Positions 1-50,938 of a stretch of DNA of 50,938 nt are shown piece after piece. The position numbers and the translations under genes are program-made. Source of the stretch: a virus. Every line of letters starts with the position of its first letter. The stretch's first letter is position 1. The notes under the pieces were generated by a model. It had not been told where the DNA came from, searched no databases, and saw only the letters and a list, made by a program, of their open reading frames with translations. The DNA lies in IMG/VR virus record IMGVR_UViG_3300046740_000705, positions 1 to 50,938 of that record. The stretch is one strand, 5' to 3'.

Positions 1-48
1 GCATACGCCCGATATTGATAACCACAACGCATCTTTGGAGCGGAGAAC

Positions 49-294
49 ATGAAAAGCAAAATGACCGGCGACGAATTGCGGGCGGAATTAAAAGCGCTCG
101 ACATGAATCAGTCGGACCTGGCGCGGCGCCTCGGGATGACCTTCGGCGCGGTTAATCGGATGGTAAACAGCCACAACCAGGTTCCCAACTATGTCCCGGC
201 TAGCCTCGAAATGCTCCGGGAAATCAAGGAACTGCGGGCGGTTGTCGCGGCCTTGGCGCGGGCGCCGGACTTGTTAACCCGGCGGGAGGCATGA
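49..294 (+). CDS. Small HTH-like protein
   Basis: An 81-residue protein. Residues 14-45 (ALDMNQSDLARRLGMTFGAV) read as a helix-turn-helix of the XRE/Cro type, followed by a leucine-rich helix. ATG at 49 follows GGAG eight bases upstream; an in-frame ATG at 61 is a possible alternative. The stop overlaps the next start (ATGA). It is the first gene of a four-gene rightward cluster and diverges from the NusG-like gene if the molecule is circular. DNA binding is inferred from the HTH pattern; the target is unknown. Confidence 0.7.
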   Translation: MKSKMTGDELRAELKALDMNQSDLARRLGMTFGAVNRMVNSHNQVPNYVPASLEMLREIKELRAVVAALARAPDLLTRREA

Positions 295-521
295 AGATGA
301 AGAAAATTCCCTACTGCTACCGCTACACGATCAGCGACCCGGTGACCGGGGGCGACGTCGTTGCGCATTACGGCCGGCGCGAAGAGCCGCTAGCCGCCCT
401 GGTCGCGAACCTCAATCGGGCGATCGGCTACGATCGTTTCGTTGGCCGCACCTACCGCGACGACGACGGCCACCTCCACTGCGTCGACATGGTCCCCTGT
501 AGTGGCGTCACCCCCGTGTAG
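291..521 (+). CDS. Hypothetical protein
   Basis: 76 residues, coupled to the upstream HTH gene by ATGA. Basic N-terminus (MKMKKIPYCYRY), then a mixed sequence with VTGGDVVAHYGRREEPLAAL. No family recognised. Its TAG stop lies inside the second TGTAGTGGTG repeat of the 498-526 pair, so the end of the gene and the repeat are fused. Codon use matches the neighbours. Confidence 0.6.
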   Translation: MKMKKIPYCYRYTISDPVTGGDVVAHYGRREEPLAALVANLNRAIGYDRFVGRTYRDDDGHLHCVDMVPCSGVTPV

Positions 522-526
522 TGGTG
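498..526 (+). repeat. Paired 10-bp direct repeat, pair 1
   Basis: TGTAGTGGCG at 498-507 and TGTAGTGGTG at 517-526, 19 bases apart start to start. The second copy contains the TAG stop of the upstream gene. The same pairing recurs at 827-855 and 1180-1212. Confidence 0.75.
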
Positions 527-561
527 GCGGCCACCCGGCCGTCGAAATAGGAGCACGAGAC

Positions 562-831
562 ATGTTCGAGTTTATGGGGGTCGAGCACCCCACCCTGCCG
601 GCGATGCTAGACGCGATCGCCCGCGAGTGGCTCGCTGGTAATGACCAGCGCAGGATCAGCGACAGCGACGACCCCGAAGCGCTCGCCGCGGAGTGCATGC
701 GGGAGTGGAACCTCGACGACCGCGGCGACTTCGACGACCCGGACCAGCCGACGCACATGGACGCGCACGGCTATGACGTCCCCGACCTGGCCGCGGCCTT
801 TGCGCGGTTGCGGCCGCTGCGGCTGGTGTAG
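562..831 (+). CDS. Hypothetical acidic protein
   Basis: 89 residues starting MFEFMGVEHPTLP. The ATG at 562 is chosen because AGGAG lies eight bases upstream; a longer frame upstream is low-complexity shadow. The protein is acidic in its second half (DDRGDFDDPDQPTH). Like the previous gene it ends with TAG inside a TGTAGTGGTG repeat (827-836). No family recognised. Confidence 0.6.
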   Translation: MFEFMGVEHPTLPAMLDAIAREWLAGNDQRRISDSDDPEALAAECMREWNLDDRGDFDDPDQPTHMDAHGYDVPDLAAAFARLRPLRLV

Positions 832-855
832 TGGTGACAGCCCCTTGTAGCGGTG
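827..855 (+). repeat. Paired 10-bp direct repeat, pair 2
   Basis: TGTAGTGGTG at 827-836 and TGTAGCGGTG at 846-855, again 19 bases apart. The first copy carries the stop codon of the upstream gene. The pair sits just before the ribosome binding site of the next gene. Confidence 0.75.
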
Positions 856-874
856 TGAAACAGGAGAACCTTTG

Positions 875-1174
875 ATGAAGAAATTGCTTTTCCTCGGCGG
901 CTTGGTTTTGGTCGCGCTGATATTGGGCAACCAACAGGGAGGATTGCTTCAGACGCCTGCGCCAAGTCCGCCGCAGGAGTGCCAACCTAAGGAATACGAA
1001 GTCCGCAATATGATGCAGACCTTGCGGACCCAGGGTTACTCGGGGCAAGAGCTAATCGACCTGACGGCGTCGCTATCAAAAGTCCCGTGCGACCTCGTGC
1101 GGGAGTCCCAACGACGCGCCAACCAGCCAAAGCAGCCACTGCCGCCAGAGCTGCAGGCCTTGATTAAGAAGTGA
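875..1174 (+). CDS. Small membrane-anchored or secreted protein
   Basis: 99 residues. MKKLLFLGGLVLVALILG is a typical signal peptide or N-terminal anchor: two lysines, then about 15 hydrophobic residues. A Pro/Gln-rich mature part with two cysteines follows. AGGAG lies eight bases before the ATG at 875. It is last in the rightward cluster, and its 3' end overlaps by 11 bases the convergent end of the leftward early operon. No function recognised. Confidence 0.65.
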   Translation: MKKLLFLGGLVLVALILGNQQGGLLQTPAPSPPQECQPKEYEVRNMMQTLRTQGYSGQELIDLTASLSKVPCDLVRESQRRANQPKQPLPPELQALIKK

Positions 1175-1628
1175 CCTCTTGTAGTGGTGACCCGTCACCC
1201 TCTGTAGTGGTGACGTCGGCCGGGATAAACGCCCCGGCCGTCGGCCGCAGCTGCAGGGTGCCGGGCACCGGCCAAGCGGCCGGCGGCTGGTCATAGCCCG
1301 GCGGCTTCTTGGCATAGAAGGACACGCCGCGCAGGGTGCCCTGCTCTTGCTTCCGCGGCGGGTCGGCCAGGTTGGGCGGCGGCAATGTGCCGGCGGCCTT
1401 GTGGCGCTGGTAGAGCGCCAGCAGCTGATCCAGATGCCTGGTGTGCCATTCGTTGCCCTCGGGCATGCGGTCGAGCCGTAGGGTATAGGCGAGCGCCGGC
1501 TGTTCGATCGGCTTCTTCTTGTCGTCGACCGGCAATTTCCGCGTCAGCCGTTCGGGCAGGAAATCGAAATACAGCGCCGGGAATTCGTCGCCGTGATGCC
1601 GCTGCATCACAAACCAAACCGCTGCCAT
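1164..1628 (-). CDS. Hypothetical protein, last gene of early operon
   Basis: 154 residues starting MAAVWFVMQRHHGDEF. The start at 1628 overlaps the upstream stop as ATGA; a longer frame is a shadow. It contains a conserved-looking block (YTLRLDRMPEGNEWHTRHLD) and a proline-rich centre. No family recognised. It is the promoter-distal gene of a long translationally coupled leftward run, and its tail converges with the rightward cluster. Confidence 0.6.
   Translation of the reverse strand: MAAVWFVMQRHHGDEFPALYFDFLPERLTRKLPVDDKKKPIEQPALAYTLRLDRMPEGNEWHTRHLDQLLALYQRHKAAGTLPPPNLADPPRKQEQGTLRGVSFYAKKPPGYDQPPAAWPVPGTLQLRPTAGAFIPADVTTTEGDGSPLQEVTS
1180..1212 (+). repeat. Paired 10-bp direct repeat, pair 3
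   Basis: TGTAGTGGTG at 1180-1189 and 1203-1212, here 23 bases apart. Between them GGTGAC-CC-GTCACC (1186-1199) forms a small perfect palindrome. The pair lies in the 3' end of the converging leftward operon. Confidence 0.75.
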
Positions 1629-2050
1629 CAGACCTCCCGAAAGAAATCGCTCGGGCCGCAGGACCGAACCGGCTCGACACGGACAAAGGCGACATCGGCC
1701 AACGCCACCATAAAGGTCGTCACCGAGAAGGCGTTCTCGACTATCGGCACGACGTCGACCATCGATAGCGTCAGGACGGTGGGGCTTGCCGAAGCAGCCT
1801 GTTCCGGTCCCACTGACTGCGCGTTCCATTGCTCACGCAATCGCCTGATCTCGTCAGGGGTCAGAGCATCCCTGGTGGTGATGACCGGGAGCCGCACCGG
1901 CTGGAGCGTCAGCCGGTAGAACAACCGGATGACCGCGTGCGAGCAATCGTTGAACCCAACGGCGCGGACGGCCACGCTGGCGTGCTTTGGATTGTCGGAC
2001 TCGGCGAAGAGCATCGCCTCGATGCCGTCGCGGGTTTCCGTCCGGTTCAC
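1628..2050 (-). CDS. Hypothetical protein with LTPDEI motif
   Basis: 140 residues. The GTG at 2050 is chosen because it overlaps the upstream TGA as GTGA. Residues about 80-95 read ALTPDEIRRLREQWNAQ, which closely resembles ALTPEQIQALRRKWEQV in the small Cys-rich gene at 22528, so the two phage genes share a short helical module. The C-terminal half is hydrophobic with a beta pattern. Function unknown. Confidence 0.55.
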   Translation of the reverse strand: MNRTETRDGIEAMLFAESDNPKHASVAVRAVGFNDCSHAVIRLFYRLTLQPVRLPVITTRDALTPDEIRRLREQWNAQSVGPEQAASASPTVLTLSMVDVVPIVENAFSVTTFMVALADVAFVRVEPVRSCGPSDFFREV

Positions 2051-2316
2051 CGGCCCTCTCCTGCAGTGGCGATAAACTCCTCGTCGCCATAAGCTATCGC
2101 GATCTGACACGGCGCCTGCAATTCCTCTTTGAGGCGTCGCCCATCCTTCGGTCCGGGCCCCTTATAGGTGAGGACCACCCGCCAACGCTCGCTCAACAGC
2201 GTGATCATGCGGTGGACGGGCGCGCCACAATTGCACCGTGCTTTGATAAAACCCGTCGCCGGCAGCTCTTGCGGGGGTTCGCCGGGGACGAGGACGATCA
2301 CGCGGCCTTCCATCAT
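2047..2316 (-). CDS. Hypothetical protein
   Basis: 89 residues, starting MMEGRVIVLVPGEPPQE. Coupled on both sides: ATGA with the upstream gene and GTGA with the downstream one. It contains a CNCG pair (ARCNCGAPVHRM) that could bind a metal, but a second ligand pair is not evident. No family recognised. Confidence 0.55.
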   Translation of the reverse strand: MMEGRVIVLVPGEPPQELPATGFIKARCNCGAPVHRMITLLSERWRVVLTYKGPGPKDGRRLKEELQAPCQIAIAYGDEEFIATAGEGR

Positions 2317-2936
2317 GCTCGCCCCGACATTTCCGGTTGCCCCTGGAACCGCGCGATCATCTCCTTAAACAGGACGACAATGTCTTCGCGATCAGGTCCG
2401 TTGCTGATGTACCGGCAGCGCCCCTCGGCGAGGAATTCCGTCACCAGCAGGACCAAGGCGTACTTGCGACCAGGGCCACCGATCTGGTCGTTGAACATCT
2501 CGTCGAGGGCGGCTTCTGCCGCCACCATCTTGCGGAGCAATTCCTCCTCGGCGTCCTCTGGCTCGTTCGCCACCGCCGCCCGTTCGCGCTCAGCCATTTG
2601 CGCCGCTGCCGCCACAACCGAACCGGGCCGGCGTTTTTCGACCTCATCGTCGAAGGTCTTGCTGAACTCGTCGATCTCCCGCTGGATCGCGGCCATCATC
2701 GCCATGTCGGCAGCGGTGGGCTCATCTCCTTCAGAGACACCCTGGGTTATGACGTTGAAGATGGTAGTGGCCCCGCCGTAGAACGCCAGCCGCGTCTCGC
2801 GACGTTGGATTTCCGGCGCATCGGGCGGCAGCTCCATCCGATCGTAGGACCGCCACGCGGCGGCGATGCTGGGTGTCCCGTGCGGGACTGCCCCGCCGGG
2901 GCGGCCACCGGTATGAGGGCGGCGGCTGCGTTTCAT
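2313..2936 (-). CDS. Conserved-type phage protein, helical
   Basis: 207 residues starting MKRSRRPHTGGRPGG. The start at 2936 overlaps the stop of the small gene upstream. The N-terminus is basic. The middle (RRETRLAFYGGATTIFNVI, then PTAADMAMMAAIQREIDEF) is helical and resembles small unnamed proteins common in rhizobial prophages; that is recollection of a pattern, not a search. The C-terminal part is acidic and leucine-rich. Role unknown. Confidence 0.6.
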   Translation of the reverse strand: MKRSRRPHTGGRPGGAVPHGTPSIAAAWRSYDRMELPPDAPEIQRRETRLAFYGGATTIFNVITQGVSEGDEPTAADMAMMAAIQREIDEFSKTFDDEVEKRRPGSVVAAAAQMAERERAAVANEPEDAEEELLRKMVAAEAALDEMFNDQIGGPGRKYALVLLVTEFLAEGRCRYISNGPDREDIVVLFKEMIARFQGQPEMSGRA

Positions 2937-3064
2937 GGCCAGATCATAATGGTGATCTGCAGCCGGCGGTATTTGACCCACCAGCTGCGAGCGCGACAAA
3001 AGCCCCACGACAGCTTGCCCAGGTGGCGGGGCGGGTTGAGTAGCCGGGCTTCGCCTTTGCTCAT
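2933..3064 (-). CDS. 43-residue basic hypothetical protein
   Basis: This small frame fills the gap between two coupled genes. ATG at 3064 overlaps the upstream TGA (TGATG) and its TGA overlaps the next ATG (2936). It encodes a basic, Trp/Arg-rich peptide starting MSKGEARLLNPPRHLGK and ending IMIWP. Coupling at both ends is the main support for translation. No homology recognised. Confidence 0.5.
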   Translation of the reverse strand: MSKGEARLLNPPRHLGKLSWGFCRARSWWVKYRRLQITIMIWP

Positions 3065-3321
3065 CAGTGCTTCGCCCGACCGCGGCGGACCTCGTCGACT
3101 GTCGGCGTTGGCCCGACAATCGTCCTCCCGTGCTGATCAATATCGATCCCGACTTCGCTCAGCATCGCAATCAGATTGCTGACCGCCAGGCCTCGCTGCT
3201 CTTGGTCGAGCAAAAGCAGCATGCCGCAAAACGAACTGACCAACACCCCGGCCGAGTCCCAGGGATCGAGGCCTTCATCCTGCAGGTACTGCAGCAGGCT
3301 CACGTAGGTCCCGCGGCTCAT
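3064..3321 (-). CDS. Hypothetical helical protein
   Basis: 85 residues, MSRGTYVSLLQYLQDEGLDP. A hydrophobic helix (VLVSSFCGMLLLLDQEQ) follows, then a second helix (SNLIAMLSEVGIDI). ATG at 3321 overlaps the upstream stop. Amphipathic rather than clearly membrane-spanning. Function unknown. Confidence 0.6.
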   Translation of the reverse strand: MSRGTYVSLLQYLQDEGLDPWDSAGVLVSSFCGMLLLLDQEQRGLAVSNLIAMLSEVGIDIDQHGRTIVGPTPTVDEVRRGRAKH

Positions 3322-3911
3322 GACGGCCGGTTCCGCGAGCGCCAGTAGCGTTCGGCGAAATTCATCCTCATCTGGTTTTCTGGGGTCGGCGGGGTCGGCG
3401 GGCCCATCTGCAGTTCGCCATCCTGCCGCAGCAGTAGCCGCGACAAGGCCTGCCCGCTTTTGTCGGGCGCCATATCCCAGATCACGCCCATGCCGCCATC
3501 GATAATAGCGAGCACCAACGCCAGCACCGGCTGGCGGTTAAAATCCTCCTCGTGACCGGGCAATACCCACAGCCGCGTCACTGACAGTTCCTTGCCGTTG
3601 ACCCAGACCAGATCCTCCATCGGGTCGACGATAACACCGCAGCGGTCGGGCTTGAGATCAGCCTCCCAGTTGGCGACCAGCCAACCGCAACTCCACACCC
3701 GACACGAGGTGGGCCGCCGGGAATAAATCGAACAGCCGATATGGACCGATGGTAGGGCGTGTAGGTGCGGGCAACGCGTCCAGGCCTTCAGCCCGATCTC
3801 TTTCACCGGCACAGACGTGCAGCAGGCGGTGCAGCTGCCGCAGGTCTTGCCGGGGTGGGGGCGCAAATTATCCATGAGGTCGGCGACCTGGGCGAGGCGG
3901 ACGTCGTTCAC
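3318..3911 (-). CDS. YkgJ/UPF0153-type cysteine-cluster protein
   Basis: 197 residues with GTG start at 3911, overlapping the upstream TGA. The N-terminal half holds the cysteine pattern of the YkgJ family: CGSCTACC, then a CPHL segment, then CSIYSRRPTSCRVWSCGW. In that family the cysteines are thought to chelate zinc or iron. The C-terminal part (VTRLWVLPGHEEDF) is unassigned. A role in phage growth is not known; similar proteins are found scattered in phages and bacteria. Confidence 0.75.
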   Translation of the reverse strand: MNDVRLAQVADLMDNLRPHPGKTCGSCTACCTSVPVKEIGLKAWTRCPHLHALPSVHIGCSIYSRRPTSCRVWSCGWLVANWEADLKPDRCGVIVDPMEDLVWVNGKELSVTRLWVLPGHEEDFNRQPVLALVLAIIDGGMGVIWDMAPDKSGQALSRLLLRQDGELQMGPPTPPTPENQMRMNFAERYWRSRNRPS

Positions 3912-4345
3912 GGGACACAGGCCTCGTCTAATTTTCGAACTAAATCCGCGAGCGCATTGCGGATGCGGACAACGCAATGGTTGTCCTCGCGGTCGATGTG
4001 GATTTTATCATCGGAACCGGTGCTGAGATCGATCGTCTGGTCAATAAGCTCGACCAATGAAAAGCTCCAGGCCGGTTCCTCGTCCTCGTCCTTACCCAGC
4101 GGCAATCGGACATAAATCGTCAGCGGGTCAGCGGGCGCCTTGCCGCGGATTCCGTCATGGTAGTCCCACTCGTGCGGCAACCACGCGTGAAGGTGGTGTT
4201 CGGTGGCAATCTGCACCACCTCGGCCAGCGCAGTGTCGGCCATTCCTTCGACGATGTCGCGCAGCGCTTCCTTTACCGGCAGCGCCCAGGTCGAAAAATC
4301 GATCGGCGGGCTGTGCGCGACCCGCGTCATCTTTGCTGATGCCAT
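3908..4345 (-). CDS. Hypothetical protein
   Basis: 145 residues starting MASAKMTRVAHSPPIDF. Acidic, with helical stretches (VKEALRDIVEGMADTALAEV) and a C-terminal segment rich in charged residues (DDKIHIDREDNHCVVRIRNAL). Its TGA overlaps the GTG of the cysteine-cluster gene. No family recognised. Confidence 0.6.
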   Translation of the reverse strand: MASAKMTRVAHSPPIDFSTWALPVKEALRDIVEGMADTALAEVVQIATEHHLHAWLPHEWDYHDGIRGKAPADPLTIYVRLPLGKDEDEEPAWSFSLVELIDQTIDLSTGSDDKIHIDREDNHCVVRIRNALADLVRKLDEACVP

Positions 4346-4357
4346 AGCGGCCTCCGT

Positions 4358-4648
4358 TTACAGCGGGTCCATGCCGGCGTCGGTCGCCTCGTCGATCCAT
4401 GCCTGTATCGCCGCGAACGATGTCAAATAGTCGACCCGCCGCCGTAAATTGGTCAGCCAAGCGCGCTCATCCGGCGAAGCGTGGGGGTTCAGATCCCACA
4501 CCGGGGCCTCGATCCATTGTCGCAGGTAGGCGCGCATCGCCGCGATCTGTTCCGGTGACATGCTGCCGGCGAGGTAAGCCTCGACCGCCGGCCGCAGCAC
4601 GCCGGTCGTCTCATAAAGCCAATATCGAGGTTCGGTGCCGTAGGTCAC
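4358..4648 (-). CDS. Hypothetical protein sharing its start with the 4800-4919 gene
   Basis: 96 residues with a GTG start at 4648 (TYGTEPRYWLYETTG). Its first 13 residues match the start of the gene at 4800-4919 (TYGTEPHYWLYE), and the DNA of the two starts is also alike (4610-4648 versus 4881-4919). The rest (LTNLRRRVDYLTSFAAIQA) is helical. The pair looks like a partial gene duplication. Function unknown. Confidence 0.55.
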   Translation of the reverse strand: MTYGTEPRYWLYETTGVLRPAVEAYLAGSMSPEQIAAMRAYLRQWIEAPVWDLNPHASPDERAWLTNLRRRVDYLTSFAAIQAWIDEATDAGMDPL

Positions 4649-4657
4649 CGGAGTCGG

Positions 4658-4807
4658 CTAGTCTTTTGGCGGCACAAACGGTTCTAGCGCGTGCTTTGTG
4701 TTCGCCGCGTTCAGGGCTGCTTGGGAAAATCTCAGGGCATCCTCTGATTTTTCGGCAGAGGCGGCCTTCTCGATCATCTTGGTTACTTGCTCTTTCAGGT
4801 CACTCAT
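4658..4807 (-). CDS. 49-residue helical protein
   Basis: Starts MSDLKEQVTKMIEKAASAEK and continues as two charged helices (SEDALRFSQAALNAANTKHA), ending PPKD. ATG at 4807 overlaps the upstream gene's last codons by eight bases; TAG ends at 4658. The regular heptad-like pattern and coupling support a real gene. Small helical proteins of this type are common unnamed genes in alphaproteobacterial phages. Confidence 0.6.
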   Translation of the reverse strand: MSDLKEQVTKMIEKAASAEKSEDALRFSQAALNAANTKHALEPFVPPKD

Positions 4808-4919
4808 CGGGTTCTAGCTCCGAATTAAGGTTGGCGCTTAGGCTTTTAGGCGGCGCGCCAACGTTCCACCGCCCGTCGTTCTCATAAAGCCAATAATGGG
4901 GCTCGGTGCCGTAGGTCAT
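4800..4919 (-). CDS. 39-residue protein, partial duplicate of the 4358-4648 gene
   Basis: Begins MTYGTEPHYWLYENDG. The shared N-terminus and DNA-level similarity with the 4358-4648 gene end after about 13 codons. The remaining residues (KSLSANLNSELEPDE) are unrelated. ATG at 4919 is coupled to the upstream gene by ATGA. It may be a decayed or truncated copy, or an exchanged 5' end. Confidence 0.5.
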   Translation of the reverse strand: MTYGTEPHYWLYENDGRWNVGAPPKSLSANLNSELEPDE

Positions 4920-5242
4920 TGCGTCGGCTTTGGGTTGCGGATGTGGTTGGGATCGAGGAGGCGGGCGGCCTCGGGATCGTGCCACCAGCCCGGCATCGTC
5001 TGGCACATCGCGCAGACCGTCATCATCGGCCCGGCGATGACGATGATGTGGCGGCCGCATTCGGCGCAATCGAATTCCCGCACCGAATTAAGATCTTCGC
5101 CCATCGCCATGAACTCATGGAAAATATGGCAGCGTGGGCAATACCTCTGGCGCACGTCTTCGCCATGGTGGCTGGTCATGCCGCAGCGGCGACAGGTGAT
5201 CGACCGGCCATCGGCGCTAATGACGTAGGTGCGGCCGTTCAT
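4916..5242 (-). CDS. Zinc-ribbon protein
   Basis: 108 residues starting MNGRTYVISADGRSITC. It has three CxxC pairs (CRRC, CPRC, CAEC) and a fourth (CAMC), enough for two zinc ribbons. The start at 5242 overlaps the upstream stop; a longer frame is shadow. Probably a nucleic-acid or protein-binding adaptor; no specific family recognised. Confidence 0.65.
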   Translation of the reverse strand: MNGRTYVISADGRSITCRRCGMTSHHGEDVRQRYCPRCHIFHEFMAMGEDLNSVREFDCAECGRHIIVIAGPMMTVCAMCQTMPGWWHDPEAARLLDPNHIRNPKPTQ

Positions 5243-5436
5243 GCAGCGCTGCCCCGCGGCGCCAGCGACAGCAGCGTCTCCAGCACCGCCGACATCAGCG
5301 CGATCTCGCGATCGGCGGTCTGCTGCGACATCCGCCCGGCGCTCACTTGCCGCGGGTAGACCCGCCGGCGCATGCGGATTTCGCGATCGACGCAGGCGAT
5401 CTGATCGTCGAGGGTGGCGGGGAAGAGCCCGGTCAA
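5239..5436 (-). CDS. Hypothetical helical protein
   Basis: 65 residues, MTGLFPATLDDQIACVDREI. Mostly one long helical region (QQTADREIALMSAVLETLLS). Coupled by ATGA on both sides. No family recognised. Confidence 0.6.
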   Translation of the reverse strand: MTGLFPATLDDQIACVDREIRMRRRVYPRQVSAGRMSQQTADREIALMSAVLETLLSLAPRGSAA

Positions 5437-5684
5437 TGGACCTGCTCCGCCGTGCTCGTAAGCGTCGCCATGGTTTCAGCGGGAGAAAACCGCACCAGCT
5501 TGACCAGTGCATTTCTCATATCCGCCCACCGTTGCGCCGTCCGTCGGTAGCTTTCAGCCCCGTGTCGGTCGGTAAAGAGTAGCGGCTGGCTGCCATGCAC
5601 TGGGTGGTCGAAACCGACGATGTGCTCGCGGCCGTCGGGGTCGACCCAGACCCAGGCCCACAGTTCGGTGATTTGGGACGGCAT
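5433..5684 (-). CDS. Hypothetical protein
   Basis: 83 residues, MPSQITELWAWVWVDPDGRE. The start at 5684 overlaps the upstream TGA; upstream codons in the same frame are shadow. It carries a beta-rich start and a helical end (RRTAQRWADMRNALVKLV). No function recognised. Confidence 0.6.
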   Translation of the reverse strand: MPSQITELWAWVWVDPDGREHIVGFDHPVHGSQPLLFTDRHGAESYRRTAQRWADMRNALVKLVRFSPAETMATLTSTAEQVH

Positions 5685-5896
5685 CAGGGGGCCACCTTTA
5701 TGGTGGCGATCGGCTTCTCGCAGACGTAGCAAACCACCTCGATGGCGCCCGTGGCCTTGACATAGCGCACCTCAAGCCCCCGTGCGCTATGGCAGCCGGC
5801 ATTCAGGTGGAGGACGGAGTGGTCGTGGCCGCAATTCGCGGTGCCGCAGCCGGCCTGGTCGAGTTGTTGGCGGGTCAGCAGCGCTGGCATAAACAT
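5684..5896 (-). CDS. Small Cys/His-rich protein
   Basis: 70 residues with cysteines and histidines arranged CGTANCGHDHSVLHLNAGCH, then CYVC near the end. This suggests a zinc-binding fold. ATG at 5896 follows GGAGG with seven bases between, a strong start that opens the distal part of the early operon after a 670-base gap, so a promoter in that gap is likely. Confidence 0.65.
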   Translation of the reverse strand: MFMPALLTRQQLDQAGCGTANCGHDHSVLHLNAGCHSARGLEVRYVKATGAIEVVCYVCEKPIATIKVAP

Positions 5897-6566
5897 AATC
5901 GAGCCTCCAAGCTAGGCGCGGCGGCAGGCCCGGTGGTGACGGGCTTGTCGGGCTGCAGACCCTAGCCGCCGCGGGTTGCATCCTACCGCGCGGTTTGCGT
6001 TAGCCGCAAACGGAGTTGCCTGGGGCGGCAAATTTTTTTGCCCCGTCCAGACAGACTCCTCGCCATCGCGCGCGCGTATACACAGTCCTGCAACGGTGGG
6101 ACTGCATTACCGCCGGTGCAGGCAGCGTTCTCACAACCGTCATGGCCCCGAAAGCATCGCACTGTCCCTCCTGACGCTGCCATGGCGGTGCGGCGGGCTT
6201 GACGGCCCGCCCGCCCACAGTGCCGAAGCCCTGACCTTGGAGGCTACAGGCGGCTGCAAGAAAGTACTCGTTGCCGGACTTCGCCGGCCTCGCCCTGGTA
6301 GAGTGCGCTCCGCCCTCGCGCACGACCGACCATGCCGCCAACCGCTAAGTCGCTGGCAACATTGATCGGACCCCGGCGGGACTGTTCACCCGCTCCGCCT
6401 GTTCCGCGAGCGACTGGCGAAGCCAGTGGGGCCGCGGTGGCTTGGACTATTTTCCGGGCGGTTTCGCGGTGTCGTCCCCTACTACCGGCCGGGTCGGGAT
6501 ATGCTCTGCGCTATGTGGCCGTGACGCGTCGGTGCCTTGCTGGCACCGTGGGCGGCACGGGTCGCT
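5897..6566. other. 670-base structured non-coding stretch
   Basis: No frame here looks convincingly coding. It holds several perfect inverted repeats: GTTTGCG/CGCAAAC (5993-6011), GGCAAA-TTTT-TTTGCC (6027-6042), GGCGGGC/GCCCGCC (6192-6211), ACTGGC-GAA-GCCAGT (6413-6427) and CGGTGCC/GGCACCG (6530-6548). It lies just downstream of the RepA-like ATPase and upstream of the distal small genes. It could hold a replication origin, a structured RNA or leader, or a promoter; which is unresolved. Confidence 0.5.
6530..6548 (-). terminator. Hairpin after the ATPase gene
   Basis: CGGTGCC and GGCACCG form a perfect 7-bp stem with a 5-base loop, just past the stop of the ATPase gene (6567). No T-run follows on the minus strand, so it may be a stabilising hairpin rather than an intrinsic terminator. 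Confidence 0.3.
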
Positions 6567-7757
6567 CTATTTCACCTCGCCCGTTTTCGGTTGCATCAGG
6601 TCGAGCCACGGCTGCTCGCCCTCATAATAAAATTCCTTGGCCGGCCGCAGCATGCACTTGCCGCCGACCGACACCCGCACGACCCGGCCGCCGGCGATTA
6701 ATTCGGCCTGGGCGGCATAGAGGTCGTTGAGCGCAATTTTGTTGAGCATCGGGTCGGCGCTGCGCCGGGCCCGGTTCGGCATTGAGGCGGTGAGCATTTC
6801 ATCCGCCGGCACATTGGCACCATTGGCGCGCACGTTGCGCAGCCCTTGCAGCAGGCGGTACTCGAGGTCGGTGCGCTCGATATGCGTCAACGGCCCACGC
6901 TTTTTGGGAGCACTCGCAGCGTCATCGTCGACGATAAAGGCGCCGTGGTCGTAGCGCAGACGCTCGTTCTGGATGGCCGGCGAATAATTCGACTTCAAGC
7001 CGCGCAGGACGCGTTCGAAAGCGGGCTGGCCGGTTTCCTCGTCGTAATTTTTTGGTCTGCCGAGCGAGACACCCATCCGGCAGGACGCGAGCCAAGCACT
7101 CGACCCGGAATAACTGTTGGTGTTCCCGCGCGACGGGTGCGCGTTCAAGATGACGATGCAATTATTCATCACCGCCTGCGCCGTCAGGGCGCGCATGTAC
7201 GGGGTGACGTGGTTCCTAAAATTCTCGTTGCCGGCGAAGGTGACCGCCGCCGTGTCGATGCCGAGGACGCGAATTTCGTCGTCGCGCACTAATTCCCATA
7301 ATTGATACCAGAAGGGTGTGGGGGCGCCGATCTCGGTGCGGTTATCGACCTCCCACAAGGTGCTGTCGCTGGCCTCGCGGTCCTGCCAGGTGAACTCCAG
7401 TTCGAGGCTGGAGGGGTGGACCTCGTAGTGCTCGCAGAGCTGGATCTGGCGGCGGATTAATTGGTGGCGCGAGTCCTCGCAGAACAACGCGTGGCAACGC
7501 GCCTGGACGACGGCCTTACCGAGCCAAGGCTGGCCGAGCGCGATCGCGGTCATCAATTGTTGCAGCAGGAGCGACTTGCCGATGCCGGGTATGCCAGTCA
7601 GCAGGCAGACGGTGCCGGGCAACAGGAGCCCATCCACGGTCCACCTGGGCGCCGGCGGCGGGCCGTCGATCGTCGCTGGATAAAATACCTGGATCGGTTC
7701 CGGCTCGGCGCTGGTGAAGCCGCGTTGCGGGTATAGCGGAGTGACGTCGCCCTTCAT
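6567..7757 (-). CDS. RepA-like AAA ATPase / replicative helicase
   Basis: 396 residues starting MKGDVTPLYPQRG; the ATG at 7757 overlaps the upstream stop. Walker A is GIPGIGKSLL (about residue 55) and the Walker B-like segment is IRVLGIDTAA. A conserved NAHPSRGN loop and the fold order match the RepA/AAA_25 hexameric ATPases that load or act as helicase in phage and plasmid replication. The neighbouring primase gene supports a replication role. A C-terminal extension (LEYRLLQGLRNVRANGANVP) is probably a winged-helix-like region. Confidence 0.85.
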   Translation of the reverse strand: MKGDVTPLYPQRGFTSAEPEPIQVFYPATIDGPPPAPRWTVDGLLLPGTVCLLTGIPGIGKSLLLQQLMTAIALGQPWLGKAVVQARCHALFCEDSRHQLIRRQIQLCEHYEVHPSSLELEFTWQDREASDSTLWEVDNRTEIGAPTPFWYQLWELVRDDEIRVLGIDTAAVTFAGNENFRNHVTPYMRALTAQAVMNNCIVILNAHPSRGNTNSYSGSSAWLASCRMGVSLGRPKNYDEETGQPAFERVLRGLKSNYSPAIQNERLRYDHGAFIVDDDAASAPKKRGPLTHIERTDLEYRLLQGLRNVRANGANVPADEMLTASMPNRARRSADPMLNKIALNDLYAAQAELIAGGRVVRVSVGGKCMLRPAKEFYYEGEQPWLDLMQPKTGEVK

Positions 7758-7987
7758 GCCGACTGCTCCCGCCGGATTTGGCGCAGCTTGAGGGCGAGTT
7801 GCCACTCGCCGCGGCGCTCGACCAGGTCATGCAGGCAGGCGGCCTCGATCCTGCGGCAATCGGCATCGGACAGGCCGAAATCCCCGCCGAATAAATACCA
7901 TTTGATTTCGTAGACGCGGCCGCTCGGTTCCGCGTAGGCCACCTCGAGGCGGCGCCGGTCGTCCAAGGTGACGGTGAGCCGCCGCAT
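7754..7987 (-). CDS. Hypothetical protein between primase and ATPase
   Basis: 77 residues, MRRLTVTLDDRRRLEVAYAE. Two short beta strands, then a helical C-terminus (RRGEWQLALKLRQIRREQ). Coupled to both replication genes by TGATG and ATGA overlaps, so it is co-translated with them and may be an accessory factor. No family recognised. Confidence 0.6.
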   Translation of the reverse strand: MRRLTVTLDDRRRLEVAYAEPSGRVYEIKWYLFGGDFGLSDADCRRIEAACLHDLVERRGEWQLALKLRQIRREQSA

Positions 7988-8937
7988 CAGTAGTGCTCCC
8001 CGCGCCGCGACAGCGCCAAGGCGCGTAATTCGTCGGCGAAATCGCCGTGGTCGCCGGCGGGGAATTTAATCCGGGTGGGTCGCCGGCGGCCGTGTATAGC
8101 GGCCGCTTTCTCGGCCCACTCCTCCCCAGCGGAGCCGCGGTCGGCAAATATCGTCAGACCCTGGACACCCTCGGGTACCCACACCGTCGGCAGGCGGCTG
8201 CTGCCGCACGTCGCCCACACCGGGATGCGGTAAATCTGCATCGCGCATAGCGCCGTCTCGACGCCCTCGGCGAGGCCCATATAGGGGCCCGCCGGCCCGA
8301 GCCGGACGCAACCATCGCGCATCTCCCCTCTGGTTTTTTTTGCCGCGCCGTCGACCCGCGACCCCTTGGTATTGGTCGGGTCGTAGCGGTCCTCGAGCCA
8401 GATGCGCTGGATGGCGGAGACGATCCCGGCGCTGTCCTTAAATGCAGCAACCAGGGCCGGGATCTCGCGGCGCCGCTCGGTACAGAAGAGGCCTGGGTGC
8501 TGCCGAATCGTAGGCGGCACTGCCCGGCGTAAATAGCGCGAGCGAAAATAAAGCTCGACATGCGGCCGGTGCTCGGCTGACGCGGCGGCCCAGATGGCGC
8601 GGGCGGCGGCGACGTCGTCGGGTCGCTCTTCGGGGGACCGCGTAACTTTTTTCGTTAACACTTGAGGGGCGCGCGGGGTCGTGCCGAGGATGGCCCGGAC
8701 CGCCTCCAAAAAATCGACATGCCGCCGCTGCATGACGTAGTCGATCGCAGTGCCGTGCGCCCCGCAGCCGAAACAATGAAAGAAGCCGAGGTCCGGCCGC
8801 ACCGTGAAGCTGGGCGACTTTTCCTTATGAAAAGGGCACAGCCCGGTGAGTTCGCGGCCGACGCGTTTGAGGCCGACATCCGCGGCAATGACATCGAAGC
8901 GGGTGCGGGCTGTGGCGATGTCGGAGTCCGCGATCAT
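7987..8937 (-). CDS. DNA primase, CHC2 zinc finger plus Toprim
   Basis: 316 residues. A CHC2 zinc finger is seen at about 34-65 (GLCPFHKEKSPSFTV then FHCFGCGAHG). The Toprim-type core follows: EGVETALCA with the catalytic glutamate, then FADRGSAG where most relatives have a second acidic or Asn residue after FAD. The family makes RNA primers on the lagging strand. Clustering with the RepA-like ATPase indicates a phage replisome that relies on the host polymerase. Confidence 0.9.
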   Translation of the reverse strand: MIADSDIATARTRFDVIAADVGLKRVGRELTGLCPFHKEKSPSFTVRPDLGFFHCFGCGAHGTAIDYVMQRRHVDFLEAVRAILGTTPRAPQVLTKKVTRSPEERPDDVAAARAIWAAASAEHRPHVELYFRSRYLRRAVPPTIRQHPGLFCTERRREIPALVAAFKDSAGIVSAIQRIWLEDRYDPTNTKGSRVDGAAKKTRGEMRDGCVRLGPAGPYMGLAEGVETALCAMQIYRIPVWATCGSSRLPTVWVPEGVQGLTIFADRGSAGEEWAEKAAAIHGRRRPTRIKFPAGDHGDFADELRALALSRRGEHY

Positions 8938-9176
8938 TGGCGCAGCTTCCGCTGCTTGGGGAATCGGCCGCGCCCCTTGGCGTCAATCCACAGGATCTTG
9001 GGCATGGCGCAGCACTCCCGGCACACGCCGTCGCTGCTGAAGCACGGTGGCCCGTGCAGCACCCAGCACTTGTCACCGCTGGTGCAATAATCCGGCTTGG
9101 CGAAGAGGCGCTCGTTGGCGTACTGGGCAAAGAACGCCAGGTCGGCCTCGCAATAGCTGCGGTGGCGCTGGCTCAT
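8934..9176 (-). CDS. Cys-rich hypothetical protein
   Basis: 80 residues starting MSQRHRSYCEADLAFFAQYA. Seven cysteines including CTSGDKC and CRECC suggest a metal-binding domain. The basic C-terminus (KGRGRFPKQRKLRQ) suggests nucleic-acid contact. Coupled by ATGA to both the primase and the paralogue pair upstream. Confidence 0.6.
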   Translation of the reverse strand: MSQRHRSYCEADLAFFAQYANERLFAKPDYCTSGDKCWVLHGPPCFSSDGVCRECCAMPKILWIDAKGRGRFPKQRKLRQ

Positions 9177-9442
9177 GTCGCGACCCGCGACAGCATCGCG
9201 CGCCACACGCAGCGAGCCAGGTCGCGCTTGTAGCGCTTGTCGCAGCCGGGCGGCAGCGCATGTTGAAACTCGGCGATGCCGGCTTCGAGCATCTCCGCGT
9301 CGGGGTCTTGCAAGAGCGCGAGCAGGCCGCTGACAACGTCCCCCGCCACAACGAGCGTCGCCATTTCGGAGCCATGCTCCAGCCCCATCGCGATCCGGCG
9401 CACCGCCTCGTGGCCTAGGGTGTTTGGGGCGATGCGGGTCAT
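9173..9442 (-). CDS. Hypothetical protein, paralogue of the adjacent gene
   Basis: 89 residues. Its C-terminal half (EMLEAGIAEFQHAL, then RYKRDLARCVWRAMLSRV) closely matches that of the gene immediately upstream (9439-9717). The two are tandem duplicates joined by ATGA. Helical throughout; function unknown. Confidence 0.65.
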   Translation of the reverse strand: MTRIAPNTLGHEAVRRIAMGLEHGSEMATLVVAGDVVSGLLALLQDPDAEMLEAGIAEFQHALPPGCDKRYKRDLARCVWRAMLSRVAT

Positions 9443-9717
9443 TGCGGCACCCGCGCCAGCATCGCCCGCCAGACGTCGCGGGCTAGGTCTTTTTTGTAGC
9501 GGTTGCTGCTGTCGGCTAGGGCTCGGTCCAGTTCGGCGGTGCCGGCGTCGAGCATTGCCCAGTCGGGCTCGTCGAGTTCCTCGATGATCGCCTCGAACAC
9601 TTCGGCGTAGAGGTTGGGGGCCGGCTCGGGGTCACCCAGCCGCAGCAGCAGCTGGCGGGCGGCGGTGTGGCAGGCCGGCGGGACGACGCGCTTGGGGGTG
9701 GGAACCGGGCGGCTCAT
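9439..9717 (-). CDS. Hypothetical protein, paralogue of the adjacent gene
   Basis: 92 residues. The C-terminal half (AMLDAGTAELDRAL, then RYKKDLARDVWRAMLARV) is paralogous to the downstream gene, while the N-terminal halves have diverged more. A proline-rich start (MSRPVPTPKRVVPPA) is unique to this copy. Function unknown. Confidence 0.65.
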   Translation of the reverse strand: MSRPVPTPKRVVPPACHTAARQLLLRLGDPEPAPNLYAEVFEAIIEELDEPDWAMLDAGTAELDRALADSSNRYKKDLARDVWRAMLARVPQ

Positions 9718-9875
9718 GGCTTCGCCCCCGGCCGGCGGGGAAAATTATTAGCGGCGAGGCGTTTTAAGAGCCGCCCGATCGGCTGTGAAATATGCTGCCA
9801 TTTATCCGGGCGCGACTTGCCTGCGGATTTTTTCTTGCGTAACGGTTGATCGTTTATTAAATGAGTCGTTGGCAT
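9714..9875 (-). CDS. 53-residue basic protein overlapping the resolvase end
   Basis: Starts MPTTHLINDQPLRKKKSAGK and is strongly basic. It ends with an ATGA overlap to the next gene, which supports translation. Its first 74 bases overlap the resolvase 3' end in another frame. Either the overlap is real or the resolvase C-terminus is elongated by drift. Confidence 0.45.
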   Translation of the reverse strand: MPTTHLINDQPLRKKKSAGKSRPDKWQHISQPIGRLLKRLAANNFPRRPGAKP

Positions 9876-10473
9876 TTTGATTTTCCGGACTAAAGGCCAA
9901 ACCTACCGAACGCCCCGGAGTTGCGACCTCCGGGGTGTTCACATTTTTGGCTGCGGGTTTACCGATCATGAGGGGACCAATCCCCCGCAGCCCGGCAATG
10001 TCGGGCGCGATCGTCGCCTCGGCGTACAGCCACAGACTGATCGCATCAGCGATATTGTCGTCGTCGACCTCAAACCCGTATTGCGCGCAGGTTTCAATGG
10101 TGGCGGCCTTTTTGCCGGCGCGTCCGAGCGGTCTGTAGCGGCCCAAGAAGAACCGCGAGATTTCCATCGCCGAGGCCTCGCGGCACTGCAGCTTTAATTC
10201 GTAGGTGACGGCCTCGATGGTGCCGGCCAGGGCCAATAGGCGGCGCAGCACGACCGCGCTCGCCATGCGTGGCACGTAGGGCGCTTCAAAGACGACCAAG
10301 GTTGGATTGATGGCCCGGCACACTCCCCACAGCCACTGCCGAAACCCTGAGACGATCTCGCCGTTGGTGCGGCCGCGCCCGCCGAAATCTTTAATGCCCC
10401 AGGAGGGATTGTCGCCCGGCGCCCCGAAACAAAAACCAGTGCGAGTTGCTTGGTCTAAGGCCAGGATCATCAC
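9802..10473 (-). CDS. RuvC-like resolvase / nuclease
   Basis: About 222 residues. The RNase-H-like catalytic pattern of RuvC-type enzymes is visible: LALDQATRTGFCFG (first Asp), VVFEAPY (Glu), and VDDDNIADAISLWLYA (last acidic pair). The family cuts Holliday junctions or branched DNA, which suits a phage that resolves replication intermediates before packaging. The start is GTG 10473 or ATG 10470, both overlapping the upstream TGA. The C-terminal tail after about residue 170 is low in conservation signs. Confidence 0.8.
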   Translation of the reverse strand: MMILALDQATRTGFCFGAPGDNPSWGIKDFGGRGRTNGEIVSGFRQWLWGVCRAINPTLVVFEAPYVPRMASAVVLRRLLALAGTIEAVTYELKLQCREASAMEISRFFLGRYRPLGRAGKKAATIETCAQYGFEVDDDNIADAISLWLYAEATIAPDIAGLRGIGPLMIGKPAAKNVNTPEVATPGRSVGLAFSPENQNANDSFNKRSTVTQEKIRRQVAPG

Positions 10474-10985
10474 GCAGTCCCGACCGGGTAGAGACGGTCG
10501 ATCGACCGCAAGTCCGCGACCGGCACTTCGATGACCGGCTCGATATCGCTGTGGCTTTTGACCAGCCTGTTGCAGCCGGCGATGCGAACCTGGTTGGGGT
10601 CAATCGCCGACAGGGGCACCCAGCGGAGCTGGTCGGTAAAGCGCACGACAAACAGCGCCGGCACCCCGAGCCCGACCCGAGCCAGGGTCAGGGCGAGCCA
10701 CTTGCGCACGTTAAGAAAGACCGTCGGGTAACGATCGAGGGCGTGGCTGCGGCTCTTTAATTCGAGCACGCCGATCAATCTGCCGTGGCGCTCCGCGTAC
10801 CAATCGACCGCCGAGAGGGCGCCGAACAGCCTGATCGAGCACGCCCAATGCGAGGCAATCAATGCCGCGACCTCGGCCTCATGGCGGCGGTCTTCCTCGG
10901 TGGCAAAGATCGGCGTGCCATCGAGGTGCACCGCACCCTGGCGGCCGTAATAGCCCTCGAGCGGGATGACCTTGCCGTCGGCCAT
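10470..10985 (-). CDS. PD-(D/E)XK-like nuclease
   Basis: 171 residues. D61, E75 and K77 in DWYAERHGRLIGVLELKSR form the D-x(n)-E-x-K pattern of restriction-like nucleases, flanked by a helix and a strand of the right order. An upstream glutamate (about 37) is a possible further ligand. In phages such folds serve in recombination or DNA processing. It is coupled to the RuvC-like gene. Assignment is by motif alone. Confidence 0.6.
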   Translation of the reverse strand: MADGKVIPLEGYYGRQGAVHLDGTPIFATEEDRRHEAEVAALIASHWACSIRLFGALSAVDWYAERHGRLIGVLELKSRSHALDRYPTVFLNVRKWLALTLARVGLGVPALFVVRFTDQLRWVPLSAIDPNQVRIAGCNRLVKSHSDIEPVIEVPVADLRSIDRLYPVGTA

Positions 10986-11593
10986 TAATGCAACGCCTCG
11001 CCGCCGGCCTCCTCAACCGACTCGGGCGCCTTGCGTGGCCGCCCACGGCCGCGGCGTGGTGCCGGGTCGGCAGCGCCGTTGCCCTCGCCCTCGGGGCCCA
11101 ACGCCCTGGCCATCTCGGTTTGGGCCCGCACATAGGCGGTGTCCCAGAGCTGGAAGGCCTCCTCGCCGGGGGTGTGCGGGTTGTCGCGGCGGTTGTGGCC
11201 GGCGCGCCCCGCAGCGTAGCCGGCGCTGTCGATCGTCTTTAGTTCGGCGGTGTTGAGCTTCCGCAACCCCGGATCCTCGGTCTGCATGTCGAACGCAGGC
11301 TGGAACCCCGCCGGCTTGGCCATGAAGTCCATCAGTTGGGCGCGTTCACGCGCCTCGCGCTCTCGTTGGTCTTGCGGCTTTTGCAGATCGGCGCGGACTA
11401 TATCGAACACTTCCAGCGTGATGCCGGCGGTTTCGATCTCCTTGCGCAGCCGCTTGCGCACCGAGATGGCGGCCGATTTGACCGAGGCTGCCTCCGAGAC
11501 GGCCGCCTCCGCCTCGTCGTAGCGCATCATGAATTCGATGACGGTGGCTTGGCTAATATTGCTGGGGCGGGCGGCGGAGAGCGGTTCGGCCAT
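10985..11593 (-). CDS. Predicted DNA-binding protein, RMF-like plus AT-hook
   Basis: 202 residues. The N-terminal 70 residues are a charged helix (VRKRLRKEIETAGITLEVF). The middle (AGYAAGRAGHNRRDNPHTP, then LWDTAYVRAQ) resembles the ribosome-modulation-factor/CrpP fold signature. The C-terminus (PRRGRGRPRKAP) is an AT-hook. The combination suggests a nucleoid or regulatory protein. It overlaps the nuclease gene by one base and follows the HTH gene at the operon head. Confidence 0.55.
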   Translation of the reverse strand: MAEPLSAARPSNISQATVIEFMMRYDEAEAAVSEAASVKSAAISVRKRLRKEIETAGITLEVFDIVRADLQKPQDQREREARERAQLMDFMAKPAGFQPAFDMQTEDPGLRKLNTAELKTIDSAGYAAGRAGHNRRDNPHTPGEEAFQLWDTAYVRAQTEMARALGPEGEGNGAADPAPRRGRGRPRKAPESVEEAGGEALH

Positions 11594-11626
11594 TGGGGGC
11601 TGCCTTGGGCGAGGGGTCGCGGGGGA

Positions 11627-11974
11627 TCAGGCTGGGGGGGAAGCCGCTTTCTGAGGGGGAGGCGGCGGCGGTGCGGCGGCGGCTCTGGCGCCGCGCATCG
11701 GCTTGGTGCCGGCGACCGGCTCACGGCCGGTGGCGAATTCGAAGTGCCAGCGGAAGATGTCGAGTTCGCCGACCTCATATTTGGTGGCGGCGGCGAACGC
11801 CATGATGGCGAGGCAGCCGGGCAGTTCAGTGGCGCCGCCTTCGATCCGCGAGAGCCCGGCGGCGCTCATGCCGACGCGGGCGGCGAGGTCAGACAGGCGC
11901 AGATTATGCCGGTCGCGATACTGTCGGAGCGGGTGGGGCGGCAGGCCGTGGGGCAAGGCGGCGGGCTCGGGCAT
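11627..11974 (-). CDS. XRE-type HTH regulator heading the early operon
   Basis: 115 residues. A helix-turn-helix is clear at about 17-45 (LRLSDLAARVGMSAAGLSRI), followed by a helical bundle. The C-terminus is Ala/Pro-rich with a run of prolines. It is first in the leftward operon and diverges from the repressor at 12192 across a 217-base control region, the arrangement of a Cro-like early regulator. Confidence 0.8.
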   Translation of the reverse strand: MPEPAALPHGLPPHPLRQYRDRHNLRLSDLAARVGMSAAGLSRIEGGATELPGCLAIMAFAAATKYEVGELDIFRWHFEFATGREPVAGTKPMRGARAAAAPPPPPPQKAASPPA

Positions 11975-12191
11975 GGCCTATGGTTGGCCCCGGCTTGCCC
12001 GTGCGTCAAGCGCCAGATGCGGCAAATTTGCCTGCCAGGGAGTGTGACGTTTGCCGGTTACGCAAGTTAATTTCACTCAGTGCCGCGGTGTCCTTACAGC
12101 TTCCTTACGGCTTGGTAAAATTCACTTGCCCTCGTTTGCCGAATAAGCAAAACATGACCCCACCGGCAAAGGCCACGAAATCAGGGGACGG
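11975..12191. promoter_or_regulatory. Divergent operator-promoter region
   Basis: Control region between two divergent HTH genes. It holds a perfect palindrome GGCAAATTTGCC (12021-12032), a TTGACG on the minus strand (12009-12004) upstream of the leftward gene, and an imperfect inverted pair TTTGC/GCAAA (12135-12151). These look like repressor operators; related sequences recur in other intergenic regions of this genome. Confidence 0.6.
12093..12121 (+). promoter_or_regulatory. Candidate promoter for the repressor gene
   Basis: CTTACA (12093-12098), 17 bases, then TAAAAT (12116-12121): a near-consensus sigma-70 pair. Transcription would begin near 12128, immediately before the TTTGC/GCAAA pair at 12135-12151, a position suited to autoregulation. 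Confidence 0.5.
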
Positions 12192-12725
12192 ATGCCCAAG
12201 CGCTTTATCGACGCCGCGTCGGATCGGCCGGTGCTTTTCCGGGAATGGCGGGCCTACCGCGGCATGACCCAAGGCCAGGTCGAAGGGCTGCTGGAATGGC
12301 GGTCGAGCCGCTTGTCAAAGCTGGAATCGGGCACCCACGCCTGGACCGGCGATGTCCTGACGGCGCTGGCGCGGGTTTACGCTTGTGAGGTCGAGGATCT
12401 GTTCGAGTTGCCGCCGCAGCTGCCGCAACCCTTCGCGCCCCCGGTCGTCGCCGAGATCGTGCGCGGCGGCGGCATCGCCGGGATCGCCGAAATGCACCGT
12501 TTGATCACCCGGCTGCAATTCGAGATCGCCGATTTGAAAAAGAGCTTCATCCCCCGATTGCAGACCCTCGAGGACCGCTTGGCGGAAGCCGGCGCCATCT
12601 CGGAAAGCGCGGTCAAGGACGCTGAAGAGCTGGCAAGGTTGTTTGCCCGGTTTGCCTCAAAATTGCCAGCCCCGACGGCAAGGCGCCGCTCACGCAAAAC
12701 CGCTGCCGGCAAAATTTCCGCTTGA
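12192..12725 (+). CDS. XRE-type repressor-like regulator
   Basis: 177 residues. An N-terminal HTH (YRGMTQGQVEGLLEWRSSRL) is followed by a proline-rich linker and a long helical region (MHRLITRLQFEIADLKKSF, then LQTLEDRLAEAG) that probably mediates dimerisation. A basic tail follows (TARRRSRKTAAGK). No peptidase (LexA-like) domain is seen, so induction would not be by self-cleavage. Likely the lysogeny repressor by position. Its last codons lie inside the first copy of the duplicated 65-base element. Confidence 0.75.
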   Translation: MPKRFIDAASDRPVLFREWRAYRGMTQGQVEGLLEWRSSRLSKLESGTHAWTGDVLTALARVYACEVEDLFELPPQLPQPFAPPVVAEIVRGGGIAGIAEMHRLITRLQFEIADLKKSFIPRLQTLEDRLAEAGAISESAVKDAEELARLFARFASKLPAPTARRRSRKTAAGKISA

Positions 12726-12773
12726 GCCAGCCCCGGCCGGCGCTCATCCTTATTTGCTTAGAGCGCAACCGGG
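12708..12773 (+). repeat. Duplicated intergenic element, copy 1
   Basis: About 66 bases running from GGCAAAATTTCC through CTTGAGCC to TTTGCTTAGAGCG and AACCGGG. Copy 2 lies at 15387-15450 with only scattered differences and two 1-base indels. GCGTCGGCAAG follows it at 12776-12786, and the same 11-mer precedes copy 2. It contains the stop codon of the repressor gene. Confidence 0.7.
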
Positions 12774-12823
12774 AAGCGTCGGCAAGGCGCGGCCGGCGCG
12801 GCGGGAGGGTCGGAAAATTCTTA

Positions 12824-12853
12824 TTGACGACTTTTTGCGGGCGGGCCTAACCT
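12824..12853 (+). promoter_or_regulatory. Candidate promoter for the ParB-like gene
   Basis: TTGACG (12824-12829), 18 bases, TAACCT (12848-12853). The -35 is strong and the -10 weak. It lies 88 bases before the ATG at 12941, downstream of the copy-1 element. Confidence 0.35.
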
Positions 12854-12940
12854 TACCTCACCGGCAATCACGTCGGACAAATCGGCCACCGCTTCCCGCC
12901 TCCAGAAGGCAATCGAAGCAACTGGCCAGGGAGAAGTACT

Positions 12941-13945
12941 ATGGTTGACGAAACCACTGCGTCCGCGTCCGTTCAGGACAATTTGGACGCTCCCAGCAAA
13001 AAGATGCAGGAACTAAAGCACCGGCTGCAAAAGATCGCGGCCTGTGCGACCAACGAAGATCACGCCATCGTCGCCGATTTTATCCGCAAGGGCGCAGGCT
13101 CGCGGCGGATGAAGCTTACCCCATCGGCTTGCGCGATCATCGTCCTGTATCACAATCCGCTTAACCGCAAGGTTTCTCTTGCCAAGGTGGAGAACCTTGA
13201 GGCAGCGATCACCCGTGGCGACTGGCGTGGCTCGCATCATCAGGGGGCCGCTGTCACCAGCGACGGTCATCTCGGCGATGCCCAGCACCGCTTGATCGCC
13301 GGGGCCCTCTCGGGCCATGCGATCGAGATGCTGGTAACGGCGGATGTACCGATGGACGACATCCTCGATGTCGTCGATCAGACTGCGACCCGCACGCCGG
13401 GGCAGGCGTTGCGGATGCGTGGCATGGACCGGGGCGAGGATATCGGCCCGATCGCCGCCAAGCTCGCCTCCTACGTCCACGAACGCCAGCATGGGGTTAA
13501 GCCCAGTCTGTCGGGGCTGGAAATCCAGCGTTTTGCCGTCGCCAACAAGCAGGTTCTCGCCGACGCCTTGGACATCGGCGAGAAATCGGTAAAGAGCGTC
13601 ACCGGCCCTTGCCTGCAAAAGAACGAGGCGGCGCAGGTGGCGGCAATCTGCATGTTCGACGGTTGGGATTATACCCAGACCGCCGGCTTTCTCGCCTTGG
13701 TGCAGCAGGGCATCGCACCTTATGAGAAGTGTCCGATCCTGGTACTGGAAACGCTGTTGTCAAAGGCCAACCACGCCGACAGCGCCAAAGAGCGGTTGCG
13801 GCCGGAGGCGCGTGTCGCCTTGACGGTCAAGACCGCGAATATGTTCCAGTTGAAGCAGGGCTCGAACAAGCTCGAATGGAACCAGAAGAAAGAGGGGCTG
13901 CCGACTGTGCGGCAGAACCAGTCGGTCGGCCTCGCGGCTGAGTAA
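12941..13945 (+). CDS. ParB/sulfiredoxin-like domain protein
   Basis: 334 residues. Residues about 70-150 show the pattern of the ParB-like proteins spread among phages: NPLNRKVSLAKVENLEAAI, then a GDWR segment, then GHLGDAQHRLIAG, where relatives usually have DGQHR. The following MDDILDVVDQTATRTPGQAL also fits. GGGAGAA lies six bases before the ATG. The rest is helical. Family members range from partition proteins to nucleotide-dependent regulators, so the role here is open. It ends at a strong terminator. Confidence 0.65.
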   Translation: MVDETTASASVQDNLDAPSKKMQELKHRLQKIAACATNEDHAIVADFIRKGAGSRRMKLTPSACAIIVLYHNPLNRKVSLAKVENLEAAITRGDWRGSHHQGAAVTSDGHLGDAQHRLIAGALSGHAIEMLVTADVPMDDILDVVDQTATRTPGQALRMRGMDRGEDIGPIAAKLASYVHERQHGVKPSLSGLEIQRFAVANKQVLADALDIGEKSVKSVTGPCLQKNEAAQVAAICMFDGWDYTQTAGFLALVQQGIAPYEKCPILVLETLLSKANHADSAKERLRPEARVALTVKTANMFQLKQGSNKLEWNQKKEGLPTVRQNQSVGLAAE

Positions 13946-13961
13946 CTCCGGCTTGTAACTC

Positions 13962-14000
13962 GGACCGGGCGGCGCCCCCAATGGCCGCCCGGTCCGTTTT
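13962..14000 (+). terminator. Intrinsic terminator
   Basis: GGACCGGGCGGC (13962-13973) and GCCGCCCGGTCC (13984-13995) form a perfect 12-bp GC-rich stem followed by GTTTT. It ends the ParB-like transcript 28 bases before the next gene. Confidence 0.8.
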
Positions 14001-14027
14001 CCCCCTCTCGGTTTCGGACATTTCATC

Positions 14028-15299
14028 ATGGAAAATAACGTCATCGTTCTGGCAAACGCTTTGCCCGATCCCGACACCTTGCCCGAACTGGCCAAGGCGC
14101 TGCGCCTTACCCTCGATCGCGACAGCGAAGTGCGCGCTGAGTGGATCGACATCAAACTGGAGTTAATCAAACTGCTGGTGCGGGCCCGCCGGAAGTTCCC
14201 GGTGGGTGCTAACATCGATTTCAGCGACTGGCTCGCCCGCAACGATCTTGGCGAGAAGCGCCTCAACAAGAACGAGCGCGCTGCCGCGATCAATCTTGGC
14301 CAAGATCTTGCGCTGGCCCGGCAAGTGTTGGAGGAGAGCAACAGCTGGTCGTTGCGGTACATCTGGGAAGACAACCAGGGACGCTATAATGATGATCTGG
14401 CTGTTCCCTACGTAGGGAACAGCAAAACGCAAGAAACAGCGGGCCAAGGTCACAATAACCCGCCCACAACCAAGCCTGAAACCGAGCGTTTGCCGGATTT
14501 AGTCAAGAAGTTCGGCGAGAAGATCGGTCGGGTTATTTACGATCACTTTGGCCGCAATACCCGGACGACGCAGCGTCTGTGCAATAAACTGCGCAAACCG
14601 CAGGCGGCAACCCTGGCCGAGTTCCTGCGGTCGACGCCGGATCTGCCGACCCCTGCCAACAGCGATCAGCGTTTGGACCTCAACACCTTATGGCGTGAAG
14701 CGCCAAAGGCCTTGGGCGAACCCGCCTACACGATCGGGCTGGCCGAGGGCGAGGCGCTGTTGAAGGTGATCGCCGATTGGCCGACCAAGATCGCCCCGGT
14801 GATCGCCGCCTGGCGCGAGGCGGGCAAGCCGGCGGATGTGACACGCTGGTACTCGCGCCAGGTGCCGCAGCAGCAGGCCGCCCCGACCAGCGCCGCGACG
14901 GTGATGTTGCCGCTGTCGGCGACGATGATGGACAGGATCGCTGCCAATGCCGAAGCGGCGGCAACACCGCGCCCGGACCCGACTTGCCGGGCCTCGCATC
15001 AGGGACCGATCCGGCATCACGGCGTCGATATTTGGCCGGTGGAGAATGTGAAATACAGCTTTGCCGAGGCGTGGGCGGCGATGACCATCTGGCGGACCAT
15101 TGATGCCGCTTTGCGCGTCCACCAAGCTAGCCCAAAGACCCGCGCCGCCGGGTTCTTCAAACCGTTTATTGGCTGCTTCCGCAATCTCAACCCGGCGGCC
15201 GGCGCGGCATTGGACAAGATCCTGCACGCCCAATATGCCCACCCCGAGGCGACCGGCCCAGAGGACAACCAATGCCCGCCTTACGATGTGATCCAATAG
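14028..15299 (+). CDS. Hypothetical phage protein
   Basis: 423 residues starting MENNVIVLANALPDPDTLPE. The first 110 residues are helical (LIKLLVRARRKFPVG, then ERAAAINLGQDLALARQVLE) and resemble the N-terminus of DUF3102-type proteins, but this is uncertain. The middle is linker-like and the C-terminus (AEAWAAMTIWRTIDAALRVH) is helical. The Shine-Dalgarno is weak and a terminator lies just upstream, so its expression may depend on read-through or a promoter not seen. Confidence 0.65.
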   Translation: MENNVIVLANALPDPDTLPELAKALRLTLDRDSEVRAEWIDIKLELIKLLVRARRKFPVGANIDFSDWLARNDLGEKRLNKNERAAAINLGQDLALARQVLEESNSWSLRYIWEDNQGRYNDDLAVPYVGNSKTQETAGQGHNNPPTTKPETERLPDLVKKFGEKIGRVIYDHFGRNTRTTQRLCNKLRKPQAATLAEFLRSTPDLPTPANSDQRLDLNTLWREAPKALGEPAYTIGLAEGEALLKVIADWPTKIAPVIAAWREAGKPADVTRWYSRQVPQQQAAPTSAATVMLPLSATMMDRIAANAEAAATPRPDPTCRASHQGPIRHHGVDIWPVENVKYSFAEAWAAMTIWRTIDAALRVHQASPKTRAAGFFKPFIGCFRNLNPAAGAALDKILHAQYAHPEATGPEDNQCPPYDVIQ

Positions 15300-15320
15300 G
15301 CGGGGTCGCAGAATTATTTG

Positions 15321-15353
15321 CCCTTAGCTGCCTCTAAAATTGCCGGCTAAGGG
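15321..15353 (+). terminator. Hairpin after the 14028 gene
   Basis: CCCTTAGC (15321-15328) and GCTAAGGG (15346-15353) form an 8-bp stem, extended by TTT and AAA. There is no T-run on the plus strand, so termination is possible but not certain. Confidence 0.4.
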
Positions 15354-15386
15354 AAATCCAGGCGGCGCGTCGGCAAGACCCGGCCC

Positions 15387-15450
15387 GGCAAATTTCTGCT
15401 TGAGCCGGTGCCGGCCAGTGCGCATCCTGTTTGCTTAGAGCGTAACCGGG
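15387..15450 (+). repeat. Duplicated intergenic element, copy 2
   Basis: Second copy of the element at 12708-12773. It keeps GGCAAATTTC, GCTTGAGCC, GCATCCT, TTTGCTTAGAGCG and AACCGGG. Here it lies in true intergenic DNA, 54 bases before the ATG at 15504, suggesting a promoter or operator. GCGTCGGCAAG (15367-15377) precedes it. Confidence 0.7.
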
Positions 15451-15503
15451 TTTCCCCGGAAAGCGGCGGGTTTCCTCAAAAAACCAAATTGGGGGAGAAC
15501 GGG

Positions 15504-15668
15504 ATGGCTGATTGTTCGCTCACCGATCTTGCCCAAACCGTGGCAGCCATGGAGCGCCAGGCCCACTGTTTGGCCGAGTATTTGCGCCGCGGCGATTTCG
15601 AATTGGCGATCCGGCTGGTCAAGCAACTGGCCGAGGCGTTGGCCGACATCCCCCCGCAACCGCGCTAG
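15504..15668 (+). CDS. 54-residue helical protein
   Basis: Starts MADCSLTDLAQTVAAMERQA and is helical throughout (LAIRLVKQLAEALADI). GGGGGAG with AACGGG spacing precedes ATG 15504, which is why this start is preferred to the longer frame. It lies alone between the duplicated element and an inverted repeat. Function unknown; its size and position would fit a small regulator. Confidence 0.6.
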   Translation: MADCSLTDLAQTVAAMERQAHCLAEYLRRGDFELAIRLVKQLAEALADIPPQPR

Positions 15669-15673
15669 CCCAG

Positions 15674-15690
15674 TTTGCGGATACCGCAAA
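15674..15690. promoter_or_regulatory. Inverted repeat, operator-like
   Basis: TTTGCGG-ATA-CCGCAAA, a perfect 7-bp inverted repeat with 3-base spacing, six bases past a stop codon and about 90 bases before the excisionase-like gene. No T-run follows. It resembles GTTTGCG/CGCAAAC at 5993-6011. Confidence 0.5.
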
Positions 15691-15761
15691 TTAGACTTGC
15701 GACGAGACGCCAACGCTCGCCATACTTACCGCTGGTGATCGGCCCCAATAAGGAGTCACCG

Positions 15762-15797
15762 ATGGCTGCCCCCACAGCAAACCGCCCCCCAAGATGA
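15762..15797 (+). CDS. 11-residue leader peptide (uORF)
   Basis: ATG at 15762 follows AAGGAG with ideal spacing (TCACCG) and encodes MAAPTANRPPR before a TGA that overlaps the ATG of the HTH gene (ATGA). The HTH gene itself has no Shine-Dalgarno of its own except inside this leader, so its translation probably depends on coupling to the peptide. Confidence 0.5.
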   Translation: MAAPTANRPPR

Positions 15798-16213
15798 GCG
15801 AGCGTCTGCAATTGCTCGCCGAGGTTGCCGAGCATTTTCAGATCAGCCCGCGCCATCTGCGCCGGATGATCCGCGACTATAATATTCCGGTGTTGCGCGC
15901 CTCACAGCGGACCGTCCGCTTCGACGCCCTCGCCCTTCGCACGTTGGAGGAAGCCTTACGATGCCCGCCAAATCCCGACCCGCCAAACCCGCCCGCCGCC
16001 AGCGCCAGCACTGCCTCTACGTCACGATCCGGCCCGACACCGGGGCGCTCCAGATCACCGGCTACATCAAGGGGTACGGACGGGTACGACAAAATGCTTC
16101 AACTGCTGACCCCCGCCTCGCCGACGAAGAAGCCAAAGCGCTTCAACTCCAACTCCTGCGCGGCCAATGGCACGGCGAACGTCGTGGTGTTAGGCCCCTC
16201 TCGGACGCGGTGA
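15794..16213 (+). CDS. Excisionase-like HTH protein overlapping the integrase
   Basis: 139 residues as the frame reads. Residues 1-55 (LAEVAEHFQISPRHLRRMI, then IPVLRASQRTVRFDALAL) form a winged HTH of the excisionase/MerR type. From about residue 56 the frame overlaps the integrase gene for 253 bases and becomes low-complexity (Pro/Ser/Thr), so the functional protein may be only the first part. Position just before the integrase supports an Xis role. Confidence 0.6.
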   Translation: MSERLQLLAEVAEHFQISPRHLRRMIRDYNIPVLRASQRTVRFDALALRTLEEALRCPPNPDPPNPPAASASTASTSRSGPTPGRSRSPATSRGTDGYDKMLQLLTPASPTKKPKRFNSNSCAANGTANVVVLGPSRTR

Positions 16214-17070
16214 CATCCTATCTCAAGGCTGACGAGCGCAACGAGAGGACCAAGTCGTTCCTGATGCGGATCGCGCGGGCCTTGGGTGATCCGCCGCTGG
16301 CGTCGATCAACCAGCAGACCATCAACCAGCTTCGCGACACCGTGATGCGGCCCGGCGTGAAGGGATCGTCGGTCAGCCGCACCCTGATCGCGCCGTTGCG
16401 CGCCGTCCTGATCCACGCCAATGCGCAGGGCTGGTGCGACGTCCCCAAATTTGTCATGCCTCGCCAAACGCAGGGCCGCACCAAGTTTGTCCGCCCCGAC
16501 CAGATGGAGCTGCTGATCGCCGCCGCCGCGCGGCACCTACAGCCGCTATTGTCCTTTCTGGTGACCACCGGGGCGCGGATGTCGGAGGCGATCGAACTCG
16601 ACTGGGACGATCTCGATCTCCAGGCCAAGCGGGTCAATTTCTGGAAGACCAAGAGCAACAAGCCGCGCCTCGACCTCGAACTGCCGATGCGCGCCGTCCT
16701 CGCCTTGGCGGCGCTGCCGCACCGCCAGGGGGCGGTGTTTCTGACCGATCGGGACCTGCCGTATGCCGATAAGGGTCGCAACGGCGGCGGCCAGATCAAG
16801 GGCGGGTTTCAAGGGGCGCTAGACCGCGCCAACCAGAACGGGGCCGGGATCGATCCCGACCTGACGCCCCACGATCTGCGTCACACCTGGGCCTCGTGGC
16901 ACTACGCGGTGCACAAGGATTTGCTGCTGTTGAAGCGCGACGGCGGCTGGTCATCGGTCTTGTTGGTCGAACGCTACGCCCACCTGATGAAGACCGGCCA
17001 ACAGGCGGCGATCGAGGCATTTAGGAACGGTTTAGACACGAGCCGTGACTGGAACCGCGCAAATGGTTGA
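15961..17070 (+). CDS. int: Tyrosine integrase
   Basis: 369 residues. Tyrosine-recombinase motifs are present: TGARMSEAIELDW (first catalytic Arg), HDLRHTWASWHY (H-x-x-R), and ERYAHLM (nucleophilic Tyr). A GGW replaces the usual GH before the tyrosine motif. The N-terminal part holds an arm-binding-like basic region and a SAM-like core-binding domain (TKSFLMRIARAL). GGAGG lies ten bases before the ATG. It inserts the phage into the host chromosome; the attP-like repeats directly follow. Confidence 0.9.
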   Translation: MPAKSRPAKPARRQRQHCLYVTIRPDTGALQITGYIKGYGRVRQNASTADPRLADEEAKALQLQLLRGQWHGERRGVRPLSDAVTSYLKADERNERTKSFLMRIARALGDPPLASINQQTINQLRDTVMRPGVKGSSVSRTLIAPLRAVLIHANAQGWCDVPKFVMPRQTQGRTKFVRPDQMELLIAAAARHLQPLLSFLVTTGARMSEAIELDWDDLDLQAKRVNFWKTKSNKPRLDLELPMRAVLALAALPHRQGAVFLTDRDLPYADKGRNGGGQIKGGFQGALDRANQNGAGIDPDLTPHDLRHTWASWHYAVHKDLLLLKRDGGWSSVLLVERYAHLMKTGQQAAIEAFRNGLDTSRDWNRANG

Positions 17071-17260
17071 CAGATATGGGGAAACACGCGTCCCGGCATT
17101 TCATCAACAAGGAAGTGCTGGCCGGTTTTGTTTCTGCCGGGAACGCCTTAAAACCCTAGCGTTTCTGCCGGTTTGCGGGCGGTCCGAGCCGCCCCAAACC
17201 AACCCCACGCGGCAGAACAAAGCCGCAATCTACCCAATCTTTAGACACGGTTTAGACACG
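17031..17260. other. attP-like repeat cluster
   Basis: TTTAGACACG occurs at 17031-17040, 17240-17249 and 17251-17260, the last two as an 11-base tandem. TTTCTGCCGG is repeated at 17131-17140 and 17162-17171, with the inverse CGGCAGAA at 17210-17217, and GGTTTT/AAAACC flank 17124-17155. Such direct and inverted repeats beside an integrase are what arm-type and core-type sites of attP look like. The exact crossover core cannot be set without attL/attR. Confidence 0.55.
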
Positions 17261-17310
17261 GCCGCTTCGCCGGGGTTAGCGATTCGTTCTCTTGCCCAGG
17301 GGAGGTCGGC

Positions 17311-17613
17311 ATGCCGGAACTCAACACAGTAATCACCGGGAGCAATTTCAAAGGGAAGGCTGCGGTCGCCGCAGTCGCGCGATTGCGAGCCGGCGACCCG
17401 GTCACCGTCTACCGCGAGCCGCAGAACCGGCACGACGCCAACGCGGTCGCCGTCACCGCCTTCGACCTGCCGATCGGCTACATCCCGCGGGTCTGCAACG
17501 CGGCGCTGGCCGCGGCCCTAGACGAAGGCCTCGAGGCGACCGCGGTGGTGACCGAGCCGGCCTTGATCGCCGGCAAGGTCATCCGCGAACCCAAGCTCTT
17601 GGTGTCGTGGTGA
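17311..17613 (+). CDS. HIRAN-domain protein
   Basis: 100 residues. TVITGSNFKGKAAVAAV, then PVTVYREPQNRHDANAVAV and IGYIPRVCNAALAAAL match the HIRAN pattern, a domain that binds DNA ends or damaged DNA, here standing alone. GGGGAGG lies five bases before the ATG. It is the first gene of a long rightward coupled operon. Confidence 0.8.
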   Translation: MPELNTVITGSNFKGKAAVAAVARLRAGDPVTVYREPQNRHDANAVAVTAFDLPIGYIPRVCNAALAAALDEGLEATAVVTEPALIAGKVIREPKLLVSW

Positions 17614-17885
17614 CCCGCGCCTTGGCCCTGGGCGCGCTGCTGCTAGCGCCGCACCTGGCGTTGCCGGCGGAGGCGGTCGACCCGCACAAGCTGATCATCG
17701 AGTGGCCGCACGGCATCGAGGTCGTGGCCGCAACCACCCCGGAGATTTGCCGTCTCTCCGCCGCCGCCCTGCAGACCGGAAAGTGGCAGCCGATCGGCGA
17801 ACCCGACCCACCGGTATCGACGACCTGCGTCCCCGGCTCCGCCTTCGCGCCGGGCTGGGACAAGATTGCCGGCGGTCCGCGATGA
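17610..17885 (+). CDS. Secreted small protein
   Basis: 91 residues with a GTG start overlapping the upstream TGA. The N-terminus (TRALALGALLLAPHLALPAEA) is a signal peptide with a plausible cleavage after AEA. The mature part has two cysteines. Exported role unknown; it could act in the periplasm or at lysis or superinfection. No family recognised. Confidence 0.6.
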   Translation: MTRALALGALLLAPHLALPAEAVDPHKLIIEWPHGIEVVAATTPEICRLSAAALQTGKWQPIGEPDPPVSTTCVPGSAFAPGWDKIAGGPR

Positions 17886-18049
17886 ACCCGGCCCGGCTGG
17901 TCGCCGGCGGCTCGCTGGTGGACGGGCCGCCCAGGGTCTACCTGCGGCGGCCGCGGCGATGGCGACGGTGTCTGCCGTCGGCCTGGCTGGCCGCTGCCGC
18001 GGCGCTGGTCGGGACGTTGCTCGGGGCGCTGGCCAAGGGGGTGTTGTGA
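17882..18049 (+). CDS. Small membrane protein
   Basis: 55 residues, MNPARLVAGGSLVDGPPRVY, a basic stretch (RRPRRWRR), then one transmembrane helix (AWLAAAAALVGTLLGALA). Coupled by ATGA and TGATG. The positive-inside rule predicts a cytoplasmic N-terminus. Confidence 0.6.
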   Translation: MNPARLVAGGSLVDGPPRVYLRRPRRWRRCLPSAWLAAAAALVGTLLGALAKGVL

Positions 18050-18249
18050 TGCCTGCGGTCGCAACACAAGAACCCGAAGACCTCGACCTGACCATCCCTG
18101 GCCCGATACGGCGATGGCTGGCCGAGGTCCTGTGGCAAGAGGCCCGCCGCCTCGACGCCGATGCCAGAAGCGCCGGCAAGGTGCGCGCCCGCAACCTGCG
18201 GCACCGCGCCGAAGAGTTGCGCCTGATGGGCAGCGAGATCGTCCCGTGA
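18049..18249 (+). CDS. Hypothetical helical protein
   Basis: 66 residues, MPAVATQEPEDLDLTIPGPI, then a long Arg/Ala helix (EARRLDADARSAGKVRARNL). Start overlaps the upstream TGA as TGATG. No family recognised. Confidence 0.6.
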   Translation: MPAVATQEPEDLDLTIPGPIRRWLAEVLWQEARRLDADARSAGKVRARNLRHRAEELRLMGSEIVP

Positions 18250-18431
18250 CCGCGCACGCCCGCCCCGACGATTGGCCGCTGCTTGAGCGTGCCGAGGCGT
18301 TGGGCGTTTCCGTCATCGGCGACGACCTTGAGAGCCTGCTCGACTCCATCCAGCAGCGTGAAACCGAATTAATGCTTCTGCGCCACGCCGTCACCCGCCG
18401 GCTGGCAGGGCTACCGGACCCGGCGCCGTGA
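18246..18431 (+). CDS. Hypothetical helical protein
   Basis: 61 residues with GTG start overlapping the upstream TGA. LLERAEALGVSVIGDDLESL and IQQRETELMLLRHAVTRRL are charged helices. Likely a small coiled-coil protein; function unknown. Confidence 0.55.
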   Translation: MTAHARPDDWPLLERAEALGVSVIGDDLESLLDSIQQRETELMLLRHAVTRRLAGLPDPAP

Positions 18432-18592
18432 GCGAGTGGATCAAATGGTTTGCTTGGTATCCCGTTCGCGTCGGGGGCTACAGCGAGGGATCTATGTGGC
18501 ACGGGAGGCGATGGGTCTGGCTACGCCAAGTCGAGTGGACCGAAGGCCACATGATCGGAGAGTGGCTTTATCGAGAGGCTGTGGGACGATGA
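18428..18592 (+). CDS. 54-residue Trp-rich protein
   Basis: GTG at 18428 overlaps the upstream TGA, and TGA at 18590-18592 overlaps the next ATG, so the frame is coupled at both ends. The protein begins SEWIKWFAWYPVRVGGYSEG and has seven or more tryptophans. No homology recognised. It is easily missed because of its GTG start. Confidence 0.5.
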   Translation: MSEWIKWFAWYPVRVGGYSEGSMWHGRRWVWLRQVEWTEGHMIGEWLYREAVGR

Positions 18593-19047
18593 CCGTGCCG
18601 CCGCCCCGGCATTACCTGATCCGGCTGCGCCGCGATGGGCCGCTGGTGCCGGCCCGTCTGCGTTGGCTCGATCACGAGCCCGGCGAGCCCGACAACAAGC
18701 TCGACCGCGGCCACCTGGTGCCATTCCCGGCGGTCGATATCGCCGGCAAGGACGCCCTGCCCGAGGTGCTGATCGAACGCGTGATCCTGCAGCCGAACCG
18801 GCGCGGCGACATGTTGAAACAGCCGGCGGCGCTGTTGGCGGACTTCCTCGCCCAACCCGGTGGGTCCGTACCGCTGACGCATTGGCGATACGCCCAGCCG
18901 ATCAGCGAGGCGGAGTACCGGCACCACCTGACCAAGCGGAGCTGGGCGGCGATCCACCGGCCGAGGCACCCGGTGCTGCAGCCGCGCCAGCGGGTCGACC
19001 CCCAGCAATTGCCGATCCCGGATTTCTCGAGGGAGCATGAAGCATGA
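18589..19047 (+). CDS. Hypothetical protein
   Basis: 152 residues, MTVPPPRHYLIRLRRDGPLV. It mixes beta strands at the start with a helical tail (EAEYRHHLTKRSWAAIHRPR). The start is fixed by the ATGA overlap. No family recognised. Confidence 0.6.
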   Translation: MTVPPPRHYLIRLRRDGPLVPARLRWLDHEPGEPDNKLDRGHLVPFPAVDIAGKDALPEVLIERVILQPNRRGDMLKQPAALLADFLAQPGGSVPLTHWRYAQPISEAEYRHHLTKRSWAAIHRPRHPVLQPRQRVDPQQLPIPDFSREHEA

Positions 19048-19250
19048 ACGCCCCCAAGCCCGACGAGCGGTGGCGGCACAAGCGGAGCGACCGAGTCTAC
19101 GTGGTCCTCCACATCGGGACGCTGCAGACCTCGGCGGCGCCGGACCTCGATGACGAGCTATGCGTCGTCTACCAGAACGAGACGCATTACGCGATCTGGG
19201 TGCGGCCCCTCGACGAGTTCATGGACGGCCGCTTTGAGAGGGTCGAATGA
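19044..19250 (+). CDS. DUF1653-like protein
   Basis: 68 residues. WRHKRSDRVYVVLHIGTLQ, then VYQNETHYAIWVRPLDEFMDG matches the DUF1653 pattern (WRH..G..Y.V...., later W.RP..EF.DG). The family is widespread in bacteria and phages with no assigned biochemical role. Coupled by ATGA. Confidence 0.75.
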   Translation: MNAPKPDERWRHKRSDRVYVVLHIGTLQTSAAPDLDDELCVVYQNETHYAIWVRPLDEFMDGRFERVE

Positions 19251-19594
19251 TGGAGATCGAAGTCACCGTCGAGGACGCGCGGCGCTGTAATCGGCTGCGC
19301 GGTCTGCCGGTCGCGACATGTTCCTGCCGCCTCGGGGACTACGGCTGGCAGCAATGCCCGCCGGGCGCGCACCTGGCGGTGATCGGCATGGACGTGGTGC
19401 GCGACGTCAATGCGTGGCTCGCCAGCTTTCCGGGCCTCGCCGATACAACACACTTTACACGGTCGCACCCTGTAAAGGGTCCGCCGCTGATGACCGGCGA
19501 GTTCTGCCGCGAGCCCGGCTGCGGTGGGTTCATGGTCCGAACCGGCAGCTGCATGACGTGTCAATCGTGTGGATTCAATGAGGGGTGCGGCTGA
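19247..19594 (+). CDS. C-terminal zinc-ribbon protein
   Basis: 115 residues. The C-terminus (CREPGCGGFMVRTGSC, then CQSCGFNEGCG) has the Cys layout of the zinc ribbon that ends B12-dependent ribonucleotide reductases, here without the enzyme. The first half has a CSC motif and helices. Two ATGs (19247, 19250) overlap the upstream stop. Confidence 0.6.
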   Translation: MMEIEVTVEDARRCNRLRGLPVATCSCRLGDYGWQQCPPGAHLAVIGMDVVRDVNAWLASFPGLADTTHFTRSHPVKGPPLMTGEFCREPGCGGFMVRTGSCMTCQSCGFNEGCG

Positions 19595-20418
19595 TGGCCC
19601 AAGAGCAGCTGGCGCTTGATGCGACCAACGATCCCCGCCTGCAAATTGGCGCCAACCAGCCGCCGCTCTCGGAGCGCATCGCGGAAGAAATCGCGCCGCT
19701 ATTGGCGACCCGCGACCAACTGCTGGCCTCGGCAGAGTCCGCCCTGATCATCGACGGCGAGAGCGCCGCGAAGGTGGTCGACCTGGCCAAGCAGATGTCG
19801 AACCTCGAGGACATGGCCGACCTCGTGCGCGAGGAAATGATCCGCCCGCATCTGCTGGCTCAGCGCGAGATCAACAGCAGTTTCGGGACGGTGACGAACC
19901 AGCTCAAGCTGGCCCGGCAGGGCGCCGACGGCCGCGGTGGCCTGCGGCTGATGCTGACCCAGTGGCAAAGGAAACTCGAAGTCGCCGCGCAAGCGGAGCG
20001 CGATCGCCTGGCCGCAGCGCAGCGCTTGCGCGAAGCCGAGGCGGAAGCAGCACGACGCGCAGCTGAGGAAAAGAAGGCGGCCGGCAGCACCGGGGTCGCC
20101 GATGAACTGACCGCCATGCAAGCGGAGGAAGCGGCGCAGCGGCTGGCACGGCAGGCCGAGGCGATCCGACCGGAGCCGGTGCGCTCGCACCTCGGCATGG
20201 CCGGCACCCGCCGGGAGATCGTCTTCGAGATTACCGACGTGCGGAAATTACTCGGGTGGCTGTTGAAGTCGCCGCTGCGGGTCCAGGTCGAGGCGGCCGT
20301 CACCGGGCTGATGCGCCCCTACCTGCGCAATGCCATCGGGGTCGACGGGGTCGAGAAGGGGGTCGAGATCCCCGGCCTCACCGCGCGGATCGAACGGGTC
20401 GCGCAAATCCGATCATAA
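19594..20418 (+). CDS. Coiled-coil protein
   Basis: 274 residues starting MAQEQLALDATNDPRLQIGA. A long coiled coil with Ala/Arg/Glu runs (RLREAEAEAARRAAEEKKAA) separates two globular ends. The C-terminal part (LRVQVEAAVTGLMRPYLRNA) is conserved-looking. The position just before the RDF-like gene suggests a recombination accessory protein, but that is inference from context only. Confidence 0.6.
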   Translation: MAQEQLALDATNDPRLQIGANQPPLSERIAEEIAPLLATRDQLLASAESALIIDGESAAKVVDLAKQMSNLEDMADLVREEMIRPHLLAQREINSSFGTVTNQLKLARQGADGRGGLRLMLTQWQRKLEVAAQAERDRLAAAQRLREAEAEAARRAAEEKKAAGSTGVADELTAMQAEEAAQRLARQAEAIRPEPVRSHLGMAGTRREIVFEITDVRKLLGWLLKSPLRVQVEAAVTGLMRPYLRNAIGVDGVEKGVEIPGLTARIERVAQIRS

Positions 20419-20429
20419 CGGAGGCGGAC

Positions 20430-20804
20430 ATGAAGACCAGGCTGGTGCCGACAAAACTGGCACTGATGCTGCCGGGCGAGGGCGGGCAGGAGTTCCAGGT
20501 CGATCTGCCGGAGCGGCCATCGATTACCGAATTGCACGCGGTGATCGACCCGCTGCTCAACACCGCCGCCTGGGAGCACGTCGTAGTGTACGTCGGGCTT
20601 GAGGCATGGCTCGGGGCTAGCCAGTACCGCGATATGTTCGTTGACGAAACCGGCCAATTGAAGGGATTGCCGCGAAACGAAGAGGCGACGTTCCTCTACC
20701 GGCGCAATTACCTCATGCACGAAACCGATCCCGGCGACGCTGAGAGCCTGCATTTTATCGCCGGGCCAGCGGCATTCTTTCCGGAAAGAAAGGTGTGGTC
20801 ATGA
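20430..20804 (+). CDS. Hypothetical protein
   Basis: 124 residues, MKTRLVPTKLALMLPGEGGQ. GGAGG lies five bases before ATG 20430, one of the few genes of this operon with its own strong Shine-Dalgarno. Mixed alpha/beta; no family recognised. Its stop overlaps the RDF-like gene start. Confidence 0.6.
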   Translation: MKTRLVPTKLALMLPGEGGQEFQVDLPERPSITELHAVIDPLLNTAAWEHVVVYVGLEAWLGASQYRDMFVDETGQLKGLPRNEEATFLYRRNYLMHETDPGDAESLHFIAGPAAFFPERKVWS

Positions 20805-22531
20805 AGAGCGGCAACGGCATCGTCCCGGCGAGCGGTCGCCGGCCCAACATGATCAAGGGCCTGGTGCCCTCATTACCGGAGCGGGGCAAGATCAAGATCG
20901 GCATCAAAGGCGCGACGATCCGGTCGCGCCGCGGGGTCGACTTTCAGCCGCCGCAGAAGCTGGACCATTTTGTCGTCACCACGCTGGAGCGCGGCAAGGA
21001 CGGAAATTTCCTGCCCGATGCGGCGCTGATGGAGCGCCTCGGCGACAAGCCGACCGAGATCCCGGTCAGGTTGCTCTATGACGACCCGACGCTTAATTTC
21101 CCCACCCGGCTGGCGTGCTTTGTCGGGCGGACTCTCTGGTGCGCCGGCGACGGGGAAACCGCGACGCGCCTCACCGAATTGCCAGCGCAGGTCGAGGGCG
21201 ATCGGGTCGAACTGAAACCGCACCAGGTCAGCTGCCCCTGCCACCGGCAAGACCCAGCCTATACCGGCCGCGACAAGTGCAAGATGAACGGCGCCCTAAA
21301 CGTCCTGATCGACGGCGCCGGCGGGCTCGGCGGGGTGTGGAAGTTCCGCACGACGTCATACAACTCGATCGTCGGCATCTTGTCGTCTCTGGCGTTCCTG
21401 CGAAACATCACGGGCGGCGTCCTCGCCAACATCCCGTTGAAGCTGCAGATCCAGCCGAAGCAGGCAACCTCGCCCACCGACGGCGGCCAGTTGACGATCT
21501 ACGTGGTCAACCTGACATTCGACGGGGAGACGGAGCAACTGCAGGAGATCGGCCACCAGATCGCCTTGCGGCGGGCCACCACGCACGTTTCGATCGAGCA
21601 TATCGAGGATGAGGCGCGGCGGGCGCTGGCGCTGATGCCGCCCTCTAACGTGGCGTTGCCGGGCGACGATACCGACGATGTCATCGAGGAGTTCTACCCC
21701 GAGCAGGTCAACGTGCCAGAGCCGGAGCGAGCGCCCGGTGACGGCCGGGCGCTCCACCAAGAAGAGGAGCAGCTGGAGCCCGAATTCGCCGTAGTCGACA
21801 ACGATGGCAACGAATTCGACTTCGGCCGCGAGCGCGCGATCAAGGCGATCAACGCGATCTTCACCGACGCCGGGCGCTATGACATGGCTCGGCTGCAGGG
21901 CGCCTGGGAAAGCAACAAGGTGACTATCGAGCGGCTGACCCAGGAGGGAGCCGGCGCTGAGGCGGCAGCCCTCACCGCCTACTATAATGAGTTGCGCGAT
22001 CTGATGCCGGTGCCCGCCCGCACAGCGGGCCCGCAGGGGAGGGAAGCAGCGGCAGGGCCTACCGATACCCCGGTGGCCGAACCCCCAGCTCAGCGCCCCG
22101 CGGCGCGGCCTGTTAGCCCTGCGCAGGATCTGCCAGCCGATAGGCCCCGAGCGGCGGACATGTTCCCCGGTGACCTGCCGGCGGGCGAGCGCCTGGTGCC
22201 CCGAGGCGTAGGCGCACCCGTGCCGGTAGACCCCGACCATGTAACCCCGCCGCCCCGGCCGCGTCGTGAACCACCCGGACCGCCGAAGGACTCGTACCTG
22301 ATCGAACCTGTGCTGCGCGCCGGCAAGGTCGACTGGCGGACCTGGGTCAACGTCAAGTTCCTGCCGCAATTGCGCCAGGAAACCCACTACCTCGAGTTCT
22401 TCCTCGGTGACAATACCGAGAACAAAGAAAAGGCCGAGGCCGTGTTGTCGCCGGCGGAGCGCAAGGATCTGCAGGCCGCCATCGATGCGCAGTGGGCCGC
22501 CATCAAGAAGCTCGACGAGGACCCGGCATGA
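20801..22531 (+). CDS. gp3-like recombination directionality factor protein with long extension
   Basis: 576 residues. Residues about 20-280 match the phiC31 gp3-like family: KLDHFVVTTLERGKDG, EIPVRLLYDDPTLNFPTRLA, LWCAGDGETATRL, a CPC...C cysteine pair, KFRTTSYNSIVGILSSLAFL and GGVLANIPLKL. gp3 reverses serine integrase action in phiC31; other members are annotated only as metal-binding. After that come an acidic region, a proline-rich linker and a separate C-terminal domain (WRTWVNVKFLPQLRQETHYL). This genome shows a tyrosine, not a serine, integrase. Confidence 0.75.
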   Translation: MKSGNGIVPASGRRPNMIKGLVPSLPERGKIKIGIKGATIRSRRGVDFQPPQKLDHFVVTTLERGKDGNFLPDAALMERLGDKPTEIPVRLLYDDPTLNFPTRLACFVGRTLWCAGDGETATRLTELPAQVEGDRVELKPHQVSCPCHRQDPAYTGRDKCKMNGALNVLIDGAGGLGGVWKFRTTSYNSIVGILSSLAFLRNITGGVLANIPLKLQIQPKQATSPTDGGQLTIYVVNLTFDGETEQLQEIGHQIALRRATTHVSIEHIEDEARRALALMPPSNVALPGDDTDDVIEEFYPEQVNVPEPERAPGDGRALHQEEEQLEPEFAVVDNDGNEFDFGRERAIKAINAIFTDAGRYDMARLQGAWESNKVTIERLTQEGAGAEAAALTAYYNELRDLMPVPARTAGPQGREAAAGPTDTPVAEPPAQRPAARPVSPAQDLPADRPRAADMFPGDLPAGERLVPRGVGAPVPVDPDHVTPPPRPRREPPGPPKDSYLIEPVLRAGKVDWRTWVNVKFLPQLRQETHYLEFFLGDNTENKEKAEAVLSPAERKDLQAAIDAQWAAIKKLDEDPA

Positions 22532-22758
22532 GGTGCGAGGAATGCCATGGCGAAGGCACGGTTCCGGCAAACTTCATCCAAACTGATCGCGCGCTAACCC
22601 CCGAGCAAATCCAAGCGTTGCGACGGAAATGGGAACAGGTAAGTCGAGGTCTGGTCCCTCGGGCCTCTGCCGAAGTATTTCGCATCCCCTGCCCCGAGTG
22701 CGGCGGCTGCGGCTTTGCCCATTGCTGTGAGGGGGAGCGACCGGAGGGCGCGCGATGA
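22528..22758 (+). CDS. DnaJ-type zinc-finger small protein
   Basis: 76 residues. CEECHGEGTV near the start and CPECGGCGF near the end are CxxCxGxG repeats of the DnaJ zinc-finger kind. Between them lies ALTPEQIQALRRKWEQV, shared in form with the 1628-2050 gene. Coupled by ATGA on both sides. Probably a protein- or nucleic-acid-binding adaptor. Confidence 0.65.
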   Translation: MRCEECHGEGTVPANFIQTDRALTPEQIQALRRKWEQVSRGLVPRASAEVFRIPCPECGGCGFAHCCEGERPEGAR

Positions 22759-23285
22759 GCGCCGCTGACTACACCGGGCAGGTCATCAACGGCATCACGT
22801 TTGTCGAGCGGATCATCAAGACCTACGACAGCGGCCGCCGAACCTATAGCAACTGGCGGGTGATCTGCCGTTGTGGCGGTGAGTTCAAGGCGACGGCCTA
22901 TCAGATCAAGCAAGGCCGGGGCTGCGGTTTCTGCCACGCCGTCCGCCGCACCGCTGCGCGGGGCGCTTTGGCGACTGTCGAGAACGAGGCGTTGCTGGAG
23001 CTGGTCAAGACCGGCGGCAGTCGCAGCGATGTCGCCAAGGCCCTGTCAGCCCAGCTGGGGTCCGCCGTGACCAAGAACATGGTCACGGGCCGGCTGTGGC
23101 GTATGGGGGCGACCGTTCCCAAGCCGTTGCCGAAAAGGCCGGTGCCGTGGTTGCCAGCCGGCGCGTGCGCCTTTCCGCTGGGCCACCCCACCGAAGACGA
23201 CTTTCGCTATTGCTGTGATGTGGTCGCGCCAGGGCGGGTCTACTGCGAGAGGCACCACAAGCTAACCCATCTGCGGGAGAGCTGA
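22755..23285 (+). CDS. Zinc-ribbon plus GcrA-like regulator
   Basis: 176 residues. The N-terminus (SNWRVICRCGGEFKATAYQI, then GRGCGFC) is a zinc ribbon of a type common in phage DNA-binding proteins. The middle holds an HTH-like segment (LVKTGGSRSDVAKALSAQLG). The C-terminus (ACAFPLGHPTEDDFRYC, then VYCERHHKLTH) is the signature of GcrA, the alphaproteobacterial cell-cycle regulator that acts with sigma-70 at methylated sites. It may redirect host transcription. Confidence 0.75.
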   Translation: MSAADYTGQVINGITFVERIIKTYDSGRRTYSNWRVICRCGGEFKATAYQIKQGRGCGFCHAVRRTAARGALATVENEALLELVKTGGSRSDVAKALSAQLGSAVTKNMVTGRLWRMGATVPKPLPKRPVPWLPAGACAFPLGHPTEDDFRYCCDVVAPGRVYCERHHKLTHLRES

Positions 23286-23555
23286 ATGACCAATGTGATT
23301 ACCTACGACATAGACGATCCGGCAGACGCCCGGATTTACGTGAAAAGCTTCGCGCCGAGGCTCCTGGGCAAGAAGGCGACCTATGTGCAGACCAACCGGC
23401 GCACCATCCACTTCGATGCCATGACGGATGAGGACGCCTGCTGGGTGGCGCGGCAATTGTGGGCGATGGAACAGAAAGCGGTGAAAAGAGGCCTACGCGA
23501 AAACGAACCACAGCAGGACGGCCAACGTGATCGGGATGATGGCGTCGATCATTAG
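23286..23555 (+). CDS. Hypothetical protein, last of the rightward operon
   Basis: 89 residues, MTNVITYDIDDPADARIYVK. Strand-rich start, then a charged, disordered tail (QQDGQRDRDDGVDH). Its 3' end overlaps by 63 bases the convergent small membrane-protein frame at 23493-23567, so transcripts of the two operons run into each other here. Confidence 0.55.
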   Translation: MTNVITYDIDDPADARIYVKSFAPRLLGKKATYVQTNRRTIHFDAMTDEDACWVARQLWAMEQKAVKRGLRENEPQQDGQRDRDDGVDH

Positions 23556-23567
23556 GTCGCGGATCAC
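23493..23567 (-). CDS. 24-residue single-span membrane peptide
   Basis: GTG at 23567 overlaps the TGA of the hydrolase gene. The peptide is IRDLMIDAIIPITLAVLLWF plus a few residues: one transmembrane helix. It would be the terminal gene of the late operon. Small coupled membrane peptides next to lysins are often lysis-related, but size and overlap with the opposing gene make this tentative. Confidence 0.35.
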   Translation of the reverse strand: MIRDLMIDAIIPITLAVLLWFVFA

Positions 23568-23938
23568 GCCTCGCTGCCCTCGATGATCTGGAACTGATCG
23601 CCGTCGTTGACTCGGCGCCCAGAGCCGCCCCGAAACCGGATCACCCGCTGCGCCACCGGGTGGCCGGTCCATTGGTCCCAAACCAGCAAACCGTCCGCGA
23701 CCTCCGCGATGAAGATCGCGGCGTGACTGCGGCCGTCGGTGTGATTGCCGTAGCTGCCATCGCGGTCGAACGTGGCGATCGCCGTCCCCGGCTCGATCCC
23801 GTTGCCGCGCACCGGAGCGCCCGGCTGCCAGCGCGACGTGTGCGGCACCCCGGCGCAAATCTGAACGTAGCGAACGCATTGCCCGTTATCGACCACGCTG
23901 CCGGCGAACTCGTCGGGATTGTCGGCGATCCAAGACAT
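23564..23938 (-). CDS. BPSL0067/NlpC-P60-like cell-wall hydrolase (endolysin candidate)
   Basis: 124 residues. GQCVRYVQICAGVPHTSRW carries the catalytic Cys of the NlpC/P60-like BPSL0067 family; NGIEPGTAIATFDRDGSYGN and HAAIFIAEVADGLLVWDQW carry the following Gly and His motifs, and VIRF ends the core. Such enzymes cut peptide bonds in peptidoglycan. A strong Shine-Dalgarno (GAGGAGG) precedes the ATG. No signal sequence, so release would need a holin. Confidence 0.8.
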   Translation of the reverse strand: MSWIADNPDEFAGSVVDNGQCVRYVQICAGVPHTSRWQPGAPVRGNGIEPGTAIATFDRDGSYGNHTDGRSHAAIFIAEVADGLLVWDQWTGHPVAQRVIRFRGGSGRRVNDGDQFQIIEGSEA

Positions 23939-23948
23939 GAGAGCCTCC

Positions 23949-24215
23949 TCAGAACCCGAACGGACCTAAAGCCTCGCGGCGATCGAGCCGCCCCCGCAGG
24001 ATCATATATTGCTCGGGATGCTTCGGGTCGGGTTGCGGTATCCCCATCGCAGTGCCGCGGATCAATAACCACGGCGAGCGCCGCTTCATCTCCCAGATTA
24101 CGTCGGCAAGCGGCATCCAGGCCGGGAACTCGGTCATCCGGCCTTGTGGCACCCCGTCGCCTTCGGTCAAGGCGTGCCAGCGGTTCTCGACAACGGCGAG
24201 GCGAAGCAACTCCAC
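23949..24215 (-). CDS. Hypothetical protein in lysis cassette
   Basis: 88 residues from GTG 24215, eight bases after GGGAGG. ELLRLAVVENRWHALTEGDG, then PAWMPLADVIWEMKRRSPW. Soluble, mixed fold. No family recognised. Longer upstream codons in the frame are shadow over the DUF3309 gene. Confidence 0.55.
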   Translation of the reverse strand: MELLRLAVVENRWHALTEGDGVPQGRMTEFPAWMPLADVIWEMKRRSPWLLIRGTAMGIPQPDPKHPEQYMILRGRLDRREALGPFGF

Positions 24216-24217
24216 GG

Positions 24218-24379
24218 TCAGAGCCTCCCGAGCAGCAGCAGGATCAAGACGACCAAGAGGACGACGCCGAGTAGGCCGCTCGGGAAGTAGCCGTAGGTCT
24301 GCCAGCCCGCGTTGTAGGGCGCAGGGAACGCGCCCAGGAGCAGCAAGATCAGGATGATGATTAGGACGGTCCCGAGCAT
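24218..24379 (-). CDS. DUF3309 two-span membrane protein
   Basis: 53 residues. MLGTVLIIILILLLLGAFPA and GLLGVVLLVVLILLLLGRL flank a short Gly/Tyr loop (YNAGWQTYGYFPSG). This is the hallmark of DUF3309, small membrane proteins abundant in Rhizobiales. Beside the hydrolase it is a reasonable holin or holin-like candidate. TAA of the upstream gene abuts its ATG. Confidence 0.75.
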   Translation of the reverse strand: MLGTVLIIILILLLLGAFPAPYNAGWQTYGYFPSGLLGVVLLVVLILLLLGRL

Positions 24380-24505
24380 TTAACGTCCTTCCGGTTCGGG
24401 CTCGAAGCCCGTGCCTTTGCAAGCGGCGCAGGGCACGACCAGCCCGGCAATCAAGTTAAAGCCGTCGCCCTGGCAGGCCTCACACTTGGCGCGCTCAGCG
24501 GTCAC
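24380..24505 (-). CDS. 41-residue DnaJ-type zinc finger
   Basis: GTG at 24505 overlaps the upstream TGA. Two CxxCxGxG units (CEACQGDGF and CAACKGTGF) make up most of the peptide, a minimal zinc finger. Missed easily due to size and start codon. Role unknown. Confidence 0.6.
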   Translation of the reverse strand: MTAERAKCEACQGDGFNLIAGLVVPCAACKGTGFEPEPEGR

Positions 24506-25137
24506 CGGGTCGATAGCTTGCCCGCGATTTCGCGCGCCGCTTGCAGTGCAACGTCCTCGGCGCTTTCGTCAACACGGGTCACCCAAGACATATAGATGAT
24601 GCCGACAAACGCTTCGGGACCGGGCGGGATTGGTACGACACAAGCCCGCTTCATACCTCGGTTCACAAGCCGCTCGATAACTGGCGAGTGTAATTTGTCC
24701 GAGATATCGCCGCAGGCCGGGTGCCCGCCCAGGACATCGACCAAGACCTTCATGTCGGAGCGCGCGGTGATGACCGGCAGTCGGCGCGGTTCTGGGATGA
24801 CCGGGCGTTGACCGTCCTGCCGGCGCGCGCCGATGAACCGCTGGACGTTGGCGCCGAGGTCGATTTCCCAAATCTGGACAAGGTCGGCTCCGGTCACCTC
24901 GACCAGCTTTTCGAGCGCTGCGGGCACGTCGTCCGTCCTGAGCGCGACCGAGGATGGCGTCAGCCACGCTTCGAGGAGCTGCTCGCGCTTGTCGTAAAGC
25001 ACCCACCCGACGCCCCCGACGACAAAGAGGACGACGACCGCCCCCAGCTTCCACGGCGAGTCGATATAGGCGAGGACGCTCGCGATATATCCGGCGAGGC
25101 CGGTCGGCGCCGGTTGCTTCGGCGCCGGGTCGGTCAC
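24502..25137 (-). CDS. Membrane-anchored GAF-like protein
   Basis: 211 residues. One transmembrane helix at about 30-50 (KLGAVVVLFVVGGVGWVLYD), then a soluble domain with GAF-like order (AALEKLVEVTGADLVQIWEI, later VERLVNRGMKRACVVPIPPG-like and FVGIIYMSW). Located between tail fibre and lysin. It could be a sensor-like lysis or exclusion protein; the GAF reading is tentative. Confidence 0.55.
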   Translation of the reverse strand: MTDPAPKQPAPTGLAGYIASVLAYIDSPWKLGAVVVLFVVGGVGWVLYDKREQLLEAWLTPSSVALRTDDVPAALEKLVEVTGADLVQIWEIDLGANVQRFIGARRQDGQRPVIPEPRRLPVITARSDMKVLVDVLGGHPACGDISDKLHSPVIERLVNRGMKRACVVPIPPGPEAFVGIIYMSWVTRVDESAEDVALQAAREIAGKLSTR

Positions 25138-27176
25138 TTCTTTGATCTCGTCGGTCGCGCCTCGACCGGCACCGGCCCGCCGGCGGGGATCGCTTCCTGC
25201 GGAGGTGCCGCCGCGCGCGCCGCCGCGATGGCTTCTGTAATCGGAACTTGCCGCCGCGGTGTCGCGGCTAGCATCGGGACTTGCTCGCGTGCCGTCGGGG
25301 CCGGCTGGCCGGCTTTCATCGCTTCGATTTCGGCTTTTAGTTCCTTGAACGCATTGATGAACGTGTAGATCAGGTTGCCGCTTTCGAGGGTGGCAAGCTC
25401 GACCCCTTCCTGTTTGCCCACCGTCCCCGTAGTGGTCCCGACAATTTCCGGAACGTGCGGTTTCACGTCACCGGCAATCAACCCAAAGCGCGGTGGCGAG
25501 GGTTCATCCGCTGACGCTGCTCCAAACGTTCCCGGCCGATAGCGGAACTGTACCGGGTTGAGTGCTAAGACTGCGTCGAGCCCCCGCGTGTATGGAGTCA
25601 CGTCCTGCTTGATCGAAGCATCGGAGAATGTCGTCCACACGCCTGTCAGGTTAAGGCAATTGCCCGCACCATTAAACCGGACGGTTTCGTACAGTCCGCT
25701 ATTGTAGTTGAAAAAACTTTGGCCGATCTGCGAGTTACTGTCAGTGCCGTTCTTGTGGATGCCGGTGATGACCGCCCCGGTCGATTCGAAAAAATGCAAC
25801 TCGACCGATTGGCCCGCCGTCCCGAGATTGGTTCCGGCCCGCAACCGCAACACGGCCGGGTTGGCTCCCCACCCTTGAAGTTCCAGCGTCGTATTGGGGT
25901 TCACGCACCCGATCCCGACGTTGCCCTGCACGATCATCCCGCTGGCTGGCGGCGCGCTGCCGCTAGAATAGTTCGCGCCGATCGACACGCCACTGTTCGG
26001 GTTGAACGTCAAGACCGAGGCTAACACTGCGTTAGCACTCGCGCCGCCAGTTCCGCTTGGTGCGGCATAAACCGATAGTCCTTGTGCTTGCAGGCCGATT
26101 GTCGCGGCGCCGACGCCTGTTGTCTCGTAGACCCACCCGCCCGAATAATACATGTTCATGGAGAGGCCGTTGGTGTCGGCTAACTGTATGCCCCCCTTAA
26201 CCGCCAGTCCCGCATGGGGCGCCGTCGTCCCGATGCCGACGAAGCCGTTCTGTAGCAGCACCATTTTCGGCGTTGTCGGTGCATTCCACGTATCGTTCGT
26301 ATGAAAATAAGTCCCGGCAAAACCGCCGATTGATAACGCCGCTGGGCTGTCACGATTACGACCGACGTAAATCCCCGCCGCCGTGGCGAGGCCACCGCTA
26401 CCAAAGCCAATCACACCGTCATTCGAGGTAGAGCCGAGCTTGATATTCCCGCTCACGTCCAGCTTGTCAGCCGGCGCCGTCGTCCCGATCCCGACGTTGC
26501 CGCTAGCAGAACACAAATACACGTTCGCATTGGCACTGATCGCCACCGGCACCCACGCGTTCGCCGCGTCGTTCAGCGCCGCCACACCAGGCGCCGGGCC
26601 TTGATTGGTGAACCCGATATTGCCATCGACCCCCAGCCGCGCCGTGAGCGTCATCGATGGCGTCGTCGTCGCGACCCCGAGAAAGCCGTTGTGGTCGATG
26701 CGGAGGCGCTCGACGGACACCGTGGAATTTTTCGGCGTCGTATCGAAACGCAGATAGGCACCCTGCGCCGAGGCCGTCCAGTTCTCCGAGGCGGCGGAAA
26801 TGATCCGCGAACCGCCAGCGCCGTACCCTGACACCGCGTAGCCTTCGAAAGAAAGCATGCCGAGGTAGTTGTCAGTACCGATCGGAGCCGGTGCCGCTGC
26901 CGACCCGGTCGCGCAACGCAACGACACGATCGGAGCGCAGGCGCCGAAAGCGTCGATAACCTGTCTTGTGAAAACGCCGTCCGCAGCGGCCAACTCCAAT
27001 AGCGTCCCGGCCGGTACCGCCGGCAATGTCGGCGCGGTGTTGGTCTTGATCACGACCGGCCCGGTAACGGTGCCGCCGGCCGCGGGCAGCGGCGGGTTCA
27101 TCAGCGACACGAGCCCGTCGTTGGCGACGGTGAAATGCGTCGGGCTGAGATTGCCCGGTCCGGATAGGACTGGCAT
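25134..27176 (-). CDS. Tail fibre with C-terminal S74 chaperone
   Basis: 680 residues. A repetitive beta-rich body with recurring VGIGTTAPA-like units fits a trimeric fibre. The C-terminus shows the peptidase S74 intramolecular chaperone: SDASIKQDVTPYTRGLDAV, then NPVQFRYRPG, GLIAGDVKPHVPEIV, and a terminal helix (FINAFKELKAEIEAMKA). In this family the chaperone trimerises the fibre and cuts itself off. It likely binds the host receptor. AGGA lies six bases before the ATG. Confidence 0.85.
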   Translation of the reverse strand: MPVLSGPGNLSPTHFTVANDGLVSLMNPPLPAAGGTVTGPVVIKTNTAPTLPAVPAGTLLELAAADGVFTRQVIDAFGACAPIVSLRCATGSAAAPAPIGTDNYLGMLSFEGYAVSGYGAGGSRIISAASENWTASAQGAYLRFDTTPKNSTVSVERLRIDHNGFLGVATTTPSMTLTARLGVDGNIGFTNQGPAPGVAALNDAANAWVPVAISANANVYLCSASGNVGIGTTAPADKLDVSGNIKLGSTSNDGVIGFGSGGLATAAGIYVGRNRDSPAALSIGGFAGTYFHTNDTWNAPTTPKMVLLQNGFVGIGTTAPHAGLAVKGGIQLADTNGLSMNMYYSGGWVYETTGVGAATIGLQAQGLSVYAAPSGTGGASANAVLASVLTFNPNSGVSIGANYSSGSAPPASGMIVQGNVGIGCVNPNTTLELQGWGANPAVLRLRAGTNLGTAGQSVELHFFESTGAVITGIHKNGTDSNSQIGQSFFNYNSGLYETVRFNGAGNCLNLTGVWTTFSDASIKQDVTPYTRGLDAVLALNPVQFRYRPGTFGAASADEPSPPRFGLIAGDVKPHVPEIVGTTTGTVGKQEGVELATLESGNLIYTFINAFKELKAEIEAMKAGQPAPTAREQVPMLAATPRRQVPITEAIAAARAAAPPQEAIPAGGPVPVEARPTRSKK

Positions 27177-27188
27177 CGGTGTTCCTCT

Positions 27189-27392
27189 CTAATCGGCGGC
27201 GGGCGTCGGCGACACCAGCGTCGGCCGCCCCGCGGCTGATTGTTGTCCTATCTCCGCCGCCTCGGCCGGATGCTGGGCGATCTCGACCAAGAGCTGACAG
27301 CAGCGGAGATACTCGCTCGACTCGCGAGTGCCGGTGACGCTGACGCGCTCGAGGAAGGCGAGGATGTTCTGGGCGTCGAGTTGTTTAAGCAT
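27189..27392 (-). CDS. Small tail-associated hypothetical protein
   Basis: 67 residues, MLKQLDAQNILAFLERVSVT, helical with a Pro/Thr end. GGAGG seven bases before the ATG. It lies between two tail genes; possibly a fibre assembly or connector factor. No family recognised. Confidence 0.55.
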   Translation of the reverse strand: MLKQLDAQNILAFLERVSVTGTRESSEYLRCCQLLVEIAQHPAEAAEIGQQSAAGRPTLVSPTPAAD

Positions 27393-27407
27393 GGCGGGTC
27401 CTCCGTG

Positions 27408-27851
27408 TTAAAAGCGGCGATACCAAGTCGTGTCGGACGTGTTGTAACGCCAGGACATGCCGCCGCCCGCGGTTAGCATTTGGCCGCTGCCTCGAACGGG
27501 TACCGCGGCCGGCGCGGTAATGTTTACGGTCGCAATCGTCTGGTTGGTCGATATCTCGAATATCTGACCGTTTCCGGGCGTCGGCGGCAGGACGATGTTT
27601 AGCGTCGCGATGGGCCCGGCCGGCTGGATCAGGAAAGCACCGAGGCCGGTAGGCGCGGTCAAAGTCGCCCCGGTCAACGGACGCTGAAACTGGAACGTGA
27701 AACCGAACGAGCCGCCGACCAGCGCGTTGATGACGACCATGAGGTCAGATACCATCGGCAACAAATGCTGACGATGCCCGCCGTTCTGCATATCGTTTGG
27801 CGTGCTGCCGTCGTCGCTGTAAACGTTGCCGTTCACCAGTACTTGCGTCAT
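27408..27851 (-). CDS. Tail-associated protein
   Basis: 147 residues, MTQVLVNGNVYSDDGSTPND. The central part is beta-rich and Thr/Pro-rich (FQFQRPLTGATLTAPTGLG). The C-terminus ends with MSWRYNTSDTTWYRRF, an aromatic-rich tail typical of baseplate-proximal attachment proteins. Coupled by ATGA to the upstream tail gene. Confidence 0.55.
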   Translation of the reverse strand: MTQVLVNGNVYSDDGSTPNDMQNGGHRQHLLPMVSDLMVVINALVGGSFGFTFQFQRPLTGATLTAPTGLGAFLIQPAGPIATLNIVLPPTPGNGQIFEISTNQTIATVNITAPAAVPVRGSGQMLTAGGGMSWRYNTSDTTWYRRF

Positions 27852-28711
27852 CCGATTATTTCCTCAAGGAAGATCGGCACCTCATCGAGGTCAGTCGCGT
27901 AGTAACTGAACATGCCGGGGTCTTGGAACTGCGCCAGCATCGCGGTGCGCAACCAGTGGATTTTCTCGTCGGGGTTCGGCAGCCAGATCACCGGCTGGTA
28001 GAGATCGCGCTGGCGCAGCATCTCGAACTGCTTGCCCATCGCCTCGTCATGCGGTGACTTGAAACTGCCCTTGAAGACGCGCGGCTTGTTGCGGCTGTCA
28101 AAGTATTTGGCCCCGCCGAGGGCTTCGCTGGAGACGGTGCGAAACCGAAAGCCGTACTGCGCGCCGTACTGGAAATTGTAGGCGACGGCGTATTGACCGG
28201 CGATCTCCAGATACCCGGCCTGGACGTAGCCGTCGAGGTTTTCGGGGTCGGAAATATCAAGCCGGACTGTGGTCGCCATGTAGTCGACGCCGGCCCACCA
28301 CAGCCACAGCCACGTCGTGCCGGCCAGTTCGTCGGGGTGGTACTTCCCGGTCCAGTAGGCGTCGGACTCCCACTCAAGGATGTCGTAGGGGTAGACCGAG
28401 GGCCAGACGTCTTGCACGCCGCTGTCGTGCAGCAGGATGGTCGCTGCCGCGTCCTGATAGATCCGCACCCGGATCGTCGCCTTGATGGAGAGGTTGTGCC
28501 GGGCGAAGGCGATCAGCCCGACCTGGCGGGTAGTGTCGGCGGTGGCGACGATCACCGTGTCGATCGGGTTTAGGCTGATCGTCCGGGCCACCTTCGACAG
28601 CGGCAATTTTTGCAGGTTGGCGCGCGGGTAGGTCGTGACCCAGTTGCCCCCGGACAAAACAAAATACTGGGATACGCTTGGCCAGCCCAGGACCGCGGAG
28701 GTGTTCGGCAT
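27848..28711 (-). CDS. Tail tip / baseplate protein
   Basis: 287 residues, MPNTSAVLGWPSVSQYFVLS. It is Trp/Tyr-rich and beta-rich with segments such as VRLDISDPENLDGYVQAGYL and FRFRTVSSEALGGAKYFDSR, a galactose-binding-like pattern also seen in distal-tail proteins. It lies between the hub-like protein and the fibre region. Exact role inferred from order. Confidence 0.6.
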   Translation of the reverse strand: MPNTSAVLGWPSVSQYFVLSGGNWVTTYPRANLQKLPLSKVARTISLNPIDTVIVATADTTRQVGLIAFARHNLSIKATIRVRIYQDAAATILLHDSGVQDVWPSVYPYDILEWESDAYWTGKYHPDELAGTTWLWLWWAGVDYMATTVRLDISDPENLDGYVQAGYLEIAGQYAVAYNFQYGAQYGFRFRTVSSEALGGAKYFDSRNKPRVFKGSFKSPHDEAMGKQFEMLRQRDLYQPVIWLPNPDEKIHWLRTAMLAQFQDPGMFSYYATDLDEVPIFLEEIIG

Positions 28712-28714
28712 AGC

Positions 28715-30271
28715 TCAGCCCCACAACGCCAGGATCAGGATGTTGCGCACGCTGTTGTACTCCATCCCGGTGATGATCATCGGGCGCCCGCCGTCATAGC
28801 CGAAGCGCGGGATCACAACCGAAACCGTCTGGCCGAGTTCGAGCGCCTGTAGGGCCTCGGGCGCCAACGGTGTGTCGACCTCGATGAAATCGCGTCGGAC
28901 CTTATAGAGCGCCAGAACCCGATCGGCCTCGGCCTGGGCGTCGGCCTGATTGACCAAGAGCGTGGTGACTTCCTTCTGGACCGCGAGCGGGTTCGGGGTT
29001 TGCACGGTTAGGTCGGTCGCGACCACGGTGCGGTTTTCGATCGCGAAATAGGCCCGCGCGTCATCAGCAACCGACCCGACCAGGCTGGTGCCGCTCATGA
29101 CCGTGTAATTGTGCATCCAGGCCAGCGACACCCGGAACGTCGGCACGCCTTTGTCGGGGTCGTTCGTCGACAAAAAACGGATGTCAACGATGTCGAGGTC
29201 GCCGGTCTGCGCGTCGGTGCCGAGGCCAAACATGCGCAGGGTAGTGACCGGCGTGCTGGGCGCTTCAACCCGGCGCACCCGAAACTTGCCGACCGCGTCG
29301 AACCCGTACCACGCCCCGACCGAGCCGAAGATCAGATCGAGCGGGGCGGCGAAGGTGGACTCGGCATCAATCCAGATCCCGAGCACGGCATGGTTTGCCG
29401 CGTCCAGGGCGACAAAGTCGCCGTCCACGATGTCGCTGACCGGGATGCCGCCGGGCCGGGTAACGAGCGCCTTCGCGACCTGGGCGGCGGTGCTCGATGC
29501 GGCGTTCGGTGCCTGGATGATATCCGCAGTCACGGTGCCGATGGGGCTGCGACCGAGCCGGAAATAGCCGCCGGCTTTCCAGACCCGGTAAAAGCCCGGC
29601 GTCGGTTCGTTGGCTTCCATGTCGGCCCGGCTGGTGTAATCGGCCTGTTGACCCAGCACCGCGCCGGCATCGCGGACCTTGGGCACATCGAGCACCGGGC
29701 CATCGTTGATCTGATACTCAAGCCGGGTGGTGTTGACGCAGGGCGGCGTGACGTTCGAGGGCACGGTGCCGGCGGCGATCGGTAGCGGCTTGCCCTTGAG
29801 GTCGTCCAGCCCGCCGAGCCCGTCCGGCAAGACGTTGTCGCCGGGGTACTTGTTCGCCTGAACCGGTTGCTGCAGGTCTTGCAACCGGTCCTTGAGCTTC
29901 ACCCGGACTTCGTTCAAATCGAACAGGGCCTGCTCGACCCGCCCGACGATAAACGGCACGAAGCTCGCGTAGGGTTCTTCGTCCTCGCCGAGAAGGATGG
30001 TACAGGCCTGCCCGGCCAGCCCGAAATCGCGCAAATTGTCGAGTTCCCCGTCAGGGTTGGCGATGGTCAGGTCGCCCTGCGACACCGCCCCGGCACCGCC
30101 GGTCGTGTTCTTGCCAAAGATGTCGCGGCGAAAGGTCGGCAAGTCTCGGATCCGGTTGTCATACGCACCGGGCGCGCTCGGGTGCAGGTACGGCTGCGAC
30201 GAGAAGCGGAGCGTGGTGAGCGCCGCTGCAGTCGTGTCGTAGGCAGAGATCTCGATCAAGTAGGTCAGCAT
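28715..30271 (-). CDS. Tail hub / tip attachment protein
   Basis: 518 residues, MLTYLIEISAYDTTAAALTT. It occupies the position of the tail hub directly after the tape measure. Beta-rich N-terminal part, a central region around WYGFDAVGKFRVRRVEAPST, and a C-terminal LGQTVSVVIPRFGYDGG segment like those in hub proteins. Its 5' end contains copy D of the repeated late module. Homology is inferred by order and composition. Confidence 0.65.
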   Translation of the reverse strand: MLTYLIEISAYDTTAAALTTLRFSSQPYLHPSAPGAYDNRIRDLPTFRRDIFGKNTTGGAGAVSQGDLTIANPDGELDNLRDFGLAGQACTILLGEDEEPYASFVPFIVGRVEQALFDLNEVRVKLKDRLQDLQQPVQANKYPGDNVLPDGLGGLDDLKGKPLPIAAGTVPSNVTPPCVNTTRLEYQINDGPVLDVPKVRDAGAVLGQQADYTSRADMEANEPTPGFYRVWKAGGYFRLGRSPIGTVTADIIQAPNAASSTAAQVAKALVTRPGGIPVSDIVDGDFVALDAANHAVLGIWIDAESTFAAPLDLIFGSVGAWYGFDAVGKFRVRRVEAPSTPVTTLRMFGLGTDAQTGDLDIVDIRFLSTNDPDKGVPTFRVSLAWMHNYTVMSGTSLVGSVADDARAYFAIENRTVVATDLTVQTPNPLAVQKEVTTLLVNQADAQAEADRVLALYKVRRDFIEVDTPLAPEALQALELGQTVSVVIPRFGYDGGRPMIITGMEYNSVRNILILALWG

Positions 30272-30307
30272 TCCATCTGAAGGGACAGGTGCGCTTCACA
30301 GCGGACC
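30271..30307 (-). promoter_or_regulatory. Late 5' module, copy D
   Basis: On the minus strand: GGTCCGCTGTGAAGCGCACC, then TGTCCCTTCAGATGGA immediately before the ATG of the tail hub gene. It matches copies A, B and C at corresponding positions. Confidence 0.6.
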
Positions 30308-30318
30308 GGGTGGAGGAC

Positions 30319-33300
30319 TTAACCGAAGGCGTTCCGGCGGAGGTTGGTTTCGATGTCCACCAATGCGTCGTGCTGAGCATCGGTCTTCGCGGCCATCCAG
30401 ATGTCGAACTGGATCGTGACCTCAGTCAGCAGGTTGATGTATTCGCGGATGACCCAGGTGTTATCGGCAATCTTGCTGAGGTAGACATTCAGCGTGTAGT
30501 GCATGTCGTTGAGCTTGTTCCAAAGGTTCTGGCTCCAGGCCACCTCGTTGTCGTTCACATTGCCGACCCGGTTGTAGACATTGCTCAACCACCACGTCAC
30601 GTCCCGGCTCATGTCGTAGACCGCATTTCGCGTCGCCCACGGGTCGGGTGCTCCGGCCGCGACCTGGGCGACGATGCTATTCGCGGCGCCGTAGGTGGCG
30701 GCGATGTTGCCGACCGACATCGAGCCGATCGCGCCGATGATGGCGTTGCCGTTGGCGAAGGTCGCGCCGATCTCGTTCGAGGACGAGCCGTAGATTGCCC
30801 CGACGGTGATATTATCGGCGGCGAAGATGCTGTTGGTGATGCTGTTGCTGACCTGCGCCAGCATGCTGACGATGCTGTTCGCCGCCCAGGCCTGATAGTT
30901 GACGTCGGCCTGCCCCCAGTAATTGAGCGTGCCGATATTCGCGTTTCCCCACGCGGCGACGGTGCCGACAGTGGCATTGCCCCACGCGTCAACGGTCATC
31001 GTATTCCACGCGCCGTAGGCCGCGATCTGCTGGTAGATCGCATTACTCCACGCAGCGTTGTCGCCGACGATCCAGCCGCCGACGTTGTAGAGGGCAGTGA
31101 TCACCTGCACGTCGCCGACACTGACCCCCGCAAGCGCCTGGATTGCCGCGATCTGCTCGTTGGTTTTGGCCAGGACCGCATTGGTGCCGGCTTGTGTGGT
31201 CGCCGCGACGCCGGCCGAGGCGGCCTCGGTTCGCGCCCCCAGTTCCGAGGAGGTCGCGTGTGCCGTCCACGCGAGCGCTGCGGTGTTGTCGTTTGCGGTG
31301 GTCCTGACCGCTTCGCTGTTGCGGGTCGCGGTGTCGATGATCGAGGCCGCGGAAGTGTTGTTGCCGGCTACGATCGACTGCGCCGTGGCGTTGGTGGTCG
31401 ACACTACCGCCGCCGCGTTGCGGATATTCTGGTCAACCAGTGCGGCGCTCTGCTGCGCATTGGCCGCGAGGAGCGCGTTGGCGTTGCCCTCCTGCTGGGC
31501 GAGGAGATTCTCGGTGTCCTCTTTCGACCCGGCGATCAGCGTCCTCGAGTTCGCTTCGTTCGAGGCCAGCAGGGCCAGGGTGCCGCCCTTGGATACGTCG
31601 GTGCCGTAGGTGACCGCTTCGGCGGTGCTGTTGGCAGCATTAGCGACCAGCAGGGTCGCGCCCGAAACCAGCTCCGCGCCCGAGGTGGTGGCTCCGGTGA
31701 TCCGGGCTGACCCGTCGATCGCATTGCGCACGATGTCGTTCGACGTGTCGATCGCCACCGAGACGATCCGCGTCGAGCTAGCTCCCGTCTCGGCGACGAT
31801 ATCCCTCGCGGTCGCCCTGGCATTGTCGACGATCGCCTGATTGGTAGCAATGGTCGTGCCGATGATCGACTGCGCGCTCGCCGCCGTCGCTTCCGCCACG
31901 CCGGTCACGGTCGCGGTGCTGGCCTCGGTGATGGCATCGACAATTGCGTTGGTCTGCGTCTGCTGGGCGTCCGGCACCCCCGGCAATGAGGCCAGGGCGG
32001 CCTTGACGTCCTCCCACTCCTGCGCCCCCGGCGCCGCGCTGGCGAAGTAGCCCTGCAGGGCCGACTTCAACGCATCGGCGATGCCGGTGATCCCCTGCAG
32101 CGCATTGACATCGCCGCCCCTGGCCAAGCCCAACTGGGTCTGGAACTGGCTGCGCGCGGCCTGCAGACGGCTGGTCGGGCTGGTGAAATCCTGCCCGGTT
32201 TCCTGGGCGTTGAGGTACTGCCGAATCTGCAGCCCGGCCTGCAGGATGGCGTTGTGCCGCTGGTCCGCGTCGGCCTGCTTTTGGGTCGCGTCGGCCGCGT
32301 CCTTGGATGCCTGGATCAGACCGTAGGCCTCATCGACCCATGTCGCGAAAGCCGGGTTCAGTTCCGCCAGCGTCTTGCGGGCCAGCTCCAGCTGATCGTT
32401 GGTGAGGCCCTGCAGGATCGTCAGCGCCGCCTTGTGCTCTGTCTCCTGGATCACTCCGGACCTGGTATCACCCAGGTCGAGCGAGGCGGCATTGGCCTGG
32501 GCGGCCTTGCGGGCCTTGTCCAGGTCGCGCAGCTGGGCCAAGAACTGCTGCCCGGCGGCGGTATCGAAATCTTGCTGGATCTGGTAGGCCGCAGCCTGGC
32601 GATCCAACTCGCGCGTCAGCGCGGTCGCCGCTTCCGCCGCCGCCTTCGCTGCCCGCGCCAAATCCGGTAGACCGTTGGTCAGATCGCCGAACTTGCTGAT
32701 CACCTCGTCAAGCTGCGGCCCCGACAGGCTTTCGAAGATGGTGTTCAGTTCGGCGTTGAAGGTTGCGCCCAGCTTGTCGTGGATGCTGCGGTCGGCGCCG
32801 ATGGCAGAGGCGTCCCGCGCCATCTGCTCATAGCCGTCAATCACCCCCTGGACATTGGTCAGGAAGTCACGGCCGGTCGCTGCGTTAAAGGCAGTATCGA
32901 CCGCTTTCGAGAAATCGTTGTTGAGGCGTTTGGTGGCTTCCTCGAGCGCCTTGTTCACCGGCTCGACGGCAAGGCCGAATTGTTCTGCCTGTTGCGCCAT
33001 ACCAGCAAAGACAGCGTCGATCTGCTGCTTCACCAGTTCGAACGGACCCGTTTTCGCCGCTGTTTCAACGTCCTTGAAGGCGTTATCTACCGATGCCGCC
33101 AGCTTGTCGTAGGCATCGGCAAAGGCTAACGCGCCTTCGATCTGGGCCGGGTCGCCAATGCTATGGATGACCTTTTGGACGGTATCCGACACCCCGGTCA
33201 GGTTATCTCTCAGCGCGTTCAACCCGGCAGCGATGGCCTCTTCAGCCGATTGGAAGCGGTGCTCCTGCCCCGCAAACGACAGCTTGATGCCGTCGCGGCT

Positions 33301-36300
33301 CCCGGCCTGGATCGCCACCGCACCACCCGGCAATTTGGCACCGGGGATCGCCAACGCCCGCGTCAGTGCTGCCGACAGAACCGTACCGATCCGCGAGGCA
33401 GTCGCGTCGTTCTCGGCGTTACCGCCGGATTGAACATTGGTGATTTGCCCGGTGCCGAGATTGAGGACGCCACCACTGGCCGCATCCGGCTTCTTGTTGC
33501 CGCCGAACATGCCGCCCAACAGACCGCCGCCGGCACCGCCGATCAGACCACCAAGAAACGGCATGCCGACAAGCGAGCCGATTGCGGTTCCCGCCAATGC
33601 GCCGACACCCGAGCCGATCGTGCCGGTGGTCTTGTTACCGCCCGCCAGCATGTTGGCGATGCTGCCAGCCCCGAAACCCAGCCCGACGCCACCGGCAAAG
33701 CCGCCAAGTGTGGTCGAGCCAAATATCGAACCTGGCGCACTGGTGACGGGACCGACGCCAGCGGCGATGTCGGCTCCGGTCGGCGCGTGCGCGAAAATCC
33801 CGCCAAGACCGCCGGAGAAGAAATCACCGACACCAGAAAGCGAACCGCCAGTACCGAAGATCCCTTCGCTTCCACTACCTCCCAACCCCAACTCACCAAG
33901 CAAGCCGCCACCGGATTTAACCGTACTGGCGGCTGAGGTAAGGGTGCCGACGACCTCGCCCTTGGCGTTCTTCTGGACGAATTCCGTAGGAGTGCTACTG
34001 CCGCCGCCGCCAAACAAACCACCGCCGCCGCCGCCAACAACGCTGCTGAGCGCCGAGAAGGTGCCGCCGATCGAGCCGAAATCCGCCCCGACCTTGCCAA
34101 AGCCAGCGGCACTTAGAGCCGTTCCGATGATCGGTTTGATGAACAGCCCGCTGATCAACTGCTTCGTGATATCGTTGATCGTGGACTTTACCGTCGAGCC
34201 CCAATCTTTGACCTTCTGCCCGCTAAATGCGCCCGCCAAAGAGTCAGTGAGTGTGGTATCGATGGTCGTGGCCACTCCTTTGATGGCGTCGTTTATCGCC
34301 CCTGCGGCGCGCTGGGATTCCGCAAGCGCGATATTCTGTTGGCCGAGCGCATCGACGTTCGCCAAGGTCTTCTGATAGATCGCATCGGCAGTGGTCAGTC
34401 CGCGTGCTTCCAGATCCTGCTTCGCCTGCAACAGCGATACCTGGCGCTGCATTTCCTCCGATGTCTGAAACTGCAACCCGGCCTGGAGTTTCAGAACCTC
34501 GATCTGGTTGGTGCGCTGGTTGTTTTGCTGCTCAAGCTGGTAGGTCTGCTGCAGGACGTCGTTACGTTTGATCAATTCAGACGTGCTTTTGGTGATCGCC
34601 TCCGCCTGCGCGATCAGCGCGGGGTTACCTGAGGCGACCGCCTTCGCCAGCGCGTCATGGGTGGCGGTGACAACCTGGTTTGCCAGTACCTGCTCGTGTT
34701 CTGCGGCGGTCCCCTTCTCTGTCGCTGTTACCAGCCGCTGGCTTGCCGCGATCTGCAGCCCGAGCACCGGAACATTCTTGGCACCGGCCTCCGCCGCCTC
34801 GACCGCACTGGCGGTCAGCAACATCTGGGCGGTGGTTGTTCGCCCGGCCCGCTGCTCAAGCACGGCCGCCGCCTCCGCCGCCGCCTTCAACCCCGCAACC
34901 TCGCCTCCCTCTCCCAGGTAGGCGGCGGTGGTCGCCTGGACCCCGGCGACCCGAATCCGCTCCGTCTCATTGAGCACGGCATTTGCCTTGTCGTGCTTCT
35001 GTAGGGCTAGGGCGACCTCGTTCTGGACATAGGCGTCCTTCTGCGCCTGCGTCGCTTGCATGGTCAGAGTTGCGGTCAGCGCCGCGGCCCTGGCATCAGC
35101 GGCCACTGCCTCCCGGCCGACCTTACCGAACGAGTCCGCCAGGATCGCATTACGCGCCGCCTGGTCGTCCAGGATGATCTTGCCCTTGGCCGCTTGATCA
35201 GCGCGCGGATCGGCGGCAGTGGTGGGGACCGCCGGCAGACCGATCGACGCGCTGGGGGCACCACTGCCGGCCCCGCGCGACCCCATCATCTCGATATGCC
35301 ACGGCTCGAACGGATGCTTGTTCGGGTCGTTCATGGGGAAGTAAGCGCCGTATTTCGCGGCGTTGGCCGCCGCCCAGGCTAAAGCGGCTGGGTCGCGGGT
35401 GAGATCCGCAGCCATCCCCTTCTCGTGGATCGAGGTGCCGGGGGCCGCCACCATCCCCGAGGCCATGCCGCCGTGTTTCGCGATGTCGGCGTTGTAAAGC
35501 GCCAGCTGCTGCTCATAGGTGCGGAAGCCGCTGCTGATCCCAAGGTTGATCCCCTGCGATGCGGCGTCGGCGATCATCTTCTGCAGCTGTTCAGCGAATT
35601 CCGGCTTCAACCCGGTCAGGGAGCCGTGCGGCATGCTGAGGTCGGTGCCGCCGCGCGCCCCCGCCGCCTGTGCCTTGGCCGCGTCTTGCCAGCCGGTGCC
35701 CTGCGGGTCGCTGGCTTGCGGCAGTTTACTCTTGATCCAATCGTAGGCTTGGCCGAGCAGCTCGATTTCGTGCTTGGTGTTTTTGATGAACTGGTTGAAC
35801 TCTTTGAAGAAGTCTCTGATGATCGCCAGGGCTGGCGGGCCCATTTCATCAAGGAACTCGTTCCAGGTTTTCTTGAGGTCGTCGATGGTCTTCTGGAAAT
35901 CCGACTTGTTTTTTGCGTTGGCCTCAGCATAGGTCCGCTGCAGGGCTTGATACTCAATCCCATGCTGTTTCTGTTCGTCCCTCGCCAGTTTGCTCGCGCT
36001 GATGGCCTTGTTTTCAGCGTCGGTGTATTTGACCCCCAGTTCCTCGTTGAACCGCTCCAGGTCTGTGGCAGTGCCGGAAACGGCTTTGCCCAGCGCTGTC
36101 GCCTGCGCCACCAGATCGGTGCCGCGCGACCCGGAAATATTGAGGGCCAGCTGTGCCAGCCCCGTGCTGCCCCCGATGCCGGCCGGGCTAATCCCCGGCG
36201 TCTGGGCCAGTGCATTGATCGCCTGGGCGGCCTTCGCGGCTTCGACCCCCTGGTCACGCAACGACCTCGTGACAGCCTCAAGCCCCTCGGCAGTCTGCTC

Positions 36301-37773
36301 GCTTTTTGTCCCCATGATGTCGAGTGAGACGTTGTATTGCCGGATGCGGGCCTCGACGTCGGCCTGGCGCAGGGCCAGTAAGATGACCGACCCAACCAGC
36401 CCCACCACGGCCCCGGCCGCTAAGGTGGTCGGGGTGATCAGTTTGGTGATTGATTCTCCAAATCCCTTGAGGACCGCGCCGGCACCGCCGCCCTGCGAGA
36501 ACGCTTGCGCTATTTGCCCGCCCTGCTGGGCCAGGATGGTGAAGGGTGACTGCCCGCTCAGTAGACCAGTGGCAACGTCGTTGACCTGAAAGCCCAGGTT
36601 CGTCACGGCGGCATTAAATTGCCCGGTGCCTTTAGTAGCGGCCGCGGTCTTCTTCTCGGCGTCTGTCAGGGCCTTGTTGTGGGTGTCTGTTGCAGTGGCC
36701 GCGCCTCTTATCTTCACAATCTCTGTGGTGTAAGCGTCCTCTGCTTTGTTAAGCGCGGTACGGTGGATATCGACCCCGATCGCGCCTACCTTGAGGGCGC
36801 GGTTGATCTCCTCCTGTGCCGCTTCAAAGCGCTTCTGGGCCGCGAATAACGGGTCGTACTTCGCCTGGAGCTGATCCAGTTCGTTGCCATAGGCTTCAAT
36901 GTCGGCAGTCCGCGTCGCGGCGTCGGAACCGCCTGAGACGCCCGTCGTAGCATTGATCCGTTGCTGGATAGCCGTAGGTGCAGCCCGCTCCGCCGCTCTC
37001 TGAGCGTCGAGGGCGGCTTTCGACGCGTTTATCGCGGTGATCTGTTTTTGGTAGGCCCTGGTTTCTTTGTCGACCGCCTCAGCGTGTTCGTTCACATCGA
37101 TCGCGCCGAGCCTCAAGACCCGGTTTATCTCTGCCAGTTCCTCCTTGTGCGCCTGCTCCGCCGCGAACAGCGGGTTGTACTTGGCCCGCAGAGCGTCCAG
37201 GGATTGGCCGTAGGCCTGGATATCCTCGGCGCGTAGATCAGTCGGCGTCTTCGCCGGCGGCGGTGTCGGCCCAGCTGGCCCGCGGGTGACCCCGGTGACC
37301 CGGTTGATGCGCTCCTGCACCGCAAGGTTATCAACCAGGGCTCGGGTGTTCTCGACGGTCGCGGTGGTGCTTTTATTGAGCAGCGCCAGTCCGTCCTGCA
37401 GCTTCTTATTGACCAGCTCCAGGGCAAACGCCCGCTCGGTCGCGGTGCCGGTTTGCTCCTCCTCCATCCGGGTCAGGCGCTCGACGTCGTTGCGGTACTG
37501 CAACTGCAGCTTCGAGGCCTTGTCCATCCGCGCTATCCACCGCTCCAGCTCATTGGTGGTGGTGCGCTTGGCTTTGGTGACCCGGTCGTCGGTGGCGGCC
37601 GCGGCCACGTTGGAGGCCGCGGCTTCCTTGTTCGCGGCGGCGTTCTGTTGCGCCACCCCGGTCTGCTTCTCCATCTCAGCCGACAGCCGATTGATCGCAG
37701 ACTGCAGCTTGCCCGCGGCGTCTTCGCCTTGGACCTGCAACCTGGCAATAAAGGTGTCGACTAAGTCGGCCAC
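30319..37773 (-). CDS. Tape measure protein with M15 peptidase domain and 11-residue repeats
   Basis: 2484 residues from a GTG at 37773. The N-terminus has two copies of a helical unit (AKYNPLFAAEQAHKEELAEI and AKYDPLFAAQKRFEAAQEEI), a tape-measure domain (FQVNDVATGLLSGQSPFTIL) and a hydrophobic helix. Residues about 738-831 form an M15 (VanY-like) peptidase: SGFRTYEQQLALYNADI, then SIHEKGMAADLT and PWHIEMM, the zinc and catalytic motifs. A Gly-rich membrane-like stretch follows in the middle. Residues about 1990-2380 run in 11-residue repeats. At about 0.15 nm per residue the tail would be near 370 nm. Confidence 0.9.
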   Translation of the reverse strand: MADLVDTFIARLQVQGEDAAGKLQSAINRLSAEMEKQTGVAQQNAAANKEAAASNVAAAATDDRVTKAKRTTTNELERWIARMDKASKLQLQYRNDVERLTRMEEEQTGTATERAFALELVNKKLQDGLALLNKSTTATVENTRALVDNLAVQERINRVTGVTRGPAGPTPPPAKTPTDLRAEDIQAYGQSLDALRAKYNPLFAAEQAHKEELAEINRVLRLGAIDVNEHAEAVDKETRAYQKQITAINASKAALDAQRAAERAAPTAIQQRINATTGVSGGSDAATRTADIEAYGNELDQLQAKYDPLFAAQKRFEAAQEEINRALKVGAIGVDIHRTALNKAEDAYTTEIVKIRGAATATDTHNKALTDAEKKTAAATKGTGQFNAAVTNLGFQVNDVATGLLSGQSPFTILAQQGGQIAQAFSQGGGAGAVLKGFGESITKLITPTTLAAGAVVGLVGSVILLALRQADVEARIRQYNVSLDIMGTKSEQTAEGLEAVTRSLRDQGVEAAKAAQAINALAQTPGISPAGIGGSTGLAQLALNISGSRGTDLVAQATALGKAVSGTATDLERFNEELGVKYTDAENKAISASKLARDEQKQHGIEYQALQRTYAEANAKNKSDFQKTIDDLKKTWNEFLDEMGPPALAIIRDFFKEFNQFIKNTKHEIELLGQAYDWIKSKLPQASDPQGTGWQDAAKAQAAGARGGTDLSMPHGSLTGLKPEFAEQLQKMIADAASQGINLGISSGFRTYEQQLALYNADIAKHGGMASGMVAAPGTSIHEKGMAADLTRDPAALAWAAANAAKYGAYFPMNDPNKHPFEPWHIEMMGSRGAGSGAPSASIGLPAVPTTAADPRADQAAKGKIILDDQAARNAILADSFGKVGREAVAADARAAALTATLTMQATQAQKDAYVQNEVALALQKHDKANAVLNETERIRVAGVQATTAAYLGEGGEVAGLKAAAEAAAVLEQRAGRTTTAQMLLTASAVEAAEAGAKNVPVLGLQIAASQRLVTATEKGTAAEHEQVLANQVVTATHDALAKAVASGNPALIAQAEAITKSTSELIKRNDVLQQTYQLEQQNNQRTNQIEVLKLQAGLQFQTSEEMQRQVSLLQAKQDLEARGLTTADAIYQKTLANVDALGQQNIALAESQRAAGAINDAIKGVATTIDTTLTDSLAGAFSGQKVKDWGSTVKSTINDITKQLISGLFIKPIIGTALSAAGFGKVGADFGSIGGTFSALSSVVGGGGGGLFGGGGSSTPTEFVQKNAKGEVVGTLTSAASTVKSGGGLLGELGLGGSGSEGIFGTGGSLSGVGDFFSGGLGGIFAHAPTGADIAAGVGPVTSAPGSIFGSTTLGGFAGGVGLGFGAGSIANMLAGGNKTTGTIGSGVGALAGTAIGSLVGMPFLGGLIGGAGGGLLGGMFGGNKKPDAASGGVLNLGTGQITNVQSGGNAENDATASRIGTVLSAALTRALAIPGAKLPGGAVAIQAGSRDGIKLSFAGQEHRFQSAEEAIAAGLNALRDNLTGVSDTVQKVIHSIGDPAQIEGALAFADAYDKLAASVDNAFKDVETAAKTGPFELVKQQIDAVFAGMAQQAEQFGLAVEPVNKALEEATKRLNNDFSKAVDTAFNAATGRDFLTNVQGVIDGYEQMARDASAIGADRSIHDKLGATFNAELNTIFESLSGPQLDEVISKFGDLTNGLPDLARAAKAAAEAATALTRELDRQAAAYQIQQDFDTAAGQQFLAQLRDLDKARKAAQANAASLDLGDTRSGVIQETEHKAALTILQGLTNDQLELARKTLAELNPAFATWVDEAYGLIQASKDAADATQKQADADQRHNAILQAGLQIRQYLNAQETGQDFTSPTSRLQAARSQFQTQLGLARGGDVNALQGITGIADALKSALQGYFASAAPGAQEWEDVKAALASLPGVPDAQQTQTNAIVDAITEASTATVTGVAEATAASAQSIIGTTIATNQAIVDNARATARDIVAETGASSTRIVSVAIDTSNDIVRNAIDGSARITGATTSGAELVSGATLLVANAANSTAEAVTYGTDVSKGGTLALLASNEANSRTLIAGSKEDTENLLAQQEGNANALLAANAQQSAALVDQNIRNAAAVVSTTNATAQSIVAGNNTSAASIIDTATRNSEAVRTTANDNTAALAWTAHATSSELGARTEAASAGVAATTQAGTNAVLAKTNEQIAAIQALAGVSVGDVQVITALYNVGGWIVGDNAAWSNAIYQQIAAYGAWNTMTVDAWGNATVGTVAAWGNANIGTLNYWGQADVNYQAWAANSIVSMLAQVSNSITNSIFAADNITVGAIYGSSSNEIGATFANGNAIIGAIGSMSVGNIAATYGAANSIVAQVAAGAPDPWATRNAVYDMSRDVTWWLSNVYNRVGNVNDNEVAWSQNLWNKLNDMHYTLNVYLSKIADNTWVIREYINLLTEVTIQFDIWMAAKTDAQHDALVDIETNLRRNAFG

Positions 37774-37785
37774 AAAGCCCTCATG

Positions 37786-38142
37786 TCAGCGGCGCCGCGC
37801 CGCGGATGGTGGTGGGGAGACGGCCCGGCGGGAGAAGGCGCCGCCGATCGTCGGTGGATGGGATGGCAGGGCCTGCTGTCGCTGGGTTTCCGAATTGCTC
37901 TTCTCGCTGAGCACCGAAGCCCGCAGCATCCCCAGCTGCACTAGGGTGCGGGCCTCCCACGGCTCGATCGTCCCGACATCCATGATGACCTGCCAGGTCC
38001 GCAACGCCTCCCAGGTAAGGACCGGCGGGGCGAAACCGCTGGGCGACAGCCCCAGGCTGATTTCCTGGAACCAGGCCCACAGGTAATCGAGGACATCGGG
38101 AAATTCCGGGGCGTTGGCGTCGATCACCGTCGGCATTCGCAC
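37786..38142 (-). CDS. Tail assembly chaperone, T part of a -1 frameshift pair
   Basis: As an independent frame it reads 118 residues (MPTVIDANAPEFPDVLDYLW from ATG 38136). The same frame stays open upstream to the slippery site at 38313-38307, so it is most likely made as a fusion with the upstream G protein, continuing YAGLVADLLEWAEAEFRSSR. The full fusion would be about 308 residues. G/GT pairs wrap the tape measure during tail assembly. Confidence 0.8.
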   Translation of the reverse strand: MRMPTVIDANAPEFPDVLDYLWAWFQEISLGLSPSGFAPPVLTWEALRTWQVIMDVGTIEPWEARTLVQLGMLRASVLSEKSNSETQRQQALPSHPPTIGGAFSRRAVSPPPSAARRR

Positions 38143-38237
38143 CGGCTGTGCCCGCCGATTGGCAGGCCGCAGCGCCGCGGGGATTTTCGCCCACTGCGCG
38201 GCGCCGGATTCCTCGTGCTCGCGCTCGGTCGAGCCGT

Positions 38238-38711
38238 CTACCGTTTTGCGGGAGCTTCTAAACTCGGCTTCTGCCCATTCGAGGAGATCTGCAACGAGGC
38301 CGGCGTAAAATTTCCGCGGTCGACACAGAATTCGTCGACCTGGTCGCGTATCCAGCGTACCCCATCGTAGATACGGCGGGCGTTTTCCGAGTTGAAGGGC
38401 AGCTCAATCGGGAACCCGTCTAGGTCCAACAGGAACCAATTTGCCGTCAACGCGACCAGTAGATCGGTGCCCTCCGCTTCGAGTTCCTCAGGGGTGATGC
38501 GGACCCGGTTCCTGGTGTTGAGACGCCGCCGCTGAGTTTCGCGGTCGTGCCGCCGTTTGATTTCGGAGTCGGCCGAATAGAGGTCGATCCAGGCCTCTTT
38601 GCCAGTGGCGTCGCGCAGCGGCTGCAGGGTCTGGTAGTGCAACAGGGTCATCCGGGCGGGTTTTTCGACCGCAAGTGAAAGGCGCGCAAGGGCGCTATCA
38701 ACATCAGCCAT
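38238..38711 (-). CDS. Tail assembly chaperone, G part
   Basis: 157 residues, MADVDSALARLSLAVEKPAR. Helical with a conserved WIDLYSADS segment. It lies between tail tube and tape measure, the place of gpG. GGAG five bases before the ATG is supplied by copy C of the repeated late module. About one in several ribosomes would shift into the T frame at codon 135; the ratio cannot be read from sequence. Confidence 0.8.
   Translation of the reverse strand: MADVDSALARLSLAVEKPARMTLLHYQTLQPLRDATGKEAWIDLYSADSEIKRRHDRETQRRRLNTRNRVRITPEELEAEGTDLLVALTANWFLLDLDGFPIELPFNSENARRIYDGVRWIRDQVDEFCVDRGNFTPASLQISSNGQKPSLEAPAKR
38307..38313 (-). promoter_or_regulatory. Slippery heptamer for -1 frameshifting
   Basis: A AAT TTT on the minus strand, in register with the G frame (codons GGA AAT TTT ACG). 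This is a canonical X XXY YYZ heptamer. The -1 frame after it is open for 173 codons and reads as coding sequence. Confidence 0.8.
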
Positions 38712-38715
38712 AAAA

Positions 38716-38753
38716 GCTCCATCTCAGGGAAATGGCGCGCCTCGCGGCGGGCC
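38716..38753 (-). promoter_or_regulatory. Late 5' module, copy C
   Basis: Minus strand: GGCCCGCCGCGAGGCGCGCC, then ATTTCCCTGAGATGGAGC, ending five bases before the ATG of the G gene. It follows directly after the terminator of the tail tube gene. Confidence 0.65.
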
Positions 38754-38764
38754 AAGTGGCGGGT

Positions 38765-38802
38765 AAAAGAGGGGCGCGCCACCCGCCAGCGACGCGCCCC
38801 TC
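38765..38802 (-). terminator. Intrinsic terminator after the tail tube gene
   Basis: GAGGGGCGCG and CGCGCCCCTC form a perfect 10-bp stem (38793-38802 with 38769-38778) and a 14-base loop; on the minus strand TTTT follows at 38768-38765. Confidence 0.8.
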
Positions 38803-38860
38803 GGCAGCGCTACCGTCCGCCTGCGCGGACGTCGATCCCGTGGCGGCGGGATCTGGTGGG

Positions 38861-40123
38861 TTAGACCGCCGCAGTGTCGGAGAAAGCGATCGTGGTCTGC
38901 GGCACGCCTGGCGCCGAGCCGATGTATTTGAGCGCGGTGAACGGGATGGTCAGGGTCTGGCTGGCCAACCCCTGCACCGCGACATCGGCATCCGAAAACT
39001 TGACCCGCGGCAGGTAGATTGAAGTGGCGGGGCTACCGGGCGCGTTGGTGGTCGTGAGGAACGCCAGGATGTCCACCTCATCCTCGTCGAGGAAGTTGCG
39101 GATCAAGTCGGCGTCCTCGAGCATGGCGGTCATCTGGCCCGTCACCGCGGCCGTGCCGAGGAACACCTCAGGCACGAAGTCCTGGCCCACGACCGCGTCC
39201 GAGGCCGGGGTCAGGTCCATGCTGATGTTCAACCCGGTGACGACCCCGACGACCGAGCCCGCCACCCGCAGCATGCCATTGACCGCGGCGAAAATGCCGG
39301 TAGTGGTTTCTGGGTCTGGTGTGGTGAAGAACGGGGCGTTGGTGGGCGTCGTGGAATCGTAGATCTCCATGTCCCGGCCCATCATGGGAAATTCCACGGT
39401 GGCCAGGCCCGAGGCGGGCAAGGTCAAGGTGAAGCCGCCGATCCTGCATTCCGTGAATAGCCGCGAGATGCCGATGTCCTCGTGGAACGTCTCGAGGGCG
39501 AACTTGCGGCTGACGAACCCCGTCGAGGGGATGATCAGATCGGCCCCGCTAGTGTTGAGCGTGAAGGCGAGTTCCGCGGCCATGGTCACCGGAGCCGGGA
39601 ACACGGTCACGGTTGAGTGGGTCACCCCACCAAAGGCGACGGCAATAAAATTGGTGCCGTTGTTGACCGTGCCAGGACCGGTCAGCCCGGTAAGGTGGAA
39701 GACGCTGCCGACCCGCAGCCCCAGCGCCACCGGGTCGCCGCTACCGAAGGTGAGCGTCGACGTTGCGGCGTCACCCGTGACACTGGTCAATGCCGTTGCG
39801 GTGAGCGACAGGGGTGCGCTCTTGGTGCCGCGGGTCGAGGCCTCGAAGAAGTCGAAGTAGGTGCCCGGCGAGAACTCGCCAGAAATCGACCCGGTCACCC
39901 GGCGCGTACCGTGCCGAAAGTCCACGGTTTGGCGGTCAGATCGGATTTCCGTCGCCGCATACGTATCTTTAGCGAGCTTTAGCGAGCTGCTGACCCGGCG
40001 CAGTACTTGCGCACCACTGGGACCGGGATCAGTGGAAGACACCGGCTGGCTGTTGGTCGCCATTGCGCCAGTTGCATACGCCTTGTAGCTGACTCGTGCG
40101 CTTACGCCCTCTGCGAGAGACAT
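38861..40123 (-). CDS. Major tail tube protein
   Basis: 420 residues, MSLAEGVSARVSYKAYATGA. Beta-rich with an inserted Ig-like or decoration region (about 120-180, LTATALTSVTGDAATSTLTF) and a C-terminal part ending IPFTALKYIGSAPG. Position between tail terminator and chaperones, a strong own leader (copy B) and a terminator after it all fit the abundant tail tube. The related family in alphaproteobacterial phages is of similar length. Confidence 0.8.
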   Translation of the reverse strand: MSLAEGVSARVSYKAYATGAMATNSQPVSSTDPGPSGAQVLRRVSSSLKLAKDTYAATEIRSDRQTVDFRHGTRRVTGSISGEFSPGTYFDFFEASTRGTKSAPLSLTATALTSVTGDAATSTLTFGSGDPVALGLRVGSVFHLTGLTGPGTVNNGTNFIAVAFGGVTHSTVTVFPAPVTMAAELAFTLNTSGADLIIPSTGFVSRKFALETFHEDIGISRLFTECRIGGFTLTLPASGLATVEFPMMGRDMEIYDSTTPTNAPFFTTPDPETTTGIFAAVNGMLRVAGSVVGVVTGLNISMDLTPASDAVVGQDFVPEVFLGTAAVTGQMTAMLEDADLIRNFLDEDEVDILAFLTTTNAPGSPATSIYLPRVKFSDADVAVQGLASQTLTIPFTALKYIGSAPGVPQTTIAFSDTAAV

Positions 40124-40129
40124 AGTTGG

Positions 40130-40166
40130 GCTCCATCGATGGGATTGGCGCGTCTCACGACGGGCC
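40130..40166 (-). promoter_or_regulatory. Late 5' module, copy B
   Basis: Minus strand: GGCCCGTCGTGAGACGCGCC, then AATCCCATCGATGGAGC, ending seven bases before the tail tube ATG. GGAG inside it is the Shine-Dalgarno. CCATCGATGG is a perfect palindrome shared with copy A. Confidence 0.7.
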
Positions 40167-40227
40167 GGGCGCCTTGCCCAAGGGCGGTTTGGCTAACCTC
40201 GCGCGGGCTTCACGCGAGGGATTGGGT

Positions 40228-40689
40228 TCAGCCGATTTGGTCGAAAAACAACTCCACCTCGACGGCGGCCCACCAGTAGTTGGTGACCTCTGAGGGCAGC
40301 CCTGGCGGCTTTAGTGCGGCCCCATCACCGCCGGGGAAGACGGTGGAGGCAAAGCAACTGACCTTGTCGTCCCGGTAGCTCCGATAGAGCGCGGCAGCCG
40401 TCTCGGCGATATCGGTGGCGTGGGTGACGCCCCAGCCTTTCGGGATGAAGACGAAGATGTCGAGCCGCGCCGGGTTGCGGTACCGGTTCTGGCCGCGTCC
40501 GCCGCCAAAGGCGACCATCTCACCCGGCTCGGTATCGAATTCGGTAAGGAGGAACGGCGCCGGCGTGTCGGGCAATGCCACCGCACCCAAGGAGTCCTCG
40601 TCCTCGTTTTGCCACCGCAGCGGTGGCAGGGAGGGTTCCGCCTCGAGCAGCGCCCGCAGGGCGCGGTATGCTTCGGACGTCGTCGTCAT
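40228..40689 (-). CDS. Tail terminator protein
   Basis: 153 residues, MTTTSEAYRALRALLEAEPS. Helix first, then a strand-rich core (PFLLTEFDTEPG, LDIFVFIPKGWGV) and a closing YWWAAVEVELFF. Length, order (after the gp10-like gene, before the tail tube) and fold pattern fit the ring protein that stops tail growth. Coupled by ATGA. Confidence 0.7.
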   Translation of the reverse strand: MTTTSEAYRALRALLEAEPSLPPLRWQNEDEDSLGAVALPDTPAPFLLTEFDTEPGEMVAFGGGRGQNRYRNPARLDIFVFIPKGWGVTHATDIAETAAALYRSYRDDKVSCFASTVFPGGDGAALKPPGLPSEVTNYWWAAVEVELFFDQIG

Positions 40690-41348
40690 AGGTTATCGAA
40701 GAAGATCGCTGGCGCTCGCACTGGGTTGCCGATTTCCGGCCGGCGCTTGCGCAGCTTACCCATGCCGATCGAGTAATGGCTCGGAAGCTTGCCTTTGATG
40801 ATGTACGCCTGCGGCATGGTCACGTAGCCGAAGGTCAGTTTGACGGCGTTGCGGTAGCGCTCGCCGAATTGCCGGCTGACCCGTTCGTAGATCCGGTTCG
40901 GCTTGCTGACCAGGAAGTCGCGGCCGGAGGTTGTCTTGCCGACTTCGAGTCGCCGCGCATACACCAGCGGGTTGGCGATCATGATCTCTTGGCCCCGGCG
41001 GATCGGGGTGTTGAGCGGCACCGGGCGGCCGTCCAGGTAGAGCTGGTGGCCCTTCTTGTACCGGCCGCTGTCGACCGGCGAGGCGTCCTGCAGCGCCTTT
41101 AGCACGAGCCGGATGACCTCGAGGTCGTACCGGTATTTGTAGACGATCAGCCGCTGCGCTTGTTCGACCGGCCGTCCCTTAGTATCGCCGAACCCCTCCC
41201 ATTTGGGCATGTAGCCCGACCGGCGGAATTCGTTTTGCAGGATAGAGTTGTGCTCGGCTTGGGCGGCCTTGACGAACCGCCGGCGAGCCTCCTCGGTCGC
41301 TCGCGGCACGAAGAACGGCAGTTCGCGGCGGATGGCGTTCAGTGCCAC
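40686..41348 (-). CDS. HK97 gp10-like neck / tail completion protein
   Basis: 220 residues from GTG 41348. ALQDASPVDSGRYKKGHQLY is the typical P-V-D-T/S-G-x-Y/L motif of HK97 gp10-like proteins, and NPLVYARRLEVGKTTSG matches their Y-A-x-x-x-E-x-G motif. These proteins join head and tail. The N-terminal helix is longer than usual. Confidence 0.8.
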   Translation of the reverse strand: MALNAIRRELPFFVPRATEEARRRFVKAAQAEHNSILQNEFRRSGYMPKWEGFGDTKGRPVEQAQRLIVYKYRYDLEVIRLVLKALQDASPVDSGRYKKGHQLYLDGRPVPLNTPIRRGQEIMIANPLVYARRLEVGKTTSGRDFLVSKPNRIYERVSRQFGERYRNAVKLTFGYVTMPQAYIIKGKLPSHYSIGMGKLRKRRPEIGNPVRAPAIFFDNL

Positions 41349-41351
41349 GGT

Positions 41352-41705
41352 TCAGCCCTTCGCGTGCACCACGTAGGCGATCAAGTCGGGACCGACCGCC
41401 CGCGTGGCATTATCCGGGAAATTAATCGCCAGTTCGCGGGTCCCGAAGATCAGCTTGTCGCCCGTCGTGATCGGCAGGGTAAAGCCACCCGCCACCAGGT
41501 CTTCGACCAGGATCACCGCCAGGAAGTCGAAGGTCATGACATCGCCGATCAGAGCGCCTGCGGCCGCTCCCCGCACCCGTGCGCGACAGGGGGTGTCGGC
41601 AAATGTCCGGTTCGGACCCGCCGGGCCGGTGAAGCGACGGATCGCCACCTGGTGCGTCAGGTTGCGGCGATAGGTCGACCGCGCCTGCTCTGCGGTGATC
41701 GTCAT
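41352..41705 (-). CDS. Head closure / head-tail joining protein
   Basis: 117 residues, MTITAEQARSTYRRNLTHQV. The start at 41705 overlaps the upstream stop. A small beta-barrel pattern (VMTFDFLAVILVEDLVAGGF, GDKLIFGTRELAINF) and location between the adaptor and gp10-like genes fit a head-closure or stopper protein. Confidence 0.65.
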   Translation of the reverse strand: MTITAEQARSTYRRNLTHQVAIRRFTGPAGPNRTFADTPCRARVRGAAAGALIGDVMTFDFLAVILVEDLVAGGFTLPITTGDKLIFGTRELAINFPDNATRAVGPDLIAYVVHAKG

Positions 41706-42355
41706 AGGAACCACAGCCGATAGGATTGCAGCCAGAAGCAGATTTCGGGCGGCGGCCGGCTGTCGCTGTAGCTGCTGCCGCTCGAGGCACTGTCGTTCTG
41801 GTACACAACCGAAATGACGTCGGGGATCGTCTCGCTGCGCAGTGCCGGGTCGCGGCCTTTGGCCATCCAGCGCGTGTTGAGCCACTGCAAGGCCCCGGCC
41901 TTAACATCCGCCGGTATCGGCTCGAACCCGCCCGTGTAGTCGAACAGCACCAAATTGCCGCCCCAGGCCGCGATCATGTTGGTTTGCAGCCGGTAGATGG
42001 CGCCGTTCTCGGCGTCGACCTCGTATTGATCAGCCCCGAGGACAACCCCGTCTTCGGTTACCACCAGCGTGTCGGTATCGATCGGCGGTTGCCGGACCCG
42101 CAGCGGTTGGCCAGGGTTCAGCCAGCTGGAGAGCTGTCGACCTTGATCTTGGTAGACCTGCTGCGGGAAGATCCGATTGCAGTAATTGTTGATGGCAGCG
42201 CTGATCGCGTTGATCTGGGCGGTTAGAGCGACGTCGCTGCTAGTGTCGGCCGGATCGATGCCCAAGGCCGCCTTGACTTCTTCCAAGGTCACCAGGGCCA
42301 TGTCGGTGGCCGGCGTGACGACCCGCGTGATCCGATAATTGGGGTTGGTCGCCAT
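41702..42355 (-). CDS. Head-tail connector (gp6-like adaptor)
   Basis: 217 residues. LVTLEEVKAALGIDPADTSS, then AISAAINNYCNRIFPQQ is the opening of gp6/adaptor-type connectors. The middle is strand-rich and PADVKAGALQWLNTRWMAKG is the usual closing helix. Its ATG overlaps the upstream TAA. Confidence 0.8.
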   Translation of the reverse strand: MATNPNYRITRVVTPATDMALVTLEEVKAALGIDPADTSSDVALTAQINAISAAINNYCNRIFPQQVYQDQGRQLSSWLNPGQPLRVRQPPIDTDTLVVTEDGVVLGADQYEVDAENGAIYRLQTNMIAAWGGNLVLFDYTGGFEPIPADVKAGALQWLNTRWMAKGRDPALRSETIPDVISVVYQNDSASSGSSYSDSRPPPEICFWLQSYRLWFL

Positions 42356-43434
42356 TAGGCGCGCTCAAGGTGGTACTGCTCGAACAACTGCCGCAGGTCG
42401 AGCGGTGGCCCGAGGCTGCCATCCGACATGATCGGCAGGGCGCGAAAATCGTCCGTGGTGGCCCAGTCGACGATCGAGAGGGTCGCCGGCCCCGGCGGGC
42501 CGCGCTCGCCCTTTTCGCCGGCCTTGCCGCGGCTGCCGCGGACGGCCGCCATCGCCCACCCCGCACCCGGAATCGCGCCGGGGTCATCTTCCTTGGCGCG
42601 CCACTCGGAGCCGTTGAAGGTCACGATATCGAATTTCCGGTAGAGCTGATCCGCCCGGTATAGACCGCAGACCTCACCGACATATGGCGCGTCACCCGGT
42701 GGCCCCGGCGGGCCGGGGGGACCAACATCCCCTGGTTCGCCGGGTGGGCCAGTAATGGCCTCCCCTGGGGCACCCCGTTCCCCAGGTTCACCGGGCGGCC
42801 CTGGTGGCGCGGGAGGAATTAACGCCACCGCGGCCTCGATCAGTCGGGCAATCACAGCGTCGTCGGGTGGCGGGCCCGGCGGTCCGGTAATGCTGTCACC
42901 GGGAGGTCCCGGTGGGCCGGGCGGACCGGGCTCCGCCGGCGGCATCAGGGAGGGCAGCAGTCTCAGCACCGCATCCGCGGCGATCCGGTCAATAACGGCG
43001 TTATCGGGCGTCGGTCCTGGGGGCCCTGGCGGGCCTTCGATAGCTTCCCCTGGCGGCCCCGGCGGGCCCGGCTCCGGCGCCGGCAATTGCGCCATGGCAT
43101 AGTCGAGAAACTGCAGCAAGGTTGCCGCGTCGGGCGCCGGTCCGGGTGGGCCTGGCGGCCCCTCGATGCTGTCGCCGGGCGGTCCTGGCGGACCGACGAC
43201 GCTGTCGCCGGGCGGCCCCGGTGGGCCCGGTGGGCCGTTCTCCAGGGCGGCCAGCCGGGTATTGATCAGGCGTTCGTAGTACAGCTGGATTTCGGCGTGC
43301 TTGGCCCGATACTCCGCCCGCATTTCAGCGACGGCGGACGTATACGCACGTTCCAGATCGCGCTCGATGCGAGCGACGATCAAGCCAAGCTCTTCTGCTG
43401 CTGCTATCTCAAGCGGCGAAACGGTGGCGGTCAT
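42355..43434 (-). CDS. Collagen-like protein with carbohydrate-binding-like module
   Basis: 359 residues, [20 protein letters not shown]. An N-terminal coiled coil is followed by six to eight blocks of GPPGPPG triplets interrupted by helical spacers ([16 protein letters not shown]). Near the end [20 protein letters not shown] and [16 protein letters not shown] resemble ChiC-type carbohydrate-binding modules. It is encoded between portal and connector, an unusual place, and could be a capsid fibre. It overlaps the portal 3' end by 26 bases. Confidence 0.8.
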
Positions 43435-44797
43435 AGCTCGATCGGATCGTGGAGCGGAAAGCGGCCGTGCCGCCGTCGGCCGGGGCCGGGGGCGGCGCGT
43501 CGGGGGCCGGGGGCGCCGGGGTATTCGGTGGCGCTTTGTCCCAGGCACTAAGCGGGACGACCTGCTGCTGCACGCGGGGTTCGTCGCCGAACTTAACGGC
43601 CGAGTACTCTTCGCGGGCGCGGGCCTCGTTGGGGCTGAAGATGCCACCTTGGACCCCTCTGACGAGGCCCTCGATCCTGTCCTTAAAATTGGCGCGCAAC
43701 AGCGCCTCGAGGTCGAGTTCGAGGTAGTCATCAGGCCAGCCGGCGAGGGCGAAGAGCCGGCCGAAACCATCTTCGATATGGTTGGCGGAAAAGCCCAAAC
43801 CGGTGCTGACCCAGAATTCCATATGGCTCTGCGTGGCGCCCTGCGGGGCCGCACCGTCCATCAGCGACAGGAGGGGCAATGGCACCCGATACGCGGTGGC
43901 GATGCGCTGGTCAGATATCCGCAGCACCTCTGCCAGTTGCGCGTCGCGGCTGGTGACGGCCGACGCAACCCACTTGAGGCCCTGCGACAGAACCGGTGTC
44001 CCGCCGGCATTGACGCCTTGGGTCTGCTTGTTCCACTGGGCGCGGATTTGCTCGGCGGCCTCTTCGTTGAATTCCTGATCGCCGTGGATGACGCCGCTCG
44101 GTCGCCCCTGGTTCTTCGCGTACGCCAGAGCCTGCCCGATCAACTCCCGCGACACCGCCTCCTCGAGCAAGGCCGACTCCAACGGCGGTACGCCGATTAG
44201 CGGGTTGCGCTTGTCCGGTAGCCGGATATGCAGGACATCGCGTGCCGGCACTGCGTTGAGCGCGGACGGATTGCCGGCGAACAGTCGCTCGACGATCTGA
44301 TTGCCACCGAGCGTGTAGAATAGCTCACCGCTCTGGGCGACCCGCGGCCAACTGCGGCGCGGATCCATCAGGTGAATTTCGGATATCTCGAAGCGGGCAT
44401 TGCGCAGCGCCAGGCCAAAGGCCTCGCCCTCGCCATAGAGACAGTCGGTCAGGTAGAGGAAGAAGTCGGAGGGGGATTGGTAGGTGTTGGGCTTGCGCAG
44501 GATGCGCGACAGCGCCGAGGTCGACACCCGGACGCGGCCGCCCCTCCCGTCGGATTGCCAGTGGGTGCCTGGGCACATGGCGATCGTCTGCGCATAGGCG
44601 GCGCGGCAGGCGTAGACGACGGCAGACCCGCCGTAAGGGAGCGGGTCGTAGCCGTGCTGCCAATAATTGATCGGCCAGCTGGTCGGGATCAGGCCGCCAC
44701 CCAGGGCCAGCTGGTAGGCCGACTGTTTGGCGACCGGACGGAAGACGCGATTAACCGCGCCGACCGCCCGCCGGACCAGAGAGGTTGATGCCGGCAC
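43409..44797 (-). CDS. Portal protein (HK97 family)
   Basis: 462 residues from GTG 44797. [20 protein letters not shown], then [33 protein letters not shown], and [14 protein letters not shown] are HK97-type portal motifs. The dodecameric portal forms the DNA channel. It lies downstream of the capsid gene, the reverse of the usual order. The C-terminus is Pro/Ala-rich and may be unstructured. Confidence 0.9.
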
Positions 44798-44803
44798 CGG
44801 GGG

Positions 44804-45367
44804 TTACGACCGGCCCCGGCGCGCCCCGATGGGGTTGATCGTAATGGCGTTCGATGCCGGCGCCGCGGTTGTACCAAGCGTGTTGGTGGCGCTTACGATG
44901 CAGGTAATGCTCTTCCCGACATCTTCCGCCTCGACAATGTAGGTATCCCCGCCAGTGTCAGCCTTGACGTTTTCTCCGTCGGCTTGCCACTGGTAGGCGT
45001 AGTTCGCCACGTCTTGCTGCATGCCGCTCCAATTGCCCTTGGTGCAGGTCAATGTCTCGCCCACCGTGCCGCTGCCTTGAAGGTGGGGCACATCTTTGTT
45101 TTCTGGCGCCCCTGGCTGGGGCAGTGCCGGGCCCCCATCAACATGCGGTTCCGCTCTCTTCAGCAGTACGTTTTGGGCGCGGGTCGACGGCATCTCCGGG
45201 ACATCCGGATTGGCCTTATCGTCGACGTGCATTAGCCCGTGACGCATCAGATCTAGTTCTTCTTGGGTTGGCACCGGCACGCTTAGGGCCGTTACCCTTA
45301 GGGTCTGGTCCGTCAATTGTTGCCGCGCCTCTTGTTCGGCCCGGTATTCTGCCTCCGTCATCGCCAT
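44804..45367 (-). CDS. Ig-like head-associated protein
   Basis: 187 residues, MAMTEAEYRAEQEARQQLTD. A helical N-terminus is followed by an Ig-like domain at about 90-175: GTVGETLTCTKGNWSG, then YAYQWQADGENVKA and SITCIVSATNTLGTTAA. Such domains decorate phage capsids and may help weak attachment to surfaces. It follows the capsid gene after a terminator. GGGAG precedes the start; ATG 45361 is an alternative. Confidence 0.7.
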   Translation of the reverse strand: MAMTEAEYRAEQEARQQLTDQTLRVTALSVPVPTQEELDLMRHGLMHVDDKANPDVPEMPSTRAQNVLLKRAEPHVDGGPALPQPGAPENKDVPHLQGSGTVGETLTCTKGNWSGMQQDVANYAYQWQADGENVKADTGGDTYIVEAEDVGKSITCIVSATNTLGTTAAPASNAITINPIGARRGRS

Positions 45368-45386
45368 CGCCCTCTCCCTTTGTAAC

Positions 45387-45416
45387 AAGCCCGCCGAGGG
45401 TTTCCTCAGCGGGCTT
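45387..45416 (-). terminator. Terminator hairpin after the capsid gene
   Basis: AAGCCCGC (45387-45394) and GCGGGCTT (45409-45416) form an 8-bp stem with inner GAGG/CCTC pairing. On the minus strand a short T-containing stretch (TTGTTA) follows, so termination is probably partial, allowing less expression of downstream genes. Confidence 0.65.
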
Positions 45417-45444
45417 GCGCCAGGTGTATCGTCGCTTCAAATCA

Positions 45445-47439
45445 TCACCAGGTTACGGCTTGCGTCCAAGCGATGACGCCAGTGCGGCGCATGCCCCAGT
45501 TCATCGGCAAGATCATGCGCAGTGCCAGGCTATCGGTCTGGAACATTGACCGAACCGGCGCTGCCACGACCGGCGGTGTGCCGGCAGTGCCGATCTGCAG
45601 CGGGGTGGTGTCCTCGAAGTGCAATGTCGCCTGGTCGGAAACATCAAACCTGGGGTCGTCGCCGGTCACCGACATGAAATCGGCGGCGTCGAGCAGGATC
45701 AGCATCCCCGCCGGCACCGTCGAGGAGACGATCACCGGATAGCCCTGCAACGTCTGGCCGTTGATTTCAGCCTTGAAGGGGAAATCCCCACCCGCGTTTT
45801 GGGTCAAGCTGATGGCAACCGCCTGCACCGGGTTCATGATCCACACTGGCACCCGCAGTGAATTCGCGGCCGCCAGTACCCCGATCAGGGCTTTGATGTC
45901 GCCAACCAAGGCGTTGAACCCGCCGCCGGCGGTCGCCGCGGTGACGCTCACACCGTTGCGCAACCCAGGCGGGCGGATGCCTGACGCCGGATTGGCATCG
46001 ATCAGGATGGTGTCGACCGCGATCGACGTATCCTCCTGGATCAATTCCCGGATGATCTGCTCCGCTTGCGGGGTGCTGTGTTCGGCGATCTCCCTGGTGT
46101 AGGAGACGATGACGGCCATCTTTTTGAGGCCGAGGGTGACCGCCACGAACGCTGCTTGCCGCACCGGGATTGGCGCGCCTTCCGCAACGAACGACCCTGC
46201 CACTTGCGGCGACAATTGCCGGGTCGGCATCGAGATCTGGGCATAGCGGCCCAAGGTCGCGCGGAAGCCCCTCGACGACAGCGGACCATAGATACCGCCC
46301 GGCAACAGCGCGGCGAAATACTCGCCGTACTGGGTTTGGGCGAGTTCCGCGGCCCAGCCGACGGTGGTGGTGGTGGCCGGGGCGGTCGCGGCGCGGATGA
46401 ACCAGTCGTGCACGCCCTTGGTCTGCTCGAAGTCGCCATATTGACCGTAGCGCTCCGTCATCACCTCTGCCGGTGACCTCCGGGTGACATGCGCGATAGC
46501 CATGCAGACGCAGTGGCGGATCCACAGATAGCCGGGCTCTTCCTCCTTGCGCTTGGGGTGAGCCCACGTCGGCTTGGACGGCTGGCTGCGGGTCGCCGGC
46601 AGACCACCGCCGGGTGGGAACACTGTGGTCCGCCCGGCCGGCACTTCGACCGCCTGACTGTCATTCCCCAGGGCCCGTTCGGCGCGCACCAAGAGGGTCA
46701 GGTTTTCCTTAACCTCTTCGATACGCTCGGTAAGCTCACGCTGCTTAGTTTTGTCGTCGCCTTCCATGACGCTGACAAATTGTTCGCCCAACGACACTAG
46801 TTCGCTCTGGGCGACCTCAATCTTTTCGGAGAGCAACATTGGTTTCGACCTTAGGATGAGATCCTTTCCGGCTGGCTCGCCATGAAGCCCGCGACGCAAC
46901 AGCAGCGGTCGATCGCCATCGGCAGGCTCGCCAAAGATCAATCGCTGCGCTTCGCGGGGGATGCCTAGTTCTGCTGCCTTGCGTAGGGCATTGGCGTTGG
47001 CCGGTACGGTGACCAGCGAACACTCGACCAGCTCCTGCTCGAGGAAGCGGTAGCCGCCGACCTCAGAGTCCGGGAGCGGCTCATATTTCTTCGGGTGGAA
47101 GCCGACCGAGACGGCCCGCAGCATGCCGGCCTTGACCGCCGTCACGATGTGGAGCAGCTCCGGCGTCACCGCCTCCATCAGGTCGAGGGTGCCGACCATC
47201 TGGCCTTTTTGGATTGAAACGTCGCGCCAATTGCCGACGATGAACCTGGAGTTGTGCGCCCACAGCGCGACCGGGTTCTTATAGAAGGCCTCGAGATCCC
47301 ACCCGTCGGGCTCGATGACGTCGCCCATGCGGTCGACGCTGCCGTCACTCATGACGAAGGTCAGCGGGTCGCCGCTAGGCGACGGGGCCGCGACACTCTT
47401 ACGGATCGGCCCTTTACCGATCCTGCGGATCAGGTCCAC
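45445..47439 (-). CDS. Prohead protease fused to HK97 major capsid protein
   Basis: 664 residues from GTG 47439, preferred over ATG 47451 because GGAG sits six bases upstream. The N-terminal 190 residues are an S78 prohead protease: LWAHNS has the catalytic His, and MLRAVSVGFHP the Ser. A delta-like coiled coil (EKIEVAQSELVSLGEQF) links to an HK97 capsid domain (GAPIPVRQAAFVAVTLGLKK, later PVIVSSTVPAGMLILLDAAD). Fusion implies protease and coat are made 1:1 and separated by cleavage. Confidence 0.9.
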   Translation of the reverse strand: MDLIRRIGKGPIRKSVAAPSPSGDPLTFVMSDGSVDRMGDVIEPDGWDLEAFYKNPVALWAHNSRFIVGNWRDVSIQKGQMVGTLDLMEAVTPELLHIVTAVKAGMLRAVSVGFHPKKYEPLPDSEVGGYRFLEQELVECSLVTVPANANALRKAAELGIPREAQRLIFGEPADGDRPLLLRRGLHGEPAGKDLILRSKPMLLSEKIEVAQSELVSLGEQFVSVMEGDDKTKQRELTERIEEVKENLTLLVRAERALGNDSQAVEVPAGRTTVFPPGGGLPATRSQPSKPTWAHPKRKEEEPGYLWIRHCVCMAIAHVTRRSPAEVMTERYGQYGDFEQTKGVHDWFIRAATAPATTTTVGWAAELAQTQYGEYFAALLPGGIYGPLSSRGFRATLGRYAQISMPTRQLSPQVAGSFVAEGAPIPVRQAAFVAVTLGLKKMAVIVSYTREIAEHSTPQAEQIIRELIQEDTSIAVDTILIDANPASGIRPPGLRNGVSVTAATAGGGFNALVGDIKALIGVLAAANSLRVPVWIMNPVQAVAISLTQNAGGDFPFKAEINGQTLQGYPVIVSSTVPAGMLILLDAADFMSVTGDDPRFDVSDQATLHFEDTTPLQIGTAGTPPVVAAPVRSMFQTDSLALRMILPMNWGMRRTGVIAWTQAVTW

Positions 47440-47444
47440 GGCAG

Positions 47445-47480
47445 GCTCCATCGATGGGATACGCGCGCTTCACAGCGGGC
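47445..47480 (-). promoter_or_regulatory. Late 5' module, copy A
   Basis: Minus strand: GCCCGCTGTGAAGCGCGC, then GTATCCCATCGATGGAGC. GGAG in it is the Shine-Dalgarno for the capsid GTG at 47439. Confidence 0.7.
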
Positions 47481-47496
47481 GAGGGGAGAGGATCGC

Positions 47497-47667
47497 TTAG
47501 TGGATCGGCTGCCCGAAGACACCCCAGCCGAGCAGGCCGATCAGGACGAAGAATATGAGACTGAATGGTCCGTATGGTTGGAGAGCAACCTGGTTACGCC
47601 AGTACCAGCCGCCGCCAAAAACCAGAGAGATGACATAGAGTATCCAGAACCAGACGCCTGCGCTCAT
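47497..47667 (-). CDS. Small two-span membrane protein
   Basis: 56 residues. VWFWILYVISLVFGGGWYW and FSLIFFVLIGLLGWGVFG are two transmembrane helices. ATG at 47667 overlaps the TGA of the Acb2-like gene, so they are translationally coupled. Placed between TerL and capsid, it has no obvious structural role. An effector partner or exclusion protein is possible. Confidence 0.65.
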   Translation of the reverse strand: MSAGVWFWILYVISLVFGGGWYWRNQVALQPYGPFSLIFFVLIGLLGWGVFGQPIH

Positions 47668-47888
47668 GATGGTAGCCCCGCCAGTGGTGCCGCGATGCTG
47701 GCCCGCACCGCAGCGTCCTTAGCCTCCAGCAATTTGCGCAAGGCGACGGTGCGCTCCGGGTGTCGCGGCAGGGTAGTGACGAGCCGTTCCGCAAGCTCGC
47801 CAAACGGCTGGCTGATCGCCGCCAATTCCGGCGGCAGATGTGCGGTGGAGAAAAATTGCATAATCGGCTCTACCGAGGGCGTCGCCAT
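47664..47888 (-). CDS. Acb2/Tad1-like helical-hairpin protein
   Basis: 74 residues. IMQFFSTAHLPPELAAISQP, then FGELAERLVTTLP and PERTVALRKLLEAKDAAVRA form a short N-terminal helix and a two-helix hairpin. The R-T-x-A-L-x-K-L-x-E-A-x-x-A pattern is that of Acb2/Tad1-type proteins, phage sponges that bind cyclic nucleotides and block CBASS or Thoeris defence. AGGAGG seven bases before the ATG gives strong translation. Identification is by remembered pattern; a plain structural role remains possible. Confidence 0.55.
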   Translation of the reverse strand: MATPSVEPIMQFFSTAHLPPELAAISQPFGELAERLVTTLPRHPERTVALRKLLEAKDAAVRASIAAPLAGLPS

Positions 47889-47900
47889 TTACTCGCCTCC

Positions 47901-49430
47901 TCAGAAGATCATGGTTGCGACATTGGCCGGACGTTTGTGGGTGACGGCCGCGGCCCGCGCCATCGTCAACGACAGCATGCCGTCAATGCGGCCAGTCGAT
48001 CGTCCCTTGTCCAGCTTCCTATTGCCGGCGGGATCCTTCATCACCACGGCGTTCGCGGCGCACATCTTCAGCACCGGATGATTGCCGTGCGCCACCAGAC
48101 CGTTGAGCAGGTCCGATTCCAAGTCCCGGAGCGCCGGCGACATCGACTGCATGCCCTGGCCGAATTCGCAGAACCGAGTTTCGAGCTGGTGCTCGGTGAA
48201 GCCGGCCTTGACCAGCCAGGGCCGCAGGTGCACCCAACCCCAGCGGTCGAACGCTAATTTGCGGATGTCATATCGGCGAAATGCGTCTTGGAGATACGCA
48301 GCGACGAATTCATATTCGACCGACCGACCGGGCGCTGCCTGTAAGTAGCCCTGGCGATGCCACAGATCGTAGGGCACCCGGTCGGCCCTCGACTTATCGG
48401 CCAAGCCCGTGCCCGGCAGCCAGAAGGTCGGGTGGACCTGCCAGACCCGGTCGACCTCGCCGATCAACACCAACGCGGTCAGGTCCGACACTGCGCTGAG
48501 GTCCAGGCCGGCGAACACGGGCATGCCGTCGATCGGCTTCGGCTCGGCGCCGCACGACGCCCACACACTGGTCGAGACGAAGGGCGAGCTGGCTTCGACG
48601 CGCTGGTTGAGGACGAGGTTGCGATACTCGGCCTCGCGGCTGGGCATGCGCCGGGCGTCCTCGGCCATGGCCAACACTTCGTCGGCATTTTGGAATTCAC
48701 CAAATGCCGGGTTGGCCAAGCGGATGGTGGCCTCTTCGAACGGATCAGCCTCTTCCGGCGCGCTGTAGAGCGCCACGATCACTCGATCGTCGTAGCCCGC
48801 GAGTGCATCGTCGAGGAGGACCGAGAGCAGGTCGTTGTCGCGTGGCGCCTGTGTCGAAATAATGATGGTCAGGGGATTAGCTTGCGCCGCGGTGGCGGTT
48901 TCCATGGCTTCATAGAGTTGCGACCTGGGTCCACGAACCTGACCTAATTCGTCGTGCACCACCAGGACGGGCGACAGCCCGAACGCCGTCTTAGCTTCGG
49001 CCGAGAGTGCTCGGTAGACGGTGCCCATCTCCGGGCAGACCAGCTCCTTTTTGGTTTCATGGATCGCGATCGCTTCGTACAACTCCGGCGACATACGGAC
49101 GATCTTGGCGGCCAGGTCGAACAGGATCCCTGCCTGCTGCCGCGACTGCGCGGTCGAGTAAATCTGCGAATTGTACCGCGCCTCGGGGCCGCACAAATGC
49201 AGCAGCATGATGCAGGCGGCGAGTGCGGTTTTGCCGTTCTTGCGCCCGAAGCTGAGGAGGGCCCGACGCGTCCCGGCCGGATTGTCGTAGATCCGCAGCA
49301 GTTCGTGCTGTTGCCAGTCCTTCAGCTTAATCGGTCGACCGGCGAACTGGCCCTCGGGGACAAAGCAGAGGTGCTCGATCCACCAAATATTGTGAGCCCC
49401 GCGGCTCACATGTTTGGCTACATTTCCCAC
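47901..49430 (-). CDS. terL: Terminase large subunit
   Basis: 509 residues from GTG 49430. ATPase motifs: SFGRKNGKTALAA (Walker A) and VLVVHDELG (Walker B). The nuclease domain begins GLDLSAVSDLTALV and continues with FDRWGWVHLRPWL and GRIDGMLSLTMA. It pumps DNA into the prohead and cuts it. Overlaps TerS by 13 bases. Confidence 0.95.
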   Translation of the reverse strand: MGNVAKHVSRGAHNIWWIEHLCFVPEGQFAGRPIKLKDWQQHELLRIYDNPAGTRRALLSFGRKNGKTALAACIMLLHLCGPEARYNSQIYSTAQSRQQAGILFDLAAKIVRMSPELYEAIAIHETKKELVCPEMGTVYRALSAEAKTAFGLSPVLVVHDELGQVRGPRSQLYEAMETATAAQANPLTIIISTQAPRDNDLLSVLLDDALAGYDDRVIVALYSAPEEADPFEEATIRLANPAFGEFQNADEVLAMAEDARRMPSREAEYRNLVLNQRVEASSPFVSTSVWASCGAEPKPIDGMPVFAGLDLSAVSDLTALVLIGEVDRVWQVHPTFWLPGTGLADKSRADRVPYDLWHRQGYLQAAPGRSVEYEFVAAYLQDAFRRYDIRKLAFDRWGWVHLRPWLVKAGFTEHQLETRFCEFGQGMQSMSPALRDLESDLLNGLVAHGNHPVLKMCAANAVVMKDPAGNRKLDKGRSTGRIDGMLSLTMARAAAVTHKRPANVATMIF

Positions 49431-49855
49431 GGCTTCAATTTTTGCGAGGCTTTGCGGGCGGCGCTGCCGGCGTTATCAGGGGTCAGCCGCGATTGATTAG
49501 TGAGGCGCAGTTTTGTCGCCAGCGAGATCGAGGCGCGGGTTTCGGCCTCTCGGATGATCAGGAGAGTTTTATACCGGGCCAATCCATCGTTCTGCCGCAG
49601 CCACTCGTGGTCGAACCCGTCGACCATCTCATTGACTTTGGCGATCGCCTCGCGATGCCGGCAGAAATCCGCCAAGAGGCTGCGCAACACCGCCGTGGCG
49701 AAGAAATTGGGGTCCTCAGACGCGACAATTTCGCGCCAGATTTCAGCTTGGCATTCATTAAATTCCGCCGGGGGCTCGGGCCGCTGACCGAGCCCGCCGT
49801 TAATTAATACCGGCGCGGCCTTGGCGGCGGCCGAGTTGCGTCCTCTGGTCCTCAT
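49418..49855 (-). CDS. terS: Terminase small subunit (P27-like)
   Basis: 145 residues. A disordered basic start, then PPAEFNECQAEIWREIV and RSLLADFCRHREAIAKVNEM, helical, ending LRLTNQSRLTPDNAGSAAR as in P27-type small terminases. It recognises phage DNA for packaging. Coupled to HNH by ATGA. Confidence 0.85.
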   Translation of the reverse strand: MRTRGRNSAAAKAAPVLINGGLGQRPEPPAEFNECQAEIWREIVASEDPNFFATAVLRSLLADFCRHREAIAKVNEMVDGFDHEWLRQNDGLARYKTLLIIREAETRASISLATKLRLTNQSRLTPDNAGSAARKASQKLKPWEM

Positions 49856-50178
49856 TTACGGTTCCAGTGGTGGTTGGGATCGATCGGCGTGCCGTCGGGG
49901 CGCCAGCCGCGGATCACAAACCGCTCTTCCCGCTGGCCGGTTTTGACGACACGCTTTTTTTCGCGATGCGCCTGGTTGTCACAACGCCCGCATAGGGTCC
50001 GCAGGTTGGCCAGGGTCAACTTAAGATGCGGATGCGTGCTGCGCGGCTGGATGTGGTCGACCCGCGCCTCGCCCCGGCCGCGTACACTCACCCCGCAGTT
50101 AACGCAGCGGAATCCATCACGTTTTAGGGCTAAACCGCGGACAGCACGCCAGGCCGGAGATTGGAGAAAATTAGGCAT
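49852..50178 (-). CDS. HNH endonuclease
   Basis: 108 residues. CVNCG and CGRC supply a zinc site, and ARVDHIQPRSTHPHLKLTLANL carries the HNH core (read as VDHI, then N). In HK97-like cos phages an HNH protein beside terminase is needed for cos cleavage, so this phage probably packages from cos. Confidence 0.9.
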   Translation of the reverse strand: MPNFLQSPAWRAVRGLALKRDGFRCVNCGVSVRGRGEARVDHIQPRSTHPHLKLTLANLRTLCGRCDNQAHREKKRVVKTGQREERFVIRGWRPDGTPIDPNHHWNRK

Positions 50179-50240
50179 TCCTCATGCCCTGCTGACGGCA
50201 CACCCGGTCTTTACGCTACCGAGTTCCCGTCCTGCGAAGC

Positions 50241-50270
50241 GCTGTACCGTATATAGAACAAGGCTGTCAA
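50241..50270 (-). promoter_or_regulatory. Candidate promoter for HNH-terminase
   Basis: On the minus strand TTGACA (50270-50265), 18 bases, TACAGC (50246-50241). The -35 is perfect, the -10 weak; a TATATA sits between them. It lies between the NusG-like and HNH genes. Confidence 0.4.
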
Positions 50271-50278
50271 CGTAACCG

Positions 50279-50803
50279 CTACATATGTCCGTAGACTTTG
50301 TTGAGCGTATTCGCGTTAGGAACCTCCACCCGAACAATCCGATCGAAAATCACTGACCAAATTATTGCCTTCCCGCCTGGAGTAAGCTCGGCCAGAACCC
50401 CCATAATTTTTTGCCCTTCGATTTCGACTTCATCACCAACCTTTATGTCCTGCCGGGCGCCGCTGCCGCGCGGCACCGCCATGTCGAACTCGCCGGATCG
50501 TTCGCGTTGCTGGATTAGTTCAATATCCGTATCCGCTAGCTTCGCGATACCGGGACGCGACTTCATTAATCCAATTGCGCCTGTAATCGAGACGTCCGCG
50601 GGCCAGCCGCGCCAATCCTGGCAGAAGACCAGCCGGGCAAATAACGGCCGCATTATGATAATCGGGCGTCTATGCCGACCGTGAGGCAATAACAGCCGGC
50701 GATACCGCGGCAAGTAGGCGCGATACCCCGCTTGCAGTAATTGCCGCTCGGCGACTTCCTCGGCCGAGGTTTTGGTTTCGACGATGACCCAGGGCGGCAG
50801 CAT
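50279..50803 (-). CDS. NusG-like transcription factor (NGN plus KOW)
   Basis: 174 residues. The N-terminal part (WVIVETKTSAEEVAERQLLQ, then YRAYLPRYRR and RPLFARLVFCQDWRGWPADV) is an NGN domain with a basic loop. The C-terminal part (DIKVGDEVEIEGQKIMGVLA) is a KOW domain. NusG paralogues such as RfaH and LoaP act as antiterminators on specific operons. Its place as the first gene of the late operon suggests it controls that operon. Confidence 0.8.
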   Translation of the reverse strand: MLPPWVIVETKTSAEEVAERQLLQAGYRAYLPRYRRLLLPHGRHRRPIIIMRPLFARLVFCQDWRGWPADVSITGAIGLMKSRPGIAKLADTDIELIQQRERSGEFDMAVPRGSGARQDIKVGDEVEIEGQKIMGVLAELTPGGKAIIWSVIFDRIVRVEVPNANTLNKVYGHM

Positions 50804-50938
50804 GGCGGCACAATATACGGCGTTTCGGTCAGTTCGGGTACGCTGTCGGTTGTTTCTGGTCGGTGGGGGATTTTTTCGGCTCGCGGTATAATCCGCAGGG
50901 GGTCCGGTCGGGTTTAAGGGCGATTAGCGGAGATTCCC

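Follow-up and report, generated by a model that had tools for sequence, protein, structure and literature searches.

A covarying hairpin element in front of the Shine-Dalgarno sequence of virion genes in unrelated phages and its probable role as a translational leader

The late strand of the window, a viral record of 50,938 bases (IMGVR_UViG_3300046740_000705) analysed at its full length, contains four copies of a short module, designated A to D, each of them in front of a late gene. The initial annotation had described four minus-strand sites of this kind, and all of them were confirmed by a pattern search of the record. The pattern (hairpin, TCCC and GATGGA) revealed exactly four matches, all on the minus strand and with the paired stem of the hairpin (P1) starting at 47477, 40162, 38749 and 30303, and no match on the plus strand of the record or when read backwards. 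The features of the locus are as follows:

50279..50803, minus strand: NusG-like gene (phrog_6386), heading the late strand; rejected as a general partner of the element
47462..47481, minus strand: copy A, P1 hairpin; CGCT (47477-47474), loop GTGA, AGCG (to 47466); C.C mismatch 47478 x 47465; outer stem CGC/GCG
47447..47459, minus strand: copy A, UCCC (47459-47456) and Shine-Dalgarno GATGGA (47452-47447)
47439, minus strand: GTG, probable start of the capsid/protease gene behind copy A (phrog_617, major head protein)
40170..40193, minus strand: copy B, upstream element P0; GCC (40193-40191); stem CGCC (40186-40183) / GGCG (40173-40170)
40182-40174, minus strand: loop of P0, CTTGGGCAA
40147..40166, minus strand: copy B, P1 hairpin CGTC-GTGA-GACG (40162-40151); C.C mismatch 40163 x 40150; outer stem GGC/GCC
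40132..40144, minus strand: copy B, UCCC (40144-40141) and GATGGA (40137-40132)
40123, minus strand: ATG of the tail tube gene behind copy B (phrog_290, tail protein)
within 38757..38800, minus strand: terminator-like hairpin before copy C, arms GGGGCGCG/CGCGCCCC, followed by TCTTTT
38788-38781, minus strand: loop of this hairpin, TGGCGGGT, complementary to ACCCGCCA (38764-38757)
38734..38753, minus strand: copy C, P1 hairpin CGCC-GCGA-GGCG (38749-38738); C.C mismatch 38750 x 38737; outer stem GGC/GCC
38718..38730, minus strand: copy C, UCCC (38730-38727) and GATGGA (38723-38718)
38711, minus strand: ATG of the tail assembly chaperone gene behind copy C (phrog_313)
30288..30307, minus strand: copy D, P1 hairpin CGCT-GTGA-AGCG (30303-30292); C.C mismatch 30304 x 30291; outer stem GGT/ACC
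30272..30285, minus strand: copy D, UCCC (30285-30282) and GATGGA (30277-30272)
30271 (ATG) or 30259 (TTG), minus strand: start of the gene behind copy D (phrog_8917, function unknown, 1.4e-110; initially read as tail hub)

The shared CCGC..GCGC block of the initial annotation was found again; in RNA it forms a hairpin, CGNN-GNGA-NNCG, whose stem differs between the four copies by compensatory changes (CGCT/AGCG, CGTC/GACG and CGCC/GGCG). The palindrome CCATCGATGG, taken at first as a part of the module in copies A and B, turned out to be incidental, since it is the product of TCCC, the spacer ATC and GATGGA, and this spacer is free to vary in relatives. The module does lead into the start codon region, although for the capsid gene the start is probably not the ATG within GATGGA but GTG 47439, 7 nt past it; the start of the hub gene is uncertain between ATG 30271, directly abutting GATGGA, and the in-frame TTG 30259. 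Two sites had been described as following terminators. This holds for copy C, the only one preceded by a terminator-like hairpin with a T-run (38800-38765), and not for copy B, whose upstream hairpins have no T-run. The terminator scan also gave a weaker terminator-like match before copy C at 38784-38772. Taken as single sequences, the copies of the window folded about as sequences of like composition do (z from −0.7 to −1.8).

A search of IMG/VR in which stem pairing was not required located the element in at least 118 stretches; reversing the loop as a control left 11 matches in the complete collection. The stem was nevertheless paired in 114 of 123 matches in viral contigs, vs 22 of 120 in bacterial contigs. 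The genes behind the element are virion genes from unrelated phage lineages: of the 102 proteins encoded downstream, 23 were scaffold proteins, and tail tube, tail sheath and several families of major head proteins were also represented. These data bear out the expectation that in relatives the motif would precede genes of a similar kind. In bacterial genomes we found matches in 2 of 385 from one class and 1 of 369 from another; outside prophages, bacterial chromosomes are almost free of the element. The takeover of a host regulatory element by phages is not supported, because chromosomal matches are rare and the strong ones lie mostly before phage-like structural genes. With regard to isolated phages, at least two carry parts of the element: P1 is present in Pseudanabaena phage Pan3, the only convincing P1 match among INPHARED isolates with the BLAST queries used, and P0 in Rhodobacter phage RcapNL. 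No convincing copy was present in the capsid-related isolates RHph_X2_26, phiKM1 and SOVA965 or in phage SI01, and therefore the element does not follow capsid type. A description of the element was found neither in the full-text literature searched nor in Rfam or INPHARED. When the window was scanned with Rfam 15, only an int-alpA RNA (5904-5972) reached the gathering score; the region of copy A gave a chance match (E 8.8), and the element matches no family of that release.

Comparison of the copies revealed a common architecture, in which the P1 hairpin (GNGA loop, a covarying stem of 4 bp and one 1x1 mismatch below it) is followed by UCC(C), a Shine-Dalgarno sequence GA[U/A]GGA and the start codon, in fixed order and with near-fixed spacing. 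The two inner variable pairs were formed in all 77 nonredundant copies and showed 39 and 20 double-sided changes; covariation was seen in the outer P1 pairs as well. None of 500 shuffles equalled the observed cells-paired or covariation score, and RNAalifold recovered the hairpin unaided. Exactly one mismatch, at either of two adjacent positions, was present in 87 of 89 copies. With the loop left unconstrained, no more than one or two of 124 loops fell outside the types GNGA, GNGA+1 and GGAY. The distance from the end of P1 to the end of GATGGA was 17-20 nt in 83 of 89 copies, and that from GATGGA to the start codon 7-11 nt in 99 of 118, the start being ATG in 105 of 118. Records carried 1-5 copies, and where there were several they lay always on the same strand, with hairpins that differed within one phage in 14 of 16 cases. 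Chance, or a likeness limited to the Shine-Dalgarno sequence, was rejected on the basis of the reversed-loop control, the unrequested stem pairing, the covariation and the specificity of the pattern. The fetched loci had been selected by the motif itself, and the count of 221 vs 2 reversed-loop hairpins in them was therefore set aside. The region of helix 35 of 16S rRNA, with a GUGA loop in a YY-GUGA-RR hairpin followed by UCCC, resembles the element; this likeness is at most a lead, and may simply reflect how common the tetraloop is.

A second hairpin, P0 (loop C-UUNGGC-AA), preceded about 22% of the copies, copy B of the window included, and was also found alone in front of virion genes. Its stem covaried across relatives (95-98% paired, vs at most 79% in shuffles). 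A GCC complementary to the GGC of the loop was present in 40 of 42 cases, vs a background of 34%; since this pair is invariant, no covariation is possible for the second stem of P0. P0 may be a small pseudoknot, in which GCC would pair with the GGC of the loop, and could serve as a second docking or stabilising unit. In several copies, CCC and the Shine-Dalgarno sequence were separated by a further hairpin.

The module had been proposed as a late promoter or leader, and it does recur before late genes. A promoter acting at the DNA level is nevertheless extremely unlikely. The stem covaries freely while the loop is invariant and asymmetric, nothing is conserved upstream of P1 except P0, and no sigma-70-like promoter (−35/−10 hexamers) was found between 37500 and 48000. 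The promoter is unsupported because covariation around an invariant loop indicates RNA and both upstream conservation and a sigma-70 match are absent. Furthermore, copies A and D begin 11-15 nt past the stop codon of the gene before (many copies elsewhere sit 2-20 nt after one). The same covariation and loop support the other half of the proposal, a leader. Hairpins at the 5′ end near a Shine-Dalgarno sequence can stabilise mRNA, and the copies stand at gene boundaries, as would be expected if the hairpin marked or protected a new 5′ end so that virion mRNA outlived its neighbours. Such a processing or stability role is unlikely, as it leaves the invariant GNGA loop, UCCC and the fixed distance to the Shine-Dalgarno sequence unexplained, and no cleavage-like or promoter-like sequence is conserved upstream.

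The module had also been suggested as the target of the NusG-like factor, that is, a site in nascent RNA at which this or another elongation factor would load for processive antitermination. The NusG-like gene heads the late strand of the window phage and was detected in 9 of 40 element-bearing records, mostly of one terminase clade, vs 0 of 8 chance-match controls, a count in which records may be fragments; terminator-like hairpins were over-represented upstream of the element (9/192 vs 3/762 random windows). On the other hand, the gene is absent from most element-bearing records, and antitermination needs neither a tight spacing to Shine-Dalgarno sequence and start codon nor one copy per virion gene. 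The loop of lambda-type boxB, also a small hairpin, can form a GNRA-type fold with one additional base and so resembles the GNGA+1 loops, but boxB lies in nut sites for N antitermination, unlike an element beside the Shine-Dalgarno sequence of virion genes. LoaP, a NusG paralog, has a characterised RNA hairpin target with a UNCG-type loop (PMC12691694). Its dfn hairpin is likewise a small hairpin in a 5′ leader, but acts on transcription, once per operon leader and with no spacing to a Shine-Dalgarno sequence (PMC12691694), and nearly all of the 124 loops are of the three other types given above. Altogether, loading of an antitermination factor is very unlikely, and the NusG-like factor is unsupported as a general explanation, although it may have a role in this particular phage.

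A translational operator, at which an RNA-binding protein encoded by the phage would repress or activate several late genes jointly, deserves more attention. The conserved loop and mismatch resemble a protein site, the several copies of a record would form a regulon, and known phage operators sit directly upstream of the Shine-Dalgarno sequence (PMC3014915; PMC6483171). In T4, gene 32 (pseudoknot), gene 43 (hairpin) and RegA sites are folded RNAs upstream of or overlapping the ribosome-binding site that exert translational control, with RegA and gp43 acting on replication genes (PMC3014915); in phage Mu, occupancy of the Com site in the mom leader sets translation (PMC6483171). However, the T4 sites are autogenous or belong to replication genes of T4-like phages, and Com, a known zinc-finger protein of which no shared counterpart was found here, has a single target, whereas here one element precedes many non-homologous virion genes of unrelated phages. 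Because the downstream proteins (scaffold, capsid, tail tube, sheath) are non-homologous, a single protein acting on its own gene is excluded as the general case, and an operator of the T4 gene 32/43 type, placed before the gene of its own binder, is not supported. When 1719 ORFs of 33 records were clustered by BLAST or HMM, no universal phage-encoded partner emerged, in an analysis restricted to ORFs of at least 60 aa and with many contigs being fragments, from which a small or fast-evolving RNA-binding protein could escape; no family was common to more than 14 of the 33 records, the widest being terminase, portal and integrase. We consider a phage-encoded operator protein doubtful.

It is on balance probable, from the sequence comparisons, that late mRNA carries the module as a structured 5′ leader acting at translation initiation. 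The element probably sets how strongly ribosomes begin on the abundant shell and tail genes; once folded, the leader would provide the gene behind it, within polycistronic late mRNA, with a strong ribosome entry whose level is set independently. As a partner, something common to all hosts would be most economical, either the 30S subunit at initiation or an RNA-binding protein of the host that docks on the hairpin immediately 5′ of the Shine-Dalgarno sequence. With regard to a CsrA-type site, GAUGGA fits ANGGA, but the P1 loop is not GGA. As default effect, activation is judged more likely than a timed release from repression. Pairing of UCC with the GGA of the Shine-Dalgarno sequence is possible over only 3 bp, and was weak and inconsistent in the MFE folds; such pairing could point to repression. 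Pairing of UCCC with the GNGA loop in a pseudoknot is disfavoured because the N of the loop is seldom G. More tentatively, P1, P0 and the optional hairpins may be exchangeable modules shared by unrelated phages, forming a leader of virion genes that would recruit ribosomes through the host 30S subunit with no phage protein, in principle a bacterial counterpart of viral internal ribosome entry elements.

The amounts of capsid, scaffold and tail proteins made from long late transcripts are usually credited to promoters and to the strength of the Shine-Dalgarno sequence. If the translational reading is true, one structured RNA would be a general device for virion protein dosage that genome annotation has overlooked, and the element marks major capsid and tail genes of uncultured phages.

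Direct reading of the sequence confirmed the four minus-strand modules that the initial annotation had placed before late genes. The block described there is indeed shared by all four copies, but it corresponds to a hairpin, 5'-CGNN-GNGA-NNCG-3' (P1), and not to mere sequence. Complementarity of the 4-bp stem is perfect in every copy (CGCT/AGCG twice, CGTC/GACG and CGCC/GGCG), a C.C mismatch is present in each, the 3-bp outer stems are CGC/GCG, GGC/GCC, GGC/GCC and GGT/ACC, and the hairpin is followed by TCCC, the Shine-Dalgarno (SD) motif GATGGA and the start codon, in this order. The full pattern gave four matches in the window, on the late strand only, and its backward control gave none there. 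Single-sequence folding returned the same hairpin for 4/4 copies, with an energy that is not exceptional by itself. The copies and other features of the window are the following:

47445-47480, minus: copy A, before the capsid gene
40130-40166, minus: copy B, before the tail tube gene
40170-40193, minus: second hairpin (P0), just 5' of copy B
38716-38753, minus: copy C, before the tail assembly chaperone gene
38757-38800, minus: terminator-like hairpin 5' of copy C, its loop TGGCGGGT complementary to ACCCGCCA just 5' of the module; possibly an attenuator or a larger pseudoknot
30271-30307, minus: copy D, before the gene read as tail hub in the initial annotation
15892-15909, minus: P1-like hairpin GGTCCGCTGTGAGGCGCGC that lacks both TCCC and an SD; probably a chance occurrence
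50279-50803, minus: NusG-like gene near the window end, upstream of HNH endonuclease (49852-50178) and terminase genes
42690-43250: GC-rich repeats in a minus-strand 499-aa frame with tail-fibre matches; they look like collagen-type Gly-X-Y
20795-22531, plus: protein of 578 aa; contains PF18897, a Gp3-like recombination directionality factor domain
5904-5972, minus: int-alpA RNA (RF02996, 49.1 bits), the sole Rfam family in the window

Scanning of IMG/VR with the outer CG/CG pairs, the loop G[TC]GA, TCCC and GATGGA fixed and the inner stem free revealed at least 118 matching stretches. The unconstrained inner pairs were complementary in 114 of the 123 matches listed (the unselected figure for inner pairing), in comparison with 22 of 120 in bacterial contigs, where matches to the same pattern are expected to be mostly chance. 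A reversed-loop control over the whole IMG/VR collection gave 11 matches in total. Both variable inner pairs were formed in 77/77 nonredundant copies, partly by selection, since this alignment took in copies with a paired inner stem; double-sided changes at these pairs numbered 39 and 20, and covariation was also observed at the outer pairs, which were not selected. The covariation score (0.493 vs a shuffle mean of 0.150) was reached by 0/500 shuffles, and the signal was lost when the partner was slid by 1-3 columns. RNAalifold recovered the P1 hairpin unaided. Exactly one mismatch was present in 87/89 copies. It is C.C when immediately below the stem, and mostly A.C or C.C when one position further down.

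With the loop left free, the search returned GNGA (60), GNGA plus one base (~48) and GGAY (15), and practically no others. A search free of downstream constraints gave 67 nonredundant hairpins, mostly followed by (U)CCC, GATGGA or GAAGGA and a start codon, the remainder including chance matches in coding DNA. The distance from GATGGA to the start codon was 7-11 nt in most copies, and this codon was ATG in 105/118. Several loci from other records (e.g. L459, L464, L454, L443, L416 and L419) carry an extra hairpin exactly between CCC and GA[U/A]GGA. Since a hairpin is a spacer short in space and long in sequence, this argues that the spatial arrangement of P1, CCC and SD counts in the RNA. Tandem modules were found in L162, L117, L054 and L163; two tandem P1-type hairpins are seen in these loci and in L030 and L517, and in some of them another SD-like GATGGA separates the two hairpins.

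A covariance-model search of 40 longer records found at least one copy in each and a maximum of five, all on a single strand within each record checked base by base. Stem or loop differed among the hairpins of 14/16 multi-copy records, so that recognition is likely to depend on hairpin shape rather than stem sequence. Among 102 downstream proteins, the commonest PHROG match was head scaffolding protein (23), along with the major head families phrog_10 (19), phrog_617 (17), phrog_267 (11), phrog_283 (10) and phrog_212 (3), counts overlapping, and with major and minor tail proteins, tail tube and tail sheath; these genes span podo-, sipho- and myovirus modules. In the isolate Pseudanabaena phage Pan3 (ON968454, 4441-4483), P1 lies directly 5' of the major capsid gene. 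Altogether, these are shape-conserved RNA hairpins, tied to an SD and start codon, 5' of high-demand virion genes in unrelated phages.

In bacterial chromosomes, strong matches were found in 2/385 genomes taken from the class to which a Pseudolabrys MAG belongs and in 1/369 from that of Luteimonas saliphila (strict filters, centre genome included in each), and matches, several of them weak and coding-like, in 8/249 genomes of the family of an Acetobacteraceae isolate. This rarity, and the position of the strong matches mostly 5' of phage-like structural genes, indicate that P1 is most likely a phage element and not a host element borrowed by phages.

P0 (stem, C-[U/C]-U-N-GGC-AA, stem) was present just 5' of P1 in 42/192 nonredundant copies and absent from shuffled upstream sequences. 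In copies selected by loop alone, stem pairs 1-3 were Watson-Crick in 95-98%, with a maximum of 65-79% over 1000 shuffles. A GCC lies a few bases 5' of the stem in 40/42 (background window 34%), which makes a small GCC:GGC pseudoknot plausible. Searching IMG/VR for P0 with its GCC alone recovered 37 copies that have both P1 and a start codon, and ~30 copies without recognised P1, 5' of an SD and start codon, a few of which carry imperfect P1-like hairpins. Genes behind 23 clear P0-only cases include major head and tail proteins. In Rhodobacter phage RcapNL, a laboratory-tractable isolate from R. capsulatus SB1003, P0 directly precedes the major tail protein gene, with a DUF3168 gene on its other side (locus L732, 3500-3540). 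As judged from these occurrences, combined or P0 alone, P0 and P1 are separable units. Two other recurring hairpin types occupy the P0 position, one with ~8-bp stems and loops ending AATG and one of the form GCGG-GANNANGG-CCGC (loci L033, L515, L513 and L007; L402, L033 and L101).

Apart from P0, upstream positions had no notable information content, and no sigma-70-like promoter was found in window positions 37500-48000. Many copies lie 2-60 nt past an upstream stop, larger distances in the same analysis being unreliable. Terminator-like hairpins were somewhat enriched 5' of copies (9/192 vs 3/762 random windows). The copy in locus L021 follows a terminator with no space for a promoter between them; from this layout, its RNA must come from read-through, unless a promoter that overlaps the terminator serves it. 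The P1 leader probably acts at the translation level, the controlled step being presumably translation initiation.

With regard to a partner, the NusG-like family phrog_6386 occurred in 9/40 element-bearing records, mostly of the window's terminase clade. When 1719 ORFs (≥60 aa) from 33 element records, whose contigs may be fragments, were clustered by BLAST and HMM, no protein family spanned more than 14 records, the broadest being terminase, portal and integrase. The lack of a common phage protein suggests a partner supplied by the host, likely the ribosome or one of the host's RNA-binding proteins, and we lean towards P1 providing independent strong ribosome entry via host machinery.

No family of Rfam 15 matches the P1 element, and no description was found in open-licence full texts. 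The T4 gene 32/43 operators (PMC3014915) and the Mu Com sites (PMC6483171) share its principle of working; P1, however, is not autogenous, occurs in several phage groups and has no known protein, and so is not a member of either system. Together, these observations indicate that P1 is a new family within a broadly familiar type of RNA, the structured phage mRNA leaders, and that its spread across lineages is unusual.
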